A stretch of DNA of 64,000 nucleotides, taken from contig CACZFF010000012.1 of the NCBI GenBank assembly GCA_902780385.1, positions 31,316 to 95,315 of the forward strand, given 5' to 3'. The notes beneath the pieces are model-generated. The model was not told the DNA's origin and searched no databases. It saw only the letters and a list, made by a program, of their open reading frames with translations. Of this stretch, positions 1 to 64,000 are shown piece by piece. The DNA comes from an uncultured Lachnospiraceae bacterium (GTDB lineage Bacteria; Bacillota; Clostridia; Lachnospirales; Lachnospiraceae). The translations under genes were made by a program, and so were the position numbers. Every line of letters starts with the position of its first letter. Position 1 is the stretch's first letter.

Positions 1-259
1 TCCTGCGGGCCATCTCGGGATTATTGATCCTGCCGTCCTCCAGGGTGATGTCAGCCGCGGCCTTTCCCGTTGCAGGATCTGCAGCAGGGTATTGCTCCAG
101 AAGGCGGATCAGGGGCCCATAGATCGCGCCGCCGGGTGCCTCCAGAGCGCGGGCAGCCTCGTCTGCGAGCAGAATACGGCAGTTGTAATTTGACTTCATA
201 TAGTTCAGGATCTCGGATTTTCCGGCGCCTACACCGCCTGTCACACCGATCAGTTTCAA
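1..259 (-). CDS. coaE: Dephospho-CoA kinase, N-terminal part (runs off the window)
   Basis: CoaE phosphorylates dephospho-CoA in the last step of coenzyme A synthesis, in the cytoplasm. The visible N-terminus reads KLIGVTGGVGAGKSEIL, a Walker A P-loop in the form typical of CoaE. I place the start at a TTG (257-259) because an AGAGAGGAAA ribosome site precedes it and no ATG is nearby; the first residues then read MKLIG. About 86 codons are present and the C-terminus lies beyond position 1. It follows polA on the same strand, an arrangement common in Clostridia, and a palindromic repeat separates the two genes. Family assignment is firm; the start codon is an inference. Confidence 0.85.
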   Translation of the reverse strand, partial: MKLIGVTGGVGAGKSEILNYMKSNYNCRILLADEAARALEAPGGAIYGPLIRLLEQYPAADPATGKAAADITLEDGRINNPEMARR

Positions 260-301
260 TGTCGTTTCCTCTCTTTCCGGGTGAGTCTTCTTGAGTATTT
301 G

Positions 302-402
302 GAGTCTTTGGGGACAGTTCTGAAAAACTCATTTGAGTCTTTGGGGACGGTTCTGAAAAACTCATTGTATGCAATGAGTTTTTCAGAACCGTCCCTGGTG
401 AC
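302..402. repeat. GGGACGGTTCT-family palindromic repeat between polA and coaE
   Basis: Two direct copies of a unit starting GAGTCTTTGGGGAC (302 and 335) are followed by an inverted copy. The second direct copy and the inverted copy form perfect 24-bp arms (344-367 and 372-395) around a 4-base loop. The element abuts the polA stop: read on the minus strand, the polA TGA is the first three bases of the repeat's TGAGTC end. There is no T-run after the hairpin, so it is not a classical terminator. Related copies lie at 10021 and 29509, and degenerate halves near 3931 and 51538. Confidence 0.85.
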
Positions 403-3318
403 TCATTTTGCCAGGTACCAGTCGGTGCCGTTGTGGACGTCTGTCTCGAGGCGGACGGAGAGGTCGGCGGCGTTTTCCATCTCCTGTTCGAGGATGGCGC
501 TGACCTTTTCTTCTTCTCCGGGAGCGGTCTCGATGAGGAGTTCGTCATGGATCTGGAGGATGAGCTTCGATTGAAGCTGTTCGCGGTTAATGCGTTCCCA
601 GACACGGATCATGGCGATCTTCATGATGTCGGCGGCGGAGCCCTGGATGGGCGAGTTCATGGCAACGCGTTCGCCGAAGGAGCGCTGCATGAAGTTGCTG
701 GAGCTGAGCTCCGGAACAGGGCGTCTGCGGCCGTACATGGTTATGGCGTATCCCTTGGTCTTTGCGGAGGATACGAGGTTGTCCAGGAAGGTCTTGATGC
801 CCGGATAGGTCTTGAAATAGGCCTTGATATATTCGTTGGCTTCTGCCCGGGAGATCGAGAGGCCCTGGGAGAGGCCGAAGGAGCTGATGCCGTAGACGAT
901 ACCGAAGTTGACGGCCTTTGCGTTGCGGCGCTGAAGGGGGGTCACCTCCTCGAAAGGAGTGTGGAAGACCTTGGAGGCCGTGATGCGGTGGATGTCTTCG
1001 TTTTCTCTATATGCCTCGATCAGGCCGGGGTCTCCGGACATGTGCGCCAGGATCCTGAGCTCGATCTGGGAGTAGTCCGCGTCGGTGAAGGTATATCCGT
1101 CGCAGGGGACGAAGGCCTTGCGGATCTGGCGGCCCAGGTCCGTCTTCATGGGGATGTTCTGCAGATTGGGATCTGTAGAGCTGATGCGCCCGGTGGCTGT
1201 GATGGTCTGCTTGAGGGTCGTGTGGATCCTGCGGTCGTCCGCCACATAGGCCATGAGGCCGTCCGCATAGGTCGAGCGCAGCTTTGTGAGGCCGCGGTAC
1301 TCGAGGATATCATTGACGACAGGGTATTCGGGCGCCAGCTTCTCCAGGACGCCTGCGGCGGTGGAGTAGCCGGTCTTGGTCTTTTTGCCTCCGGGAAGGC
1401 CCATTTTTTCAAAAAGGATCTCGCCCAGCTGTTTGGGAGAAGCGATATTGAAGGTCTCTCCTGTCTCTTTATAAATCTGCTGTTCGAGCTCGTCGATCCT
1501 GCCGCCCAGGCTCTCACTGTAGGCGCGCAGGGCTTCGGGCTGGATGCGGATTCCCAGGCGTTCCATATCGGAGAGGATAAATGTCAGAGGGCGCTCTATC
1601 TGCGTGTAGAGGCTCCACATTTGCTGTTCTTCAAGCTTTGCGCGGACAGGCAGTGCGGTCTTGTGCAGGACCTGCGCGGCGCGGCAGGCATAGTTGATGA
1701 CCGTATCTGCTTCGTCTTCCATGGCCTCTGCCCAGGTTTTCTTATTAAAGAGCTGTTTTCTGGACTGCAGGGACTGTCCGAGATATTCGCTGGCGACATC
1801 CTCGATCTCATAATCATTTTTGAGAGGGTTGAGGAGATAGCAGCACACAAGGAGGTCCATGATGCCCTCCATGCGCACTTTTTCCCTGAACTCGTTTGCG
1901 GGATCGATCCCCCACAGAGGCATGTGGTCTTTGTGTGAAAACAGGGCAAGGACAGCATTTTTCTTTGTGTCGCGGACGGCAATTCTGATATCTTTCAGGA
2001 AAGAGATCAGATCTTCAGAGCTGAGTTTTTCCCCGACCCGTATGAAATAATTCTCCGGGAAGCCGTTCTGCCCGGGCTTGCCATGGTCTTCCGCGTCGCA
2101 GACAAGAGCGGCGCCCAGAAGACGGGTCTGCTCTTTCATGCCGTAGCCGGCGCGGTCCTGAAGCGGCCAGATGCCGATCACATAGGAGTCAGTCTTCTGC
2201 CCGTCCTGCATAGTAGGGGTTTCCGCGGCATTGGTATTCTGATCATCCGCGGCATCTTTATTCCGCGCATCCACAGCTTTGGTATGATCAGCGTCTGCAG
2301 CATTGGTATGATGGGCATCTGCAGCTTTGATTCCTGCCAGGATCCCCTGCTGCAGTGCTGTAAGCACGTTGACATCATCTATGATATGGATCTCGGTGTC
2401 CTCTTCTTTTTCCTCAATGACATCGCGGTCAAAGCGGGACAGGAAGTTTTTGAATCCCAGTTCCGTGCACAGTTCAAAGGCTTCGCGGGTATAATAGCCT
2501 TCTGCCTTTGCTTTTTCGGTGTCCAGTTCCACGTCGCAGTCTGTCTTGATGGTCACGAGGAAGAGGCTCATACGGGCCTGGTCTTCGTTCTCCTCCAGAT
2601 TTCTGTGAAGAGCGGGCTTTTTGATCTCATCGAGGTGAAGATATACACCGTCAACTGAGCCGTAGTCTTTGATCAGGGAGATGGCAGTCTTCTCTCCCAC
2701 CTTGGGGACACCGGGGATGTTGTCCGAGGAATCTCCCATCAGGGCCTTGACGTCGATGAACTGGCGGGGTGTCACGCCATAGGTCTCAATGACCTGGTCG
2801 GTGCGGAAATCGTCGATCACGGTCTGTCCCTGGCGGGTGCGGGGGATGCGGATGGTGATCCGGTCGGTCGCAATCTGCAGAAGGTCCCGGTCTCCGGACA
2901 AAAGGACGACATCCATGTCCTGAGCCTCCGCCTTTTTGGCAAGGGTTCCGAGAATATCATCAGCCTCCAGGCCGGCCTGTTCACGGATCTCAATTCCCAT
3001 GGCAGTGAGCATTTTTTTCATCAGAGGGACCTGCTCGCGGAGCTCATCGGGCATGGATCTGCGCGTGCCCTTGTAGTCCGCATAGGCGTCGTGCCTAAAT
3101 GTCGGCGCATGCACGTCAAAAGCCACCGTCAGATAATCCGGCTTCAGCTCGTCGAGCTGGCTGAAAAGAATATTGAGAAATCCATAGACCGCACCGGTAT
3201 GCAGCCCTTTGGCGTTCGTCAGATCCGGCATGCCGTAAAAGGCGCGGTTGAGAATGCTGTGTCCGTCGACCAGCAGAAGTTTCTTTTTTTCATTGCTCAT
3301 TGCGTTCTCATTGCTCAT
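403..3318 (-). CDS. polA: DNA polymerase I
   Basis: Replication and repair polymerase that removes RNA primers and fills gaps. The 971-residue protein has an N-terminal 5'-3' exonuclease (residues 1 to about 300, with SGDRDLLQI and GDSSDNIPGVP), a degenerate exonuclease-like middle and a C-terminal polymerase with motif A DADYSQIELR, motif B RRNAKAVNFGIVYG and motif C QIHDELL. The middle lacks the Asp-x-Glu metal ligands of a proofreading site, so proofreading is probably absent, as in many Gram-positive Pol I enzymes. Residues about 328-368 are a low-complexity insert rich in Ala, Asp, His and Asn with an 8-residue period. The start is uncertain because MSNE occurs twice (3318 and 3300); I prefer 3318, which has an AAAGAGAG site. 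Confidence 0.96.
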   Translation of the reverse strand: MSNENAMSNEKKKLLLVDGHSILNRAFYGMPDLTNAKGLHTGAVYGFLNILFSQLDELKPDYLTVAFDVHAPTFRHDAYADYKGTRRSMPDELREQVPLMKKMLTAMGIEIREQAGLEADDILGTLAKKAEAQDMDVVLLSGDRDLLQIATDRITIRIPRTRQGQTVIDDFRTDQVIETYGVTPRQFIDVKALMGDSSDNIPGVPKVGEKTAISLIKDYGSVDGVYLHLDEIKKPALHRNLEENEDQARMSLFLVTIKTDCDVELDTEKAKAEGYYTREAFELCTELGFKNFLSRFDRDVIEEKEEDTEIHIIDDVNVLTALQQGILAGIKAADAHHTNAADADHTKAVDARNKDAADDQNTNAAETPTMQDGQKTDSYVIGIWPLQDRAGYGMKEQTRLLGAALVCDAEDHGKPGQNGFPENYFIRVGEKLSSEDLISFLKDIRIAVRDTKKNAVLALFSHKDHMPLWGIDPANEFREKVRMEGIMDLLVCCYLLNPLKNDYEIEDVASEYLGQSLQSRKQLFNKKTWAEAMEDEADTVINYACRAAQVLHKTALPVRAKLEEQQMWSLYTQIERPLTFILSDMERLGIRIQPEALRAYSESLGGRIDELEQQIYKETGETFNIASPKQLGEILFEKMGLPGGKKTKTGYSTAAGVLEKLAPEYPVVNDILEYRGLTKLRSTYADGLMAYVADDRRIHTTLKQTITATGRISSTDPNLQNIPMKTDLGRQIRKAFVPCDGYTFTDADYSQIELRILAHMSGDPGLIEAYRENEDIHRITASKVFHTPFEEVTPLQRRNAKAVNFGIVYGISSFGLSQGLSISRAEANEYIKAYFKTYPGIKTFLDNLVSSAKTKGYAITMYGRRRPVPELSSSNFMQRSFGERVAMNSPIQGSAADIMKIAMIRVWERINREQLQSKLILQIHDELLIETAPGEEEKVSAILEQEMENAADLSVRLETDVHNGTDWYLAK
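2217..2335. repeat. In-frame imperfect tandem repeat inside polA
   Basis: A degenerate 24-bp tandem repeat, about five units, encodes the 8-residue Ala/Asp/His/Asn repeat between the 5' nuclease and the degenerate exonuclease domain of Pol I. It adds a flexible linker without shifting the frame. Similar in-frame expansions occur in larC, the His-rich GTPase, the BMP-like protein and one nitrogenase-like subunit in this window. Confidence 0.7.
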
Positions 3319-3459
3319 CGCGGGTAAACTCTCTTTCTAAAATGCCTGTGCCGCCCACAGGAGCGGTCTGCTCAGACAGCAGGCTTTTTCTCTGAGAAAA
3401 AAGTGAATGATCTGAAATACAGGAAAAGTTTTCATCAGATGATCTATCGGATGCAACTA

Positions 3460-3783
3460 TCAGATGAATATATACAGGATGGCTGTCACAACCGCTGTGA
3501 AGATTGCCACAGTCTCAAAGACAGCCGCCGTCATTGACAGACGTCTTCTCTTGCGCAGCAGTTCCCTTTCTGAATTGATATATGCAGGAAGATCCTTTGA
3601 AAGATTGAGCTCCTCTCCGGCACTTTTTTCATCGAACACTCTCTTGACGAGGTACTGGATCTCCAGTTCCTCGCGGCAGCTCTTGCATTCGTCATAGTGA
3701 TTGAGAAATCTGCGGAGGGAATCGTTGTCCAGTGTGTCGTCCAGAAAGCCCGGCACCATACTGGAAAAGTCCTTGCAGGTCAT
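3460..3783 (-). CDS. Small zinc-finger (zf-HC2-like) membrane protein
   Basis: A 107-residue protein starting MTCKDFSSMV. It carries a His-x3-Cys-x2-Cys motif (HYDECKSC, residues about 30-37) like the N-terminal zinc-binding domain of many anti-sigma factors, then a basic stretch KRRR and one C-terminal membrane segment (about 85-107). I chose the ATG at 3783 because GGAGG lies nine bases upstream; ATGs further upstream lack such a site. No ECF sigma factor gene is adjacent, so a role as anti-sigma factor is only suggested. It lies upstream of polA on the same strand. Confidence 0.7.
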   Translation of the reverse strand: MTCKDFSSMVPGFLDDTLDNDSLRRFLNHYDECKSCREELEIQYLVKRVFDEKSAGEELNLSKDLPAYINSERELLRKRRRLSMTAAVFETVAIFTAVVTAILYIFI

Positions 3784-3930
3784 GTGTAAAAACCTCCAAA
3801 CCACATGCATTACCACATGCATTTTCGGCCGCTCATCTCCTGAGCGCCTTGATTCTTTCGTGCAATGTATTGTACCACAAACCCAAACATAAAGAAATGC
3901 ACAGATTGATGTGCAGGCTGTGCGGGTGGG

Positions 3931-3951
3931 GAGTCATTCAGAACTGTCTCC
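3931..3951. repeat. Degenerate half-copy of the GGGACGGTTCT repeat
   Basis: The stretch GAGTCATTCAGAACTGTCTC matches one arm of the palindromic repeats at 302 and 29509 with a few changes. No partner arm is nearby, so it looks like a decayed half-element in the gap before the citrate synthase gene. Confidence 0.5.
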
Positions 3952-4025
3952 GGTGTCCAATAAGGCAGTTTTATGCCTAATTATGCTTAATCTGAGTATT
4001 TGAAGGGTTTTTGAGGAAAAATCAA

Positions 4026-4053
4026 TGGACTTTTTTTCCTGACATGGTATAAT
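4026..4053 (+). promoter_or_regulatory. Probable promoter of the citrate synthase gene
   Basis: A perfect TATAAT (4048-4053) lies 16 bases after TGGACT (4026-4031), a four-of-six match to the -35 consensus. It sits 64 bases before the citrate synthase start, and the region from 3784 holds no other gene. Confidence 0.55.
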
Positions 4054-4117
4054 CTAACAATCCGAAGAAATGCATAAGTGTATACAATCATACCAAATTC
4101 ACTGAACAGGAGGCATT

Positions 4118-5482
4118 ATGTCCAATTATACACCTGCTCACTTTAATGATGACAGCATTCTGGCTCGCTATTACGGGCGTTCGTCGGTCTTCACGAACAT
4201 TCCGAACAGTTTATTTACAGAATATAATGTTAAGAAAGGTCTTCGAAATGAAGACGGTACCGGCGTCCGTATCGGTCTGACCAGGATCTCAGATGTCGTG
4301 GGCTATACCAATGATGAGAAGGGAAATGTCATCCCCTGCGAGGGCGATCTGCTCTTCCGCGGCTATTCCATCAAGGATCTGATCAAGAACAGGCAGAAAA
4401 ATTTCGGTTTTGAGGAAACCTGTTTCCTTCTGCTGTTCGGTTATCTGCCGGACAAGGAAGAGTTTGAGAATTTCAAGACTTGTCTCTCCATGCGGTATGA
4501 GCTGCCCGAGAGCTTTCTCGGCAACGAGCTTCTGCTCAAGCCGGCGCGCAACCTCATGAACAAGCTGCAGTCCGCAGTTCTGTCCCTCTACAACTACGAT
4601 ACTTCTCCCGACGAGACCGATGTATACCAGAATCTCCTCAAAGGAATCAATCTGATCGCGAAATTCCCCGCCCTGGGATGTTACGCATACTACACAAAGG
4701 TGCATTCCTTTGACAGGAGCTCTCTGATCATCCACTATCCGCGCCGCGAGTATTCCATCGCAGAGAATATTCTCTACATGCTGCGCCCGGACGGTAAATT
4801 TACAAATCACGAAGCGAATCTGCTCGACGCCATCCTGCTGATCCACGCGGATCACGGCGGCGGTAACAACTCGACCTTCACAAACGTCGTGGTCGGTTCC
4901 ACCGGCACAGATCTTTATTCCGCACTCAGCGCCTCCATCGGTTCTCTGAAGGGTCCCAAGCACGGCGGCGCCAACATCTCTGTGGCAAAGATGATGCGCC
5001 AGATCATCGCGGACACGGATTACACGGCAAACAAGGATCAGCTTCGCGATATCATCAACCGGATCCTGGACAGGGATTATTTTGACCACAGCGGACTGAT
5101 CTACGGTTTCGGCCATGCAGTCTACACTTTGAGCGATCCCCGTGCCGAGATCCTGCGTAAGCTCTGCAGAAATCTCGCCGAGGAACAGGGCTGCATGTAC
5201 AAGTTCACCTTCTATAAGCTGTTTGAGGACACGGTCAAGGAGACCATGCGCGAGCGCACCGGCAAGATCCTGACTTCCAACGTCGACCTCTATTCAGGCT
5301 TTGCCTACAGCATGCTGGGCATCCCGGAGGAGCTCTTCACTCCTCTCTTCGCCACTGCCCGAGTGGCCGGCTGGGTAGCCCACAACCTTGAGAACAAGCT
5401 CTACGACGGCCGTATCATGCGTCCCGCCACCAAGTATGTCGGCGAGACCCAGGAATTCATCCCCATGAATAAGAGGCCCTGA
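4118..5482 (+). CDS. gltA: Citrate synthase
   Basis: Condenses acetyl-CoA with oxaloacetate to citrate, probably to feed 2-oxoglutarate and glutamate synthesis in an anaerobe. The 454-residue protein has the family's active-site histidines in HADHGGGNNSTF, GPKHGGAN and GFGHAVY, and the oxaloacetate-binding Arg region near the C-terminus. It belongs to the longer clostridial form (E. coli GltA has about 427 residues). The ATG has a clean ACAGGAGG site 6 bases upstream. It is a single-gene transcript, with a promoter at 4026-4053 and a strong terminator right after it. A 2-methylcitrate synthase role cannot be excluded, but no prp genes are nearby. Confidence 0.95.
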   Translation: MSNYTPAHFNDDSILARYYGRSSVFTNIPNSLFTEYNVKKGLRNEDGTGVRIGLTRISDVVGYTNDEKGNVIPCEGDLLFRGYSIKDLIKNRQKNFGFEETCFLLLFGYLPDKEEFENFKTCLSMRYELPESFLGNELLLKPARNLMNKLQSAVLSLYNYDTSPDETDVYQNLLKGINLIAKFPALGCYAYYTKVHSFDRSSLIIHYPRREYSIAENILYMLRPDGKFTNHEANLLDAILLIHADHGGGNNSTFTNVVVGSTGTDLYSALSASIGSLKGPKHGGANISVAKMMRQIIADTDYTANKDQLRDIINRILDRDYFDHSGLIYGFGHAVYTLSDPRAEILRKLCRNLAEEQGCMYKFTFYKLFEDTVKETMRERTGKILTSNVDLYSGFAYSMLGIPEELFTPLFATARVAGWVAHNLENKLYDGRIMRPATKYVGETQEFIPMNKRP

Positions 5483-5505
5483 TCAATAATTTCATTGTCA
5501 TAAAA

Positions 5506-5543
5506 AACTGCCCGCCGGCGCAAATACCGGCGGGCAGTTTTTT
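5506..5543. terminator. Strong bidirectional intrinsic terminator
   Basis: Thirteen-base perfect arms (5506-5518 and 5527-5539) rich in G and C, with a T-run on the plus side (5538-5543) and an A-run on the other. It ends the citrate synthase transcript and can also serve the convergent gene at 5583. Confidence 0.9.
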
Positions 5544-5582
5544 CATATCGTACAAAAAGAAGCATATAAAGAAGCAGTAATT

Positions 5583-6296
5583 TTATGCTTCTGTCTTTCC
5601 GTCATCGAAAAGCTCTTCGACCTTGTCAGGTTCCTGCTCGAATTTCTCAGCAATTTCTTCTGCAGCTTCACCGGCTTCCTCAACGGCATCTTCAACCGCT
5701 TCCGCAGCTTCATCGACGGCTTCCGCGGCAGCATCTGCAGCATCCTCTGCAAGTTCTTCTGCCACAGCGTCATCGATTGCTTCCGCCTCGGCAGTGTCGA
5801 GGTCATCATCAGCAACTTCCTTAAAATCCTCATCAAAGATATCCTCTTCAGGCTCCTGCAGGGCTTCCTTGACCTTTACAGCGCCGTCCGCGAAGACGTC
5901 CTTCATCTTGCCGGCTGTCTCGCCGACCACCTCAAGAACAGTCTCGCCCTTGGGTCCGATCGCTTCTTTGATACGGGTATATGCCTGGCTGGATCCCTGT
6001 TTGATCGTTGTATAGGTCCTGGAGGCAGCTGCCTTCACCTTTGCAGCCCGCTCTTCATAATCCGACTTTTTCGCTTCTTCAGAAGCTTCCTCCTCTTCCT
6101 CAGCGTCTGCATCTGCCTCAGCTCCGGCATCTTCTGCGTCTTCGTCCTCGTCGATATCATCATCTGCGAAAATCTCGTCATCATCATCGATATCGCAGTA
6201 AGAATCTTTGGATGTCTCCTCAAGGTAGTAATAGACTGTCGCTGCTGCTACACCAAGTACAGTAGCTCCGAATAACAATCTGCCCAATTTGCTCAT
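5583..6296 (-). CDS. Acidic Ala/Glu/Asp-rich membrane-anchored protein of unknown function
   Basis: A 237-residue protein beginning MSKLGRLLFGATVLGVAA. The first 25 residues form one membrane segment, then come a very acidic stretch (about 40-80), a more balanced middle with ATRTYTTIKQ-like helices (about 80-150) and a long Ala/Glu-rich, probably coiled-coil tail. The ATG at 6296 is chosen because GGAGG lies six bases upstream; an open frame extends 53 codons further but without a ribosome site. The N-terminal Gly/Ala segment followed by YYY resembles small YtxH-like envelope proteins. No function is recognised. It lies convergent to citrate synthase. Confidence 0.7.
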   Translation of the reverse strand: MSKLGRLLFGATVLGVAAATVYYYLEETSKDSYCDIDDDDEIFADDDIDEDEDAEDAGAEADADAEEEEEASEEAKKSDYEERAAKVKAAASRTYTTIKQGSSQAYTRIKEAIGPKGETVLEVVGETAGKMKDVFADGAVKVKEALQEPEEDIFDEDFKEVADDDLDTAEAEAIDDAVAEELAEDAADAAAEAVDEAAEAVEDAVEEAGEAAEEIAEKFEQEPDKVEELFDDGKTEA

Positions 6297-6603
6297 AATA
6301 GCCCTCCATGATCTTTCATATGAATCTCTGTAAATCCGGCTGATCTTTTTTGCAGCAAACGCAATGGATGCAATAAAAACAAACGGAATTACTTCGAAGC
6401 TTCTGAATCTCCGCCCGCAACCGGCACAAAAGCCTTTCGGAACGGCCTTGTACACTATAGTACAGCATTTTTTTAAAAATTTAAAGTAAGAAAGCTGACA
6501 ATGTTAAACAATCTGAAAAAAAAGGATACTTCTCTCACTTCTCAGCTGCCGGTGCCCCGCAGAACCGTCGTAAGCAGCTGTCGAGGCAGCAGGGCTGAAA
6601 ATG

Positions 6604-7986
6604 TCATTCCTGCCGCTCTTCTCTTTCCAATGCTCTTTCCGGCATCGCCTTTCTGCAGACGAGGAAGTAAGCGAGCAGGACCATGAATCCTGTGATCAGC
6701 CAGGATGCAGGATAGACATAGAGCAGAAAGCCGAAATCGCGATGTCGGGGAAACAGGGTCAATACCCAGAAGATCCTGAACACGCAGGTCCCGAAAATAG
6801 TGATCACGGTCGGCGTCATGGAGTAGCCCATGCCCCGCATGGCGGATCCGGAGATTTCATAGCTGGATACCATCCACTGGAAAGCCAGGATATGGGTAAA
6901 GCGGATGACGGCATATTTGAAGACTTCGGGATCCGTTGTGAAAAGAGACAGTGTGAAATGACGTCCCGCGATAAAAAGGAAATCCAGTGTTCCGGCTCCG
7001 ATCACTGTAAACAGAATGGCAAGGCGGAATACCTTTTTTACCCTGTCATACTTTCCTGCCGCATAATTCTGGCTGGTGAAGGTGACCGTGGCCTGGTTGA
7101 AGGAATTCACGATATAATAGGCAATGATCTCGAAATTCAGGGCCGCCGCGGAGCCCGCGGAAGCAGACGAGCCGAAGCTGTTGACACCGGACTGGATCAC
7201 AGTGTTGGAGAGAGAAAAAACAACGCCCTGAAGGCCGGCGGGCAGTCCTATGCGGATCATCTGCATCAGATACCCTCTATGGATCTGCAGGTTTTTCGAA
7301 TTCAGCCTGAACTCGTCTTCCTCGTGCAGCAAAAACCACATGACCAGAAAAGAACTGACCATATTGGAAGTCACGGTCGCCGAAGCGACGCCGATCACGT
7401 GCAGGTGAAAGACAATGACCAGCAGAAGGTTGAGCAGCACGTTGAGGACGCCGCCGCAGATCAGCGCATAGACCGGGCGCGTACTGTCGCCCTTACTGCG
7501 AAGGATCGCGGCGCCGAAATTATAGAGCATGATAAATGGCATGCCCAGGAAATAAATGCGCAGGTACAGGACAGCAAGGTCCAGGACATCCTCCGGCGTA
7601 TTCATGAGCGTCAGCATCGGCCTTGCGATGCTGATTCCCACAAAGAGCAGGAGGACACCGCTGATCAGTGCAACAACTACCGCCGTGTGTACAGCTGTGG
7701 GAATCTCATCCTTCCTCCCGCGTCCGATCAGGCTGGCGATGACGACATTGGTGCCGACTGACAGGCCGACAAAGAGCGCTACGACCAGATTGATGACAGA
7801 GGAATTGCTGCCGACCGCAGCCATGGCCTGACTCGATGCAAAGCGGCCTACGACCGCCGTGTCCGCCGCGTTGAAGAGCTGCTGCAGCATACTCGAGAGT
7901 GCCAGCGGCAGGGCAAACAATATGATCGGCCCCGCGAGAGGGCCGTTGAGCATATCAATATTACGTCTTTTTCTTGTCTGTGTCAT
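6604..7986 (-). CDS. MATE-family multidrug/Na+ (H+) antiporter
   Basis: A 460-residue integral membrane protein with about twelve membrane segments in two homologous halves, as in MATE exporters. The N-terminus has the family signature LNGPLAGPIILFALP followed by NAADTAVVGRF. It probably exports a small cationic or hydrophobic compound in exchange for Na+ or H+; the substrate cannot be read from sequence. The ATG at 7986 is preferred; an in-frame TTG at 8016 has no ribosome site. The gene lies 49 bases after pgeF on the same strand and may be cotranscribed. No regulator is adjacent. Confidence 0.9.
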   Translation of the reverse strand: MTQTRKRRNIDMLNGPLAGPIILFALPLALSSMLQQLFNAADTAVVGRFASSQAMAAVGSNSSVINLVVALFVGLSVGTNVVIASLIGRGRKDEIPTAVHTAVVVALISGVLLLFVGISIARPMLTLMNTPEDVLDLAVLYLRIYFLGMPFIMLYNFGAAILRSKGDSTRPVYALICGGVLNVLLNLLLVIVFHLHVIGVASATVTSNMVSSFLVMWFLLHEEDEFRLNSKNLQIHRGYLMQMIRIGLPAGLQGVVFSLSNTVIQSGVNSFGSSASAGSAAALNFEIIAYYIVNSFNQATVTFTSQNYAAGKYDRVKKVFRLAILFTVIGAGTLDFLFIAGRHFTLSLFTTDPEVFKYAVIRFTHILAFQWMVSSYEISGSAMRGMGYSMTPTVITIFGTCVFRIFWVLTLFPRHRDFGFLLYVYPASWLITGFMVLLAYFLVCRKAMPERALEREERQE

Positions 7987-8035
7987 TTTATCTGTTCCAA
8001 CTTTTTCAATGCTCAAAAACTGTGGTTAATATTGC

Positions 8036-8893
8036 TCAGACCATCATCAGAAAAGCGCCCTGATTGCCGCGTTCCCCATTGGTCGCCCGGTGGGAAAAGA
8101 GCGACTCGCTGTTCTCGCAGGTGCAGAGATTGGTGACCGTCAGGTGATCCTGTCTGATCCCCGATTCAAGGAGGATCCGCTCACAGGCACGCCACAGATC
8201 CAGCTGGTATTTCCCCGGGCGTTTTCCCCTTGCCAGGATCCGGGGGATGGTATGGGAATTAAAACATGTCCTCATGGCATCCGCAACATCCTCGGAGACT
8301 TCATAACAGTCCGCACAGATGGAGGGACCGATGGCAGCATAAATATCCTCCGGCCTGCACCCGTAGATGTCTGTCATCTTTCGGATCGTCACTTGGCCGA
8401 TTCTGGCGACAGTACCCTTCCAGCCGCTGTGGGCAAGCGCTATGACTCTGCGCTCCGGATCATAAAAATAGATCGGTACGCAGTCGGCGTGGGAAGTGTA
8501 AAGGACAAGTCCGGGCACATCTGTGATCAGACCGTCCACGTCTGTATAATCGCGGTCTCTGGTCACACCCTTGCCCCCGTCCGCTTCCGTTACAATGCGG
8601 ACATTCGCAGTGTGCGTCTGCTGTGCGCAGACAATGCGGTCAGGCGCCACATCAAAAAAACGCGCAGTGCGGCGGAAATTCTCGTTGATATTTTCATCCG
8701 GATCATAGAGTCCCCGGCGGAAATTCAGGGAGGATAGATATCCTTCGGAGACACCGCCTGCCCGAGTTGTAAAGCAGTGGCGTATGCCCGGAAGATCTTC
8801 CCATGCGGCAAATGTCAGAACGGGAAAGGAAGTGCCGCCCTCCAGCGGCACCTGCTTTTGGCAAAATATTTTTTCCTGTGTCTTAAAAGTCAT
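8036..8893 (-). CDS. pgeF: Peptidoglycan editing factor PgeF (laccase-domain, YfiH/YlmD family)
   Basis: A 285-residue cytoplasmic protein of the multicopper-oxidase-like YfiH family. Members hydrolyse mis-incorporated UDP-MurNAc-L-Ser or act as purine nucleoside phosphorylases, using a Zn site. The hallmark motifs are present: QQTHTANV, TSHADCVPI, LAHSGWKGTV and GPSICADCYEV, which supply the His and Cys metal ligands. The start has GAGG about 13 bases upstream. The MATE gene follows it on the same strand. Older databases call the family polyphenol oxidase or laccase, but that activity is doubtful. Confidence 0.9.
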   Translation of the reverse strand: MTFKTQEKIFCQKQVPLEGGTSFPVLTFAAWEDLPGIRHCFTTRAGGVSEGYLSSLNFRRGLYDPDENINENFRRTARFFDVAPDRIVCAQQTHTANVRIVTEADGGKGVTRDRDYTDVDGLITDVPGLVLYTSHADCVPIYFYDPERRVIALAHSGWKGTVARIGQVTIRKMTDIYGCRPEDIYAAIGPSICADCYEVSEDVADAMRTCFNSHTIPRILARGKRPGKYQLDLWRACERILLESGIRQDHLTVTNLCTCENSESLFSHRATNGERGNQGAFLMMV

Positions 8894-8940
8894 TTCTGTT
8901 TAAAAACCTCGTAAAAAAAGCCAGTAAGGATGCCAGTAAT

Positions 8941-9933
8941 TCACTGGATTTTGTTTTCTTTGTACCAGGCCCTGGCGCCTTCGTGCAGGGCGATCGGCAG
9001 ATCCTTCACTGCCTCGGCCGGGTTCGGCTTATAGTCCACTGTAACGGCATAGCGAAGTTCACCGGCATGATCAAAGAAACTCTGCGTGATCTTTTTGACT
9101 ACGCCGGCGCTCAGTGTATCGGACGCGACAAGGACAGATTTGACACCGATCGTCTTCACATCTCTGTTCAGCCCGGTATAGGTCCCTGCCGGAATTGTAT
9201 AGGAGGAGAAAAACGAATATGTGTCCAATATGGCCTCCGCTTCTTCCCCGGAAATATCAAGAAGGCTGATGGGAACTTTTTTGGCCAGGGCTCCGATCAC
9301 TGTTGCCGGAGTTCCCATAGTGCAGAAAAACGCATCAATGGAGCCGTCCTCCATGGCGTGGGCGGCACCCGCGTAATTCAGATTTCGACAAGTATATGTG
9401 CCGGGATCGATCCCATAAGCGCTCAGGACCATCAGGGCATTCTTTTCCGTCCCCGACTCAGCCTCACCGACACTGATGACCCTGCCTGCAAGGTCACTGA
9501 CCTCTCTGATCCCGCTGTCTGCCCGGACAACAAGCTGGACCGCTTCCGTATATAAGCCTGCAATTGCTCCGAATCCGGGGGATGAATCACTTTTGTCAGC
9601 GAGTTCGGAGATAACATCGGCCTGCAGCAGCGCCAGCTCGATCTCCGGCTCCTTCTGTGTGATCATCCTGAGATTGGCACCTGACCCGGTGGTCGCCTTC
9701 ACCTGCACATCCACACCCCTGATATCATCCATCAGAAACTGGGCAAAAGTGATTCCGAAGCTGTAATAATTGCCGCCGATCCTCGCGGTGCCCATCCTGA
9801 TCTCTTTCGCGTTCCCCGAACAAGCCGCTGTCAATGCGGCCAGGACAAACACAACTATAACAGATAATACTCTGACAGGCTTGCGCCGCAGGTGTCTTCT
9901 TCTATGTTCCTTCACTTGGGCCTTCATGCACAT
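8941..9933 (-). CDS. TAXI-family TRAP transporter solute-binding lipoprotein
   Basis: A 330-residue secreted lipoprotein. A basic N-terminus and hydrophobic segment end in the lipobox LTAAC (Cys about 38). The mature part matches the TAXI class of TRAP substrate-binding proteins, with MGTARIGGNYYSFG near the start and the ATTGSGANLRMI and ALLQADV regions that line the ligand site. Such proteins usually pass dicarboxylates or glutamate-like solutes to a fused DctQM permease, but no permease gene is adjacent, so it is an orphan here. Either of two ATGs (9933, 9927) could be used with the GAGGAG site. It is transcribed divergently from the lipoprotein at 10220. Confidence 0.85.
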   Translation of the reverse strand: MCMKAQVKEHRRRHLRRKPVRVLSVIVVFVLAALTAACSGNAKEIRMGTARIGGNYYSFGITFAQFLMDDIRGVDVQVKATTGSGANLRMITQKEPEIELALLQADVISELADKSDSSPGFGAIAGLYTEAVQLVVRADSGIREVSDLAGRVISVGEAESGTEKNALMVLSAYGIDPGTYTCRNLNYAGAAHAMEDGSIDAFFCTMGTPATVIGALAKKVPISLLDISGEEAEAILDTYSFFSSYTIPAGTYTGLNRDVKTIGVKSVLVASDTLSAGVVKKITQSFFDHAGELRYAVTVDYKPNPAEAVKDLPIALHEGARAWYKENKIQ

Positions 9934-10020
9934 CTGTCTCCTCTGATGTCCGGTTACCTTTTTTATGTTTCCAGCTTTTTTATATTGTAACAGATTACAG
10001 TCCCATTTTCACCATCTGCG

Positions 10021-10047
10021 GGAGACAGGGGACGGTTCTATGTCTCC
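10021..10047. repeat. Small GGGACGGTTCT hairpin
   Basis: GGAGACA and TGTCTCC form perfect 7-bp arms around a 13-base loop that carries the GGGGACGGTTCT core shared with the elements at 302 and 29509. It lies between divergent genes and upstream of the promoter at 10108. Here the core is in the loop rather than the stem, a variant layout. Confidence 0.7.
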
Positions 10048-10107
10048 TTCGTCCTCCCCCGCCCCTCGTCCGTCAACACTTTCCCGAATAATATCCGTAT
10101 TATCGTA

Positions 10108-10137
10108 TTGACAATTCGTATCATAATTGTGTATAAA
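10108..10137 (+). promoter_or_regulatory. Sigma-A promoter for the lipoprotein gene
   Basis: A perfect TTGACA (10108-10113) is followed after 18 bases by TATAAA (10132-10137). The transcript would have a short leader that includes a 7-bp GC hairpin (10180-10197) just before the ribosome site at 10209-10215. Confidence 0.75.
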
Positions 10138-10219
10138 TATCATATAAATGATTTCGTGGCATAAAAAAAGCTTCAGGGTGCCGCTCCGGAGAGCGGCATG
10201 GCCGGAAAGGGAGGAAATA

Positions 10220-11317
10220 ATGAGAAGAAGATCATTTGGAAAAATTGTCAGGCATGTTCTTGTCTTTTGCATGATAACTGTGCTGATGCTGGCCGGCTGC
10301 AGGCAGAGTAAAGACGGGGAGGACGCAGGGCAGGATCCCTCTCAGCGGGAACAGACGTCCGGTTCCGGACAAAACCTTTCAGGGTCAGAAAAGGATCCTG
10401 CGTCAGGCCAGGCAGGCGGTCAGCCGGGTTCAGAAGGAAGAAGTGATCGGGAAGGATCTGCTCTTGAAAAAAGCGATGAAAATAAAGAAATAGGATCCGA
10501 TAAAGGTTCCATGAAGGATATTTACCGTGTAGGCGATAGTCTTGAGGACGGAGATCTGGAGATCACTTATATGGCAAGCGGAGACTATGTGGAGGAAAGT
10601 GAATATCAACAGCCCGCACCCGGATATAAATACATCTATCTGCAGTTTGCTTTCCGGAATACCGGCATGAAACATGACTGCCCCATCTCTCTGTTTGCCT
10701 TCAGCTGTTTTGCGGACAGCTTTGCTGCTCAGGCCTATTACGGCGGCCAGGAAGATCTCCCGCCCTCCCTGCCTGCAGGACGCTATGCCATCGGCAATCT
10801 CTGTTTTTGTGTGCCCGAAGATGCGCAGCAGATCGAAGTCGAATACCAGCCCGACCAGCTGACAAAAGACCGGGTCCGCTTTGCCTTCGAAGGGGAAAGG
10901 AATGCAGGGATCGTACCCGCTCCCGATGTAAAACGTTCGGAAAATGCTTTCAAAGTCGGCGATACAGCCTCCTCTGCTCTGCAGCAGATTTCTTATCTTT
11001 CGTGCGAAAAAGATGACAGAGACAACGAAAACGTGCACCCCGAAGAGGGATGCACGTACTACACACTTACTTTCGAATTTGAAAATCTGCAGGCCGGGGA
11101 CCGTCAGATCAGTGTCCATGATTTCAGCTGCTACGCAGACGGAAAAAGCTGCGGAAGGACTCTCTTCCGCGACGACTATCTCTCCGCCGACGTCCCCGGC
11201 GGAAGAAAGGCCAAAGGGACCGTCACCTTCGAGGTGCCCGACGACGCACAGACTGTGGAAGTTGAATACGACACAGGGAACCGGTCAGACGCACATGTCA
11301 TATTTACAGTGCGCTGA
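10220..11317 (+). CDS. Lipoprotein with two tandem DUF4352-like beta domains
   Basis: A 365-residue secreted lipoprotein of unknown role. The signal peptide ends in the lipobox LAGC (Cys 27). A low-complexity Ser/Gly/Asp/Gln linker (about 30-105) follows, then two homologous domains of about 120 residues, each starting VGD(S/T) and ending in a PEDAQQIEVEY or PDDAQTVEVEY strand. This matches the telokin-like DUF4352 fold found on Gram-positive cell surfaces. The start at 10220 has GGGAGG upstream; an earlier in-frame ATG at 10148 would disrupt the signal peptide. It converges on hydF. Confidence 0.8.
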   Translation: MRRRSFGKIVRHVLVFCMITVLMLAGCRQSKDGEDAGQDPSQREQTSGSGQNLSGSEKDPASGQAGGQPGSEGRSDREGSALEKSDENKEIGSDKGSMKDIYRVGDSLEDGDLEITYMASGDYVEESEYQQPAPGYKYIYLQFAFRNTGMKHDCPISLFAFSCFADSFAAQAYYGGQEDLPPSLPAGRYAIGNLCFCVPEDAQQIEVEYQPDQLTKDRVRFAFEGERNAGIVPAPDVKRSENAFKVGDTASSALQQISYLSCEKDDRDNENVHPEEGCTYYTLTFEFENLQAGDRQISVHDFSCYADGKSCGRTLFRDDYLSADVPGGRKAKGTVTFEVPDDAQTVEVEYDTGNRSDAHVIFTVR

Positions 11318-11376
11318 AGCCCTTTGAATCCTTTCTCTCTGATCAGATCCTTCAGGCCGCCGAAAATGAGGATCCT

Positions 11377-12648
11377 TTAGAGACCTGCGTCCATCTTCCT
11401 GACCAGATCCGGAAACATTGTGATGCTGCGGCGCAGGATGCCGTTCATATAGGCGATCGCAGTCCCGTAGTTGGTAACCGGCACTCCCTGTGAAACGGCA
11501 CGGCCGATCCTGCTCTGCATCTCCCTGCCGTTCAGCATACAGCCGCCGCAGTGGATGACAAGGGCATAGGGGGTGAGATCCTCGGGAAAACCTGTTCCGG
11601 ATGAAGTCTCAATGGAAATCTCTTTTCCGGTGCGGGTCTTGAGCCAGCGTGGAATCTTTACGGTTCCGATGTCGTCACACTGGCGGTGGTGGGTGCACCC
11701 CTCCGCGATCAGTACCCTGTCCCCGTCCTTCAAGCGGTCGATGTGGGCGGCGCCCAGAACGGCCTTCTCAAGAAAGCCTTTATAGCGGGCCATCAGGATG
11801 GAAAAAGAGGTGAGAGGAATGCTCTCGGGAACGTCCTTCATCACAGAGGCAAAGGCCTGGCTGTCCGTGATCACCATGGCCGGCGGATTGCGCAGGCTGT
11901 CCAGTGTATTGACAACATTGTCCTCCTGCACACAGAGCGCGCTGCAGCGGGAATCCAGAATATCGCGTATCACCTGCTGCTGGGGAAGGATCAGCCTGCC
12001 CTTGGGTGCAGCTTTATCAATGGGGATGACCAGTATGACCTGGTCCCCCTTCTGCAGAAGATCTGAGACAAGACGGGGCTCCGCGCCCTGCCCGGCTTTC
12101 CACTCCCGGTATATGTCGGCGATCTTCTCCTTGAGCGCATAGATCCCGTTCCCTGTTTTCGCACTGACGGAAATAAGGGTTTTGCCGGTCCCCTGAAGGT
12201 CCCCGGAAAAAAGCTGCTTTTCAGCCTGCACATTGCCGTCTGTCTTTTCCTGCAGCAGGTCCGATTTATTGTTGGCGATAATGCAGGGGATTTTCCTCTC
12301 CTCGAAGAGACCCAGCAGTTCACGGTCGCAGTCACAAAGACCTCTTGTGCCGTCCACGACAAGAACAGCCAGGTCTGTCTGTGCAAGGATCTGTCTTGTC
12401 TTTTTGACACGCAGCTCACCCAGCATGCCTTCATCATCAAACCCGGGTGTATCGATGATCACGACTGGTCCCAGCGGCAGCAGCTCCATCGCCTTTTTGA
12501 CCGGATCTGTCGTCGTGCCCTCCACCTGTGAGACCACGGCCAGATCCTGTCCTGTCACTGCGTTGACAACACTGGATTTTCCGGCATTTCTGCGGCCGAA
12601 GAAACCGATATGGATCCGCTCACCCGAAGGGGTATCATTCAAACTCAT
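11377..12648 (-). CDS. hydF: [FeFe]-hydrogenase maturation GTPase HydF
   Basis: HydF is the scaffold on which the diiron [2Fe] subcluster with CO, CN and bridging dithiolate ligands is assembled before transfer to HydA. The 423-residue protein has an N-terminal GTPase domain (P-loop GRRNAGKSS, DTPGFDDEG, NKSD), a dimerisation middle and the C-terminal iron-sulfur motif: Cys-x-His in EGCTHHRQCDD and HCGGC about 50 residues later. All cluster ligands are intact. It is the last gene of a 15.6-kb minus-strand cluster. hydE and hydG, its normal partners, are not in the window. The start has a GGAG site six bases upstream. Confidence 0.93.
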   Translation of the reverse strand: MSLNDTPSGERIHIGFFGRRNAGKSSVVNAVTGQDLAVVSQVEGTTTDPVKKAMELLPLGPVVIIDTPGFDDEGMLGELRVKKTRQILAQTDLAVLVVDGTRGLCDCDRELLGLFEERKIPCIIANNKSDLLQEKTDGNVQAEKQLFSGDLQGTGKTLISVSAKTGNGIYALKEKIADIYREWKAGQGAEPRLVSDLLQKGDQVILVIPIDKAAPKGRLILPQQQVIRDILDSRCSALCVQEDNVVNTLDSLRNPPAMVITDSQAFASVMKDVPESIPLTSFSILMARYKGFLEKAVLGAAHIDRLKDGDRVLIAEGCTHHRQCDDIGTVKIPRWLKTRTGKEISIETSSGTGFPEDLTPYALVIHCGGCMLNGREMQSRIGRAVSQGVPVTNYGTAIAYMNGILRRSITMFPDLVRKMDAGL

Positions 12649-12674
12649 GCCTATACTCCTTATTCATCTAACCA

Positions 12675-13646
12675 TTACCAGGGCAGCCCCTCGTCCATGC
12701 TCTCCCATCCGCCTTCCGAAAAGCCTTCAAAACCGTCTGCCTGATTGCTGCCGGTGGCTTCCGGAATCTGAAAAACCTGCAGATTATCGTAGGAATAATC
12801 TTCCTGTGCTCCGCCATAGGAAACATCTGCCGGAACGCTGTTCAGAAGGGACAGGAATGCCGGATCATCATAATCTGCGGCAGCAGGAGCCTTGTTACTC
12901 CGGCCGTCAGCATTTTGTTTCTGCTGACCCCCATAAGGTCTGCGGCCCGCTGCAGGCACAGTATTCTGCCCAGGTATTGACACACCTGATTTTTCTTCCG
13001 CCCTCTGCTGTTCCTTTTTCTCCCTCCGCTCTTTTCTGAGCCTCTCGCGGATGACATTGCCCTCGGTCAGGATCCTGCGGAAGTTGCTGATCAGGAAAAG
13101 CTGTGCCTTTTCGTTATAAAAGATGCGATAGTATTCATTGGGAAACGTTCCGGCTTTCTCCGAGTATATCCCGATTTCCTCACCCTTCTGTGTGGGAATA
13201 TTTGTTTCCTTTGAAATATCTTTCATGAAGGTTTTCTCAAGATAGCCGTTCTCACGAAGCCAGTCCGTGATCATGGTAGCCTGAAAACCCAGAGATTCAT
13301 CTTCAGGCAGAAGCTCCGCAAGCTGTTTGAGAAAATAGGAAATCTGCTGGTCCCTCTGAAAACGGAATCCCTGCAGGATATCATAAGGAAAGGTCTCGGC
13401 GATCGAGGGCTTTGGCGCCCTTGCCGCCTTCGGGACTTTCGGCACTTTTCCAACGATACCGCCGGTACTTTTAACATCCGTCAGGATCTCACTGACAAAT
13501 TGGAGACAACGGTTTACGTTGGGATTTGTCAGGACTTCATTTTCCGGGGCAGGACGATTTGTGACAGGGTTCCTGCCGGATACCATACGGTTGATATACT
13601 GGATCGCGACCTCCAGCCGCTTAATGTCATATTCGCCCACTTTCAC
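12675..13646 (-). CDS. Protein of unknown function inside the nitrogenase-like/Hyp cluster
   Basis: A 323-residue protein, not recognised. The first 215 residues look globular and mostly helical. Residues about 215-250 are a charged Arg/Lys/Glu segment and the tail is low complexity and acidic, ending GWESMDEGLPW. It has a single cysteine and no membrane segment, so it is unlikely to be a cluster-binding enzyme. It starts with GTG (AAAGGAAAT just upstream), overlaps the extended end of the gene before it by 20 bases and is followed by hydF after 26 bases. It may be an unrelated passenger or an accessory protein. Confidence 0.6.
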   Translation of the reverse strand: MKVGEYDIKRLEVAIQYINRMVSGRNPVTNRPAPENEVLTNPNVNRCLQFVSEILTDVKSTGGIVGKVPKVPKAARAPKPSIAETFPYDILQGFRFQRDQQISYFLKQLAELLPEDESLGFQATMITDWLRENGYLEKTFMKDISKETNIPTQKGEEIGIYSEKAGTFPNEYYRIFYNEKAQLFLISNFRRILTEGNVIRERLRKERREKKEQQRAEEKSGVSIPGQNTVPAAGRRPYGGQQKQNADGRSNKAPAAADYDDPAFLSLLNSVPADVSYGGAQEDYSYDNLQVFQIPEATGSNQADGFEGFSEGGWESMDEGLPW

Positions 13647-15051
13647 ATTTCCTTTCTGCTGCCTTATTAAATGATGCCGATGTCAGAATTCCATCTGATG
13701 ATGTAAAGGTCAAAAGGTATCCAATGGCTCTGAGTCTCGTCAAGCTGCACAAACAGCCGAAGGGCCTTGTGCAGCTCCGAAGGAGATGCTGCGTGCCAGG
13801 TACTTGGCCGCTGTTTTTTAGCGGCCTTAGTACCGCTGCCAGCGAGGGTAGAGCGAGAGCGTGCCCAAGGCGTTTGTGCAGCTTGACGAGACGGTGTATG
13901 ATCAATCGAAAAAGATCCGGAATCTCATTGAGTAAAATTCGGCCGGAAAAGGCCAGGTGGGGAAGGGAAATCAGTTCACAGCCCGCAGGAAGGACGTCCT
14001 TGTAATAGGGATCTGCGACAACTTTTGTCCGTCCAAGCTTTCCCAGCGCCTCCTCGAGTTCTTCTTCTCCGCAGAGTGCGGCGTCTTTTGGTCCCAGAAA
14101 GACATCAGCCTCTTCTGTGGCACCGAAAACATAGGTCGGTGCTCCGATCCGCTCCTCTGCCTGGGCGGCCAGGGAAGTCATGATAACCGGCTCCCCGATG
14201 AAACAGACGGGAAGGGTATCATTGACCGGCTCCCGGCGGTCACGGAAGGGAAACTGGTTTTCCCCTGTCTGTACAGCCCTGGTGACCGCTTCAAAGTAAA
14301 CCTCTTCGGTACCTTCTGCAGGGAAACCTGCTGTGAAGGGGATCCCGAATTTCCGGAACATATATCGGGCTGCAGCAAGGCCGGATGAAGAGACTACCAG
14401 ATTGACGTCAGCCATTGCGCTCTTGCGGATTCCTTCCAGATCATCTCCCATAGCCCAGCAGGAAACGATCTCAAAACCTGCCGCCTCAACTTTTGAACGC
14501 AGACTTTCCACACTTGTTGCTGCCGCGAAATCTAGAGGGGTCATCCCCAGGATGTTACAGCGAAGAGACCTGTCTGTCAGAGCCGTCTTGTCAGTCAGGG
14601 CCGGTTCCGTCACAAAGTTCTCCGCGAGCTGCCGGAATGCAAGGCCGGCTCCGCGGGTATAATCGTGCATACCATTGGTGGTGATATAAAAGGTCGGGAT
14701 GCCGGTCTCCTCCTCGACCAGGCGGCTGATGGCGTCAAAGTCCATTCCGGTTATGTAGGGAATGGGGGAATTGGCTATGGCAATGAACCCGGGAGAATAA
14801 ATACGGGCCGACTCTGTGATATCGCGGATCAGGTCCTCATCGCTCCCCATGATCGCTTCCATCTCATTGAGACCGGAAATAAAAATCAGACTGTCATGGT
14901 CATACCAGCGGATCTCATCATGTGTGTTATAGGTCGAATTGCATCCGGATGGATCGTGCATGACGACCATTCCGCCGAGTTCAAACAGGGCGCTGCATAC
15001 GCCGGATACATCTCCGGTGTAGACGGGTATTTTTCTGAAAACCTGTCGCAT
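13627..15051 (-). CDS. Nitrogenase component-1-like subunit (NifK/NifN type), C-terminus altered by a repeat
   Basis: A 474-residue protein of the nitrogenase component-1 superfamily, which also covers NifDK, NifEN, BchNB and CfbD. Residues 20-50 read GGMVVMHDPSGC then NTHDEIRWY, with Cys19 and Cys37 as possible cluster ligands, followed by ISGLNEMEAIMGSD. It is clearly paralogous to the C-terminal half of the fused protein at 23401, which has GGICVICDAGGC and FSAGLRDMDAILGRD at the same places. Similarity ends near LPHLAFSG (about residue 370). A palindromic element encodes residues about 387-439, so the last 90 residues are probably not native. It likely pairs with the product of the gene starting at 16613. 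Confidence 0.8.
   Translation of the reverse strand: MRQVFRKIPVYTGDVSGVCSALFELGGMVVMHDPSGCNSTYNTHDEIRWYDHDSLIFISGLNEMEAIMGSDEDLIRDITESARIYSPGFIAIANSPIPYITGMDFDAISRLVEEETGIPTFYITTNGMHDYTRGAGLAFRQLAENFVTEPALTDKTALTDRSLRCNILGMTPLDFAAATSVESLRSKVEAAGFEIVSCWAMGDDLEGIRKSAMADVNLVVSSSGLAAARYMFRKFGIPFTAGFPAEGTEEVYFEAVTRAVQTGENQFPFRDRREPVNDTLPVCFIGEPVIMTSLAAQAEERIGAPTYVFGATEEADVFLGPKDAALCGEEELEEALGKLGRTKVVADPYYKDVLPAGCELISLPHLAFSGRILLNEIPDLFRLIIHRLVKLHKRLGHALALPSLAAVLRPLKNSGQVPGTQHLLRSCTRPFGCLCSLTRLRAIGYLLTFTSSDGILTSASFNKAAERKCESGRI
13734..13892. repeat. 159-bp palindromic multi-hairpin element inserted in a nitrogenase-like gene
   Basis: Perfect 21-bp terminal inverted repeats (13734-13754 and 13872-13892, GTCTCGTCAAGCTGCACAAA...) enclose a GC-rich core. 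The core holds a second long hairpin at 13799-13834 (GGTACT / AGTACC outside, GGCCGCT / AGCGGCC inside) and at least two more small stems. It carries no gene of its own. It sits in the last 270 bases of the component-1-like gene and supplies in-frame codons there. The structure suggests a non-autonomous mobile or structured element. Confidence 0.8.
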
Positions 15052-15077
15052 ATTGGCCTAGTCTCCTTCCCGATGAT

Positions 15078-16613
15078 TTATAGAACGCAGGCGCAGCCCT
15101 GTCCCTTGCGGGGCACAATGGACCTGGTATCCTTTTCATTGAGCCAGGCGTCTTCCATGAGGGCAGCGAGCTTTTCGATGCCGGAATTACCCCAGATTCC
15201 GCCGTAATCTACGAGGTTGACAAAATGGGCGGTACCGCCGAACCAGGCGGCTTTGGGGCCCAGAGCCAGCATTTTCCCTTCGTTCTCCGCATTGTGGAGC
15301 ACGCGCATTTTGGGATGGATCGTCGCGTTGAGTATGAGGTCAGGGCAATTCTTCTGCAGCCACAGAAAGTCCTCTTCCTCCTCGGGAAGAATGGCATCCA
15401 GATAGACACGGGTCACACGAAATCCCGCCTCCAGAAGACGTCTGGCAAGACTCAGCACGCGGGGATTCAGGATATAGTCAATGGTGATCTCCGTATCCCC
15501 GATCAGGCCCAGGGCATGCTGCAGGGCTTTCGAAGCCGAAGATTCATCCCTAATGGATCCCTCAAGATGATCTGTTTCTGCAGCATCCGGCTCTCCGGCA
15601 TCTGTCCCGGCAGTTCCTGCAGTTCTGACAGCTCCGGCAGTTCCGGCAGCACCGGCAGTCTGCTGCAGATTGTCCCTGAGAGCGCTGCGGAGCTTTGAGA
15701 GTTCTTGCCTTATCCGGTCTTCACCGCATACCGGCGGCAGGTATAAAAAGGGCCTTCCCAGACGTTTAGCCAGCTGATAAACACCATGGACGCCCAGGGG
15801 GCTGCGGGTTATAAAAAGCCCTGCCGAGCCGATCCGCAGATAATCATCGTAGTTTTCACAAGGGATCATAAAGCTGTATGCCTCCTGGGCCTCCTTGTCC
15901 GTTACAGCTTTCCGAAGATAAGAGATCCCGATGCGCTCACCGTGCTTTTTCCAGTCGTTGAGCTGCAGGATCCTTCCGCCGGCTTCCCTGACTGTCTGCG
16001 CAATATCACTGTCGGGATCCAGTGCCTGATTGTCGCCGAGCACACAGACCAGTCCGGGATCCACCGGCAGCGGACGCACGGGGCGGAACATGGACTCCTT
16101 GAGTTTCTGCTCCGGTGTCAGGCCGGTCTTCTGCATGACGGGATCCATCCAGCATCGCATAAAATCGATGTCCGGAAAGCGTTCCTCCAGTGTCTTGAAT
16201 ACAAAAGCGGCATCAGTGCCCACAAAGTGATGCAGGCACACCAGGAAAACAGTCACAGCGCGGGGGCGATAAGGAAGGCGGCGGATGACGTCTGACACAC
16301 CCTCTATTGTGATCGTCTCCAGATTCTGGTCGTAGAGATCATTTTCCTCGATGAGAACACTGGAAAAACGGTCCCCTGCCCCCATCTCCGCAGCCGTCAG
16401 TACGACACCGCGCATACAATTGTCCGCACAGACATAAATCTGGTGACAGTCCGGAACCATAAGACCGATATGGACTATATTCCATGTGCCGTGTACAGGG
16501 GCGTTGAACTCCAGCCTGTGGGCAAAGGGCACAGGGAATTCTGCGTCCGCGATCCGGACGGCGGCATCTTTTTCATCAATATGGAAATCCGGTCGTTCTA
16601 CTCTGCGAAGCAT
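15078..16613 (-). CDS. Nitrogenase component-1-like subunit (NifD/NifE type)
   Basis: A 511-residue protein of the nitrogenase component-1 superfamily. A cysteine group lies near the N-terminus (Cys56, Cys62, Cys66 in PDCHQIYVCADNCMRG) and another Cys at 126 in VFLVCLHHFVGTD, the places where NifD and BchN proteins hold a bridging cluster. Residues about 325-355 are a low-complexity Ala/Gly/Thr insert. The C-terminus ends GCACVL, an unusual Cys-rich tail. It is paralogous to the N-terminal half of the fused protein at 23401. It follows nifH-like A by 66 bases and precedes the NifK/N-type subunit by 26, so the three probably form one enzyme. Substrate unknown. Confidence 0.8.
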   Translation of the reverse strand: MLRRVERPDFHIDEKDAAVRIADAEFPVPFAHRLEFNAPVHGTWNIVHIGLMVPDCHQIYVCADNCMRGVVLTAAEMGAGDRFSSVLIEENDLYDQNLETITIEGVSDVIRRLPYRPRAVTVFLVCLHHFVGTDAAFVFKTLEERFPDIDFMRCWMDPVMQKTGLTPEQKLKESMFRPVRPLPVDPGLVCVLGDNQALDPDSDIAQTVREAGGRILQLNDWKKHGERIGISYLRKAVTDKEAQEAYSFMIPCENYDDYLRIGSAGLFITRSPLGVHGVYQLAKRLGRPFLYLPPVCGEDRIRQELSKLRSALRDNLQQTAGAAGTAGAVRTAGTAGTDAGEPDAAETDHLEGSIRDESSASKALQHALGLIGDTEITIDYILNPRVLSLARRLLEAGFRVTRVYLDAILPEEEEDFLWLQKNCPDLILNATIHPKMRVLHNAENEGKMLALGPKAAWFGGTAHFVNLVDYGGIWGNSGIEKLAALMEDAWLNEKDTRSIVPRKGQGCACVL

Positions 16614-16679
16614 CTGATATACCTCTACACTTCATGTTAGATTGCATGTTTATCTCATGAGCGGGTGGATCCCTGTTTT

Positions 16680-17567
16680 TTAAGCGCCGCTGCCGGCCAG
16701 GGTTTTAGCGGCGATGGCATCCGCCAGCCTCTTGTACTCCTGCGCCATCTCCGAATCGGGATATGCCTGCAGGAGGCACTGTCCCTCCTCCTCGGCTTTC
16801 AGCACCAGAGGACTGCGGGAAAGAGTTCCTGCCAGTTCTGAATGCAGTTCTGCGGCCAGAGCAGACACCCTGCTCTCCTCGTCCGGAACATCCCTGCGGT
16901 TGAGGATGATGCCCGACATGCGGGCATAGCCGCGGCCGCTGAAATTCTCCAGGGCAAGGCCGATGTTGGCTGCCGCATAGATCGACATGGTCTCGCCGGA
17001 CGTCATAATGAAGACATGATCTGCATAGCCCTTGCGCATGGGCATGGCAAAACCGCCGCAGACAACATCGCCCAGAACATCGAAAAGAACGACATCCGGA
17101 CAGAAAAGATCGTAAACGCCGATCTCCTCCATTTTTTCCAGCGCCGTGATGACAGCGCGGCCGGCACATCCCTGCCCGGGAAGGGGTCCTCCCGCCTCAG
17201 CGCAGAGCACACCGGCATATCCGGTCTGAACAATGTCATGCGCGGAAAAGGGCTTTCTGGAACGGATATGATCCATGACCGTAAAGGAGGCACCCGTGCG
17301 CATCCTCCGGATCATGGCAGCAATATCGGAATCCACCGCCTCATTTTGGGAGTTACCGGCAGTATGCTCACTGCAGATCAGACTGCTGTGTCCGGAAACC
17401 TTGTCCTCCATCCCGGCATTCGCCCGAAGAAGTCTTGTTGAATCGGCTTTGGGATCGCAGCCAACCTGCAGTACTTTCAAACCTCGCTGTGCGAGAGCGA
17501 TGGAAATATTGGACACCGTGGTCGATTTCCCAATGCCGCCTTTTCCGTAAAATGCTATCTTGATCAT
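16680..17567 (-). CDS. NifH-like iron-protein ATPase (copy A)
   Basis: A 295-residue member of the NifH/BchL/CfbC family: a homodimeric ATPase with one bridging [4Fe-4S] cluster that passes electrons to a component-1 partner. The P-loop is [11 protein letters not shown]. Both cluster cysteines are present, Cys134 in GQGCAGR and Cys170 in [11 protein letters not shown]. Compared with copy B (26245) it has about 40 extra residues between 55 and 110, an atypical insertion with many Ser and charged residues. It follows the TM1266-family gene by 22 bases and precedes its probable component-1 subunits. Confidence 0.88.
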   Translation of the reverse strand: MIKIAFYGKGGIGKSTTVSNISIALAQRGLKVLQVGCDPKADSTRLLRANAGMEDKVSGHSSLICSEHTAGNSQNEAVDSDIAAMIRRMRTGASFTVMDHIRSRKPFSAHDIVQTGYAGVLCAEAGGPLPGQGCAGRAVITALEKMEEIGVYDLFCPDVVLFDVLGDVVCGGFAMPMRKGYADHVFIMTSGETMSIYAAANIGLALENFSGRGYARMSGIILNRRDVPDEESRVSALAAELHSELAGTLSRSPLVLKAEEEGQCLLQAYPDSEMAQEYKRLADAIAAKTLAGSGA

Positions 17568-17589
17568 AAAAGAATATCCTCGTCAGTTT

Positions 17590-17835
17590 TTACACTTTTG
17601 AATAGGCAGTCTTCGTGCTGACGCCGTCCAGACGGCCGATCTTGCCGGACATAGCCGTGATCTCAGTCTCGGGGGCATCGACAGCAACACTGATGATGTT
17701 GATGTTTTTTTCGCGGTAGGGAATGCCCATCCGTCCGATTATATAGCGGCGATAAGTGTGCAGAATGTTGTTGACACCCTCGGCGGCATTTTCTTTTTCT
17801 ATAATGATTGCTATTACAGCGACACGTGTATCCAT
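17590..17835 (-). CDS. TM1266-family protein (iron-only hydrogenase system putative regulator)
   Basis: An 81-residue protein starting MDTRVAVIAII. It matches the small ACT-like TM1266 family, which often lies beside FeFe-hydrogenase maturation genes and is thought to be regulatory without proof. Typical features are the VNNILHTYRRYIIGRMGIP segment and the INIISVAVDAP strand. The start at 17835 has GAGGAG four bases upstream; an upstream in-frame ATG adds 14 unlikely residues. It sits directly before nifH-like A, between the hyp genes and the nitrogenase-like subunits, tying the cluster to hydrogenase-type cofactor chemistry. Confidence 0.82.
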   Translation of the reverse strand: MDTRVAVIAIIIEKENAAEGVNNILHTYRRYIIGRMGIPYREKNINIISVAVDAPETEITAMSGKIGRLDGVSTKTAYSKV

Positions 17836-17952
17836 AGACTCCTCTTTATCGAGATATTGTGGTTTGGGGCCGGGCACAATGATCCATGCCCAAAAACGTC
17901 AATTCAAAGACATCAAAAACGGAAGCAAAAAGAGGCGTAAAAATTGACAGAG

Positions 17953-18002
17953 GACAGAGGATCAAAAAAGAATGACCTGACATCATTTTCCAATCCTCTG
18001 TC
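17953..18002 (-). terminator. Intercistronic hairpin between hypE and the TM1266 gene
   Basis: Perfect 10-bp arms (GACAGAGGAT at 17953-17962 and its complement at 17993-18002) enclose a smaller AATGA/TCATT stem. It lies directly after the hypE stop. On the minus strand a short T-run (TTTTTT) occurs inside the loop side, not after the stem, so it may stabilise or attenuate the transcript rather than end it. Confidence 0.5.
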
Positions 18003-18012
18003 TGCTGAAAGA

Positions 18013-19017
18013 TCAGCAGATCCTGGGAAGCAGTTCGTTGCCGGGACGGGGAAGGATGGTCTGGGAGCCGATCTCAGTATTGAGGACGACTCGTCCGGGA
18101 TGGTCTTCTGTCACGGTACCGATGCAGGCAGCACCTTCTGTGTGAGGACTCCTGCGGAGAGTTTCCAGGATGATGTCCTTTTTCTCAGCCGGAGCGATGA
18201 TGACAAGCCGTCCCTCGCATGCAAGATAAAGGGGCTCAAGGCCCAGCATGCCGCATACGCCGCGGACACCGGGATCGACGGGAATGCTCTCCGACTCCAG
18301 GGAAAAACCGACATTGCTCTGTCCGGCGATCTCATAGAGGACCGTGCCCACTCCGCCGCGGGTGGCATCGCGGATAACATGAATATCGGGGGCCGCTGTC
18401 AGGATATTGTTCACAGCGTGCCAGAGAGGCGCACAGTCGCTGGTCACATCGGCCTCGATCCCGTAATCATCCCTGGCGAGCAGGATCGTGCAGCCGTGGC
18501 GGCCGACATCGCCGGTCACGATGACACAGTCTCCCGGCTTTGCCAGCGCTCCGCCGGTCTGAACGCCATCCATAATGCGCCCTACTGCCGTCGTTGTAAT
18601 GAAAACACCGTCCACCTGGCCCTTGCCGGCGACCTTGGTATCACCGGCCACGATGCAGACACCGACTTCCGCGGCGGTTTTTTCCATGGCGGCGGCAATC
18701 TCCTCCAGCCTGACCATGGGAAAGCCCTCTTCGATGACGAAGGCGCATGTCATATACATGGGCTGTGCACCCATGCAGGCCAGATCATTGACTGTGCCGC
18801 AAATGGACAGCTTGCCGATATTTCCGCCCGGGAAGAAGGCCGGGGAGACGATAAAGCCGTCGGTCGACATGGCCATTTTGCCCGCCGGAATCTGGAGCAC
18901 AGCGGCGTCATCCGGTGTAAAAAGTGGATTTTCAAAATGGGCTTTGAATACTTTTTCGATCAGTTCCGATGTCTGTTTTCCGCCGGCACCGTGGGCGAGT
19001 GTAACTGTTTCCTGCAT
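18013..19017 (-). CDS. hypE: Hydrogenase maturation protein HypE
   Basis: HypE dehydrates the carbamoyl group received from HypF to a thiocyanate on its C-terminal cysteine and gives CN to the iron on HypCD. The 334-residue PurM-like protein opens HGAGGKQTSELI, has the ATP-binding GGNIGKLSICGTVND region and ends in PRIC, so the essential terminal cysteine is intact. The AAAGGA site lies seven bases before the ATG. Neighbours hypD, hypC and hypF are all present on the same strand. No NiFe hydrogenase genes are in the window. Confidence 0.95.
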   Translation of the reverse strand: MQETVTLAHGAGGKQTSELIEKVFKAHFENPLFTPDDAAVLQIPAGKMAMSTDGFIVSPAFFPGGNIGKLSICGTVNDLACMGAQPMYMTCAFVIEEGFPMVRLEEIAAAMEKTAAEVGVCIVAGDTKVAGKGQVDGVFITTTAVGRIMDGVQTGGALAKPGDCVIVTGDVGRHGCTILLARDDYGIEADVTSDCAPLWHAVNNILTAAPDIHVIRDATRGGVGTVLYEIAGQSNVGFSLESESIPVDPGVRGVCGMLGLEPLYLACEGRLVIIAPAEKKDIILETLRRSPHTEGAACIGTVTEDHPGRVVLNTEIGSQTILPRPGNELLPRIC

Positions 19018-19131
19018 ATCTGTGTCCTTTCAGATGAGGTTCATGATCAGGTAAATGAACTGCTCAATAACAATACTTACTATCAAAAGTACAAAAGCAA
19101 TATATGCTTTTTCTGCCAATATCTGCCGGCA

Positions 19132-19178
19132 ATATCAATAGCTGATTTCGATATCAATAGCTGATTTCGATATCAATA
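19132..19178. repeat. 19-bp tandem repeat between hypD and hypE
   Basis: The unit ATATCAATAGCTGATTTCG occurs twice in perfect tandem (19132-19150, 19151-19169), followed by a partial third copy. It is an AT-rich minisatellite in the 188-bp hypD-hypE gap, which is otherwise noncoding. Confidence 0.8.
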
Positions 19179-19205
19179 TTTGCTGTCAGCGAATATATAT
19201 TTGTG

Positions 19206-20309
19206 TCACCGGTCTCCGCCGTAGAGGTAGAAGGCGGAACATGCGCCTTCACCGGAAACCATGCATGCGCCGATGGGATGCTCGGGCGTGCAGCCCTTGC
19301 CGAAGACTTTGCAGTCCGAGGGCATGCACTTGCCCTGCAGGACTTCGCCGCAGCGGCAGGCGGGATTCTCGCGCCCCTGCATGGAAGGTATGTTGAATTT
19401 GACGCGCGCATCAAAGGCGGCATATTCCGGCCGGAGCTGTACACCGGACTGCGGAAGCACACCGATCCCTCTCCAGCGGGCGTCACAGGGTTCCATCATC
19501 TCCTCCACCAGGCGCTGTGCTGCGGGCGACCCCTCTGCACGCACCACACGGGGATAGCAGTTTTCAAAAAAGGGGCTGCCTTCCTGTGTCTTTTTGACGA
19601 TCACTGCCAGAGCGGTCATCAGCTCCCTGGCAGTAAAGCCGGCCACGACACCGCTGGTGCCTTCCTCAGCCAGTTTTTCGCAGATCCCGGTCCCTGTGAT
19701 CGCGTGGACATGTCCGGGATAGAGAAAAGCGTCCGTACTGTCCTTCATGGCCGCGTAGGCAGACGGCATGGTCTTATTGGCTGTCAGAATGGAAAAATTG
19801 GTCAGGCCTTCCCTCTGTGCCTCTTTGACGGCAAGACAGGAAGAAGGCGTTGTCGTCTCAAAACCGACAGACAAAAAGACAACCTGCTCCTGCGGATGTT
19901 CTCTCGCATAGGCCACTGCATCCTGGGGGGCATAGACCACCTGGATCCTGGCGCCGGCCGCACGCGCCGCGGCAAGGCTTCCGATCTTTGCAGTCTTTTT
20001 ATCAGATGTCTGTGCGGACGTTCCGAAGGACCCGGGCACACGAACGAGGTCGCCGAATGTACAGATGGTCACATCGCGCTCCATGGCAAGATAGACCGCC
20101 TCATCAATGAAATCCACCGGTGTCACGCAGACCGGACATCCGGGTCCTGAGATCAGCCTGACTTTGTCAGGCAGGATCTGCCTGATCCCCAGGCGGAAGA
20201 TCTCATGTGTATGGGTCCCGCAGACCTCCATGATCCGGATGGGTTTTCCATCGTAACTGTCAATAATGGCGCGCGCACGCGCGATCACATTTTTTTTATT
20301 GTCACTCAT
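19206..20309 (-). CDS. hypD: Hydrogenase maturation protein HypD
   Basis: HypD, with HypC, carries the iron atom that receives two CN and one CO ligands. The 367-residue protein has the conserved redox and iron-site cysteines in EVCGTHTHEIFR and SGPGCPVCVTP, and the C-terminal [4Fe-4S] set CRCGEVLQGKCMPSDC then KGCTPEHPIGAC. All ligand positions are intact. It lies between hypC and hypE in the classical order. The ribosome site is weak. Confidence 0.95.
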   Translation of the reverse strand: MSDNKKNVIARARAIIDSYDGKPIRIMEVCGTHTHEIFRLGIRQILPDKVRLISGPGCPVCVTPVDFIDEAVYLAMERDVTICTFGDLVRVPGSFGTSAQTSDKKTAKIGSLAAARAAGARIQVVYAPQDAVAYAREHPQEQVVFLSVGFETTTPSSCLAVKEAQREGLTNFSILTANKTMPSAYAAMKDSTDAFLYPGHVHAITGTGICEKLAEEGTSGVVAGFTARELMTALAVIVKKTQEGSPFFENCYPRVVRAEGSPAAQRLVEEMMEPCDARWRGIGVLPQSGVQLRPEYAAFDARVKFNIPSMQGRENPACRCGEVLQGKCMPSDCKVFGKGCTPEHPIGACMVSGEGACSAFYLYGGDR

Positions 20310-20365
20310 AACAGGAATTCACCATTACCTTTCAGACCGGCACAAAAAACTTCTTGCCGGTCTCA

Positions 20366-20578
20366 TCAAAACAGAGAACCGAGGACCTCATCGCTCTCCT
20401 CGTCATCCTCCTGGGTGATCTTTGCAATCGCGGCGCCCGCGTGTACCATGACATAGTCGCCCGGCATAAGGTCGTCAAGCAGCTGCGCGGAGATTTCCCT
20501 GCGCGCGCCGGAAGCATCCACGATGGCTGTTCCGTCAGTCTGAAGACGGACGACTCTTGCTGATAATCCAACACACAT
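20366..20578 (-). CDS. hypC: Hydrogenase maturation chaperone HypC
   Basis: A 70-residue HypC/HupF-family protein. The N-terminal MCVGL supplies Cys2, which binds the Fe(CN)2CO unit after Met removal. The remainder is the usual small beta barrel with DLMPGDYVMVHAG, and the C-terminal tail is acidic. In NiFe hydrogenase synthesis HypC hands iron to the large subunit; no large subunit is encoded here, so its acceptor is unknown. GAGAGGA lies before the ATG. It sits between hypF and hypD. Confidence 0.93.
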   Translation of the reverse strand: MCVGLSARVVRLQTDGTAIVDASGARREISAQLLDDLMPGDYVMVHAGAAIAKITQEDDEESDEVLGSLF

Positions 20579-20643
20579 TTTATTATCCTCTCTTTATTTA
20601 TAGTTATCTATAGTTGTGGCCATGGGCGGATGCCCGCAGACAT

Positions 20644-23247
20644 TTATGATCCCTTCCGGGTCCGCATCATGGCAGCGGCAGCCTGTCCAAGGGCGATTCC
20701 GCCGTCATTGGGCGGGACCAGATGGTGGATCAGGACTTCAAAGTCTCTTTCCCGGAGCAGGTCTTCGGTAAGTGTCAGGAGCAGGCGGTTCTGATAACAT
20801 CCGCCGGTGAGGGCCACTGTTTCGATTCCCTTTTCTTGGCGTATCCTGACGCAGGCCTGTACAGCGAGCTCCGCAAGGAAGAGATGGAAATACCAGGCCA
20901 GCTTCTCGGGATCCTGACCCTTGAGCCGCCGCTCCAGAAGCTGCGCAAACAAAAGGTCTGTCGGCAGATGGGAGCTTACTTGATCCGGCTGCAGGCGGCT
21001 TCTGATGTCCATCAGTTCATCCTCCTGCCTTTGAATGGTTCCGGCGGCAAGCTTTTCGGCGTACCGCTCCGCCGCGAATTCAAGTTCTATGGAAGCCTCG
21101 CCTTCATATGTGGACTCGCGCCGGATGCCAAGCATGGCGCTCACGCTGTCAAAAAGGCGGCCAGCGCTGGTCGATGTGACGGCCTGCATCTTTTTTTCCG
21201 CCATCATGCGCTGCACTTTGGCATTCTGAAGATCACAGATTTCAAGGGACTCCATGATGGAAAAATACTGTCCGGCCGGATCCGGGGGATTGGAAGGATC
21301 CCTTTCCTGCTGTGGGACAGCTTCCGATTTTCCCTTGTTGTCTGCCTCCGATTGACTCGATTTACAGTAGTCCCAGATCATGGAGGCCGCGATGCGCCAG
21401 CCCTGGCGGGGTGCGCTGTCTCCTCCGATCTGTGTAAAGGGCGCGATGCTGTATTCGCGGGTAAAATCATGATAATCCGCAGTCAGGATCTCTCCTCCCC
21501 AGATCGTGCCGTCCGTTCCGTAGCCGGTACCGTCGAAGGAAACTCCGATGACAGGCTCTGTCCGATCATTTTCCGCCATGCAGGAAAGGACGTGGGCGTA
21601 ATGATGCTGGATACGGAGAATCGGGATCTTCCTGCTTTCTGCGATCTCTTCTGCCACCGTTGTGGCATTGTATTTGGGATGGAGATCACAGACAACTGCC
21701 TGCGGTGTCACTTCGAGCAGGGTCTCCATACGTCCGATCGTCTCCTGCAGGGCGCGCACAGTGCGGAGGTCCTCCAGGTCTCCGACATAGGGAGACAGAT
21801 AAAAGAGATTGCCCGAGGCGATGCAGAAGGTGTTTTTCAGCTCACCGCCGACTGCCAGGACACAGCCATTCATCTCCCCCGTGAGCAGCATGGGGAGCGG
21901 CGCATATCCGCGGGAACGACGGATCATATAGGGCTCGCCGCGGTGAAAATCCATGACGGAATCGTCGGCGCGGATCCGGATCAGCCGGTCGTGGCTGAGA
22001 ATACAGTCACAGAATGCCGAGAGCTCCGAAAGGACGTCCTGATCGTCACGGCAGATGGGGGCGCCGGAGACGTTTCCGCTTGTCATGACCAGACAATCCG
22101 GCATCTTCAGTCCGTCATCATAGGTAAAAAGAAGATGCTGCAGCGGCGCATAGGGAAGCATGACACCCACCTTGGGATTACCGGGCGCAATCGCCTGAGC
22201 CAGAAGGGGGTCCTTTCCCTCAGTTTCTATATCAGACGGATCTGCAAAAGGCTTTTTCCCGCCGGACCCTGCCTGGTCGTCTGCCATTATCGATCCGGTC
22301 TTTCTTTTGTCCAGAAGAAGGATAGGCTTCTGGTGGCCTGTCAGGATCTGATGCTGTTCCTCATTGAAAAGACATTCGCGGCGAACCGTTTTCTCGTCTT
22401 TCATCATGACCGCAAAAGGCTTGGCCGGACGCCGTTTTCTGTCGCGCAGCTTCTGCACTGCCTGCTCGCTGGTCGCGTCACAGCAAAGGTGAAAACCGCC
22501 GATTCCCTTGACTGCCACAATGCCGCCTTCGAAAATGGTCCTGCGGGCGGCCGTGATGGCATCCCGTCCTATGATCTGCGCCCTGACCCCTCCCCGGGTA
22601 GTCTTTACAGGCTGGTCCGTTTTTTCAAATTCTTTCCGGTCCCCTGTCCTGTCCTGATCCTTTTTTACTGGGAGCAGGTAGACCTGCGGGCCGCAGTCGT
22701 TGCAGCAGACGGGCTGGGCGTCATACCTGCGTGACCAGGGACCGTAATATTCCTCCGCGCAGGGTTTGCACATGGGGAACATCTTCATACTGGTGCGCTC
22801 GCGGTCATAGGGCAGGGCATCCAGGATGGTCATCCTGGGACCGCAGCATGTGCAGTTGATAAAGGGATGGAGATACCTGCGGTTTCGGGGATCATACATC
22901 TCCTGTTCGCACTCCTCGCAGATGGCGATGTCAGGCGAAATATAGATCTCACCGCTGGTCTTCTCACTTTCTATGATCGAAAAAGACTCGAACACAGCGG
23001 CATCCTCCACCGGTTTCTCATCAATCTTCAGGATCGCGGCACGGCGGGGAGGATGTTCGTTGAGGAGTGTCTCAAAGGACTTGATCTGTGCAGCTGTCCC
23101 CTGGGCGAAAATCTCCACATAGGGGCCCTTGTTACAGACACTGCCGTGGATCCCGGCGGTTTGGGCGTGACGATCCACCGTCGGGCGGAAGCCGACGCCC
23201 TGCACGATTCCATATACACGAAAACGCACGGTTGTAATGCTACTCAT
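20644..23247 (-). CDS. hypF: Carbamoyltransferase HypF
   Basis: HypF converts carbamoyl phosphate and ATP to carbamoyl-adenylate and carbamoylates HypE, making the precursor of CN ligands. The 867-residue protein has all four domains: an acylphosphatase with VQGVGFRP (about 12-20), two zinc fingers (CEECEQ / CTCC and CKPC / CCNDC, about 110-190), a YrdC-like ATP domain (KGIGGFHLCCDATS, then KRRPAKPFAVM) and a Kae1-like transferase with QHHYAHVLS and PPNDGGIALGQ. It is slightly longer than usual because of charged inserts near 205-225 and 330-350. The gene precedes hypC in the cluster. Confidence 0.95.
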   Translation of the reverse strand: MSSITTVRFRVYGIVQGVGFRPTVDRHAQTAGIHGSVCNKGPYVEIFAQGTAAQIKSFETLLNEHPPRRAAILKIDEKPVEDAAVFESFSIIESEKTSGEIYISPDIAICEECEQEMYDPRNRRYLHPFINCTCCGPRMTILDALPYDRERTSMKMFPMCKPCAEEYYGPWSRRYDAQPVCCNDCGPQVYLLPVKKDQDRTGDRKEFEKTDQPVKTTRGGVRAQIIGRDAITAARRTIFEGGIVAVKGIGGFHLCCDATSEQAVQKLRDRKRRPAKPFAVMMKDEKTVRRECLFNEEQHQILTGHQKPILLLDKRKTGSIMADDQAGSGGKKPFADPSDIETEGKDPLLAQAIAPGNPKVGVMLPYAPLQHLLFTYDDGLKMPDCLVMTSGNVSGAPICRDDQDVLSELSAFCDCILSHDRLIRIRADDSVMDFHRGEPYMIRRSRGYAPLPMLLTGEMNGCVLAVGGELKNTFCIASGNLFYLSPYVGDLEDLRTVRALQETIGRMETLLEVTPQAVVCDLHPKYNATTVAEEIAESRKIPILRIQHHYAHVLSCMAENDRTEPVIGVSFDGTGYGTDGTIWGGEILTADYHDFTREYSIAPFTQIGGDSAPRQGWRIAASMIWDYCKSSQSEADNKGKSEAVPQQERDPSNPPDPAGQYFSIMESLEICDLQNAKVQRMMAEKKMQAVTSTSAGRLFDSVSAMLGIRRESTYEGEASIELEFAAERYAEKLAAGTIQRQEDELMDIRSRLQPDQVSSHLPTDLLFAQLLERRLKGQDPEKLAWYFHLFLAELAVQACVRIRQEKGIETVALTGGCYQNRLLLTLTEDLLRERDFEVLIHHLVPPNDGGIALGQAAAAMMRTRKGS

Positions 23248-23400
23248 GGCAGTGTTTTCCTTTCGGACCGAATGTCCTTACTATTTGCAAGAATATCGCT
23301 GCGGTTTTCAAATAGCAGCTGCTTTTGTAAAAATACCGCTGCTGTTTAAGAAAAATGTCTTTTTATTTTTTCGAAAAATTCTTGTCTGATGATCTGAGTA

Positions 23401-26112
23401 TCAGTCGGGTTTCTGCTCACCGGAAACAGCAAAGTGAGGCAGATGATAAAGCCTGACTGGCAGTCCCGCCAGAACAGGGGCAAGGGAGCCGTCGGCGATC
23501 ACGTTGTCATAGTGCCTCTCCTGCACCAGGGAGCGCAGGTCTGTCTCCTCGCGCAATCGGACATCGTCCGCCTTCTGCAGTCCGGGCTGCATCATGAAGA
23601 ATCCCGCCGTATCAGCCTGCATTCCTTTTTTTCGGAGAATACCGCAGATAGTATCTGCCAGGACCTGCTGGTGGACCACCAGGGTCCTGCCGGCAGGCAT
23701 GTCGGGAGCAGCTTTTTTCAGTATGGCAGAAGCCTGCGGAATACAATATTCCCAGGGCGTGCCGTATTGTTTCTCCAGCCATTTGGCCGCCCCTGTGCCT
23801 GCGGGAGAAAGGACAATGTTTTTCTCTGCAAAACAAAGTGCCGGAAGATCCCCCGCCTTCGTTCCGGCGCCGCAGCAGATCATCCTGTCATATCCCTGCT
23901 GTCTGACCCATTCTCTCAAATCTGTTTCAGAAAGGATTCCCGCAAAATCCAACGGGGAATATCCCCAAATGCCGACGGTCCTGCCGGGGGCCGCAGTATC
24001 ATTGGTATCATTAGTATCTTTATCGTCCTGTGTCGGACAGAAGGCCTCCACGAGGGCAAGATAACTCTTTTCCAGTCCCCTGTCGTAATACTCCATACCG
24101 TCCGTATTTACACCTACGACAGGGAGGCCCGTCTTTTTGGAGGCCATCCTGCAGAGGGCGCGGTAGTCAGTGCCTATGACAGCCGGAACCGGGGTTCCGA
24201 CGATGGCTGCGAAGGATGCAGGAATGATCCCGGCCGCATCGGAAAGTTTTTCCACCAGACGGTCATCGCGGCCCAGGATCGCGTCCATATCGCGAAGGCC
24301 GGCGCTGAAGACAGCGCTCTGGCTGCCGAACCAGCGGGGTTCGTCAAAGCCGCAGATATTGCCGGTGCAGCCGCCCGCGTCGCAGATGACACAGATCCCG
24401 CCCATATCATAGAGAACGGAGACCGCGCCGGACTGGTCAGGGGCAAAGGGTGTTGTAAAGCGCCTGAAACCCGCAGGGGTTTTCGCACCATCGAAAATTT
24501 CCGTCCTGCCGGGAATGCAGGGTATCGACTGCCCTGCCCTTACCGGACAGACCGTCGGAATATCCTGAACAGTCTTTTCTTTCTCAGTCAGGGTTTCCGA
24601 AGACGACTGCTCTTCTGTCCTGCCAAGGGAGATTGCAGAAGTAAAGCTGCCGCGGCTTCCGGTTTCCATGGCATCCTTCAGCGCCTGAAAAAGACCAGTA
24701 ACCGCCCGGTAGCCGAAAGGCTGCACATCCGTGATCCACTGGACGTTTGCTGTCCCGGGATGATACCAGCCGGCATCACGTCCGATGGAGATCGTCACAC
24801 CGGAAGCTGCCGCCTCCTGCGCGTCATAGTGGAGCATGGATGGATGAAGGTTTGAGTAGATCCGTGTCTCAGGGCTCAGCTTATCAAGAAGACCGAGCCA
24901 GACATAGCTGTCTTTATTGACTGTCCCGAAGATCTCCCGCACCCTGAAGCCTTCCCGGACAAGAGCGCAGGCCAGCTCAAAAGGATTGCCGTTCATGGCT
25001 TCGCCGACAGAAAAGACTGCGTCGGGGAAGCTGTTTCGGAAAGCCTCCACAGCCTCTTCTGCTTCGCGTTTGTATCCGGCATCATCAAACTTTGTCTGCA
25101 GAACCCTTCCCAGGGCAGCATACTGGGCTTCGATCCTGTCGATCTGATAGAACCTGCTCATTTCGATAAAGGGAATGCCGAGTCTTTCCTGCAGATCATA
25201 GGCAGCCGGACGGGCCTCCGGATTCAGGACGATATTGAAATTGGCTTCCGCCATTTCCTGGAAGGCATCGTAGTCGGGGCAGGCGCCGATCTGGCGGACT
25301 TTGCGCACGCCGGCCTGGCGCAGGATCGGGATCAGCTCACTGCCTCTGTCAGTATCAGCGGACGGAGCGGTCCCCGTATCCTGAGCAGAGGACGAGACGC
25401 CCCCTCTATCCTGATCCTTGGATTGGCTGCTCTCTCCGTTTGTATCCGGGGCCTGCCGGCTGCTGATCGAATACTCTGCTTCGCTGCCTTGGAGGGGGGC
25501 AAAAAAGCCCAGCAGATTGACAGAGGTCGGTTTTTTCTTTCTGGGTTCCAGAAGCTCATAGATCGACTGGCGGACATGCACCATGGGGGGCTTTCTCCCC
25601 TCACGGGTCAGGGCGTACATATAGCAGGGCTGGACGCGGACACCGGGAACCTTTTCCTCGGCGCGGCGGCAGATACGTTCCATGTCAGTGCCGAGCAGGG
25701 CATCCACACAGGTAATACAGATCATGACAACTTTGGGGCGCTTTCCCTGTCCCTCAAGGCCGCGGCAGAGCTCCGCAACAGCTTTGGGGATCTTTTTCAA
25801 ATGGCGGCCGGTGACTAGATCTGTCTCATCCATCGTCAGATAGAAAAAGCGGTCCTCGTAACCCGGCATGCGGCTGATGGCGGAAGTGTTCCTGCCGCAG
25901 CAGCCGGGAGAAACGATCAGCATGACCGAACCGGGAACGGCAAGGCCTGCGCGCTTGACCCCATAACCCTCCGCACCGGGCGAGTTAAAGGCCAGGGTGG
26001 CCGGCGAACTGTAGATCAGATGGGTTGTGGACACAAGCTCACGGGGAATATCATTGCTTCCGCGCGCGGTAAGCTCCGCCGCTGTGTAAAATACTGGTTT
26101 TTCTTTTTGCAT
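23401..26112 (-). CDS. Fused two-half nitrogenase component-1-like protein
   Basis: A 903-residue protein made of two nitrogenase component-1 domains that are normally separate subunits. The N-half (1 to about 500) has paired cysteines 71-72 in SPGCCGRNTS and 132/135 in CITCVDALLGTD, and a Ser/Asp-rich insert about 215-265. After a Ser/Thr/Glu linker (about 505-545), the C-half has four cysteines in ICVICDAGGC and TGNICGFDEP, then FSAGLRDMDAILGRD. The two halves are paralogous to the separate genes at 15078 and 13627. It follows nifH-like B by 132 bases and precedes hypF by 153. It lacks features that would identify it as N2-fixing NifDK, and its substrate is unknown. Confidence 0.8.
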   Translation of the reverse strand: MQKEKPVFYTAAELTARGSNDIPRELVSTTHLIYSSPATLAFNSPGAEGYGVKRAGLAVPGSVMLIVSPGCCGRNTSAISRMPGYEDRFFYLTMDETDLVTGRHLKKIPKAVAELCRGLEGQGKRPKVVMICITCVDALLGTDMERICRRAEEKVPGVRVQPCYMYALTREGRKPPMVHVRQSIYELLEPRKKKPTSVNLLGFFAPLQGSEAEYSISSRQAPDTNGESSQSKDQDRGGVSSSAQDTGTAPSADTDRGSELIPILRQAGVRKVRQIGACPDYDAFQEMAEANFNIVLNPEARPAAYDLQERLGIPFIEMSRFYQIDRIEAQYAALGRVLQTKFDDAGYKREAEEAVEAFRNSFPDAVFSVGEAMNGNPFELACALVREGFRVREIFGTVNKDSYVWLGLLDKLSPETRIYSNLHPSMLHYDAQEAAASGVTISIGRDAGWYHPGTANVQWITDVQPFGYRAVTGLFQALKDAMETGSRGSFTSAISLGRTEEQSSSETLTEKEKTVQDIPTVCPVRAGQSIPCIPGRTEIFDGAKTPAGFRRFTTPFAPDQSGAVSVLYDMGGICVICDAGGCTGNICGFDEPRWFGSQSAVFSAGLRDMDAILGRDDRLVEKLSDAAGIIPASFAAIVGTPVPAVIGTDYRALCRMASKKTGLPVVGVNTDGMEYYDRGLEKSYLALVEAFCPTQDDKDTNDTNDTAAPGRTVGIWGYSPLDFAGILSETDLREWVRQQGYDRMICCGAGTKAGDLPALCFAEKNIVLSPAGTGAAKWLEKQYGTPWEYCIPQASAILKKAAPDMPAGRTLVVHQQVLADTICGILRKKGMQADTAGFFMMQPGLQKADDVRLREETDLRSLVQERHYDNVIADGSLAPVLAGLPVRLYHLPHFAVSGEQKPD

Positions 26113-26174
26113 GAATAGAAAGCATCCTTATCGAATTCTTCAAATTTCTCTATAGATGTATGTCAGAGTCAGGG

Positions 26175-26250
26175 GCATGGCCTCGCCATGTGGAGCAATC
26201 GACTTTTACTCCCTTGGTGGAGGCAGTCGCGCTGCCATGGCGGTTTACTG
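26175..26250 (-). repeat. 76-bp dispersed repeat, copy 1
   Basis: This segment matches 35623-35698 on the opposite orientation at 73 of 76 positions. It contains a GCATGGC-CTC-GCCATG hairpin and a GCCATGGC palindrome. It begins on the last codons of nifH-like B: the CAGTAA that encodes Gln-stop is also the repeat end. It occupies most of the gap between nifH-like B and the fused component-1 gene. Confidence 0.85.
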
Positions 26251-27000
26251 AGGCTTGTCCATGAGCTTCTGTGCCAGTTCCAGGAAGGTGCGGCTGACAG
26301 GAAGGCCGGGGTCGGCCTCGATGGTGGTCATGCCGCGGTCCTCGCAGCGGGTGATATCATCACTGCGGGGGACTTCACCCACGATCTCCAGACTCTTGGA
26401 ATCCGCAAAGGCACGGACTTTCTCATCCTCGCCCACGACATTGCGGTGGTTGAGGATCACACCCCTGAGACGGGCATAGCTTCTGTCCTCGAAGTTCTCA
26501 ACGGCGGTCGCGATATTGTTGGCCGCATAGAGTGCCATTTTTTCACCCGATGTGACGATCAGGACCTGCTCCGCATATCCTTCGCGGATAGGTGCTGCAA
26601 ATCCGCCGCAGACCACGTCGCCCAGGACATCGTAGAGGACAACATCCGGCTTCCATGTCTCGAACAGACGCAGGTCCTCCAGCAGCTGGAAGGTTGCAAT
26701 GATCCCTCTGCCGGCGCAGCCAAGGCCGGGAGTAGGGCCGCCGGTCTCAATACAGAGGATTCCGCCGAAACCGACGCGGGAAATCTCATCCAGCGTCTCG
26801 GGATCTTCGTCCTCCTCCCGCAGATAGTTCATGACGGGCCTCAGGGGCTGCCCGCCCAGAAGATTGATGGTGGAATCCGCCTTGGGGTCACAGCCGATCT
26901 GGATCACCCGTTTTCCGAGTGTCGCGAAGGCCGCCGCAAGATGACTTGTCACTGTTGATTTACCGATTCCGCCTTTGCCGTAAATAGCGATTTTGATCAT
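26245..27000 (-). CDS. NifH-like iron-protein ATPase (copy B)
   Basis: A 251-residue NifH/BchL/CfbC-family ATPase, closer to canonical NifH in length and spacing than copy A. The P-loop is [11 protein letters not shown]. The [4Fe-4S] ligands are Cys95 in GLGCAGRG and Cys131 in [11 protein letters not shown], nearly the same numbers as in Azotobacter NifH (97 and 132), and the following Arg is conserved. It is the first gene of the 15.6-kb cluster and is followed by the fused component-1 protein, its likely partner. The AAGGAG ribosome site lies inside a hairpin (27007-27040), which suggests regulated translation or attenuation. Nitrogen fixation is not indicated. Confidence 0.9.
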
Positions 27001-27006
27001 AAAAAA

Positions 27007-27040
27007 GACTCCTTTATGCGCACGGGACGCAAAAGGAGCC
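27007..27040 (-). promoter_or_regulatory. Hairpin that masks the ribosome site of nifH-like B
   Basis: On the minus strand CTCCTTT pairs with AAAGGAG, with an inner TGCG/CGCA extension, and six T residues follow directly before the ATG. The Shine-Dalgarno is therefore fully inside the stem. The stem plus T-run also resembles an intrinsic terminator. Either reading makes it a candidate control point for the whole downstream cluster. Confidence 0.6.
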
Positions 27041-27416
27041 TTTTATTGTAAACCAATTCCGGAATGATCCGGTCATACTGCTGCACAGAAAATCTGCCTT
27101 TCAGGATAGGGATCTGTCCAGGCAAAACAGACGCCGGGACAATCAGGCCGCATTCCTGAAAATCGAGACCATTCTCATGCAATCGTATGTTTTTTGTCAG
27201 GCTCTTTCGGGTCGAAACGCATGCTTCCCGTCAGGTTGACAGTATATATTCATTTGATTGCGGTAAGCCGGGAAGATGTCAGGAAATGATTGCTGGCATT
27301 TTCCGGGCACACCCTTGTTTGGTTATATTATTTAATCCTGGTCAGACCTTCGCTGCTGTCCGCGGAGGGCAGAAACTGGATTTCATCCCCAGCCTGCGGA
27401 GAGCGGAAACAGGATC
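27041..27416 (-). other. Noncoding leader region upstream of the cluster
   Basis: About 375 bases without a credible gene between psuG and nifH-like B. A short minus-strand frame (26997-27182) lacks a ribosome site and overlaps the hairpin. A TATACT sequence near 27240 could be a -10 element, but I see no convincing -35. An imperfect inverted repeat around 27197-27240 (GTCAGG / CCTGAC arms) is present. I could not match the region to a known riboswitch class by eye. Confidence 0.5.
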
Positions 27417-29024
27417 TTATCTCTTGCCGCGAAGAGCGGTAGCGATCTTTGCAGCGAGGACGGCGTTGTTGAGCAGGAAGGCCTTCTGGGATTCCATACT
27501 CTCTTTGCCGAGGTACTCTCTGATACGGCCCATCATGTAGCCGGTGATCGCCTTGCCCTGAACGTTGTTCTTCTCAACATCGTGCATTGCTTCGTCGACA
27601 GCCATACGGGTCTTGACGGGATCCAGCTCATATTCCTTGGGAACAGGGTTCACGACCAGAACGCCGCCGGGGATTCCCATCTTGGCCTTGATCTTCATGA
27701 CCTCTGCCAGCTCAGCGGGGGTATCCATACGATAGGTGAGGCGGAATCCGCTGCCGCGGACCATGTACTCGGGCATGCGGTCTGTGCCGTAGCCGATGAC
27801 CGGAACGCCCTTTGTCTCGAGGTATTCCATGGTCAGGTTCAGGTCCAGGATCGGCTTTGTGCCGGAACATACGACCATGACAGCGTTGCTGGCGAGGGAC
27901 TCGAGGTCAGTGGAGATATCCATGGACTTCTCTGCGCCGATCTGGGCACCGCCGATACCGGAGCCGCAGGCGACAACACAGCCGACCATAGCTGCTGCCG
28001 ATACAGCTGCCGCGATGGTCATAACGCCGTCCGCTCTCTTGGCCAGAAGGATCGGAATATCTCTTGCGGAGGCCTTGAAGATGGAGCCGCGCTTGTTCTC
28101 CAGATAATAGATCTCATCATCAGTCAGACCGATGTGGATCACGCCGTTGATAATCGCGACAAAAGCGGGGCAGGCGCCGTTATCCCTGACGGTTTTCTGC
28201 ATAGCCTTTGCAAAATCGTAGATTCCGGGATAGATCATGCCGCCGAAAGTAGCAGCGCTTTCCATGATAACGAGGGGCTTGCCGGCATCGATGGCATGCT
28301 GTACCTCATCAGAGAAGACGATATAGTTCTTGGCTGCGTCGTCGATTTCGATATCCTGAAGCATATCCTCATCTGCTGCGGAAGCTTCCTCATGGACTGC
28401 GGAGAACATCTCGACAAAGAGCATCCATGAATTGATATTGTCATGGAAATCCGGTGTGGCGATCAGATCGCCGTCATCTGAGAAGAGGTAACTGGTGGAA
28501 GGCTCATAAAGATCATCATCCGCAGGAAGCTCTTCAATTTCGCCGTCTTCAACCTTATCCACCCAGGACATATCCATGAGCTGTTCTGTCTCTACGCCGA
28601 ACCATCCGTTAGCAAAAACATAAATCTTGCTGACACGTCCGCCGTTGCCGATCATCGCGCCGCGGATGGTCTGGGAGACATCATCTTCGTCTTCGAAGAA
28701 AGCGATGATATTCTCTGCGGCGTCCTCAGGGCTGATTCCTTCAACACCGACATGGTTGGAGGTGATCGCAATGGAAACATTGCTCATGACAACCTGCTCG
28801 CCGGCATCGCGCATTGCTAAAAGATTAGCGAAGAATGCCCGGTCACGCAGAAGACTGAACATGACATCAGCGGGAATGTAGGATTCTTCAGAATCCATCA
28901 GACCTGCGTATTCCTCCTGTATATCATGTGACCCCATGCGAAGCAGTTCTTCCACGCTGAACGCATTTTCCATGTAATAGGCAGATCCATATTTCTTAAA
29001 AAAATCAGATGCTATCTGTCCCAT
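27417..29024 (-). CDS. psuG: Pseudouridine-5'-phosphate glycosidase with a long N-terminal extension
   Basis: The C-terminal 305 residues (about 230-535) match PsuG, which splits pseudouridine 5'-phosphate to uracil and ribose 5-phosphate. Visible family features are PLVIMESAATFGG, GACPAFVAIINGV, the metal Asp region MDISTDLESL and the catalytic Lys in VVCSGTKPILDL. The His of the E. coli SHG motif and the His near the GGIGG loop are replaced (Phe-Gly-Gly and Gln). The first 230 residues are a domain I do not recognise, acidic in part, with SNVSIAITSNHVGVEGISPE. The usual PsuG length is about 300, so this is a fusion. PsuK is not adjacent. A good promoter lies at 29154-29182. Confidence 0.85.
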   Translation of the reverse strand: MGQIASDFFKKYGSAYYMENAFSVEELLRMGSHDIQEEYAGLMDSEESYIPADVMFSLLRDRAFFANLLAMRDAGEQVVMSNVSIAITSNHVGVEGISPEDAAENIIAFFEDEDDVSQTIRGAMIGNGGRVSKIYVFANGWFGVETEQLMDMSWVDKVEDGEIEELPADDDLYEPSTSYLFSDDGDLIATPDFHDNINSWMLFVEMFSAVHEEASAADEDMLQDIEIDDAAKNYIVFSDEVQHAIDAGKPLVIMESAATFGGMIYPGIYDFAKAMQKTVRDNGACPAFVAIINGVIHIGLTDDEIYYLENKRGSIFKASARDIPILLAKRADGVMTIAAAVSAAAMVGCVVACGSGIGGAQIGAEKSMDISTDLESLASNAVMVVCSGTKPILDLNLTMEYLETKGVPVIGYGTDRMPEYMVRGSGFRLTYRMDTPAELAEVMKIKAKMGIPGGVLVVNPVPKEYELDPVKTRMAVDEAMHDVEKNNVQGKAITGYMMGRIREYLGKESMESQKAFLLNNAVLAAKIATALRGKR

Positions 29025-29153
29025 AATCGCCTCCCTCGAAAAAGCCGATGCTTACGGAAATGCCATTTTTCTATAGACGCGGCAAAACCACTCTGTGTTG
29101 AGAATTTCTGTTCCGCAGAGCATCATTGACAGTAGATTAACATTACTTGTTAT

Positions 29154-29182
29154 ATTATATAGTCAAGAGCTGTCTTTTTCAA
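29154..29182 (-). promoter_or_regulatory. Promoter of psuG
   Basis: Read on the minus strand: TTGAAA (29182-29177), 17 bases, then a perfect TATAAT (29159-29154). It leaves a leader of about 120 bases before the psuG start. Confidence 0.8.
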
Positions 29183-29213
29183 TGCAAGTTTTCTATGAAT
29201 ATATACTTTTATA

Positions 29214-29366
29214 GTTACTGTACACGCCCTATCGAGGGCGTGTACAAGTAACGTTGCGAAAATCGCATTCCAATGCGCTGTGCGCGCGATTTCCGCCGTT
29301 TAACTCGGGTTTTTCGCGAAAAGCGCGCGAAAAACACCTCGCGTTTCAGGTGGGTCTGTACAGTAG
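29214..29366 (+). repeat. Covarying multi-hairpin element, copy 1
   Basis: A 153-bp element of four consecutive hairpins with conserved joints GTAACGTTGCGA, ATTCCAA, CGTTTAACTCGGG and CCTCGCGT. Stems are TACACGCCC/GGGCGTGTA, AAATCGC/GCGATTT, TTTTTCGCG/CGCGAAAAA and CACCT/AGGTG. The 5' end TACTGTACA also pairs perfectly with the 3' end TGTACAGTA. The copy at 43518-43673 (opposite orientation) keeps joints and pairing but has different bases in the stems. No reading frame is carried. Confidence 0.8.
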
Positions 29367-29508
29367 CCTTTTATACTAATTAATAACCCTGCGCCGCCTG
29401 TCCTTTGTGCGCTTGTGACAAACCAGACTTTACAGCTGTGCAGAACTCCTGTTCTGAACATCTCCGAACAGACACTGAAGAGTGGAATGAGCCTGCGGTG
29501 GCGGTCCT
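29367..29508. other. Noncoding stretch between two repeats
   Basis: Together with the flanking repeats this fills the 592-base gap between psuG and the phosphoesterase gene (29025-29616). I see no gene, terminator or promoter in this part. Confidence 0.5.
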
Positions 29509-29618
29509 GAGTCTTCGGGGACGGTTCTGAGTCTTCGGGGACGGTTCTGACTGACTCATTGCACGCAAGGAGTCAGTCAGAACCGTCCCCATTGACTCGG
29601 AACCGTCCCCATTGACTC
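29509..29618. repeat. GGGACGGTTCT-family nested palindrome after the phosphoesterase gene
   Basis: Two direct GAGTCTTCGGGGACGGTTCT units are followed by two inverted units. The inner pair forms perfect 21-bp arms (29537-29557 and 29570-29590), and the outer units can pair around it. The stop codon TGA of the phosphoesterase (29619-29617) is the first triplet of the TGAGTC end, exactly as at polA. Confidence 0.85.
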
Positions 29619-30207
29619 ATACCTCTACATAATAGTATTCGCTTGCATTGATCATGCGCGTTCCGCTCTCGTGAACAAGTTCGCGCTGAAAATGCCCGTA
29701 GCTTTGATGGACATGTCCGTGAAACATGTAGCCCGGCCGTATGACATTGAGGAAGGTATTGAAACAATTGAATCCTCTGTGGGGAAGGTCCTCCATATCT
29801 CCCCAGCCTCTGGCGGGCGCATGGGTGACGAGAATGTCAACCCCGCCGTACAGGATCGACTTGAGCCTTGCCTTAAAAGCCCGCTTTCTCATCTCTCCTT
29901 CTGTATACATGCAGGGTCCTTCCTTATAGCGGAGAGATCCGCCCAGTCCCAGGATCCGGAGCCCCTTATAGCGAACGATCTTATCTTCGATACATTCACA
30001 ACCCTCGGGAGGATTCTTCAGGTAGCTGCCATCGTGGTTGCCGTGCACATACATGAGGGGGCAATGGGCAAAAGTCACCAGAAATTCCAGATAGCGGTGA
30101 TTGAGGTCCCCGCAGGAAATAATCAGTTCTACATCCTCGAGCCTGGACGGCTCGAAGAAATCCCAGAGTGCTTTCGATTCTGTATCTGCAATCACCAGTA
30201 TTTTCAC
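29617..30207 (-). CDS. Calcineurin-like metallophosphoesterase
   Basis: A 196-residue cytoplasmic phosphoesterase. The dimetal motifs are present: an initial Asp in ILVIADTES, ISCGDLNH, VHGNHDGS, VTHAPARGWGD and FHGHVHQSYG. The first motif is DxE rather than the usual DxH, so one ligand is altered. I start at a GTG (30207) with GGGGG five bases upstream, giving MKILVIAD; an ATG nine codons earlier lacks a ribosome site. The substrate is unknown; related small enzymes act on cyclic nucleotides or phosphodiesters. Confidence 0.8.
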   Translation of the reverse strand: MKILVIADTESKALWDFFEPSRLEDVELIISCGDLNHRYLEFLVTFAHCPLMYVHGNHDGSYLKNPPEGCECIEDKIVRYKGLRILGLGGSLRYKEGPCMYTEGEMRKRAFKARLKSILYGGVDILVTHAPARGWGDMEDLPHRGFNCFNTFLNVIRPGYMFHGHVHQSYGHFQRELVHESGTRMINASEYYYVEV

Positions 30208-30312
30208 TGTAACCCCCGGTTTTTTAACTATCATCCGCGATCCGGTCTTTTCTCTTTCAGTATGTTTCCTGTGGAAGGTGTACTGTAACCTTTAGTCTAT
30301 CCGACTTTACTT

Positions 30313-32397
30313 CTATTCTGCATCACCGACATCAGCGCCGCTGTCATCGGCATCGCCGGCATCTGCATCACATGCATCTGTGCCGCAGTCATTGGCATCT
30401 CCGGTATCTGCATCGCCGGTATCTGCAGCACCTGTATCAGCATCGCCAGCATCTGCATCTCCGGTATCTGCATCGCCGGTATCTGCATCGCTGATATCAG
30501 CGCCGCAGACATTCTCTGCAAGCCAGTCCATGGACATGATTTCCGCGGGTGTGAGCGAAACACCTTCTGTTCCGTGCACACCGCCGTCCCTGTCGTAGAT
30601 GACTCCTTGGAAAGGGCTCACCCTTCCCTCTATGACCCCTTTTCGCAGAAGTTCATAGAGTCTGTAGACGGGACGAGGCAGATCATCCGACAAAATAATA
30701 TCGATCAGGCCTGATTCAAGTCCCAGCCAGTAATTGAGCGAATAGTCTTTCCTGGACGCGGCCAAACTGTCGTATGTCCCGTCGATGACTTTGCGTACAA
30801 CCAGCTCATAGAACATGCCCCAGTTCCAGATAGGGGCTGCAATTCTCTTCTGCTCTCCGTTTTCACCCAGTTCAAACACGCCGTATCGGCGGATGCGCTC
30901 CTCCGGACGGATCATATCTATATCGGAGAACATACTGATCTGTTTTGCTGTATTCTTCACCGATCCGGAAAGACTATCGGAAGAAATGCTTTCATTTCTG
31001 GGTTCACTGCCGACCCATTGAAGGACGACTTTGCAGTAGGGATCAATGAGCTGGGCTCCCAGGGCAAAGGCATTTATGTTGGGGATCGCAGCCACATCCT
31101 GCCTGCCGGCAACGTATCAGATCCTGTGATCATCCTCCATACTGGCCGCCAGGGCGCCCAGAAGGAACTTGGCCTCGTACATTTTTCCGTAGTAAAAACG
31201 CAGAGCATGATTTGACTGATTGACACTGCAGTGGAGGATCTTGATCTCCGGATGCTCCACTGCAAAACGGAGTGCGTATGGCCTGAGCGAGTCGTAAGTC
31301 GTAAAGACCACCCGGCAGTTCTCCGCCAGAATAGTGTCAAAAGCCTCTCCGATTTCTTCCTCATTACTGCAATTGTAAAAGCATGTAGTTTCCACGATAC
31401 TCCCGAAGGCTTCTTTGAGGTGATTCATGCCCAGCATATGGCCATAGACCCATCCTGAGTCATCCGGGTTCTTTTCATGGATAAAGGCCACCCGCAGAGG
31501 ATGCGCGGGGGAATAAGCCTGCCTGGGCAGCACAGGCACAGGGATTTTGGAGATCGCCAGCTTTTTGGCCGGCGTCTCCGCGTCCTTCCGGCTCTCGATC
31601 AGGGCGATCCTGTCCGGCTGCGAGGCGACAAAATATTCTTGCCTGAGTTTGGCAAGACGTTTTCCGATTACATCTCTCCCCTCCCGAGTCAGGCTGTCGA
31701 GGCTGTAGACGCTCAGATAGATCAGGAGGGCATCTCCGACAGTGAGATTAAGCTTCTGTCCGCCCCTTGCCAGATAGATTTCCTTGAAGGCGATGAAGCC
31801 GGCATGCAGCTTCTCGAGGAGCTCCTCCGGCCAGGGATCGTGCAGGTTCTGCTGAAGAATGCGGGCCAGCTGGTTATATCTGCCCGGCGCAGAAAAAACA
31901 ATCTCAAAACTCTTTGTCACCTGGTAAAAATCAAGATACTCGTAATAAGTCCTGCTCTGTTCGGAATCTGTCCTGGGCGGCCTGATCCGTATGATATTGG
32001 CCAAAACAGATGCGGCACCGACGTAATTCAGGACAGAGATCCGCTTGTTTCCCTCCTGGACATAGAAGCGGTTCATGAACTCATAGACTTTGACGGGATC
32101 CCGGATCCCTTCTTCCACCTGGGAGTCATAGAGATTGCTCCATTTTGCAGCAAACTCCGAATCCTCATCCACCAGAGGCATGAAGTTGGCCGCAAAAGCA
32201 TTCTGACGCCCGGTCGTCCTGGTCCCGACCACCATATCCAGCGGGATCTCTGCCAGCCCCAGACTGATCTCGGGCATCCGGTCCACGCCGCTGACCATTT
32301 CCTCCAGGGAAGGAAGATAGGGGTACTGCCCCTTCACAAGCCTTCTTCTATATTCACGTTCACCCAGTTTTTTTGCCTTGCTGTAATCCATGATCAT
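30313..32397 (-). pseudogene. ParB-like/BMP-family fusion protein interrupted by an in-frame TGA
   Basis: One continuous frame of 695 codons is split by a single TGA at 31119-31117. The N-part (426 residues) has no signal peptide and holds a ParB/Srx-like segment (RFYVQEGNKRISVLNYVGA, about 110-130), a helical middle and the first half of a BMP-type nucleoside-binding fold. After the stop the same frame continues YVAGRQDVAAIPNINAF, the second BMP half. BMP proteins usually have Gly-Tyr-Val here, so GGA to TGA is the likely change. The tail (last 65 residues) is an Asp/Ala/Gly/Thr repeat. It may be a recent nonsense mutation, two separately translated halves or a sequencing error. Confidence 0.75.
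30320..30512. repeat. Tandem repeat encoding the Asp/Ala/Gly tail of the BMP-like gene
   Basis: Imperfect 15-bp units (encoding D-T-G-D-A and variants) run for about 190 bases at the 3' end of the broken BMP-like gene. The frame stays open throughout. Confidence 0.75.
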
Positions 32398-32488
32398 AGT
32401 TGGCGCGATGACCTCCTATTTTTCTTTACAATACACAATTTACCAGTGACCTGTTCACAAGCGGCTATTGTAAAAACAACGAAATATC

Positions 32489-32977
32489 TCAGGACCAGCC
32501 CATCTGGTCCGAATCAAGAACGATGGTAAAAGGCCCGTCGTTGACAAGAGAAACCTTCATGAATGATCCGAAGACACCGGTCTGAACAGACATTCCGGCC
32601 GCCCTGCACTTGTCTGCAATGTAGTTGAACATGGGCTCCGCCATATCAGGCAGTCCCGCATGAATAAAGGATGGACGATTTCCTTTCTTGCAGTCCGCAT
32701 AGAGAGTGAACTGGGAGACCAGGAGGACCTCTCCGCCGACTGCGGCCAGATCAAGATTGGTCTTGCCGTTCTCATCTTCAAAAATACGAAGCTTTCGCAT
32801 CTTCTCGACCATCTTGTCCGCGATCGCTTTTGTATCCGTTCCGCTGATGCCGACCAGTACCATAAAGCCGCGCCCTATGCTGCCGGATACATATCCGCCT
32901 CCCTCAGGAATCGTGCCGTCGGCTTCCTCCACTACACGTACAGATGCGTTTTCCACAACCTGAATTACAAATTTCAT
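32489..32977 (-). CDS. dtd: D-aminoacyl-tRNA deacylase
   Basis: Dtd hydrolyses D-amino acids from mischarged tRNAs. The 162-residue protein has both family motifs, SQFTLYAD (about 90-97) and NDGPFTIVL (about 148-156), which form the active site across the dimer. The start has AAAGGA seven bases upstream. In Firmicutes dtd often follows relA; here the ParB/BMP-like pseudogene follows it instead. Confidence 0.93.
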   Translation of the reverse strand: MKFVIQVVENASVRVVEEADGTIPEGGGYVSGSIGRGFMVLVGISGTDTKAIADKMVEKMRKLRIFEDENGKTNLDLAAVGGEVLLVSQFTLYADCKKGNRPSFIHAGLPDMAEPMFNYIADKCRAAGMSVQTGVFGSFMKVSLVNDGPFTIVLDSDQMGWS

Positions 32978-33108
32978 AAAACTGTCCTTTCTAATGATGT
33001 CACAGCAGAGGAATATTGATCCCTCTGCGTTTATTATTTTACAATATAAAGAATTTTACTGTCTATGGAGGTATGAATCTCTGCAATAAATATTCTATGG
33101 CATAAAGA

Positions 33109-33158
33109 AAACCGCTGCCTTAATGACAACGGTTTTCAGAAGCAGGGGAAGAGGGATT
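33109..33158. repeat. Duplicated tRNA-Trp 3' end (candidate attachment-site remnant)
   Basis: The 18 bases AGCAGGGGAAGAGGGATT at 33141-33158 are identical to 34062-34079, the 3' end of the tRNA-Trp gene. Just before them a hairpin (ACCGCTG...TGACAACGG, 33110-33132) resembles the one next to the tRNA at 34026-34049. The rest of the tRNA is missing here. The two copies flank 921 bases that contain the toxin-antitoxin pair. Confidence 0.7.
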
Positions 33159-33247
33159 ATATTCCAAAAACCTCATAACTACACGGAAAACCAGAATTCC
33201 CATAAATTACTACATCATTTGATTATTCTTTCTGGCTTCTGCCTGAC

Positions 33248-33520
33248 TCACATCCCAAACAAATCTGCATGTGTGCCAGTTCTGTAGAGCACAAGAATAT
33301 CTCCGTCATAGCAGTAAATCAGCAGCCAGTCTGGCGAAATATGGCACTCTCGATAAGCTTTATGATCACCTGTCAGTTGGTGGTCTCTGTTTCCATCCGG
33401 CAGCGGGAACGGGATCCGGAGCGTATTAATCACTGTCTGAAGCTTCAGCAGATCATACCCGCGCTTTGTACAGGTCTTAAAATCCTTTTTGAACCGGGAA
33501 GAATATCTTACATCCAGCAT
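33248..33520 (-). CDS. YafQ/RelE-superfamily toxin
   Basis: A 90-residue type II toxin, probably a ribosome-dependent mRNA endonuclease. It matches YafQ closely in the C-terminal half: DHQLTGDHKAYRECHISPDWLLIY and the final RTGTHADLF, retaining His, Asp and the last His of the YafQ active site. It starts two bases after the stop of the antitoxin gene. The order, antitoxin then toxin, is typical. Both lie inside the tRNA-Trp-flanked island. Confidence 0.9.
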   Translation of the reverse strand: MLDVRYSSRFKKDFKTCTKRGYDLLKLQTVINTLRIPFPLPDGNRDHQLTGDHKAYRECHISPDWLLIYCYDGDILVLYRTGTHADLFGM

Positions 33521-33522
33521 TT

Positions 33523-33735
33523 TTAATCCCCCGCCAGCTCAGTAAACAAATCTTCAGTTGATCCGGAAAACAGATACCCGCCGCCTTCCTCGATCTCTTT
33601 GAAGGCCGCAATAGTTTCCTTGTTGGGAGTCTCCGACACGCCATCAAAAACGCCCTGCAAATACGCAAGAACCAATTTAATTTTGTATTCAGGAATCTGA
33701 TCTATTAAAATCTTAGCTTTTTCTCTGTCACTCAT
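33523..33735 (-). CDS. Putative antitoxin of the YafQ-like pair
   Basis: A 70-residue acidic protein starting MSDREKAKILIDQIPEYKI, with a GGAGGGAAAG ribosome site. It is directly upstream of, and two bases from, the YafQ-like toxin. The sequence is not a close RelB/DinJ match: it lacks an obvious ribbon-helix-helix start, and its C-terminal half (KEIEEGGGYLFSG) may wrap the toxin. The role is inferred from position and size. Confidence 0.75.
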   Translation of the reverse strand: MSDREKAKILIDQIPEYKIKLVLAYLQGVFDGVSETPNKETIAAFKEIEEGGGYLFSGSTEDLFTELAGD

Positions 33736-33759
33736 TTTTCTTTCCCTCCACGGGACTCT

Positions 33760-34025
33760 CCCCGTCCCGGCTGGTCATATGCCGCAATCTCATTGTAACA
33801 TGAACCGGCTTTTATTGACAGCTCCCAGACATAAAAAGGCATGACGGGCGGAATCTGCCCGCTCTCTCTGAAGTCGTACCCCACGTTGTACCCCACAGCG
33901 TACCCCATTTACCCCATTTTTTCATGTCCAATAAGACGGACTGAATCAGACACCGGACAACATCAGACAAGGCTAAAAAGGGTACGAGACCCGCATAAAC
34001 ACTGGCTCTCAGGGCAAAAAGTAAG
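33760..34025. other. Noncoding remnant with iterated GTACCCCA motifs
   Basis: No credible gene. Three to four copies of a GTACCCCA/TACCCCA motif lie at 33876-33917, followed by repeated TCAGACA/CCGGACA-like words (33945-33970). Such short iterated sites near a tRNA 3' end resemble arm-type sites of tyrosine integrases, but no integrase gene remains. Confidence 0.4.
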
Positions 34026-34063
34026 ACCGCTGTCAACTCGTGACAACGGCCTATAAATCATAG

Positions 34064-34134
34064 CAGGGGAAGAGGGATTCGAACCCCCATGAACGGTTTT
34101 GGAGACCGTGATACTGCCATTGTATGATTCCCCT
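34064..34134 (-). tRNA. tRNA-Trp (anticodon CCA)
   Basis: A 71-base cloverleaf: acceptor AGGGGAA/TTCCCCT, D arm ATAC/GTAT, anticodon arm ACGGT-CTCCAAA-ACCGT and a T arm with TTCGAAT. The 3' CCA is not encoded. Its 3' end is duplicated at 33141. Confidence 0.93.
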
Positions 34135-34173
34135 AAATATAAGGTTTTCCGGCTTTCCTCAGCCGACTTTGCA

Positions 34174-34202
34174 ATTTTAACACATGCGCAAAGTATATTC
34201 AA
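34174..34202 (-). promoter_or_regulatory. Promoter of tRNA-Trp
   Basis: On the minus strand TTGAAT (34202-34197), 17 bases, then TAAAAT (34179-34174), about 40 bases before the mature tRNA. Confidence 0.65.
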
Positions 34203-34235
34203 CTATTATTTTTTATTTTTTCTGAGTGTAGAATA

Positions 34236-34266
34236 CCGGCCAAAGAGAAATATGCTCTTTGGCCGG
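34236..34266 (-). terminator. Hairpin after the alcohol dehydrogenase gene
   Basis: Twelve-base perfect arms CCGGCCAAAGAG/CTCTTTGGCCGG with a 7-base loop. A short TATTCT follows on the minus strand, so it is a likely terminator for the alcohol dehydrogenase although its T-run is weak. Confidence 0.6.
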
Positions 34267-34389
34267 CACAAAAGGTTTATGTCATCCGAATAATCGGTCA
34301 GGATATGAGAATTTGGGTGTATATACTAATTTGGGTGAGCTTTTCCGATCTTCGGCGGACATACAGTTTGCATATGACAGCAGCCAGGA

Positions 34390-35607
34390 TCAGAAATCCA
34401 CCTCTGTGTCATAATAGCAGCACTTGAGGAGTTTCTCCATCCCCTCTTGACCGGGCTGGCGGGGATTGGAAGCAGTACATGCATCGAGAATCGCATTTGC
34501 TGCAATGGAAGGAAGTCTCTCAAGGAAGACGTCCTCAGGTACAAATCCCTGTTCGCAGGGGAAGCTGTCTTTGCCGTACTTGCCGATGCAGTGAGGGATA
34601 TTCATGGCATCGTTCATGCCCCGGACGTAGGCGATCAGGTTTGCAACCTTCTCATCGTCATTGGCGCCGCCAAGATTCATGTAGTCTGCGATCACGCCAT
34701 AGCGTTTCTTAGCAGTCTCGTCTTTTGCATTGAAGGCAATGACTTTCGGAAGATACATGGCGTTTGCCGCGCCGTGGATAATGTGGGCGCCGTAGTCTGC
34801 AAATACAGCACCGGTCTTGTGGGCCATGGAGTGGACAATACCCAGAAGACCGTTGGAGAAAGCCATACCGGCCATACACTGCGCATCGTGCATTTTATCC
34901 CTGCAGTCCATATCCTCGCCATAGGACTTGACAAGGCTTTCCTGGATCATCTCGATGGCGTGAATGGCAAGGCCGTCAGTGTAAGGGCTTGCCGCAATGG
35001 ATACATATGCCTCTATTGCATGAGTCAGAGCGTCCATACCGGTATGGGCGACCAGCTTTTTAGGCATGGTGTGTGCAAGCTCCGGGTCTACGATTGCAAC
35101 ATCGGGAGTGATCTCGAAGTCAGCGATCGGATATTTGATGCCCTTATCATAATCTGTAATGATCGAAAAAGCAGTGACCTCAGTCGCTGTGCCGGAAGTA
35201 GAGGAAATCGCACAGAAGTGTGCTTTCTTTCGAAGCTGCGGGATACCGAAAACCTTGCACATATCCTCGAAAGTGATTTCGGGATACTCATATTTGATCC
35301 ACATAGCTTTGGCCGCATCAATCGGCGAACCGCCGCCAATGGCAACGATCCAGTCAGGGCCGAACTCTGTCATCACCTCTGCTCCGCGCATAACTGTCGT
35401 CACAGAAGGATCAGGCTCGATGCCTTCGAAAATACGGACTTTCATACCGGCCTCTTCCAGATACTGTTTAGCTCTGTCCAGGAAGCCAAAGCGCTTCATG
35501 GAACCGCCGCCGACACAGATGATTGCCTTTTTCCCCTGAAGTGTTTTCAGTGCCTCCAGCGCACCTTTCCCATGATACAAATCTCTGGGCAGTGTAAATC
35601 TCTGCAT
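34390..35607 (-). CDS. Iron-containing alcohol dehydrogenase
   Basis: A 405-residue group III alcohol dehydrogenase that probably reduces an aldehyde to an alcohol with NAD(P)H during fermentation. The nucleotide site is IGGGSPIDAAK and SSTSGTATEVT. The iron ligands are in MDALTHAIEAY, HSMAHKTG and IIHGAANAMYLP. The sequence resembles the C-terminal domain of AdhE and butanol dehydrogenases. The start has AAGGAG six bases upstream. A Rex-like operator overlaps its promoter (35882-35899), consistent with redox control. A 76-bp repeat and further hairpins occupy the leader between promoter and start. Confidence 0.93.
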   Translation of the reverse strand: MQRFTLPRDLYHGKGALEALKTLQGKKAIICVGGGSMKRFGFLDRAKQYLEEAGMKVRIFEGIEPDPSVTTVMRGAEVMTEFGPDWIVAIGGGSPIDAAKAMWIKYEYPEITFEDMCKVFGIPQLRKKAHFCAISSTSGTATEVTAFSIITDYDKGIKYPIADFEITPDVAIVDPELAHTMPKKLVAHTGMDALTHAIEAYVSIAASPYTDGLAIHAIEMIQESLVKSYGEDMDCRDKMHDAQCMAGMAFSNGLLGIVHSMAHKTGAVFADYGAHIIHGAANAMYLPKVIAFNAKDETAKKRYGVIADYMNLGGANDDEKVANLIAYVRGMNDAMNIPHCIGKYGKDSFPCEQGFVPEDVFLERLPSIAANAILDACTASNPRQPGQEGMEKLLKCCYYDTEVDF

Positions 35608-35622
35608 TCAGAACTCCTTTCT

Positions 35623-35698
35623 CAGTAAACTGCCATGGCAGCGTGACTGCCTCCACCAAGGGAGTAAAAGTCGATTGCTCCGCATGGCGAGGCCATGC
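35623..35698 (+). repeat. 76-bp dispersed repeat, copy 2
   Basis: Inverted relative to the copy at 26175-26250, with 73 of 76 identical positions. It lies in the leader of the alcohol dehydrogenase gene, its end 16 bases upstream of the ATG. Confidence 0.85.
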
Positions 35699-35870
35699 TC
35701 TCACAATCGCCCCCATGTATTCGACAATCGCTCCGCTTGCTTCGCTGCGCGTAGCTTTTTGTCTCATACATGTGGGTCCGATCAAATGTCTGCACGTCTG
35801 TGCGTGCGAGCACGCCCATCCGCGCAGCCGCTTGATCGAACTTTTACAGTAAAAACCAGTTAGCATTTCT
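35699..35870. other. Hairpin-rich extension of the repeat in the alcohol dehydrogenase leader
   Basis: Contains an inverted pair CCCATGTAT / ATACATGTGGG (35714-35776) and a second pair GATCAA / TTGATC (35778-35839) around a GC-rich arm. No gene is supported. With the 76-bp unit it makes a structured leader of about 270 bases. Confidence 0.5.
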
Positions 35871-35881
35871 GTTTGAGTGTT

Positions 35882-35899
35882 TTGTTAATAACATCACAA
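35882..35899. promoter_or_regulatory. Rex-type operator
   Basis: TTGTTAA-TAAC-ATCACAA: an 18-bp site with one perfect TTGTTAA half and a second half matching the Rex consensus at five of seven positions, with the correct 4-base spacing. It overlaps the -10 element of the alcohol dehydrogenase promoter. Rex is the NADH-responsive repressor of fermentative alcohol dehydrogenases in Firmicutes. Confidence 0.65.
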
Positions 35900-35916
35900 T
35901 AAATACCGTATTTCAA
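35888..35916 (-). promoter_or_regulatory. Probable promoter of the alcohol dehydrogenase gene
   Basis: On the minus strand TTGAAA (35916-35911), 17 bases, then TGTTAT (35893-35888). The transcript would start about 270 bases before the coding region. Confidence 0.55.
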
Positions 35917-36166
35917 CATTATTGTTGGATTTATTCTCATTAACTCTCATATAATATCATATAATCACATATTCTCAACAAACTTTAACATTTTAAGATG
36001 TCGCTTTTAAAACGACCAATTTAGAAAAAAATATAATATAATATGACACATAAAAGAAAATGAATACAGAAAGCGATCAGATCACTGTATTAACAGCCGA
36101 AATCATTAGAGCAGAACCAAAGCAGTGTCATGAAAGCAGGCTCATGAAAGGGATAAGGAGAAAAAG

Positions 36167-37267
36167 GTGGACGGAAAGATGAATACAAACACGAATCTCA
36201 ATACAAACATTGCAGGAGCACTTGATCCCCAAAGTAGTGCCCGGGGAAACACATTCTGGACAGATGGTATCATGGGCGTCCTGATCGGCGACGCTCTGGG
36301 AAATCCTGTTCAATTTATGAGCCGCGCTTCTGTCCAAAAGAGGGGCCTTGTAAAAGGTATGGAGGCAGGGGGCGTGTTTCATATGCCTGCCGGCAGCTGG
36401 ACAGATGACGGAAGCATGACGCTCGCCACGCTGGACAGCCTCACCCAAAAAGGGGCCCTCGACTATGACGACATGATGGATAGATTCATCAGATGGGACA
36501 GCAATGGCGAATATACACCTTTTGGAAAGGCTTACGACCAGGGCATTACCTGCATGGATGCAATCGATCGATACAGCCGGACCCGTAAATGGTCGTCCTG
36601 CGGTAAAACCGGCGAACATGCCAACGGAAACGGAGGGCTGATGCGGATCATGCCTGTGTGTCTCTATGCTGCCATGAAGGAAAAGGACGGCACTCTGACA
36701 GAAAAAGAGGCTGTCCAGGCGGTCCACAACGCCACTCTTCTGACCCACAATCATCTTCGTGCCTGCACCGCATCCGGAATCTATTACTTTATGTGCAAAG
36801 AGATTCTGAAGTTCCGGGGCTTCTTCAATGATACAATTGCCGCTGGAGAAAAAGATGATACAGATGCTTCTGTTTCCACGCTCAGAAAGGTTCTGCAGCA
36901 GGGTATGGACGCGGCAGTCTCCTTCTACAGGAAGCATGATATGGATGACGAGCTTGTCAGCTATGCCAGAATGATGGACATGGAAAGCTATGCAAACCTG
37001 TCCGCAGACAAGATCAGGAGCAGCGGCTATGTCGTTCATACTCTGGAAGCCGCCGTCTGGTCTCTGATTACAACCGGCAGCCTGGAGGAAGCACTTCTTC
37101 AGGGCGTAAACCTCGGGGACGACGCAGACACGGTAGGCGCCGTTGCCGGCGGACTGGCCGGTCTCTACTACGGCTATGACAGCGTCCCTGCTGCCTGGAA
37201 AGATGCCATGCAGAAACTGGCCTGGCTTGAAGATATGTGCCGGAAAGCTGCCGATATGAAGTTCTGA
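36167..37267 (+). CDS. ADP-ribosylglycohydrolase (DraG/ARH family)
   Basis: A 366-residue cytoplasmic enzyme that probably removes ADP-ribose from a protein, nucleic acid or small molecule. The two dinuclear Mg motifs are intact: GSWTDDGSMT (about 75-84) and NLGDDADTVGAVAGGLAGLYYG near the C-terminus, with IGDALGNPVQF at the start of the fold. The first 25 residues are Asn/Thr-rich and probably disordered. It starts at a GTG with AAGGAG six bases upstream; an ATG four codons later is possible. The AT-rich 270 bases upstream contain overlapping TATAAT words near 36030. It is transcribed alone and ends at a terminator shared with rpsT. The target is unknown. Confidence 0.88.
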   Translation: MDGKMNTNTNLNTNIAGALDPQSSARGNTFWTDGIMGVLIGDALGNPVQFMSRASVQKRGLVKGMEAGGVFHMPAGSWTDDGSMTLATLDSLTQKGALDYDDMMDRFIRWDSNGEYTPFGKAYDQGITCMDAIDRYSRTRKWSSCGKTGEHANGNGGLMRIMPVCLYAAMKEKDGTLTEKEAVQAVHNATLLTHNHLRACTASGIYYFMCKEILKFRGFFNDTIAAGEKDDTDASVSTLRKVLQQGMDAAVSFYRKHDMDDELVSYARMMDMESYANLSADKIRSSGYVVHTLEAAVWSLITTGSLEEALLQGVNLGDDADTVGAVAGGLAGLYYGYDSVPAAWKDAMQKLAWLEDMCRKAADMKF

Positions 37268-37390
37268 TCAAATGATTTAGCCGGTTTAATAACCGACTTA
37301 ACCGGCTGCAGCTGAATAGAGGCGACACCGTCGCCTCTGCATCCAGACCGGAGTGTGTCCACTTTAAAAACGAATACTATAAACTGTCCG

Positions 37391-37440
37391 AGACAAAAAA
37401 ACCCTCCCGCGAAGTTGATCCACGGGAGGGTTTTATAATA
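37391..37440. terminator. Bidirectional terminator between the ADP-ribosylglycohydrolase gene and rpsT
   Basis: Arms ACCCTCCCG (37401-37409) and CGGGAGGGT (37423-37431), with an A-run to the left and a T-run to the right, so it ends the convergent transcripts from both sides. Confidence 0.85.
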
Positions 37441-37491
37441 ATCGCTATATGACCGGTTATGAAACCGGGCTGTCAATAATCAAGTTCAGAA

Positions 37492-37755
37492 TTACTGAGC
37501 CTTCTTGACAGCAGCAGCCAGTCTGGAGACCTTGCGGGCAGCTGTGTTCTTGTGCAGAACGCCCTTGGAAGCGGCCTTGTCGATGACGGACTTTGCATTC
37601 TCGAATGCTGCTGCAGCTGCAGCTGCGTCGTTAGCTTCTACAGCAAGGCGGACCTTCTTGACGGCAGTCTTGACACCGGACTTGACGGCTTTGTTCTTAG
37701 CTGCTCTCTTCTGGCTGGTGATGATTCTCTTCTTGGCAGATTTAATGTTTGCCAT
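37492..37755 (-). CDS. rpsT: 30S ribosomal protein S20
   Basis: An 87-residue primary rRNA-binding protein of the small subunit. The start MANIKSAKKRIITSQKRA and the Lys/Arg-rich helical body are typical. The ATG has GGAGGAAAT directly upstream. A strong promoter at 37949-37977 gives a leader of about 190 bases. It is monocistronic, ending at the terminator near 37431. Confidence 0.97.
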   Translation of the reverse strand: MANIKSAKKRIITSQKRAAKNKAVKSGVKTAVKKVRLAVEANDAAAAAAAFENAKSVIDKAASKGVLHKNTAARKVSRLAAAVKKAQ

Positions 37756-38094
37756 TTTATTTCCTCCGAAATTAAACTATTTTCAAACAAATACGTGTTT
37801 CTGATACCGTTGGCTGCAGGACTGCCAAATATGTCCGCAGCTTATTTCCATCAGATCAATGTCACTGTGCAGCCGCGCAAACAGTCACCGGATCTTTTGG
37901 AATACAGACAGAAGGATACACGGGACTTCTGCCAAAACATACCTAAGCATCATACAAAAATGCCCCATCAGTGTCAATGCAAAGATTGTACTTTTTTCTG
38001 TACTTTTTTCGCTGCTTTTTCTTCTGTCAAATCTGCGCTGTCATCTTCTGTCACTCAGAAGCATGACCTTCCGTCATTTCTCATTTTCGAAGGG
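37756..38094 (-). other. Leader and intergenic region between rpsT and larC
   Basis: About 340 bases. The left 190 bases are the presumed rpsT leader and the remainder lies between the promoter and the larC stop. No gene or clear terminator for larC is seen. Confidence 0.5.
37949..37977 (-). promoter_or_regulatory. Promoter of rpsT
   Basis: On the minus strand a perfect TTGACA (37977-37972), 17 bases, then TATGAT (37954-37949), a strong sigma-A promoter as expected for a ribosomal protein gene. Confidence 0.85.
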
Positions 38095-39504
38095 TCACTT
38101 AAAATAGCGGTCCGCGACTTCTGCCGCTTCCGCAAGACTGATCTCCTTGTCGCGTGCGATCCTGGCCAGGTCCTCAAACTCATATTTTCCACGCTTTATA
38201 CCCCAGCCGGAGGCAGTCTTGCGCCTGATCTCACCGTCCGCCGTTTCGCGTACCTCAATCTCGCGTCTCAAAGTATATCGATTACAGTAATTCTCCCTCA
38301 CACCGAGTGTTGTTGTGTGCAGGAAAATGGTCTTCAGTATCTCATCGCGAAGAGATTCGCGGCACATGCATGTGAGAAGAAAGCCGGGACGGCTCTTCTT
38401 CATTGTGACCGGCACTGTAAAAACATCCACGGCACCTGCGGCAAGGAGTTCTTCCATAGCAAAGCCCAGGGCCTCGGGCGTCATGTCATCCAGGTTGCAT
38501 GTCAGCTCAAGAATCATCTCTTTGGAATCCGGTGTCTCGCCGAGCAGAGCCCGTACGCAGTTGGCCTGGGGGAAGTCCTTTTTACCGCAGCCGAGACCGA
38601 TTTTCTGCACTTTCATCTGGGGAAGTGTACAGAAATCTTCGGCAAAGCATTTGAGCAGTGCCGCACCGGTCGGTGTGCAGAGCTCTCCGCGGATATTGCC
38701 GGCATAAACCGGAACTTCCTGCAGGATCCATGCCGTAGCGGGAGCCGGTACAGGCAGGATGCCATGGGCACACCGCACCTCGCCGAATCCGATTTTGACC
38801 GGGGAAGCGAGAATCTTGTCAGGCGCGAGCTCTGACAGGATCAGACAGAAAGCTGTAATATCAGCCACCGCGTCCATTGATCCCACTTCGTGGAAATGCA
38901 CCTCCTCCACAGGACGATTATGAGCATGACTCTCCGCCTGAGCTATCAGATTGTACACTTTCAGAATATTTTCACGGACTGTTTGGGGAAGATCAAGCTT
39001 CGATACAATCGCCTCGATATCACCCAGGCTTCTGTGCACGTGGTGGTGGCCATGTCCGTGATCATGATCATGATCGTGATGGTGATCATGATGGTCGTGA
39101 TCGTGATGGTGGTCGTGGCTGTGCTCATCATCGTGGTCATGATGGTGGCTGTGCCCGTGATCATGACTCTCATCGTGGTCATGATGGTGGTCGTGGCTGT
39201 GCTCATCATCGTGGTCATGATGGTGGCTGTGCCCGTGGTCATGACTCTCATCGTGCTCATGATGGTGATGGTGTCCGTGGATGTCGAGACTCTCTTCCTC
39301 CTCGCCGTTTACGGTCACCCTCAGATGGGTACCCCGAATGCCGCATTTATCCATGGGCTCCGAAGCATATGTGACTCCCGGAATTCCAAGCATATTCAGT
39401 TTCTGCAGCATATGTTCAGGATCAGGGTGAAGTTCCAGAAGGGCAGCCGAAAGCATATCGCCCGCCGCACCCATATTGCATTCGAGGTATAGTGTTTTCA
39501 TCAA
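38095..39504 (-). CDS. larC: Nickel pincer cofactor biosynthesis protein LarC, with His-rich insert
   Basis: LarC inserts nickel into the pyridinium bis-thiocarboxylate made by LarB and LarE, giving the nickel pincer cofactor of lactate racemase. The 469-residue protein opens MKTLYLECNMGAAGDMLSAA, has FHEVGSMDAVADI and ends with the VADRYFK region. An insert of about 90 residues (about 77-165), almost all His, Asp, Glu and Ser, probably stores nickel. The whole protein is one frame, unlike Lactobacillus plantarum larC, which needs a frameshift. larB is 92 bases upstream. larE and lactate racemase are not in the window. Confidence 0.93.
   Translation of the reverse strand: MMKTLYLECNMGAAGDMLSAALLELHPDPEHMLQKLNMLGIPGVTYASEPMDKCGIRGTHLRVTVNGEEEESLDIHGHHHHHEHDESHDHGHSHHHDHDDEHSHDHHHDHDESHDHGHSHHHDHDDEHSHDHHHDHDHHDHHHDHDHDHGHGHHHVHRSLGDIEAIVSKLDLPQTVRENILKVYNLIAQAESHAHNRPVEEVHFHEVGSMDAVADITAFCLILSELAPDKILASPVKIGFGEVRCAHGILPVPAPATAWILQEVPVYAGNIRGELCTPTGAALLKCFAEDFCTLPQMKVQKIGLGCGKKDFPQANCVRALLGETPDSKEMILELTCNLDDMTPEALGFAMEELLAAGAVDVFTVPVTMKKSRPGFLLTCMCRESLRDEILKTIFLHTTTLGVRENYCNRYTLRREIEVRETADGEIRRKTASGWGIKRGKYEFEDLARIARDKEISLAEAAEVADRYFK
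39106..39261. repeat. 78-bp tandem duplication in the His-rich part of larC
   Basis: Two nearly identical 78-bp units (39106-39183, 39184-39261) each encode the same 26 His/Asp-rich residues. Flanking His codons form shorter, more degenerate repeats. Confidence 0.85.
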
Positions 39505-39596
39505 TACTCCTATCTTATCAGTATGAAAATTCGTTTACGCGGATTTGTATCGTGCGGGTCCGTGTCCCGCATTCATGGTGTGACATTATCGGATGA

Positions 39597-40355
39597 TCAG
39601 TCCAGATGATTGATCATGCTTGCAAGGTATCCGGCGCCGAATCCGTTGTCAATATTTACGACACTGACGCCGCTGGCACAGGAATTGAGCATGGAAAGAA
39701 GTGCGGAGAGGCCTCCGAAGGATGCTCCGTAGCCGACGCTGGTGGGTACTGCGATCACCGGGCAGGAGGCAAGTCCTCCGACAACACTTGCCAAAGCGCC
39801 CTCCATGCCGGCAATGGCAATAATGACCCGCGCGGACTGGATCTCTCTCTGGTGCGTGAGCAGACGGTGGATTCCTGCGACGCCCACATCATACAGGCGT
39901 ACAACCTTATTTCCGAAGATCTCTGCAGTATTTGCAGCTTCCTCCGCGACCGGCATATCACTGGTGCCGCCGGTTGCGACCACGATCGTTCCCTTTCCGT
40001 CAGGTTCCGGCTTTTCGCCCACAATACCGATCCTGCTGAGCGTATCATATTTAAAAGGCATGACGCTCTGTGAAACAAGTGCGGCTGCTTCGCGGTCCAT
40101 CCTGGTGATCAGGACTCTCTTCTGTCCATGAGAATACAGGTTCTGCGCGATTTTCAATATCTGTTCGGGTGTCTTTCCGGCCCCGTAGATCACTTCCGCG
40201 ATTCCCTGCCGCATGCCGCGGTGCAGATCCGTCTTTGCAAATCCCAGATCATCGTAGGGGACTTCACGAAGCTGCAAGGCAGCTTCTTCCACAGAGGTCT
40301 TTCCTGCAGCAACCTGTTCCAGAAGAGCTTCAAGTTCTCTTTTATCTTTTATCAA
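39597..40355 (-). CDS. larB: Nickel pincer cofactor biosynthesis protein LarB
   Basis: LarB carboxylates and hydrolyses nicotinic acid adenine dinucleotide to pyridinium-3,5-biscarboxylic acid mononucleotide, the first step of nickel pincer synthesis. The 252-residue protein has a C-terminal PurE-like domain with VATGGTSDMPVAEEAA, GMEGALASVVGGLASCPVIAVPTSVGYG and the usual end NIDNGFGAGYLA. It starts with TTG (40355), with GAGGAG eight bases upstream and no alternative ATG in frame. It is cotranscribed with larC. Confidence 0.93.
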   Translation of the reverse strand: MIKDKRELEALLEQVAAGKTSVEEAALQLREVPYDDLGFAKTDLHRGMRQGIAEVIYGAGKTPEQILKIAQNLYSHGQKRVLITRMDREAAALVSQSVMPFKYDTLSRIGIVGEKPEPDGKGTIVVATGGTSDMPVAEEAANTAEIFGNKVVRLYDVGVAGIHRLLTHQREIQSARVIIAIAGMEGALASVVGGLASCPVIAVPTSVGYGASFGGLSALLSMLNSCASGVSVVNIDNGFGAGYLASMINHLD

Positions 40356-40413
40356 TGGTTCATCTCCTCTGAATATCCCTTTTACAACATGTACCTTCAG
40401 AAAATGTATTCTG

Positions 40414-40463
40414 CAAAAAAAGGGGTGTCCCGCCCATTGATCAATAGCAGGACCCCTCTTTTT
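40414..40463 (-). terminator. Terminator downstream of the smaller G3E GTPase gene
   Basis: On the minus strand a GC-rich stem (AGGGGT...ACCCCT with partly paired inner bases) is followed by seven T residues (40420-40414), placing a transcript end before larB. Confidence 0.7.
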
Positions 40464-40499
40464 GTCTCAATCGTTTTCATTCATGGGCTGCGGTTTTCA

Positions 40500-41474
40500 T
40501 CAGCCTGTAAAGTTGATGACAGGTTCCTCGGGCTGTTTGGCCGGAGCAACTTCTGCGGCGACAAGTACAACACCCGGACCGCCGTAAGGAGCGAACTTTT
40601 CTATTTTGATGGTCGCGGTGACTTTCACCCACTGGCGCTCGATCAGTTTGGAGGCTCCTTCATACTTGCATGCATAGCCCAGGAAGGTCATGTCGTTTGC
40701 ACAGCAGGTCATGGCCATTCTGCCGGGGACAAAATATCCGTCAGGAAAATCGTTCGGGCGCATGACCATGCCGGTGTAAGTGATGTTTTTGCCATCATAC
40801 CGGTCGGGATGCTCCATGGCATCGATATACCAGATTCCGTAATCCAGGCCCTCGAGCAGAATGGGATCCTGATGAATGTCGAAGGGAAGGTCTTCTTCCG
40901 TTGTCATGTCGATCTCGCCCTCGGAATCCTCGAAAACAAGGTCAGCCTTCTGGTTGATCGCTTTGACGTTGCGCTTGAAGTTCACAAGGAGCTTTTCGTC
41001 GACATCATCACAGCGGTTAAACATGATCAGCTCGGAATTTCTGAGCTGCTCTGCGACCAGAGAACGCATGTTAGTGAAAAACATGTTGAAGGTAGAGGCA
41101 TTGATCGTTGTGATCTGCTGCTCCAGACGCCATGCTTTCGGAATCTTGAACTCACGGAAGTCCCACATACCGTTCCACTCGATCAAAACACGCTCGGGGC
41201 GGTACTTCTTTTCCAGTTCCATAAGATGGGCTGTGGTAAAATCCTCGAGGTCGTCGATGATTTCCAATACTGTGTCGGTTTCTGCCAGCAGACCTTTACG
41301 ATACTCCTCTTCTCCTTCTTCACAGATGATCAGAAGGGTCGTACCCTGGACCTGGAAATAGGGCTGCCCGATGGTGTACCGGATAAATGAGGTTTTCCCG
41401 CTGTCAAGAAAACCGTTTATGACATAGACTGGTTTCTGTTCCACTTTTTTATTTCCTTTTAAAAAATCAAACAT
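40500..41474 (-). CDS. G3E-like P-loop GTPase without the CxCC metal motif
   Basis: A 324-residue protein related to the CobW/HypB/UreG GTPases. The P-loop is NGFLDSGKTSFI and an NRCDD sequence fits the guanine-specificity motif. The CxCC motif of metal-chaperone COG0523 proteins is absent and only a single Cys is found at that place. The C-terminal 120 residues resemble the TIGR03943-like/CobW C-terminal half with a beta-rich end, EKFAPYGGPGVVLVAAEV. It lies 117 bases after the His-rich GTPase gene on the same strand and may work with it. The metal and client are unknown. Confidence 0.75.
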   Translation of the reverse strand: MFDFLKGNKKVEQKPVYVINGFLDSGKTSFIRYTIGQPYFQVQGTTLLIICEEGEEEYRKGLLAETDTVLEIIDDLEDFTTAHLMELEKKYRPERVLIEWNGMWDFREFKIPKAWRLEQQITTINASTFNMFFTNMRSLVAEQLRNSELIMFNRCDDVDEKLLVNFKRNVKAINQKADLVFEDSEGEIDMTTEEDLPFDIHQDPILLEGLDYGIWYIDAMEHPDRYDGKNITYTGMVMRPNDFPDGYFVPGRMAMTCCANDMTFLGYACKYEGASKLIERQWVKVTATIKIEKFAPYGGPGVVLVAAEVAPAKQPEEPVINFTG

Positions 41475-41591
41475 ACCTACCTCTCATGCAGGAAAGCCTT
41501 TTCGCCGGTACAGACGGGGCAAAATCCCTAAAGACGATCTCACACCTGCAGTCAGCGAATCCGCAATAACGACTTATACGCATGGAGTGTA

Positions 41592-42944
41592 TCATTTTCT
41601 CTTAAACAGTTTCTCGAGTGCTTCCTCATCGAGCTTTGCGCCGATTACGCAGATCTTGCCTGTGACATCTGCTGCGCCGGTGCGGATCTCTGCTTCCTCC
41701 GGAACATAGTCGAAGTGGATCCATGTGCCGTCGTTGGAAGCCACCATACCTTTGGAACGAAGGACATATCCATATTTGTCTTCATTCTCGAGCTCTTTGA
41801 GGATGTGCTCGATCTCTTCCTTTGTGAATCTGGAAGGAGTCTCCATACCCCAGCTGCCGAAGACCTCATCCGCATCATGGCCGTGGTGGTGATGGTGGTG
41901 GTGATGATGGTGGTGGTGGCCGCCATGCGCCTCCTGATAATCATGAGTATGGTAAATGCGGTCGCCGTCTTCGTCGACACCGTCTTCCTCATCCTCATGG
42001 TCATGATGATGGTGGTGCTCGTGCTCATCTTCATCATCGTCATGATCGTGGTGATGATGGTGCTCATGCTCATCTTCATCGTCGTCATGGTCGTGGTGAT
42101 GATGGTGGTGCTCGTGCTCGTCCTCATCATCGTCTTCGTCGTCATGGTCGTGATGATGGTGGTGCTCGTGCTCGTCCTCATCATCGTCTTCGTCGTCATG
42201 GTCGTGATGATGATGGTGGTGGTGGTGCTCGTGCTCGTCCTCATCATCGTCGTCATGGTCGTGATGATGGTGGTGCTCGTGCTCATCTTCATCGTCATCA
42301 TCGTAGTCTGCGCTCAGGACCTCTTCCAGAAGGGACTTCTGCAGATCGGCTGTGCCCTCGATGGTGGCGAGGATCATCTTTCCGTCGAGCTCGGCGATCG
42401 GTGTTGTGATGATGGTTGCATCCTTGTTGTACTCGCGGAGAAGCTCAACACATTCGGCGATCCTCTCGTCACTGACCTTATCTGTTCTGGTCAGAACGAT
42501 GGTGCCCGCATAGGCGATCTGGTTGTTGAAGAACTCGCCGAAATTCTTGAGGTAAACCTTGCACTTGGAGGCATCCACGACTGCGCAGGCGCTGTTGAGA
42601 TGCATCTCGGTGTGCTCGGATGCGTCGTTGATGGCACGCATGACATCGGAAAGTTTGCCGACACCCGAGGGCTCGATCAGGATGCGCTCAGGAGCATAGG
42701 TGTCCATGACTTCCTTCAGGGAAGTGCCGAAATCGCCTACCAGAGAGCAGCAGATGCAGCCCGCGTTCATCTCGCGGATCTCAATGCCGGACTCCTTGAG
42801 GAATCCGCCGTCGATGCCGATCTCACCGAATTCATTCTCGATCAGGACAACCTTTGTGCCGGCGAGAGCGTCTTTGAGAAGCTTCTTGATCAATGTCGTT
42901 TTGCCGGCACCGAGAAATCCGGAAATAATATCAATTTTTGTCAT
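41592..42944 (-). CDS. CobW/COG0523 metallochaperone GTPase with an extreme His/Asp/Glu-rich region
   Basis: A 450-residue G3E GTPase thought to move Zn, Ni or Co to a client. The P-loop is GFLGAGKTTLI, the metal motif is CICC in NAGCICCSLVGDF (about 58-70), and LTRTDK is the guanine motif. Residues about 216-360 are almost only His, Asp and Glu, with a run of twelve His, a metal-buffering region encoded by 51-bp repeats. The C-terminal CobW domain follows (about 365-450). The GGAGGGA site is strong. The nearby larBC genes and more distant hypCDEF make nickel a plausible metal, but Zn is equally possible for the family. HypB-like nickel delivery is only a hypothesis. Confidence 0.88.
   Translation of the reverse strand: MTKIDIISGFLGAGKTTLIKKLLKDALAGTKVVLIENEFGEIGIDGGFLKESGIEIREMNAGCICCSLVGDFGTSLKEVMDTYAPERILIEPSGVGKLSDVMRAINDASEHTEMHLNSACAVVDASKCKVYLKNFGEFFNNQIAYAGTIVLTRTDKVSDERIAECVELLREYNKDATIITTPIAELDGKMILATIEGTADLQKSLLEEVLSADYDDDDEDEHEHHHHHDHDDDDEDEHEHHHHHHHHDHDDEDDDEDEHEHHHHHDHDDEDDDEDEHEHHHHHHDHDDDEDEHEHHHHHDHDDDEDEHEHHHHHDHEDEEDGVDEDGDRIYHTHDYQEAHGGHHHHHHHHHHHHGHDADEVFGSWGMETPSRFTKEEIEHILKELENEDKYGYVLRSKGMVASNDGTWIHFDYVPEEAEIRTGAADVTGKICVIGAKLDEEALEKLFKRK
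41985..42300. repeat. Tandem repeats encoding the His/Asp/Glu region of the GTPase
   Basis: Imperfect units of about 51 bp encode a 17-residue block of acidic residues followed by five or more His. At least five related units are present, all in frame. Confidence 0.8.
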
Positions 42945-42980
42945 TTTGATCCCTCCTGTCCTGCATTAACGCTGTACATG

Positions 42981-43007
42981 ATAAAACCGGCCGATGTTCC
43001 CGCCGGT
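42981..43007 (-). terminator. Hairpin with T-run upstream of the His-rich GTPase gene
   Basis: On the minus strand ACCGGC (43007-43002) pairs with GCCGGT (42991-42986) and TTTAT follows. It can terminate read-through from rnpB or attenuate the GTPase gene. Confidence 0.55.
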
Positions 43008-43126
43008 CTTGCGCTCTTTGCAGAACGATTTATGAAAATAAGAAAAATAAATAACTGGCGAATTAATCTACTCTCTCCCATCTGATCCATCTCAGGATAC
43101 CGGAAAAAGAGTTATGTAAGAAAAAA

Positions 43127-43480
43127 GATAAGCAGAGCTGTAAGCCGGGTTCTGTCTTGGATGATCATCTATCTTGGACTGCCGTTACCGACAGCCTCCA
43201 GCGACCTACCTGAGAACGGACCGGGCAAGCCCATAGTTCCCGTTTTGGTCTTGCTTCGGATGGGGTTTACATGGCTCTTTGTGTTACCACAAAGACGGTA
43301 GTCTCTTACACTGCCTTTTCACCCTTACCGGCAGGACATAAAGCCCTGCCGGCGGTATATTTCTGTTGCACTGGCCTGGGAGTCACCTCCACCGGACGTT
43401 ATCCGGCATCCTGCCCTGCGAAGCCCGGACTTTCCTCAGTCCGGAAAAATCCGGACCGCGATCACCCGCCCTGCTTATCC
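43127..43480 (-). ncRNA. rnpB: RNase P RNA, bacterial type A-like
   Basis: About 354 bases read on the minus strand. The 5' end GGATAAGCAGGGCGGG pairs with the 3' end CTGCTTATC (helix P1). The universally conserved GAGGAAAGTCCGGGC near the 5' end and the 3' half with ACAGAACCCGGCTTAC are present, as are GGTAAGGGTGAAA and AGGTAGGTCGCT. It is the catalytic RNA of tRNA 5' processing. Six T residues directly after P1 can serve as its terminator. Confidence 0.95.
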
Positions 43481-43517
43481 ATAAAAATATAGTATCACTA
43501 TCGATATTTGTCAAATA

Positions 43518-43673
43518 GTTACAAGTCACACAGCCACCAGACGCGAGGCGGTTTCACGCGATTTCTGCGTGAAAGCCCGAGTTAAACGGCGAATGTCCAT
43601 CCCCGAAGGGGATTTGGAATGGACATTCGCAACGTTACAGGGTCACACGCTGACATTGCGTGTGACCAGTAAC
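43518..43673 (-). repeat. Covarying multi-hairpin element, copy 2
   Basis: A 156-bp element read on the minus strand, beginning seven bases after the nucleoside kinase stop codon. Stems are GGTCACACGC/GCGTGTGACC, AATGTCC/GGACATT with an inner ATCCCC/GGGAT, TTTCACGC/GCGTGAAA and CCGCC/GGTGG. The 5' GTTAC and GTCACACA also pair with the 3' TGTGTGAC and GTAAC. Joints are shared with the copy at 29214-29366 while stem bases differ on both sides. Confidence 0.8.
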
Positions 43674-43679
43674 GTCAAA

Positions 43680-45338
43680 TCATCCGTGGAAGATACCGCC
43701 GCCGACAAATTCTCTGCAGAGGGAGTTGCCGGGAACGGGTGTGGGGTCGATCCCCACGAAATAATCCAGGAACTTGATCAGCCGTTTAGCCTCGTAATAC
43801 TCGGGCTCATTGGGGCGGACTCCCAGGAGCAGGGGCTCCGCAAACTGTTTGATCACGGCAAGTTCATAGATCAGGCACGAATTAAACACCGCGTCGGCAC
43901 TTTCCTGGAAGGGGAAGATGTTCATCTCCTCTCCTTCGCGGACCTTCCTCCACGAGCGAATGGTTTCCTGTGCCGTGTAGGAGCGGACACGGGCATCACG
44001 CACCATGCGGCGGAGCAGGCGGGCATCCGTGGACGGAATCCTGTTGTGCTCGTCGATATTGAGGCTTGTGAGGGCGCTGATATAGATCTTGAATTTGTTC
44101 TCATCGGGAAGCTGTTCGGTACTGACCGGATTCAGCCCGTGGATACCTTCGATGATCAGAATGTCATTTTCCTCAAATTTCAGGAAATCGCCCTTGTAGA
44201 TCCGGCGGCCGGACTTGAAATCAAAATGCGGCATCTCGATGGTCTCGCCGTTGAGAAGATCCACCATATCGCTGTTGAAGAGCTCCAGGTCCAGAGCCTC
44301 GATCACGTCAAAGTTAAAGTTGCCGTCGATGTCGACGGGTGTCCTGTCTCTGTTGACAAAATAATCGTCCATGCCGATGATATGCGGCCTGAGTCCGAAG
44401 GATTTGAGCTGGATGGCAAGCCGGTGTGAAAACGTGGTCTTGCCGGAAGAGCTGGGACCTGCGACCAGGACAAAGCGGACAGTCCCTTTGTCGTAAATCG
44501 TCTGCGCGATCTCGCCGATCCTGCGCTCCTGGAGCGCCTCCTGTACCAGGATCATATCGCTGATGCAGCCGCTGCAGATCTGTTCGTTGAGATCGCCGAC
44601 TGTGCTGATATTGACCAGATCTCCCCACTTGGTTGACAGCATCAGCTGTTCAAACAGGCTGGGCTGATCTTCAAAGTCCTCAAGGACAGAAGGATTATCT
44701 ATTGTGGGAAGGATCAGGAGAAGCCCTCCGCGGTATGCCTGCACCTTGAAAAGCCGGCAATATCCGGTGGAAGGAAGCATATATCCGTAAAAATAATCAG
44801 AATAGCCTTCCATACGGTAGACGTTCACAGTGGAGCTTCTGCGGTAATGGAAGAGTTTTTCCTTGTCCTTCATGCCCTGATGACGGAAAAGTTCAATGGC
44901 ATCATCGATGGGGTAGGTCTTTTTGATGATCGGAATATTGCGGTCTACGTAAGCATGCATCCGGTCTTCCAGCTTTGCGGCCAGTTCAGGCGTGGAACGG
45001 ATCCCCCCGAGAATACTGCAGAAGCAGGCATTTCCGAGAGAAAACTCGATCTTTATGTGAGAATCCTTGCAGGAATCGCCGAGAACCTCTGAGGCTGCTT
45101 TGACAAGCATCATCTGCGCGGTGCGCACATATGCGTTGTAGCCGGAATTATCGGAAGTTGTGATAAAAGAGATTGCTCCGTCTCTTTCCAGCCGCTTGGA
45201 GAGTTCCCGCATTTTTCCGTTAAAATAGACAAGGGCAATGGAATAATCATATTTTGGCTGATATTCTCTGACAATGTTCTCAAAGGTTGTGCCTTTATCA
45301 TACTGGCGGATAGCCCCGTTAATCATTACTGTCGGCAT
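43680..45338 (-). CDS. Nucleoside kinase with TGS/threonyl-tRNA-synthetase-like N-terminus
   Basis: A 552-residue cytoplasmic protein of a Firmicutes family. The N-terminal 60 residues resemble a TGS domain (VMINGAIRQYDKGTTFENIV), residues about 60-220 a ThrRS second-domain-like (SAD) region and residues about 280-500 a uridine kinase/phosphoribulokinase fold with P-loop VAGPSSSGKTTFSHRL, DDYFVNR and IIEGIHGLNP. It presumably phosphorylates a nucleoside, probably uridine. AGGAGG precedes the ATG. A structured repeat follows directly after the stop. Confidence 0.85.
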   Translation of the reverse strand: MPTVMINGAIRQYDKGTTFENIVREYQPKYDYSIALVYFNGKMRELSKRLERDGAISFITTSDNSGYNAYVRTAQMMLVKAASEVLGDSCKDSHIKIEFSLGNACFCSILGGIRSTPELAAKLEDRMHAYVDRNIPIIKKTYPIDDAIELFRHQGMKDKEKLFHYRRSSTVNVYRMEGYSDYFYGYMLPSTGYCRLFKVQAYRGGLLLILPTIDNPSVLEDFEDQPSLFEQLMLSTKWGDLVNISTVGDLNEQICSGCISDMILVQEALQERRIGEIAQTIYDKGTVRFVLVAGPSSSGKTTFSHRLAIQLKSFGLRPHIIGMDDYFVNRDRTPVDIDGNFNFDVIEALDLELFNSDMVDLLNGETIEMPHFDFKSGRRIYKGDFLKFEENDILIIEGIHGLNPVSTEQLPDENKFKIYISALTSLNIDEHNRIPSTDARLLRRMVRDARVRSYTAQETIRSWRKVREGEEMNIFPFQESADAVFNSCLIYELAVIKQFAEPLLLGVRPNEPEYYEAKRLIKFLDYFVGIDPTPVPGNSLCREFVGGGIFHG

Positions 45339-45561
45339 GCGTTTCCTCCTGTAAACAATGAAATGAAACCGCGTAATCGTCTTTCAGCAATACATGAGCC
45401 TGCATGAAACTGACTTGAGCCTGTATAGAACTGAAATGACTTGTCATATTGCAAAGATCATTGATAATCCGCCCGCAGATTCCGGGTGGCTATTATCTAT
45501 TATATGTCGATTATGCAATTTATAGTATTACATTTTTATTAAGATTATCACCAGGCAGGCC

Positions 45562-46344
45562 TCAGATCACACGGCCGGGCTCGTTTTCGGGGGCCGTGAG
45601 GACCTTCAGGCCGGGAAATTCCCTGCGCAGGTAATCTTTCATGTAGGGCACAAAGAGTTTTTCCACCCCGTAATGCCCCGCGTCGACCACCGCGATTCCC
45701 TTTTCGACCGCGTCGATCCCGGCGTGATGATTCATATCGCCGGTCACATAGACATCTGCCCCCGCAGCAAGGGCGAGGTCGATCTCTTCCTTTCCGGAAC
45801 CGGGCAGGATGGCACAGGTGATCACTGCGTCGTCGCCGTCGCCGTAGACACGCACCTGTTCCAGGCCGAAAGCGTCGCGGACCGTGGCAGCGAAATCATC
45901 CAGCTTCATAAATTCCGGAAGCTTGCCTATGCGGCCAATCCCCTCTTTGGAGACATCGTCTTCGTAGGTCACTTCCAGAACTTCCCGGTCTCTGAGCCTG
46001 AGAAGGTCGGCAGCTGCGTCCGCCATGCCCATGACATCAAAATTGGTGTGCATTGCATAGCAGGCGACATCGTTCCGGATCAGTTCAATGACCCTTCTGC
46101 CAGTAAAGTCATGGTCATGGATCCTCTTGAGTCCTGAAAACAGGAGGGGGTGATGTGTGATCAGAAGATCTGCCCCCTGCTCGATTGCGAACTCGATCAC
46201 GGCAGACGTTGCATCCACCGCAAGGCATACCGTATAGATATCCTGATTGTAACGGCCGACCTGCAGTCCGGAATTATCCCAGGAAACGGCAAACTGAGGC
46301 GGGCAGAATTGCTCCAGCTGTGCGATCACTTCTTTGAGTCTCAT
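45562..46344 (-). CDS. Nif3-like dinuclear metal center protein
   Basis: A 260-residue member of the conserved Nif3/YqfO family, hexameric rings with a two-metal site. Function is debated; GTP cyclohydrolase-like activity has been reported for some. Metal ligands are in LLITHHPLLFSGL and CYAMHTNFD near the N-terminus and in GHYGVEKLF near the C-terminus. The ATG at 46344 overlaps the trmK stop (ATGA) and has GGAGGAAATC upstream, so the longer frame is rejected. Last gene of the dgt-dnaG-rpoD-trmK operon. Confidence 0.92.
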   Translation of the reverse strand: MRLKEVIAQLEQFCPPQFAVSWDNSGLQVGRYNQDIYTVCLAVDATSAVIEFAIEQGADLLITHHPLLFSGLKRIHDHDFTGRRVIELIRNDVACYAMHTNFDVMGMADAAADLLRLRDREVLEVTYEDDVSKEGIGRIGKLPEFMKLDDFAATVRDAFGLEQVRVYGDGDDAVITCAILPGSGKEEIDLALAAGADVYVTGDMNHHAGIDAVEKGIAVVDAGHYGVEKLFVPYMKDYLRREFPGLKVLTAPENEPGRVI

Positions 46345-47291
46345 GATTTCCTCCATGGCTTGTCATATGCCGTCAGAGCGGCATGATAGACGGTCAGGCT
46401 ATGTTCAATTTCGCGTATTTTTGCGCTGTGTCTCTGAAGCAGGACGGGGTCGTCGGAAGATTTTTGTGCGGCATCCCGCACCGAGCGGAGGATTTTTTCC
46501 ATAACCGCTGTGCGGCGGGTCAAAAACTCGAGCAGGACCGGGTCACGCCGTCCAAGAAGGACCGGTCCGAATCTGTCCTCTGCCTCCTGACGGATCTCCC
46601 CGGAGATTTCCGGAGCGAAAGAGGCTTTTTTTCCGAAATCTATCTGCTCATCTGCTTCTGCCTGTCCGGGAACATCCTGCCCGGGAATATCATCCTTTTC
46701 TTCGATCCTGCGATTTACATGGGCGCCATCTGTTTTTCCCGTCGAAAAACCGGTATTTACGGCGGATTCGGCGCGGATCACCGGGTAATACTTTCCTTCT
46801 TCGAAAATCAGTTTTTCCCTGATGATGGCAAAACCCAGGCGGCGCAGAGCTGCGCGGACTTTTTCCGGGTCTGACTGGGGTCCCAGGACCAGGACTGAAA
46901 TAGATCCTGTCTTTTCAGGATACCGCAGGAGGATCTCTTCCATCAGGGTCCCGCCCATTCCGGTGATCACGAGTGTGTCCGCTTCTCCCGGCACAAAGGC
47001 GTCAAGACCATTGGAAAGGCGAAGCTCCACCCTGTCCTCCATCTGGTAGAGGGCAAGGTTTCCGGCGGCTTTTCCCAGGGGGCCGTCAATGACATCCATG
47101 CCGATGGCACGGCGATAACAGCCGGTCTGGATCAGACGGATGGGGACATGGGCATGGTCGCAGCCCACATCGCAGACCGTATCTCCGCATTCCGCCAGTT
47201 CCACGATCGCTTCAAGGCGCGCTGACATGGGAACGCGCCCTGAAGGAATCTGTTCAGCTTCTCTCATATCTGCCCTATTATCAAGCTTCAT
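46341..47291 (-). CDS. trmK: tRNA (adenine-22 N1)-methyltransferase TrmK
   Basis: TrmK methylates N1 of A22 in bacterial tRNAs using SAM. The 316-residue protein has the SAM motif VCDVGCDHAHVPIRL, VITGMGGTLMEEIL and a C-terminal coiled-coil helix pair. Residues about 180-225 form a low-complexity linker longer than in Bacillus TrmK. Its start overlaps the rpoD stop (TGATG), indicating translational coupling, and its end overlaps the Nif3-like gene. Confidence 0.92.
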   Translation of the reverse strand: MKLDNRADMREAEQIPSGRVPMSARLEAIVELAECGDTVCDVGCDHAHVPIRLIQTGCYRRAIGMDVIDGPLGKAAGNLALYQMEDRVELRLSNGLDAFVPGEADTLVITGMGGTLMEEILLRYPEKTGSISVLVLGPQSDPEKVRAALRRLGFAIIREKLIFEEGKYYPVIRAESAVNTGFSTGKTDGAHVNRRIEEKDDIPGQDVPGQAEADEQIDFGKKASFAPEISGEIRQEAEDRFGPVLLGRRDPVLLEFLTRRTAVMEKILRSVRDAAQKSSDDPVLLQRHSAKIREIEHSLTVYHAALTAYDKPWRKS

Positions 47292-48424
47292 CAGTCAAGA
47301 TAATCCTTGAGCTTGCGGCTGCGGCTGGGATGGCGGAGCTTGCGCAGTGCCTTAGCCTCGATCTGACGGATACGCTCACGGGTGACATTGAACTCCTTGC
47401 CCACTTCTTCGAGAGTCCTTGCACGGCCGTCCTTGAGGCCGAAACGCAGGCGGAGCACCTTCTGTTCGCGCTCTGTCAGGGTACCGAGCACCTCGTCCAG
47501 CTGCTCTTTCAGAAGTGTGAAAGCTGCAGCCTCAGCGGGAACCGGTACATTGTCGTCCTGGATGAAGTCTCCGAGATGGCTGTCCTCTTCCTCACCGATG
47601 GGGGTCTCAAGGGAAACAGGCTCCTGGGAGATCTTGATGATCTCGCGGACACGCTCCACGGGGATATCCATTTTCTCGGCGATCTCCTCGGGAGTAGGTT
47701 CGCGGCCGAGCTCCTGCAGGAGCTGACGGCTCACGCGGACAAGCTTGTTGATGGTCTCGACCATGTGGACGGGAATGCGGATGGTCCTGGCCTGGTCGGC
47801 AATGGCTCTGGTGATCGCCTGACGGATCCACCAGGTCGCATAGGTGGAGAATTTGAATCCCTTGCGGTAGTCAAACTTTTCTACAGCCTTGATCAGGCCC
47901 AGGTTTCCTTCCTGGATGAGGTCAAGGAAGAGCATTCCTCTGCCGACATAGCGCTTTGCAATGCTGACGACAAGACGAAGGTTTGCTTCAGCGAGGCGCT
48001 TTTTGGCCTCCTCATCGCCCTCCTCCATGCGGATCGCGAGCTCTTTTTCCTCATCCGCACTCAGGAGCGGGACCTTGCCGATCTCCTTGAGGTACATGCG
48101 GACGGGATCTTCGATATTGACGCTGTCCGGGATGGAAAGATCGATATTTTCAAGATCGGTCTCTTCAGGATTTTCTCCCTCAATACTGACCAGATCACTT
48201 TCAGGAGCTTCGTCTTCCTGAACGCGGAGAACATCAATATTGCTCTTTTCCAGAATCCCGATGAAGACTTCCATCTGGTCATCATCTACTTTGGTATCCT
48301 GGAAGGTGTCAACGATCTCCTGATAATCGAGGACATTTTTCTTGCCTTTTCCTCTTTCGATCAGTTCATCAATTTTCTTTTTGATATCTTCGCTGCTTTT
48401 TTCGTCGAACTGCTGCATGCTCAT
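47291..48424 (-). CDS. rpoD: Primary sigma factor RpoD (SigA)
   Basis: The 377-residue housekeeping sigma factor directs RNA polymerase to -35/-10 promoters. Region 1.2 ([19 protein letters not shown]), region 2 ([20 protein letters not shown], then [13 protein letters not shown]), region 3 and region 4 ([15 protein letters not shown], then [20 protein letters not shown]) are all intact. Region 1.1 is short, as in Firmicutes. Three nearby ATGs are possible; I take 48424 because GGAGG lies eleven bases upstream, whereas it is only two bases from 48433. It lies between dnaG and trmK. Confidence 0.96.
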
Positions 48425-48520
48425 GTAATGCATTTCCTCCGGTTCTGTTTGATATGTAAATATGTAACTTTAAACGGCCTCTTTATATCTCTTTATAACT
48501 CTTTATATCTTTATAAATGT

Positions 48521-50446
48521 TTATAAATGGAAATTAGCAGACCGCAGTGATTGAAGCTGTTGTTTTGCTGTGAGGAGTGTCTGCAGGGAACTCGCCCCGC
48601 CGGCCCGGGTCATCCGGTCCAAAGAGGCCTGCTTGATAAAAAATACCAGCTCCCGCAGAGTTTTCTCTCTGTCATTTTTGTCCTCAATGCCTTCCAGGTG
48701 AGAATTGAACATAGCCGCTGTGGCTTCCTGCTCCTGCGGTGTCTCAAAGGAAGAGATCACAGATGCGGCGTTGGCAGCTTCTGGGTCCTTCCTTAGCTGG
48801 TCCCACAGTCTGGAGGCAGTCCGGACATAGATTTCACCGTCGAAATCATCCGGCTGCAGATAACGGCTGATCTGAGGGAAGATCCGCGGGTCATCGATGA
48901 TCCAGGTGAGGAGAAGGCACTGTTTCTCCCACAGGGCTTTCTGTGCCCTTGTGGGTCCGGGAGCCAGCCTCCTGCTGAAAGGCCGTGCAGCGGCAGCTCC
49001 GTTTCCGCCTGCCTGCGGCGCTCTGCTCTTGCTTTCCCTGTTTCCGTCACCCGGCGGTATCCTGCTGCGGAAGTCCTTGCTTTCGCCCTGATTTCTGCCG
49101 CTGCGGAAAGTTTTCGACCGCTCTCCCGCACCGCTTTGAGTATCGGTGCCGTAGCCGTTGGCGTTTCCGTATTGAGCGACAAGACGCCGCAGACTGTCGG
49201 TCTTGATAAAATATTTCTCCGCTGCGGCAGCGATATAATTGTCTCTCTCGATCTCATCCGCAAAACCGCACAGTTTCCTGGCGATCTCACGGTGAAATGC
49301 CGTCCGGCTGGCCGGGTCATCCATCCTGTAGGACTGCGATAAGATCCGCAGTTCATAGAAGAAACTGTTCTCCGCGCTGTCGATCCTGGCCTGGAAAGCC
49401 TCTTTCCCTTCGGCTTTGATGAATTCATCGGGATCTTTATGAGGACGAAGATCGATCACAGATGATTCCAGTCCTCCGTTTCGAAGGATCCCGATATTGC
49501 GGAGGGCCGCGCGCACGCCGGCTCCGTCACTGTCGTAGGCCAGGAGCACCCGTTTGGTGTACCGCCGCAGGAGCGCCGCCTGTCCGGGTGTGAAGGCTGT
49601 TCCCAGAGAAGCGACCGCCTGGTTGAATCCCGCCTGGTGCATGGCAATGACGTCCATATAGCCCTCGCACAGGATCAGGTGGTCGGCTTTGGTGCGCCGC
49701 GCCAGATTCAAGGCGTACAGATTCCTGCCCTTATCAAAAATCTGTGTGTCCGAAGAATTGATATATTTAGGTTTTGCATCCCCCAGGACGCGTCCGCCGA
49801 AGCCGATCACCCTGCCGCGGACATCCTGGATGGGGAACATGACGCGGTTGAAAAAGCGATCGTGGAGTCCCTGTTTTTCATTGAAGACTGCGACATCCGA
49901 TTCCAGGATAAGTTCATCGGAAAAGCCCTTTTTCCGCAGATGATCCGTCAGATCACTGCGGGCACCGTCCGCGAATCCCAAGCCGAACATTTTCATTGTC
50001 TCAGCCGAGAGCGCCCTGTCCGTGAAATACTTCATCCCGCGCTCGCCCTTTCGGGATCTCAGCAGTTTGTAATAATAGGTTGCCGCCTCCTTATTGACGG
50101 CCAGCAGATCCTGCCTGTGCTGTTCCCGCTTTTTGGTCTCTTCGCTGTAATTGGGCGCCGGCAGCGTGATCTGTGCCCGGTCCGCCAGATCCTGCAGGGC
50201 TTCCCGGAAGGTGCAGTTGTTATATTTCATCAGAAAAGTGATCGCGCTTCCGCCTGCACCGCACCCGAAGCAGTAGAACATGTTCTTGCCGGGAATCACA
50301 CTGAAGGAAGGTGTCTTTTCGTTATGAAAAGGACAAAGCCCGACATAGTCCTTTCCCTGCTTTTTCAGATGTACATGGGCGGAGACAACGTCCACGATAT
50401 CTGTATTCGCGAGGACTTCGTCCACAACCTCCTGAGAATAATACAT
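48521..50446 (-). CDS. dnaG: DNA primase
   Basis: DnaG makes RNA primers at the replication fork. The 641-residue protein has the N-terminal zinc finger (CPFHNEKTPSF, then FYCFGCGAGG), the catalytic core with LILCEGYMDVIAMH and the TOPRIM AYDSDGAG, a Gly/Ser/Arg-rich linker (about 430-495) and the helicase-binding C-terminus. The start at MYYSQEVVDEVL is chosen by homology; a frame extending 51 codons upstream would overlap dgt. The ribosome site is a distant GGAAAGGG. Confidence 0.94.
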   Translation of the reverse strand: MYYSQEVVDEVLANTDIVDVVSAHVHLKKQGKDYVGLCPFHNEKTPSFSVIPGKNMFYCFGCGAGGSAITFLMKYNNCTFREALQDLADRAQITLPAPNYSEETKKREQHRQDLLAVNKEAATYYYKLLRSRKGERGMKYFTDRALSAETMKMFGLGFADGARSDLTDHLRKKGFSDELILESDVAVFNEKQGLHDRFFNRVMFPIQDVRGRVIGFGGRVLGDAKPKYINSSDTQIFDKGRNLYALNLARRTKADHLILCEGYMDVIAMHQAGFNQAVASLGTAFTPGQAALLRRYTKRVLLAYDSDGAGVRAALRNIGILRNGGLESSVIDLRPHKDPDEFIKAEGKEAFQARIDSAENSFFYELRILSQSYRMDDPASRTAFHREIARKLCGFADEIERDNYIAAAAEKYFIKTDSLRRLVAQYGNANGYGTDTQSGAGERSKTFRSGRNQGESKDFRSRIPPGDGNRESKSRAPQAGGNGAAAARPFSRRLAPGPTRAQKALWEKQCLLLTWIIDDPRIFPQISRYLQPDDFDGEIYVRTASRLWDQLRKDPEAANAASVISSFETPQEQEATAAMFNSHLEGIEDKNDREKTLRELVFFIKQASLDRMTRAGGASSLQTLLTAKQQLQSLRSANFHL

Positions 50447-50513
50447 CTGATAATCTATCCCTTTCCTTGATCTCGTTTTGTTACTGTATATCCACTTTAC
50501 CGTATATTGCTTT

Positions 50514-51521
50514 TCAGAGGACAGACCAGGCCTTTGGTACAAATAACTCCTCATACTTGGCGATCGAGAAATGATCGGACATAGCACTGATATAGTCACA
50601 GACCGCCCGCATCTTCGAAGTCTCGTCGCTGATCATGCTCCGGAAATGTGCCGGAAGTTCATCAATATGTGCATAGAAATACTTGTAGAGGACTTCCACC
50701 AGCTTCTCCGCTCTGAACTCTTCCGCTTTTGCAACGGGGTCGGAGTAGACACGCTGGAACATAAAAGCCCGCATATCCTGCATGGCTTTGGCTGCAGGTT
50801 CCGACATGGCGATCACGCCCTTTCCCTGGCTGGTGCGGATCATATCGTGGATAAAATAATCCAGCCGCTGTCCCGTCGTCCTGCCGGCAACTTCGGCAAT
50901 CTCCTCCGGGACTTCCTCCTCTGTGAGGATTCCCGCCCGGATCGCGTCATCCATATCATGATGGATATAGGCGATCTTGTCGGACAATCGTACGATCTGT
51001 CCCTCCAGTGTTGAGGGTTTTCCGCTCGTCTGGTGATTGAGGATCCCGTCCCGGACCTCCCAGGACAGGTTCAGCCCCTTTCCATCGCGCTCCAGTACGT
51101 CCACAAGCCGAAGACTCTGTTCGTTATGCTGAAAGCCCAGCGGACAGATCCTGTTCAGTGCCCGCTCACCCGCATGTCCGAAGGGAGTGTGGCCCAGATC
51201 GTGTCCCAGTGCAATGGCCTCCACCAGGTCTTCATTGAGCCGAAGCGCCTTGGCAATGGTCCGCGCGTTCTGAGAGACCTCCAGGGTGTGGGTCAGGCGG
51301 GTCCTGTAATGATCTCCCGTAGGTGCCAGAAAGACCTGGGTCTTGTCCTTGAGCCTGCGGAAGGACTTGCTGTGAAGGATCCTGTCCCGGTCCCGCTGAA
51401 AGGCAGGCCGTATATCACAGGGCACTTCCTCCTTCATCCGCCCTTTGCTCTTACAAGACAGACTCGCCAAGGGCGCGAGGATTTCCTGCTCTCTCAGTTC
51501 CAGCTCTTCCCGGATCGTCAT
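50514..51521 (-). CDS. dgt: Deoxyguanosinetriphosphate triphosphohydrolase-like protein
   Basis: A 335-residue HD-domain dNTP triphosphohydrolase that splits dNTPs to nucleoside and triphosphate. Metal-site motifs: RLTHTLEVSQNART, ALGHDLGHTPFGHAGE and the later Asp in SDKIAYIHHDMDDA. The ATG at 51521 has AGGAGG five bases upstream; the GTG two codons before it is too close. First gene of the dgt-dnaG-rpoD-trmK-nif3 operon. Confidence 0.92.
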   Translation of the reverse strand: MTIREELELREQEILAPLASLSCKSKGRMKEEVPCDIRPAFQRDRDRILHSKSFRRLKDKTQVFLAPTGDHYRTRLTHTLEVSQNARTIAKALRLNEDLVEAIALGHDLGHTPFGHAGERALNRICPLGFQHNEQSLRLVDVLERDGKGLNLSWEVRDGILNHQTSGKPSTLEGQIVRLSDKIAYIHHDMDDAIRAGILTEEEVPEEIAEVAGRTTGQRLDYFIHDMIRTSQGKGVIAMSEPAAKAMQDMRAFMFQRVYSDPVAKAEEFRAEKLVEVLYKYFYAHIDELPAHFRSMISDETSKMRAVCDYISAMSDHFSIAKYEELFVPKAWSVL

Positions 51522-51798
51522 AAACACCTCCTGCGGTCCCTAAAGGGACGGTTTCTTTAGAATCGTGTACCTGACTGCCGGAGCTTCCCCGCTCCGGTAA
51601 ACATGATAAAGTAGCATGATAAAGTAACATGGTGAAGCAGCTTGGTAAAAGTCGGAACATTTATATTATTCTGCAAAAAGATCCCTTATCCTTTTTCTAT
51701 TTTCGAAAAAAAATGAACTTTTTATAAAAAACACTTACATACAGCAATGATCTCGTCTTCATAAACATATCCAAGGATCCATGGGCTTCTGACAAACC
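51522..51798. other. Intergenic region upstream of dgt
   Basis: Holds a partial GGGACGGTT repeat (51538-51556, with a GTCCCTAAAGGGAC palindrome), an imperfect 14-bp tandem repeat CATGATAAAGTA (51602-51630) and AT-rich DNA. The dgt promoter should lie here but no convincing -35/-10 pair is seen. Confidence 0.45.
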
Positions 51799-51835
51799 AA
51801 AACACATGCAATCCCCGGTTTGGGTCTTGCATGTG
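51799..51835 (-). terminator. Terminator of the pilus operon
   Basis: Arms CACATGCAA (51803-51811) and TTGCATGTG (51827-51835) with an inner CCC/GGG pair. On the minus strand TTTT follows, 79 bases after the sortase stop. Confidence 0.75.
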
Positions 51836-51913
51836 CAGAAGATTTTGTCTGTTTTACATGTTTACGGAAAACCGTCCATGGCACTGAAGTATGTTCATGA
51901 GCTGATCCGTGTA

Positions 51914-52645
51914 TTATCTCGGAACCAGCTTTCCGATCAAAAGATGCCGGCCGTTGGTGATGACATCCGAACATGTTGAGAGTGCGATGATATGATCACC
52001 GGGCTGCAGGTCTGCCGGCCTAAACTGCTGCGAAACACTTTGGATATAGGTCTCAAAGGATGCCAGATCCTCGTTAGTCTGTGCGCTCTGGGAATACATA
52101 TTGGAATCATAAGCATCGGTAAAAACACAGGCAAATATTTCAACCTGGTATTTTCTTTCCTTTGTATAGAGCGTGCCTGTCCTGTTCTTTTCGAAAAAGG
52201 TTTTATTTTCGAAAAGGTCTATATCCCCGAACATTGCACCGTTATCCATATGGTGTCCGTAGATCAGCGTATAGGGGTCGCTGAAATCAGGGGCATTTGT
52301 CGTGCTCATAAAAATCGATCCGGAGAGGACATACTCGCCGAACACGTCTTTGTTCAGATATTCATAATCAAATTTTCCCTGGACGACCGGATAATCAATA
52401 TGAGTCCCGTCAATCGTAATCCATCCACGAACATCCGGATTGATCGCTATCAACTCCTGCAGGGTATAGCTGTCTTCCTCCGTCGGCTTGAAATCCAGCA
52501 TGTTGGTGCCGAAAGCAACATGGTCGATCACCCAGTTGTGCCAAAGGGAAAAACCGCCGTATGCCAGCAAAAGCAAAATCATAATAAGGGAAATCCAGGA
52601 AAGGATCCTGTTGCCGATCCTGGCCAAAAATCCTGCTGTCTCCAA
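51914..52645 (-). CDS. Class B-type sortase of a pilus locus
   Basis: A 243-residue membrane transpeptidase. One N-terminal membrane segment (about 15-35) precedes the sortase barrel. The catalytic residues are His131 in YGHHMDNG, Cys225 in ALSTCSD and Arg233 in TNGR. It probably polymerises or anchors the three surface proteins encoded upstream. The location after a SipA-like gene and FctA-like pilins parallels the FCT loci of Streptococcus pyogenes, whose SrtC2 is also of class B. It is the last gene of the operon. Confidence 0.9.
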   Translation of the reverse strand: METAGFLARIGNRILSWISLIMILLLLAYGGFSLWHNWVIDHVAFGTNMLDFKPTEEDSYTLQELIAINPDVRGWITIDGTHIDYPVVQGKFDYEYLNKDVFGEYVLSGSIFMSTTNAPDFSDPYTLIYGHHMDNGAMFGDIDLFENKTFFEKNRTGTLYTKERKYQVEIFACVFTDAYDSNMYSQSAQTNEDLASFETYIQSVSQQFRPADLQPGDHIIALSTCSDVITNGRHLLIGKLVPR

Positions 52646-52699
52646 CTATCTGCCTTTCTATCTGCTCTTGTGTCTAAACAAGCGACTATATCGATGATC

Positions 52700-53263
52700 C
52701 TACAGGTCCCCTCTTCGGATGACAAAAATGGCAGCTCCTTTGATCTGGCTCAGCCTGACAGGTCCGAAATAGCGGCTGTCTTTTCCGCCTTCACGAAAAT
52801 CACACAAGACAAAAACCTCATCCTGTGCAAGCTTTACGGGAAAGTTTATGCCGCCCTGATAGGGCAGTGTCGCATAGAAGATATCATCTTCGATAATAGT
52901 ATTGTCATTGATCGACAATACGCCATCCATGCTGACATCCACCAAATCCCCGCCAACGGCAATCAGCCGCCCGATCCTCTCCTCTCCTGCGGCGTCAAAG
53001 ACCAGAACATCATCTAAATGATATTCCTGGTTGAGTCTGTAATAAAAAAGAAGGTCTCCTCCGGAAACCCGGGGCTTCATGTCATCTGTCTTCACGAGCG
53101 TGACACCGAACATGCGCCAGAGAAGTACATAGATAAAAACCGCCATAAAACAAAGGCGCCAGACAAAACTCAGAATGTCACCGCGATTCCGGATCCTGAG
53201 ACGACGTTTCCGGATCACAGCCTCAGGTGTCAGAGTCTGCTGCCCGCTTTTCTTTCTGCTCAT
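52700..53263 (-). CDS. SipA-like signal-peptidase homologue lacking the catalytic dyad
   Basis: A 187-residue protein of the signal peptidase I fold with one N-terminal membrane segment (about 31-53). At the usual catalytic Ser the sequence is KTDDMKP (Asp61), and at the catalytic Lys it is RIGRLIAVGGD (Gly98). The same Asp/Gly replacement is known for S. pyogenes SipA, an assembly factor needed for pilus polymerisation, so this is probably a pilus chaperone and not a peptidase. It overlaps the small coiled-coil gene by four bases (ATGA) and is 54 bases before the sortase. Confidence 0.88.
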   Translation of the reverse strand: MSRKKSGQQTLTPEAVIRKRRLRIRNRGDILSFVWRLCFMAVFIYVLLWRMFGVTLVKTDDMKPRVSGGDLLFYYRLNQEYHLDDVLVFDAAGEERIGRLIAVGGDLVDVSMDGVLSINDNTIIEDDIFYATLPYQGGINFPVKLAQDEVFVLCDFREGGKDSRYFGPVRLSQIKGAAIFVIRRGDL

Positions 53264-53505
53264 AGTTCCTTTCTGCTCCTGCCGGCTAAAGAAAGTTCTT
53301 CTTCCAGTTGATGGATCCTGACTTCCCGTTCTTTCAGCTTTGCCTCATAGCCTGCAGCCTGCAGATCATAGAGTCTGCGGTACTCCGTCTGCACCTCTTC
53401 AAGCTTTTTCCAGACATCCGCCTCCGAGAGGCCTCCGATGATCTGCCTGCGGAATTTCAGTTTGGTAAACAGTTCTGCCAATGGCTCCAGTCTGTCTGAC
53501 GACAT
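53260..53505 (-). CDS. Small coiled-coil protein of the pilus operon
   Basis: An 81-residue protein of unknown function. Residues about 30-75 are a heptad-like Leu/Glu/Lys/Arg coiled coil, with no signal peptide, so it probably stays in the cytoplasm. Its stop overlaps the sipA-like start, implying translational coupling. I do not know a counterpart in streptococcal pilus loci. Confidence 0.65.
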   Translation of the reverse strand: MSSDRLEPLAELFTKLKFRRQIIGGLSEADVWKKLEEVQTEYRRLYDLQAAGYEAKLKEREVRIHQLEEELSLAGRSRKEL

Positions 53506-53588
53506 AAAATACTCCTGTATCTCCTGCTATGCGAAAAAGCGCAGCTGTGATCAGTGCGCTTTCCCGTATCTTACACATATGTACATTA

Positions 53589-54236
53589 TCAACTGCGGCG
53601 CTTCATTCCTGCCATTACGAGAATACCTGCGGCAGCTCCGCATGCCAGCAGCAGCCATAATCCCGGATTCTGTGTATCTCCGGTCTTCACAGTGCTGCCC
53701 TTTTTCCCGGGGTTACCACCGTGATTCGTATGAGTCACTGTTTTCGTCGGTTTATTATACTTGTTCCGGAAAGTGAATGAATCCGGCTTGGTAACCTTGC
53801 CGGGATCCTGATCCGGCTTGCCCCTCCATCCGCTTACCGCGACTGCAAGTCCACCCGGAGCCTTGGGATCATTTGTCACCCGGACAATGACCGCATAAGG
53901 ACCCTCAGAATCGTATTGGACATACTTCTCTTTTCCGGTCTTTTGTGTCAGCGTATAGTAATAATCGCCGGCTTCCGTAAAAACAATGTCGTCAAAAACA
54001 ACGGTTCCGGATTTCTTTACCGTTTTCTCAGTAACCGCAGGAAGCGGTGCCTGGTCTACAGCACCAAGAACGACTGTAAACGGTATATCCGCCGGCATAT
54101 TCTCTGATGAGATGATCTGGGCTTCAATATGGGTACTGACTCCATTCTCCGCCGCAGATACACTCATGGAGAGGAGAAGCGTCAGGACCGCCGCGATCAG
54201 CAGCGCCGTACGCATTTTTCTCCTGCATAGCCTCAT
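53589..54236 (-). CDS. Minor pilin / FctB-like cell-wall-anchored protein
   Basis: A 215-residue secreted protein. The signal peptide ends near SVSAA (about 30). A single FctA/Spy0128-type Ig-like domain follows (FTVVLGAVDQ, then FDDIVFTEAGDYYYTLTQ and YAVIVRVTND), with features of isopeptide-bonded pilins. The C-terminus has the sorting sequence TVKTGD, a hydrophobic helix and KRRS. The motif departs from LPxTG and from the V(P/T)PTG of the major pilin. It may be the basal or anchoring pilin. Confidence 0.82.
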   Translation of the reverse strand: MRLCRRKMRTALLIAAVLTLLLSMSVSAAENGVSTHIEAQIISSENMPADIPFTVVLGAVDQAPLPAVTEKTVKKSGTVVFDDIVFTEAGDYYYTLTQKTGKEKYVQYDSEGPYAVIVRVTNDPKAPGGLAVAVSGWRGKPDQDPGKVTKPDSFTFRNKYNKPTKTVTHTNHGGNPGKKGSTVKTGDTQNPGLWLLLACGAAAGILVMAGMKRRS

Positions 54237-54274
54237 CTGTCCCTACCTCCTGCTACTACGAAATACTTGTCTCT

Positions 54275-54313
54275 GTATCCGCACAGCACGGAAATACCGG
54301 ACCGTGCGGATAC
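54275..54313 (-). promoter_or_regulatory. Hairpin between the major and minor pilin genes
   Basis: Perfect 10-bp arms GTATCCGCAC/GTGCGGATAC with an inner pairing, in the 149-bp gap. No T-run follows on the minus strand. It could protect the abundant major pilin message or lower expression of downstream genes. Confidence 0.55.
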
Positions 54314-54385
54314 AATATCATAGATTTGACAATATTGCAATTTTATATCATCTGTCTCTGATCCGTCTGAAAAGCCAAATACAGA

Positions 54386-55444
54386 TCAGATTTCCTCTCT
54401 CTTGCGAAGGAATACAAATGCCAGAACTGCTGCTGCAGCGATCATTGCGATGTAAGGGCCATAGCTCATGAAGATACCTGTGGGAGTGACAGCATCCTTA
54501 TTGTTCGTGATGGTCTCTGTTGTTGCCGTTGTAGCCATATTCTTCGCAGTTTTCACTTCACCAGTGGTAGTATAACCATCCTTACCGGACTCTGTCTCGG
54601 TAATGGTGTAGGTATCATTGGCGGAAAGATTCTCAATCTTGATACTCTCACCATGCTTTAACTGGAATTCATAAGCCACTCCGGATTCGAGCTGTTCCTC
54701 TGAACCGTTCGCAGTTGTAGAAACCATATAGTATTTGCGGTTGGATCCGGAAGTGATCGTCAGCGTGAAGTTGAACAGCTTGCTGGTGTCACCCTGAGCG
54801 CCTGTAACAGTCTTTTGGATGGTCAGATCCTGGAACTCATCGGTTTTGTTGCTCTTCTTATATTCATTTTTGAAATCTGCGCTTTTATTGGAGGTTGTAC
54901 CATCTTTAGACATGGCTGCGCCATAGATTTCTGTGGCAGTTTTATCCTCATTCCAGCGGACATAAACATAAAGATTTCTTGTTGTGGAATCATATGTCAT
55001 ATCCTTGTTTGTGCCTTCTGTCTCTGTCACGGTGTATTTGTAGACGCCGGGCTGGGTAAAGCTGAGACCGGAGAAGCTCAGGGTAGAGGTATAGATTTGC
55101 TTGCCCATAAGTGTGGAATCCGTTACGACGTCAGAAGCCGTGATGGTTCCGGTACCTGCGGAAACGACTGCATCGTTATATTTCTCTCCCTCTGTAACGC
55201 TTGCACCGGCAACCGTAAATTTGAAGGTCTCCTTGGGCTGATAAGTGTTGGCATCGGCATCGACAGTTTTGGAAAACGTCATGCTGGTGATTGCATCTCC
55301 AGTTGCGGTTCCTGTTGCAGTTGCAGCCTCCGTAGTGGAAGTGCTGGAGGCATCATCATCAGCTGCAAAAGCAGGGATTGCCATTGCAGCTGTAAGTACT
55401 GCAGCCATCAGGATTGCAGCAAGTTTGGTTGCTCTTGTCTTCAT
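54386..55444 (-). CDS. Major pilin, FctA/Spy0128-like
   Basis: A 352-residue secreted backbone pilin. A signal peptide (cleavage after PAFA, about residue 27) and a Thr/Ala-rich start precede two Ig-like domains. Domain 1 has MTFSKTVDAD and YKYTVTETEG; domain 2 has LTIQKTVTGA, YTITETESG and TITNNK. These Lys, Glu and Asn positions are those that form self-made isopeptide bonds in such pilins. The sorting motif VTPTG, a hydrophobic stretch and RKREEI end the protein; VTPTG resembles QVPTG/VPPTG of S. pyogenes pilins. AAGGAG lies upstream of the ATG. Confidence 0.88.
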   Translation of the reverse strand: MKTRATKLAAILMAAVLTAAMAIPAFAADDDASSTSTTEAATATGTATGDAITSMTFSKTVDADANTYQPKETFKFTVAGASVTEGEKYNDAVVSAGTGTITASDVVTDSTLMGKQIYTSTLSFSGLSFTQPGVYKYTVTETEGTNKDMTYDSTTRNLYVYVRWNEDKTATEIYGAAMSKDGTTSNKSADFKNEYKKSNKTDEFQDLTIQKTVTGAQGDTSKLFNFTLTITSGSNRKYYMVSTTANGSEEQLESGVAYEFQLKHGESIKIENLSANDTYTITETESGKDGYTTTGEVKTAKNMATTATTETITNNKDAVTPTGIFMSYGPYIAMIAAAAVLAFVFLRKREEI

Positions 55445-55489
55445 TTTTTTCTCCTTTTCACAACTATTTGTTTCTTGTTGCTGTGTTTC

Positions 55490-58400
55490 CTAAAAACTGT
55501 TACTGTTTCTGAATCTATCAATAAAGTGGTGCGCAGCAAGGAGAATTAGTGCTCCAAGACTGAATACCACCAGAACAGCCATGGGGCCTGTTCCGGAATA
55601 GAGCTGTGTCGGTGCCACAGCTGTCTTTGTGTTTGTGAATACAACGTTCGTTTGATCGCCGCTGACGGTGACTTCTGCCGATCTGCTCTCCTGCTCAGAT
55701 CCGTCTCCGATCTTGCAGGTCTGTTGATATTCGCCGTACTCGGATTCAGTGATCGTCAGGACAGCACCTTCGGGCAAATCCTGGAATTGTTTGATGTTTT
55801 CATGAGAGAGATCGAAAGTAATGGATTCCGATCCGTTCTCTGTGTCAATTTTGATGACGCCGTTTGTCTCAGCCAGCTTTAAGCTTGTCCCGCCGTCTTT
55901 TATCGAGGCAGTGAATGAAAACGCCTTATCTGTTTCACCCATATTGCCGGAAACAATCTTGGTAACATTGACCCCTCCGGCCTTGCGGGTATTCGTGAAT
56001 GTAATAGTCTTACCATCCATATCCGCAGAAACAGCAGGAACAACAATCTCCGTATTTCCGGTTACATTGTCCAAAACCGAAGCAGTCTCATAGTGCCAAT
56101 CCTGATCCGTTGACTCTGTCACTGTCAGTTTCGTACCTACAGGTACTTCGATTTCGGAAGGAACAGCACTGTCTGACAAGGTTACTGTTCCCTGTCTCTC
56201 AGTAGTATTCCCCTTTTCCGCCTTCCAGGTAAATGTGAATGATTTACTCAGATCAACAGGTGTTCCGTTTTTCACCACTTTGTCAATCTTTAGCTTCACA
56301 TTCTTTCTGGTATTTGTCACCGTAACAGTGATATCACCGTCAGCAGTATACTCGTGCTCAGGATCGTACTCTGTCAGCGAAAATGTGCCATTCTTGTCGG
56401 TATCCACTGCATTCTCAATTTTGTATTTAACTGAAACTTCGTATGCATCGTTTGCAGTCTCTTTCACTTTAAATTTCGTACCGGCAGGAACGTCTGGATA
56501 AACCTTGCTTTCACCGTTTCCAAGATTGAATGACCCGGAATAAACGTCACCTTCAATTTCAGGATTGAATCCCGGATCGGCAAAACTAAAGGAAGTAGTA
56601 TCCGTCGTTGTCTCAGGAGCAACAACTTTCAATATGGTTACTGTGTAGGTTTTCTGCCAGATTGCATACAGGATATTTTTCTTGAGCGTATCGTCCCATC
56701 CGGATCCGGTCTTGTTGTCCGCCGCAATCTTTCTTCCGGCTTCATACATGGGCGTTTTCGCGTTTTTGTCAGGATGCCAGCCGAGGAACTTATATCCGGT
56801 TCGAGAAAAACGTGCCTGCGTTACAGTCGGAGCTGTGATCTCCTCATTGACACGAAGATCTTTTGCGGGATCAGACTCGCTCTTATCTACAACATAGTCA
56901 GCTCCCGTTCCCCCATTCGCATTGAACGTGATGGAAGTAGTTGCCGTTGAAGAGTCATCTCCGCCGATTTTCTGATAAACTGCGGTCAAAGTAATAGTAT
57001 TGTTGGCACCTATCAGATCATCTGTAATATCAAAGCTGTTATTCGGATAATAGGTTGTTCCCCCCAGCTCCCAGCCGATAAACTGGAAACCTTGCGGAAT
57101 ACTGGTGGGCGCAGCCGCAACAACTACTGAGGAATCTGAAGAATACCCCATCTCATCGGTAGGAGGCGTTGTCCCGCTGATGGTCGTACCGTCGACAACC
57201 ATACCATTGGAAACATACTCAATGGAAATATTGCCGTCTTTGCGCCAGCGGGCCCGCAGGGTAACATCGTTATGGACCGGATCATAGGGATAGGGACTTG
57301 GAGAAACCGTTCCGTCTACGACTTCATACCATCCAATCAAGGTGTATCCGGGGCGTTCTATATTGCGCTCCAGAGAAGACTGACTGATCGTATCCCCAAA
57401 GTCCAGTTTAAAGGAAGCAACCTGACCGTTAAGCAGTGTACCGCCATTAGGTTCAAGTGTGATCTGTGCTCTCTGTTTCTCCCACTTGGCATAGAAGTTC
57501 AGCGCTCCATCCGGCATGGTCCAATCAGGATCGTTAAAAGCGACGGGATCACCGTAAAAAGCCTCGTTATTATACCAGCCCTTAAAAAGGTAAATAGTTC
57601 CATCCGCTGCTCTGCGCGTGGTAGAGTCGACCACATATGCAGAGGCAACCGTCTGAATGCCATTGTAAGCAGCGATCTTTTCTCCGAACTGGACGGAAGG
57701 GACAGTCTGTTTAGTAGTAAAGGCAGCAGCAGAGCCGCCGGTATTTACAGTATCCCCTTGATCCACGTTCGTATGGAAAATCACATTATTGCGATGACGG
57801 TCATAATAAACCCGAATCCTTCCTTCATATGCTGTCCCACTATAAGTGCCGCTTTGATTGTAGTCGGTACGTGACTTGAAATCGACGCCCTCGAATGTGA
57901 TATTGGAAACCTGTACATATCCCTGTGGATTCGAATTGCTATTATATGGCTCACCGGTGTAGACAAACAGTTCTTTATCCGTCTGTTCAACATAATTACC
58001 AGTTTCATTGCTCAGGGCAGAGAAGTAAACCTCATATCTGACAGTATGAGCCGTCTGAAACCGCCAATACAGCAAATAATACCCATTATTCCCATCATTC
58101 ACTATGCCGGAATCTGCCAAGGCATATAAACCATTAATTTGATCGCCCTTCTTGTACCTTCCCCATGAGAGAGGATAAATTGCTTTTCCTCGGGGATCAT
58201 AGGCTGCACTGCCACCCGCAGAATCATTGGTCGGGTTATAGTTACTCATCGTCTGACCATTGAAATGATCAGACGTTGGCCAGATATCAACCAGACTCTG
58301 TCCATACTTCACCGTTACAGGAAAATAATAATAAGTAATATCCGGGGTCTGCACGGAGTGGCTGCCAGTTGTATTTGTAAACACATCAGTAGTCACACTA

Positions 58401-61396
58401 CTATAGGTTTCCTGCTGGATTGACGAACCGATTGAGCTGAGGAAGCTGCTGTCGATTAATTCCGCTGCACTGCCGGCATTAATTGTTTTCCATGTATTTG
58501 TGCCGCTTTGACGTATATAGTCATTTCCGGACCGATAGGTCAAAGCCTGCCGTAACGACGTTCTGGCGGTACTATGAAATCCTTCGTCATTATTGTTTAC
58601 CTGTAGATAAGTACGGTCATCATAGCTATATTGTCTTGCAAAATAAAACCGAAGATCATAGGTTTGCAAATCATAGTAAACGTTAACAGTGGTGTTTCCC
58701 TTGTTGCTGATGACCTGTTCCTCTATAAGTTTCGTGGTACTCAGGTTGTAATGATCACTGCTATATTTGTTGGCTAAATCCGGTCTACTTGCAACATTCG
58801 TGGTTTCACCTGCGTTGTTGTTCTCCACGACCTTAACTTCAACCAAGGTATACTCGTCATCGTTGGTATTCTGTTTCCAGTAGGCTATGTTGTAAGGTGT
58901 GTCGCCCTTGGGCGTCCACTTGGCATAAAGCGTGACATCATGATTGACCTGGTCCAGGTGTGTATCATCCTCCAGAAGCCTGTCGGTCCAGAGGAATTGT
59001 TCGTTACAGGCGGCATCATAATACCAGCCGCCGAAATCATAACCGGCGCGGGTAGGATCGGCTGGCTTTTTATTTGACAGACTCTGTTCCACCTCAACAT
59101 AGACGGGGCCGGTATAGGAGGCGCCGCCTCCTGAGCCGCCGTCATTCTCATTAAAATGAATCCAGTTCGCACGTTTACACACTGGATAAAAAGTCATGTT
59201 GCCGGTAACATCAACCGACTGCGTCTCAGTGATTTGCGGATTCGAAGCATTTCGTGTTTCTTCATCCGCTATAGTCGACCAGCCGACACATACGTACTCA
59301 CTTGTAGGCGTATAGGTGACTCCACTCGCATCAACTTTAGGGGTGACACCGGTCTCCACCTCAAATTTTTTAACCTGGACAACTGCCTTCCCTGCGCTTT
59401 TGAAAGTCACATAGTAAGTTGTGCGGATCTTGGCATAAGCTTCAATGGTCCTGTCTTCTGTCACTCCGCTGACAGTATCGCCAAAGGTAATCGGGCCAAC
59501 CTCTGTTCCATTGTCCGAATAGAACCAGCCGAGGAATTCCGATTCATCCGGATTTGAAGGGAAGCCGGGGAAGCCGGGATCATAAAGAATATCTCCATTC
59601 TTAACGATCTGCGTATTATACAGAGTATCATCAACCAAGAAGTTATATGTCAGACGGGGAACCTCTTTCGGATTCCCTGTATCTACCACTGCATAGACAG
59701 AAAAACTGTCTGCGCTGAAACTGACTGCACCTGCCTCGCTGCGCTGTGCATCTATAAGCGAGGCGCTGTCTCCAAGGTGGACAACACAGAAATTGCCTTT
59801 CACTTTCTCCGGCGTTGTAAATACAACTTTGACAGGCTTGCCGGGCTGAACCTTCCCGCCATCCTTGTCATAGAAGGTAATATCCACGGCCTGGATTTTC
59901 ATAGCGGTATTTTCGCCAAGAACTTCCTCCGCCTGTTCACGTACCTGTGCCTGCTGCTCGTCGGTCAGCTCGACCCCGGAAATTTCCATATAGGTACCTT
60001 CATCAAAGGCATCCGCAGGTGCTTCTACATGTACATGGGCTCCGTCAGCATCAAGGTCGTATGTTGTATCCTTTTCAGTCTCCACCAGGTTGATGCGGAT
60101 CCTGCCGTCACCAAGGATCTCAGCCTTGATCGTCCCGTTCTCGTCCTTTGTGGTGTAGTAGACGTAGACATTGCCGTCCTCGTCGGTGATCGTTCCGAGC
60201 TCTTCGACCTGATCATCACCGACAGTTGCGTTTTCATAGGTGTAACCATCAACTGCAGGGAGATCCTTTTCGGAAATAGGACCGGCCGGAAGGTCGTTGA
60301 CCGTATATTCGGTTGTGAGCTCATCGCCCAGGTAAATGTCAAAGCTGCTTCCCGGGATCTTTGCCTTTCCTTCGGTGGCAACACCGATGTCGGAAAAGCT
60401 GCCCAGTTCGAAGCTTGCACCGGATCGGTCAATGTCCGCATCCAGAATCTCTGTCTTATCATCATCTTTGACATGAACGACTTTTGTCTTCTTAGGAGCG
60501 CTCACCTTTGTGTTGACATTGACCTGTACAGGTATCTTCGGTTCGACTTCTTTTCCTTTCTTATCATAGAAGGAAACATTGTAGGCCTTGACCGTGTAGG
60601 AACCGCCCTCTTCCTGCAGTGCAATGACCATCTTGAGGAGCTGCTCCGGATCGGTCACCTTTTTGACTTTCATCGTGACCTCTGTGTCAAAGGCCTTTTT
60701 GTCAGCGATTACTGTGACCTCTTCAGTGCGGAAAGTGATTGTGCTATCATCATCTTTCTGTTCAGCTGTCACCTGCTCCGCAGTTTCTTCTGAAGTTTCA
60801 GCTTGTCCGGATTTTCCGGAGGAAGCATCCTTTGTCGGGGAAGCTGCATCAGTCTTGTCTTCCTCATCCTTTGAAGCATCTGTATTACCGGAATCTTTCT
60901 GATCAGCAATGCTGTCCTTTTCTGCACCCTTGCCTCCTTCAACATTGGAAGTTTCCTTATTGGAAGCATCCTTATTGGAAGCATTTTTGCCGGAAGTCTG
61001 GTCAGAATCACTGCTTTCTACTTTAGATTCAGTATCTTTGGATCCAGAATCTTTTGCTTCAGAATCTTTGGATTCAGTTTTGGAATCTGCAGAGTCCTCT
61101 AAGGATGCATCTGCTGATGAATCGGATTTCTGCTCTTTTTCCTGGTTTTCAGCAGAATCAGTCTTTTCCTTCTCTTCCTCTTTTTCCGCATCACAATGAG
61201 AGGAGTCTTTCTCCTCTTCCTTTTTCGTATATTCCTCTGCCACAGCCTGTGAAGCCCCTGAAGCAGAACCATCCGAAGTTTCTGAAGCTTTAGCTCCAAT
61301 CGGCAAAATCAGCGCAGTGATCATCATCAAGGCCATCAGAACGGCCAGTACCCTGGACGATTTTCTTTTTTCCTTACTCTGCCTCTTATTTTTCAC
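55490..61396 (-). CDS. Giant cell-wall adhesin at the head of the pilus operon
   Basis: A 1968-residue surface protein, probably the pilus-tip adhesin. In order: signal peptide (about 1-38), a disordered Ser/Glu/Lys/Asp region (about 45-215), beta domains (about 220-580), several InlB/Listeria-Bacteroides-type repeats ending in GWFYSD, GGWYYD, GWYEVV and FLGWHPD with YAKW or YAIW ends (about 590-1640) and three C-terminal Spy0128/Cna-B-like domains (about 1640-1920) with TVTVTNTRK, TITFTNTRK and VVFTNTK ends. The sorting region reads VAPTQLYSGTGP then a hydrophobic helix and RFRNSNSF, so the expected PTG is PTQ. It starts with GTG, with GGAGG seven bases upstream. Confidence 0.85.
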   Translation of the reverse strand: MKNKRQSKEKRKSSRVLAVLMALMMITALILPIGAKASETSDGSASGASQAVAEEYTKKEEEKDSSHCDAEKEEEKEKTDSAENQEKEQKSDSSADASLEDSADSKTESKDSEAKDSGSKDTESKVESSDSDQTSGKNASNKDASNKETSNVEGGKGAEKDSIADQKDSGNTDASKDEEDKTDAASPTKDASSGKSGQAETSEETAEQVTAEQKDDDSTITFRTEEVTVIADKKAFDTEVTMKVKKVTDPEQLLKMVIALQEEGGSYTVKAYNVSFYDKKGKEVEPKIPVQVNVNTKVSAPKKTKVVHVKDDDKTEILDADIDRSGASFELGSFSDIGVATEGKAKIPGSSFDIYLGDELTTEYTVNDLPAGPISEKDLPAVDGYTYENATVGDDQVEELGTITDEDGNVYVYYTTKDENGTIKAEILGDGRIRINLVETEKDTTYDLDADGAHVHVEAPADAFDEGTYMEISGVELTDEQQAQVREQAEEVLGENTAMKIQAVDITFYDKDGGKVQPGKPVKVVFTTPEKVKGNFCVVHLGDSASLIDAQRSEAGAVSFSADSFSVYAVVDTGNPKEVPRLTYNFLVDDTLYNTQIVKNGDILYDPGFPGFPSNPDESEFLGWFYSDNGTEVGPITFGDTVSGVTEDRTIEAYAKIRTTYYVTFKSAGKAVVQVKKFEVETGVTPKVDASGVTYTPTSEYVCVGWSTIADEETRNASNPQITETQSVDVTGNMTFYPVCKRANWIHFNENDGGSGGGASYTGPVYVEVEQSLSNKKPADPTRAGYDFGGWYYDAACNEQFLWTDRLLEDDTHLDQVNHDVTLYAKWTPKGDTPYNIAYWKQNTNDDEYTLVEVKVVENNNAGETTNVASRPDLANKYSSDHYNLSTTKLIEEQVISNKGNTTVNVYYDLQTYDLRFYFARQYSYDDRTYLQVNNNDEGFHSTARTSLRQALTYRSGNDYIRQSGTNTWKTINAGSAAELIDSSFLSSIGSSIQQETYSSVTTDVFTNTTGSHSVQTPDITYYYFPVTVKYGQSLVDIWPTSDHFNGQTMSNYNPTNDSAGGSAAYDPRGKAIYPLSWGRYKKGDQINGLYALADSGIVNDGNNGYYLLYWRFQTAHTVRYEVYFSALSNETGNYVEQTDKELFVYTGEPYNSNSNPQGYVQVSNITFEGVDFKSRTDYNQSGTYSGTAYEGRIRVYYDRHRNNVIFHTNVDQGDTVNTGGSAAAFTTKQTVPSVQFGEKIAAYNGIQTVASAYVVDSTTRRAADGTIYLFKGWYNNEAFYGDPVAFNDPDWTMPDGALNFYAKWEKQRAQITLEPNGGTLLNGQVASFKLDFGDTISQSSLERNIERPGYTLIGWYEVVDGTVSPSPYPYDPVHNDVTLRARWRKDGNISIEYVSNGMVVDGTTISGTTPPTDEMGYSSDSSVVVAAAPTSIPQGFQFIGWELGGTTYYPNNSFDITDDLIGANNTITLTAVYQKIGGDDSSTATTSITFNANGGTGADYVVDKSESDPAKDLRVNEEITAPTVTQARFSRTGYKFLGWHPDKNAKTPMYEAGRKIAADNKTGSGWDDTLKKNILYAIWQKTYTVTILKVVAPETTTDTTSFSFADPGFNPEIEGDVYSGSFNLGNGESKVYPDVPAGTKFKVKETANDAYEVSVKYKIENAVDTDKNGTFSLTEYDPEHEYTADGDITVTVTNTRKNVKLKIDKVVKNGTPVDLSKSFTFTWKAEKGNTTERQGTVTLSDSAVPSEIEVPVGTKLTVTESTDQDWHYETASVLDNVTGNTEIVVPAVSADMDGKTITFTNTRKAGGVNVTKIVSGNMGETDKAFSFTASIKDGGTSLKLAETNGVIKIDTENGSESITFDLSHENIKQFQDLPEGAVLTITESEYGEYQQTCKIGDGSEQESRSAEVTVSGDQTNVVFTNTKTAVAPTQLYSGTGPMAVLVVFSLGALILLAAHHFIDRFRNSNSF

Positions 61397-61880
61397 GACA
61401 AATCCTCCGACTGCTTACTATATCTCTATCCCGCCTGCAGATGCAGGATTCATTATGCCCATTAAAACTCACGCTTATCTTTTCACATATATACAAAAAA
61501 CGAACGGCATAATTTACTCTCTGTCACTGTAATCAGCCGTCCATGTCCTCTGTAAGTAAATGCGTTATCCTGCAAATCAATGATAGTCTTACACTTTTGG
61601 CAAAATATTTATTTTTAGTTCATCCTCTATAACTCTATTTAGATGATGCAGATGTGATCGTACAGAGCTTTTTTAAAGCCTTGCAATAGTAATGTCTTAT
61701 CTCTTTTATATCGTTTTTTTGTTTCTGCTTAATGGATTATTCTTCTAAAACGTTTTAAAGTCAACAAGCTCTGCTCCAATCAGGATATTTCCGCACGAAC
61801 GAGCTAAAAAATACGTAATACCATCTATATATTATCTATATTACAATTATTTACATTCAATAGTCTGTTCTTTTCTGAAA
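61397..61880 (-). other. Leader and promoter region of the pilus operon
   Basis: About 480 AT-rich bases without a gene. It must hold the pilus promoter, but no clear -35/-10 pair stands out and no adjacent regulator such as nra or rofA is encoded. Confidence 0.45.
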
Positions 61881-61928
61881 CATCAAAAAAGCACTGCCTG
61901 TTCAGTTTCGGACAGTGCTTTTTTGATG
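61881..61928. terminator. Bidirectional intrinsic terminator
   Basis: Arms CATCAAAAAAGCACTG and CAGTGCTTTTTTGATG form a long perfect stem with A- and T-runs at its base. It separates the tRNA region from the pilus operon. Confidence 0.85.
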
Positions 61929-62052
61929 TATATATATTCATTATGATATATGTTCCCTGTTATCTGTTCTTCCTGATTATAACAGAAGTTCCGTTTGCGT
62001 TAATCTTATCCTCGTTATCGGTGGTTTGTTCTATATGATGCGAAATAAATAA

Positions 62053-62112
62053 AAGAAGACCCTGTGTAAAATCAGGACATTTTCATGTTCCTGGCTTTAC
62101 ACAGGGTCTTCT
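62053..62112 (-). terminator. Terminator of the tRNA operon
   Basis: Arms AGAAGACCCTGTGTAAA and TTTACACAGGGTCTTCT with an inner AGGACA/TGTTCCT stem, just after the last tRNA on the minus strand. It is a strong hairpin, though the T-run is short. Confidence 0.75.
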
Positions 62113-62118
62113 GCTCAG

Positions 62119-62192
62119 TGGAACGGATGGGGTTCGAACCCATGACCTCTCGCGTGTGAGGCGAACGCTCATCCCGGCTGAGCTACCGTTCC
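62119..62192 (-). tRNA. tRNA-Val (anticodon CAC)
   Basis: A 74-base cloverleaf with acceptor GGAACGG/CCGTTCC, anticodon loop CTCACAC and T loop TTCGAAC. CCA is not encoded. Confidence 0.93.
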
Positions 62193-62233
62193 GTAACAAA
62201 CGTATTCCATTGTATTGTAATAAGGAAAGAAAA

Positions 62234-62257
62234 AAGGGAATCTTCCGATTCCCTTTT
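62234..62257 (-). terminator. Short hairpin between tRNA-Val and tRNA-Leu
   Basis: AAGGGAATC and GATTCCCTT arms with A- and T-runs on either side. It may be a processing signal or a weak terminator in the tRNA operon. Confidence 0.5.
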
Positions 62258-62261
62258 TCCG

Positions 62262-62345
62262 TGCGGAAGATGGGACTTGAACCCACACGCTGTAGCCAGC
62301 ACAAGATCCTTAGTCTTGCTCGTCTGCCAATTCCGACACTTCCGC
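62262..62345 (-). tRNA. tRNA-Leu (anticodon AAG)
   Basis: An 84-base class II tRNA with acceptor GCGGAAG/CTTCCGC, a long variable arm and anticodon arm CAAGA-CTAAGGA-TCTTG, giving A34-A35-G36. The stem pairs perfectly, so the anticodon is well defined. A34 would need deamination to inosine to read CUC as well as CUU. CCA is not encoded. Confidence 0.9.
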
Positions 62346-62366
62346 ATGCGCTTCCAAAAAGGAAGA

Positions 62367-62449
62367 TGCAGGAGATGGGACTTGAACCCACACTATGTTG
62401 CCATAACAGGCACCTGAAGCCTGCGCGTCTGCCATTCCGCCACTCCTGC
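62367..62449 (-). tRNA. tRNA-Leu (anticodon CAG)
   Basis: An 83-base class II tRNA with acceptor GCAGGAG/CTCCTGC and anticodon arm CAGGC-TTCAGGT-GCCTG. CCA is not encoded. Confidence 0.92.
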
Positions 62450-62509
62450 GCACAAATTAAATTGTAAGATCCGACTTTTGTGAAGAAGCTTCATCAATGG
62501 TCCGGATAG

Positions 62510-62583
62510 TGGAACCGACGGGGATCGAACCCATGACCTCCCGCACGTCAAGCGGACGCTCATCCCAGCTGAGCTACGGTTCC
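62510..62583 (-). tRNA. tRNA-Val (anticodon GAC)
   Basis: A 74-base cloverleaf with acceptor GGAACCG/CGGTTCC, anticodon loop TTGACGT and T loop TTCGATC. CCA is not encoded. Confidence 0.93.
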
Positions 62584-62788
62584 ATCTGCTGACTTTTAGC
62601 TGTTTGCTTGCCGCCAACAAAAGCCATTATATAGGACAATGTTCCGTAATGCAAGTGTTTTTTAAAATTTTTTCAGCTTTTTTTCGAGCTGTTTTTCACC
62701 TGCTTTTAAAGATGTTTTTGATATTGAATAATTGTCAAATATTGTCGGGTAAAATAATAAATTGTAAGTAAATTAACAGTCCGGCAGC

Positions 62789-63340
62789 TTATAAGCCCAG
62801 CAGTTCTTTTTTCTTGCGGGCAAATTCCTCCTGCGTGATGATATCCAGATCCAGGAGTTCTTTGAGCTTTTTCATCTCTTCATATGGATCCAGCTTTACC
62901 ATGCTGCTGTTTACAGGCTCTTGTCCTGCATCCTCGTCCATACGGACTGAAGCACCATGTGCTGCATCGCATTGACCATTCGGGTCGGTGCCTTGATTCA
63001 GTTCAGAATTGACAGCCTGCGTGGTGGATCCATGTTCTGATCCTCTTCCACTCTCCCGGCTTGTCCCTGCATCTTTCGATTTTCTGAGTGTATCGATGAT
63101 ATGCTTTGTCTCCTGTACTGCTGTGCGCAGCCTGTGAAGGTCAGCCTTTGCAAAGGGAACCGGTACTGTCCGGCCTTCCATTCTCAGCTCCATGATCCCG
63201 TAAGTAGATATAAACGGTGCTTTGGTAATTTCAATATCATTCAATTCCGCATAATCATATTCTTTTCCTGCTACAACGATCCTGTCATCGTCGAACAGTA
63301 TTGCCGGCATACTCAGCCTGCTGTCAAACTGGTAATACAT
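62789..63340 (-). CDS. SHOCT-domain protein with an N-terminal PH-like domain
   Basis: A 183-residue cytoplasmic protein. Residues 1-85 look like a small PH-like beta domain (ILFDDDRIVVAGKEYDYAEL, then GIMELRMEGRTVPVPF). A Ser/Gly/Asn-rich linker follows (about 90-145), then the C-terminal SHOCT motif KLKELLDLDIITQEEFARKK, a short helical pair found on many unrelated proteins and thought to mediate oligomerisation. AAAGGA precedes the ATG. Function unknown. Confidence 0.75.
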   Translation of the reverse strand: MYYQFDSRLSMPAILFDDDRIVVAGKEYDYAELNDIEITKAPFISTYGIMELRMEGRTVPVPFAKADLHRLRTAVQETKHIIDTLRKSKDAGTSRESGRGSEHGSTTQAVNSELNQGTDPNGQCDAAHGASVRMDEDAGQEPVNSSMVKLDPYEEMKKLKELLDLDIITQEEFARKKKELLGL

Positions 63341-63435
63341 GCTGCCATCCTTTCTTTATATAGAGTATTACCAACCTATAATACTACATAATCGTAACGA
63401 TAAGAAGTATCTTGTCGGCTAAAATGTTCTGATTA

Positions 63436-63464
63436 TTGACACTGTATAGACGTTTTGAGATAAT
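63436..63464 (+). promoter_or_regulatory. Promoter of the FMN-binding-like gene
   Basis: A perfect TTGACA (63436-63441), 17 bases, then GATAAT (63459-63464), about 155 bases before the start. Confidence 0.75.
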
Positions 63465-63619
63465 TTATATGAACAAAAAAGCACTTGAAGTTCCGTAAAA
63501 AGCCTTTATATGGAGCAGCAAGTTGCTGATGTAAGCAAGCTGTTAATCGTAAGTAATTGTAAGCAGGCAGTCATTTACAGCTGCCCGGGCCATTTCAGAA
63601 AGGGGTGATCAATAGCAAA

Positions 63620-63907
63620 ATGAAAAAACTATTCGACAGAAGCGGCATCGCCAGCCTGCTCTTTATGGGCGCTATAAGTGTCTTTCTGGCTCTGGCAATC
63701 GACTTCTACCTGGTCAGCACTGCCTTCTCCGTGAATGAGGATATTGCCGGTTCTTATACGCCGGGTATCTATACCGCAGTGGAAGACGGTTTCGAGGGAC
63801 CTGTTGAGGTCACGGTCGAGATCGGTGACCAGGGCGGAATCAAAGATCTGACCATAGTCGGCGCCAATGAGACACCCGATGTAGGAGGCGCTGCAATTCC
63901 CTTTTGA
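63620..63907 (+). CDS. Short membrane protein with a truncated FMN-binding-like domain
   Basis: A 95-residue protein starting MKKLFDRSG, with one N-terminal membrane segment (about 12-32). The outer part begins like an FMN_bind domain (SYTPGIYTAVEDGFEGPVEV, then VGANETPDVGGAAI) but stops at Phe just where the domain normally continues to the SGATxTS flavin-attachment motif. The ribosome site AAAGGGGTGATC is a long match to the 16S 3' end and favours the ATG at 63620. Removing one T at 63902-63905 reads on only briefly, so the gene looks truncated. A terminator follows immediately. Confidence 0.65.
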   Translation: MKKLFDRSGIASLLFMGAISVFLALAIDFYLVSTAFSVNEDIAGSYTPGIYTAVEDGFEGPVEVTVEIGDQGGIKDLTIVGANETPDVGGAAIPF

Positions 63908-63912
63908 AAGAT

Positions 63913-63960
63913 TAGCCAGCGCATTCTTGTGACTTCAGTCATGAGTCAGCTGGCTTTTAT
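63913..63960 (+). terminator. Intrinsic terminator
   Basis: AGCCAGC (63914-63920) pairs with GCTGGCT (63949-63955), with an inner TGACT/AGTCA stem, and TTTAT follows. It ends the FMN-binding-like gene. Nothing further is seen in the last 40 bases of the window. Confidence 0.75.
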
Positions 63961-64000
63961 TTCCCAATATAAGGGAATGTTCGAACTGCCGTAACCGGCT

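Follow-up and report, generated by a model that had tools for sequence, protein, structure and literature searches.

In an uncultured Lachnospiraceae bacterium, a cluster of twelve genes joins two nitrogenase-like modules, A and B, to the hydrogenase maturation genes hypFCDE and hydF. Many gut bacteria and acetogens share the cluster, and genomes that carry module B, with few exceptions, lack HydG and keep HydE. HydG normally supplies the CO and cyanide of the H-cluster, delivering an iron synthon with one cyanide and two CO ligands. From gene content, gene order and distribution we infer, with a probability of roughly 0.78, that the cluster stands in for HydG in H-cluster maturation and that what it makes is most likely the [2Fe] part of the H-cluster.

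Gene content and nitrogenase-like proteins

The window is the whole 64,000-nucleotide stretch of DNA analysed, and the cluster occupies positions 11377-27000 of its minus strand: twelve co-directional ORFs with gaps of 22-188 bases and one 20-base overlap. All twelve closely spaced genes of the first-pass annotation were recovered with their coordinates and strand, and most of its gene names are backed by Pfam or NCBIfam matches, that of C1x by hhalign and an AlphaFold model instead. Module B comprises NifH_B, a NifH-like reductase of 251 aa (26245..27000; Fer4_NifH, 286.9 bits), and a fused D-K component-1-like protein of 903 aa (23401..26112) that matches Oxidored_nitro in three stretches (151.1 bits) and passes the gathering score. 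Four hyp genes follow: the carbamoyltransferase HypF (20644..23247; TIGR00143, 708.6 bits against a cut-off of 466.1), HypC (20366..20578; TIGR00074, 57.5 against 48), HypD (19206..20309; TIGR00075, 368.8 against 192.8) and HypE (18013..19017; TIGR02124, 401.5 against 251.6). This HypD is the only one in its genome, and neither HypA nor HypB lies within the cluster. Beyond a TM1266-like gene (17590..17877; PF21699, 108.8 bits) comes module A, made up of NifH_A, a NifH-like reductase of 295 aa (16680..17567; Fer4_NifH, 267.1 bits), the D-like subunit C1x (15078..16613; its family aligns with that of module-B D by hhalign at E 2.7e-44) and the K-like subunit C1y (13627..15051; Oxidored_nitro, 89.7 bits, passing the gathering score). 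The last two genes encode a 323-aa protein (12675..13646) and HydF, the H-cluster scaffold GTPase (11377..12648; TIGR03918, 557.3 bits against 325.55), which has the CxH...HCxxC cluster motif. The 323-aa protein belongs to no Pfam family and, among the compared loci, matches only itself, which suggests that it is probably a local insertion outside the conserved system. TM1266-like genes also adjoin hydE-hydG-hydF in genomes with HydG (e.g. loci L185, L191 and L193).

Both component-1 pairs announced by the first-pass annotation are real, with two corrections. The module-B fusion is usually two genes, D and K being separate in most relatives, and the C-terminal tail of C1y (from about residue 372-383) derives from an interspersed repeat, since residues ~372-456 recur at eight other places in the same genome.

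Conservation was assessed on the best 80 of 494 confirmed relatives, that is, on the closest part of the family. Among these loci, Cys95 and Cys131 of NifH_B are kept in 82/82 relatives, Cys134 and Cys170 of NifH_A in 40/40, and Cys71, 72, 132 and 135 of the fused D-K protein in 85/85; in C1x, Cys66, Cys126 and His128 are kept in 64/64 and the C-terminal Cys507 in 61/64. The maturation proteins in the same set keep HypC Cys2 (69/69), HypD Cys30, 58 and 61 (72/72) and the C-terminal Cys334 of HypE (69/69).

C1x scores 18.4 bits against Pfam, under the cut-off of 28.6; its AlphaFold model (pLDDT 90.0) matches nitrogenase component 1, as does the model of a relative's D. The C1y family aligns with the module-B K family (hhalign E 5.9e-74), and no usable hhalign alignment was obtained for C1x with NifD/NifE, K with NifK/NifD or C1y with NifK. 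The two NifH copies stay below the cut-offs of known families, an outcome that does not refute the first-pass annotation: they reach 305.8 and 274.7 bits on the NifH equivalog (cut-off 394.35), NifH_B stays below CfbC (290.5 against 402), BchL (202 against 345.15) and BchX (195.7 against 331.2), NifH_A falls below the NifH, CfbC and BchL cut-offs and likewise misses that of BchX, and neither copy groups with the NifH clade in a tree built without CfbC, BchX or Mar sequences. Membership in NifH, CfbC or BchL was rejected on these scores.

The proteins share the NifH plus component-1 architecture with CfbCD, BchLNB and MarHDK, but the NifH scores set them apart from the first two and the resemblance to MarHDK is one of fold only, at 13-15% identity. 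They are likewise akin to the NifEN scaffold and its NifH partner in having a component-1 fold beside a NifH-type protein, and NifE is the nearest solved sequence to the module-B D profile. Unlike NifEN, however, the fused protein remains far under the NifE and NifEN cut-offs (94.2 bits against 505.1 for NifE, 67.8 against 1229 for NifEN), D and C1y have no Cys or His at the columns of the FeMo-cofactor ligands Cys275 and His442, and only two of the NifE cluster cysteines are present in D and one in K. Nitrogenase-like clusters with FecBCD-type importers (e.g. in Treponema saccharophilum) also combine a NifH-like gene with two component-1 genes, but those seen have no hyp or hyd genes and their NifH proteins form separate branches.

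Conserved neighbourhood and exclusion of HydG

The gene order is not unique to this genome, which bears out the first-pass annotation. Module B (NifH-B, D and K) adjoins HypF-C-D-E in 62/62 sufficiently long loci from the best 80 of 494 relatives, more than chance would give, and the module-A pair is present in 53 of these 62. Across the same best 80, hydE and/or hydF are linked in 21 loci and HydG in none, and in three loci hydE-hydF sit between the D and K genes.

The genome itself (92.28% complete) encodes HydF, HydE (C16) and a HydA with the H-cluster motifs TSCCP, IPCTAKK and EIMACPGGC. At this completeness, its best match to the HydG profile (1.3e-50) is under the cut-off, and no [NiFe] large subunit was found. 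Compared with HydE-HydF-HydG maturation, HydE, HydF, TM1266 and HydA are retained, but HydG is absent and HypFCDE with two nitrogenase-like modules is present instead.

Distribution was followed in three sets: a class sample (n=391), a family sample (n=150) and a named collection of 50 module-B genomes, hand-picked from the 80 loci for longer contigs and named isolates. They overlap, since the genome under study (G000) and at least four others are common to the family and class samples, and two genomes of the named collection (L070 and L143) appear to be in the family sample as well, as G124 and G025. In the class sample HydG occurs in 0/11 module-B genomes versus 240/380 others (Fisher p 2.3e-5, uncorrected for kinship); genomes in this and the family sample are phylogenetically non-independent. 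As a specificity control, HydG is present in 7 of 13 class-sample genomes with weaker nitrogenase-like matches. The exclusion can be followed within genera: six genomes of g212 have module B without HydG and three HydG without module B, and g292 divides in the same way, two against one. Among the 86 family-sample genomes with HydF, HydG is found in 0/8 with module B versus 69/78 without, module B being read here from neighbourhoods with strong component-1 matches (E < ~1e-40), so that some may have been missed. The named collection yields two exceptions, C. drakei and C. thailandense, which have both HydG and module B (2/50); HydE is present in 48/50 and was not found in the other two.

HydG can also be missing for other reasons, as seven family-sample genomes with HydF and no HydG carry neither module (G011, G047, G048, G114, G122, G128 and G142); G047 has a HydG fragment, and completeness is 86% for G011 and 69% for G128. 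In two further genomes, G117 and G134, HydE and HydF accompany module A, and both HydG and HypD are absent.

The HydF proteins of genomes with either route intermix in a quick tree (SH-aLRT support only; L070, L143 and rows with less than 40% identity or 75% coverage left out), with at least six changes forced by the starred branches, a pattern to be expected if one HydF can be supplied by both routes. At the 75% level no HydE residue distinguishes the two routes (36 versus 20 rows), and in HydF three mild substitutions do (28 versus 20 rows).

A candidate HydG replacement and its rivals

HypCDEF is known for building Fe(CN)2CO in [NiFe]-hydrogenase maturation, and the H-cluster requires units of the Fe(CN)(CO)2 type, so a putative conversion step is called for. 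In the scheme we propose, carbamoyl phosphate would be the source of cyanide, through HypF and HypE, and HypC-HypD would assemble an Fe(CN)x(CO)y unit in the manner known from [NiFe]-hydrogenases. NifH_B and D-K, which together form the ATP-driven module-B reductase, might then convert this unit into the one-cyanide, two-CO iron synthon, e.g. by reductive ligand exchange or by CO production. Module A (NifH_A with C1x-C1y), which lies beside hydF/hydE, may act as a NifEN-like scaffold or as a reductase from which HydE receives the iron unit; together with HydF, HydE would complete the [2Fe] unit, to be loaded into HydA. The step assigned to each reductase is speculative. The broader proposal of the first-pass annotation, a CO/CN-ligated iron cofactor handled by nitrogenase-type reductases, fits all the comparative evidence, from co-occurrence and gene order to the exclusion of HydG.

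HypF, C, D and E retain their key cysteines here, as in [NiFe]-hydrogenase maturation. Since HypCDEF is the ligand machinery of [NiFe]-hydrogenases, the hyp genes could simply serve such an enzyme, their link to nif-like genes being accidental. A large subunit is indeed encoded in 10/50 module-B genomes of the named collection, but it is missing from the remaining 40 and from the genome under study, and on these counts the idea that these hyp genes work for a [NiFe] enzyme was rejected. The family sample points the same way: HypD occurs without a large subunit in 7/8 module-B genomes versus 1/15 other genomes with HypD, another outcome that does not refute the first-pass annotation. In G069, moreover, one HypD lies within the cluster (C12) and a second beside its [NiFe] gene (C22). 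We regard this explanation as barely credible. A source of CO and CN closer to the usual one, a divergent HydG or ThiH-like radical SAM enzyme that would leave the cluster to do something else, is suggested by the atypical HydG candidates proposed for Clostridium acetogens in PMC9431212, and HydG-profile matches near 1e-55, under the cut-off, turn up in many module-B genomes. Such matches, however, occur in genomes with true HydG too. Half of the named collection (25/50), including C. ljungdahlii and C. ragsdalei, has no HydG-profile match better than 5.8e-20, and where compared the matches of this half are HydE itself (e.g. G198 and G181). An unrecognised ThiH-like HydG was rejected as a general answer on the profile matches across these 50 genomes, and we consider this source very unlikely.

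It is equally hard to believe that the nitrogenase-like modules are linked to the uptake or salvage of some iron or CO/CN compound, HydE and HydF then using a scavenged precursor. G117 and G134 speak for it, having within the cluster an importer of the Peripla_BP_2/FecCD/ABC kind, but the importer form is a minority and module-B loci have hypFCDE instead (62/62 long loci from the best 80 of 494). The cluster might also make a different, undescribed CO/CN-iron cofactor for the nitrogenase-like proteins themselves, with hydE and hydF as neighbours through shared iron chemistry only. Two complete reductase modules exceed the needs of a simple maturase, and the nitrogenase-like pairs keep their cluster cysteines and could themselves act as enzymes. 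This account leaves the absence of HydG (0/11 and 2/50) with HydE kept (48/50) unexplained, as well as the three loci, among the best 80 of 494, where hydE-hydF lie between D and K; nor does D keep the NifD Cys275 and His442 positions. We judge it improbable.

With HydG replacement as the preferred reading, we lean towards a wider proposal: a second widespread H-cluster pathway in which HypF/HypE derive CN from carbamoyl phosphate, where HydG uses tyrosine, and nitrogenase-type reductases convert a [NiFe]-style Fe(CN)2CO unit into an [FeFe]-style synthon, so that the three great machineries for hydrogen and nitrogen metallocofactors meet in one pathway. In Clostridia this pathway and HydG would have replaced one another several times; it would occur in Coriobacteria too, and would explain active hydrogenase in acetogens and gut commensals that lack HydG. 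The CO and CN of the H-cluster are generally ascribed to HydG; if the cluster takes its place, H-cluster biosynthesis has arisen in two independent ways and organometallic ligand chemistry becomes a new role for a nitrogenase-like reductase. Such a pathway would also provide new gene sets for producing [FeFe]-hydrogenases and change the reading of hydrogen metabolism in gut genomes, which are readily assumed to have no working hydrogenase when HydG is missing.

Earlier records and physiology

The combination, for which the first-pass annotation knew of no described pathway, is not wholly new. NifHEN-like genes adjoining hydrogenase maturation genes have been in print since 2012 for Coprococcus catus GD/7 (Dos Santos 2012, PMC3464626). 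Like the cluster described here, that arrangement has two linked NifHEN-like copies and is very probably the same cluster, which a C. catus genome of our set (L143) carries. The passage in PMC3464626 offers a one-sentence guess at metallocluster assembly and makes no link to the missing HydG, the retention of HydE or HypCDEF.

Two observations on industrial acetogens, left unexplained where PMC9431212 (2022) reports them, would be answered together by HydG replacement: 5/8 Clostridium acetogens have HydE and HydF without HydG, and five Clostridium species have HypCDEF but no HypAB. The cluster is carried by C. ljungdahlii (L140) and C. ragsdalei (L133), both HydG-less according to that paper, and by C. 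carboxidivorans (L127). Hydrogenase activity is recorded in PMC12773636 for Blautia luti, together with hydA and hydM, both [FeFe], and for B. schinkii; the genomes of both species (L080 and L081) have module B and HydE, without HydG and without a [NiFe] large subunit.

Genes of the cluster and their order in relatives

The first-pass annotation described twelve minus-strand genes at 11377-27000, and this description was borne out; the spacing between neighbouring genes is 22 to 188 bases, except for one pair that overlaps by 20 bases. Its HypF, HypC, HypD, HypE and HydF all score above curated cut-offs, and Pfam matches confirm both NifH-like proteins and, among the three component-1-like proteins, all except C1x (15078-16613); C1x falls below the Pfam cut-off and is supported by profile comparison with the D family (E 2.7e-44) and by a relative's model, which matches the component-1 fold (pLDDT 90.0). 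The genes form two modules: module B comprises NifH_B and the component-1-like D and K (fused in the window), and module A comprises NifH_A, C1x and C1y. Judging by family profile matches (C1x with D, C1y with K), the two component-1 pairs are sister pairs, C1x being D-like and C1y K-like.

The C-terminal tail of C1y (13627-15051) is an interspersed repeat with eight further copies in the genome: residues about 372-456 (window 13627-14000) show 66-90% identity to these eight places, and the repeat, some copies of which contain stops, has here become the tail of the gene. At 295 amino acids, NifH_A (16680-17567) is longer than most relatives seen (about 250-270), and its branch in the NifH tree is long (0.9); its NifH profile match is split into two stretches, which suggests an internal insertion. 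For the unknown protein encoded at 12675-13646, no conservation was found among the compared loci. An NMT1_3 (TAXI-type) solute-binding protein lies beside the cluster, at 8941-9933.

A scan of a named genome collection confirmed 494 D relatives, and the comparison uses the best 80 of them. They include Clostridium ljungdahlii, C. ragsdalei, C. carboxidivorans, C. drakei, five Blautia genomes, Roseburia faecis, Eubacterium ramulus, Coprococcus comes and catus, Faecalicatena contorta, and Coriobacteriaceae and Atopobiaceae metagenome genomes. The neighbourhood singled out in the first pass recurs among them: HypF, C, D and E are present in all 62 of the 80 loci that extend 7 kb past D, and the module-A pair in 53 of these 62. 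HydE and/or HydF occur in 21 of the best 80 loci and HydG in none. Module B directly precedes hypF-hypC-hypD-hypE in relatives, and module A lies closer to hydF, hydE and the TM1266 gene. Three loci (L102, L107, L114) have the order NifH_B, D, HydE, HydF, K, which places hydE and hydF inside the reductase gene set, and L218 joins HypF, C, D, E, TM1266, NifH_A, C1x, C1y, HydF and HydE in a single run. By contrast, genomes with HydG, such as that of L185, show TM1266, hydE, hydG, hydF.

Distribution relative to HydG and [NiFe] hydrogenases

The source genome (92.28% complete, 96 contigs) encodes HydA with H-cluster motifs, HydE and HydF; at this completeness neither a HydG above cut-off nor a [NiFe] large subunit was found. 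From comparison across genomes, we infer that the cluster probably replaces HydG in H-cluster maturation. In the class sample of 391 genomes, none combines module B (11 genomes; D-profile E of 1e-180 or lower) with HydG (240 genomes), and Fisher p is 2.3e-5, kinship ignored. As a control, HydG is present in 7 of the 13 further genomes whose nitrogenase-like matches are weaker. The same separation is seen within genera: g212 has six genomes with module B alone and three with HydG alone, and g292 has two and one, respectively. HydF is present in 86 of the 150 family-sample genomes, and among these HydG accompanies 0 of 8 with module B versus 69 of 78 without it (p 4.6e-7, kinship ignored). Fourteen family-sample genomes have HydE and HydF without HydG: eight carry module B, two module A only and four neither. 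Changes between the two routes number 8 in all on the HydF tree, at least 6 of them on starred branches, which argues for repeated exchange rather than one inherited accident.

Some observations count against HydG replacement. Seven HydF-positive, HydG-negative genomes of the family sample have neither module. Among the 50 of the 80 named-collection genomes searched for HydG, HydE and the [NiFe] large subunit, two (C. drakei and C. thailandense) combine module B with HydG above cut-off, and HydE was detected in 48 and not in the other 2. Many family genomes also encode HydA-like proteins without any HydE, HydF or HydG, so that the family holds further unexplained cases; G059, G127, G132 and G149 each have several PF02906 HydA-like proteins and none of the three maturases above cut-off. 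In G142 (L037, 3681-9747), HydE, HydF and TM1266 without HydG lie beside NMT1-type ABC importer genes, possibly another HydG-less arrangement.

The first pass proposed comparing how often the nif-like genes occur with hyp genes and with hydrogenase structural genes. Of the eight module-B genomes in the family sample, seven have HypD and lack a [NiFe] large subunit, compared with 1 of 15 other HypD genomes (G051). Of the 50 named-collection genomes searched, 10 have a [NiFe] large subunit. G069 has two HypD genes, one inside the cluster and the other beside its [NiFe] gene. The C-terminal cysteine of HypE (69/69), Cys2 of HypC (69/69) and Cys30, 58 and 61 of HypD (72/72) are kept; these residues carry the ligand chemistry, so the Hyp ligand machinery of the cluster looks complete.

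Nitrogenase-like reductases and a candidate route to the H-cluster

Neither NifH_B nor NifH_A reaches the NifH, CfbC, BchL or BchX cut-off, and a quick tree (55 rows) places them outside the NifH clade, in two groups apart from each other (support 27 for module B as one side and 77 for module A; 95, starred, for the branch separating module B from the rest). Two cysteines, the counterparts of the Fe-protein cluster cysteines, are kept in both types (82/82 and 40/40). The columns of NifE Cys62 and Cys124 are kept in D, and Cys62 alone of these in K and C1y; residues resembling NifD Cys275 or His442 are absent from D and C1y. This pattern fits a bridging iron-sulphur cluster without FeMo-cofactor, as described for such proteins in PMC3464626. 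The D model best matches nitrogenase component 1 (4wes_B, TM 0.70), with NifEN second. Two module-B genomes hold a further NifH and component-1 pair (L058, 7891-11139, G091; L063, 3797-7093, G071). The NifH tree places it as the sister of module A, and in L058 a HydA gene lies about 5.5 kb away.

In the standard route, as outlined in PMC11736057, HydG uses tyrosine to make an Fe(Cys)(CO)2(CN) synthon; HydE converts this to a diiron unit, and HydF finishes it. In the genomes considered here HydE and HydF are retained and HydG is gone, so an iron unit bearing CO and CN must come from elsewhere. No alternative makers of Fe(CN)2CO other than HypFCDE are known (PMC9431212), and their genes stand in one run with those of a nitrogenase-type reductase. 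Module B would adapt the HypFCDE-made unit, a cyanide being swapped for CO or CO being supplied, and module A would pass the iron unit towards HydE/HydF, much as NifEN passes on its cofactor; this division of labour is the least certain part of the proposal. In two genomes that combine module A with HydE and HydF and lack HypD, the cluster includes a FecBCD-type importer. This suggests that HydE/HydF are the partners of module A and that other sources can supply the iron unit. In their loci (L057, 6531-15622, G117; L061, 5562-13654, G134), module A and HydF are joined by a Peripla_BP_2/FecCD/ABC importer, and in the G117 cluster by HydE as well; neither genome has HypD or HydG. The importer might take up either an iron unit or a metal destined for the cofactor.

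The cluster would belong to a known kind of system, H-cluster maturation; in the open-access literature searched we found no link between it and missing HydG, retention of HydE/HydF or HypCDEF without [NiFe]. Five of eight Clostridium acetogens are reported to have HydE and HydF without HydG, and five to have HypCDEF without HypAB, with no settled explanation offered (PMC9431212). In Blautia luti the two hydrogenase genes are both of the [FeFe] type and hydrogenase activity is measurable, that of B. schinkii being far higher (PMC12773636). The genomes of both species compared here, whose strains may differ from those assayed, carry the cluster and HydE, with no HydG above cut-off and no [NiFe] large subunit found. 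According to a gut survey, many genomes encode nitrogenase genes but transcription of these is low (PMC12578642); some of these may be nitrogenase-like genes of this cluster type.
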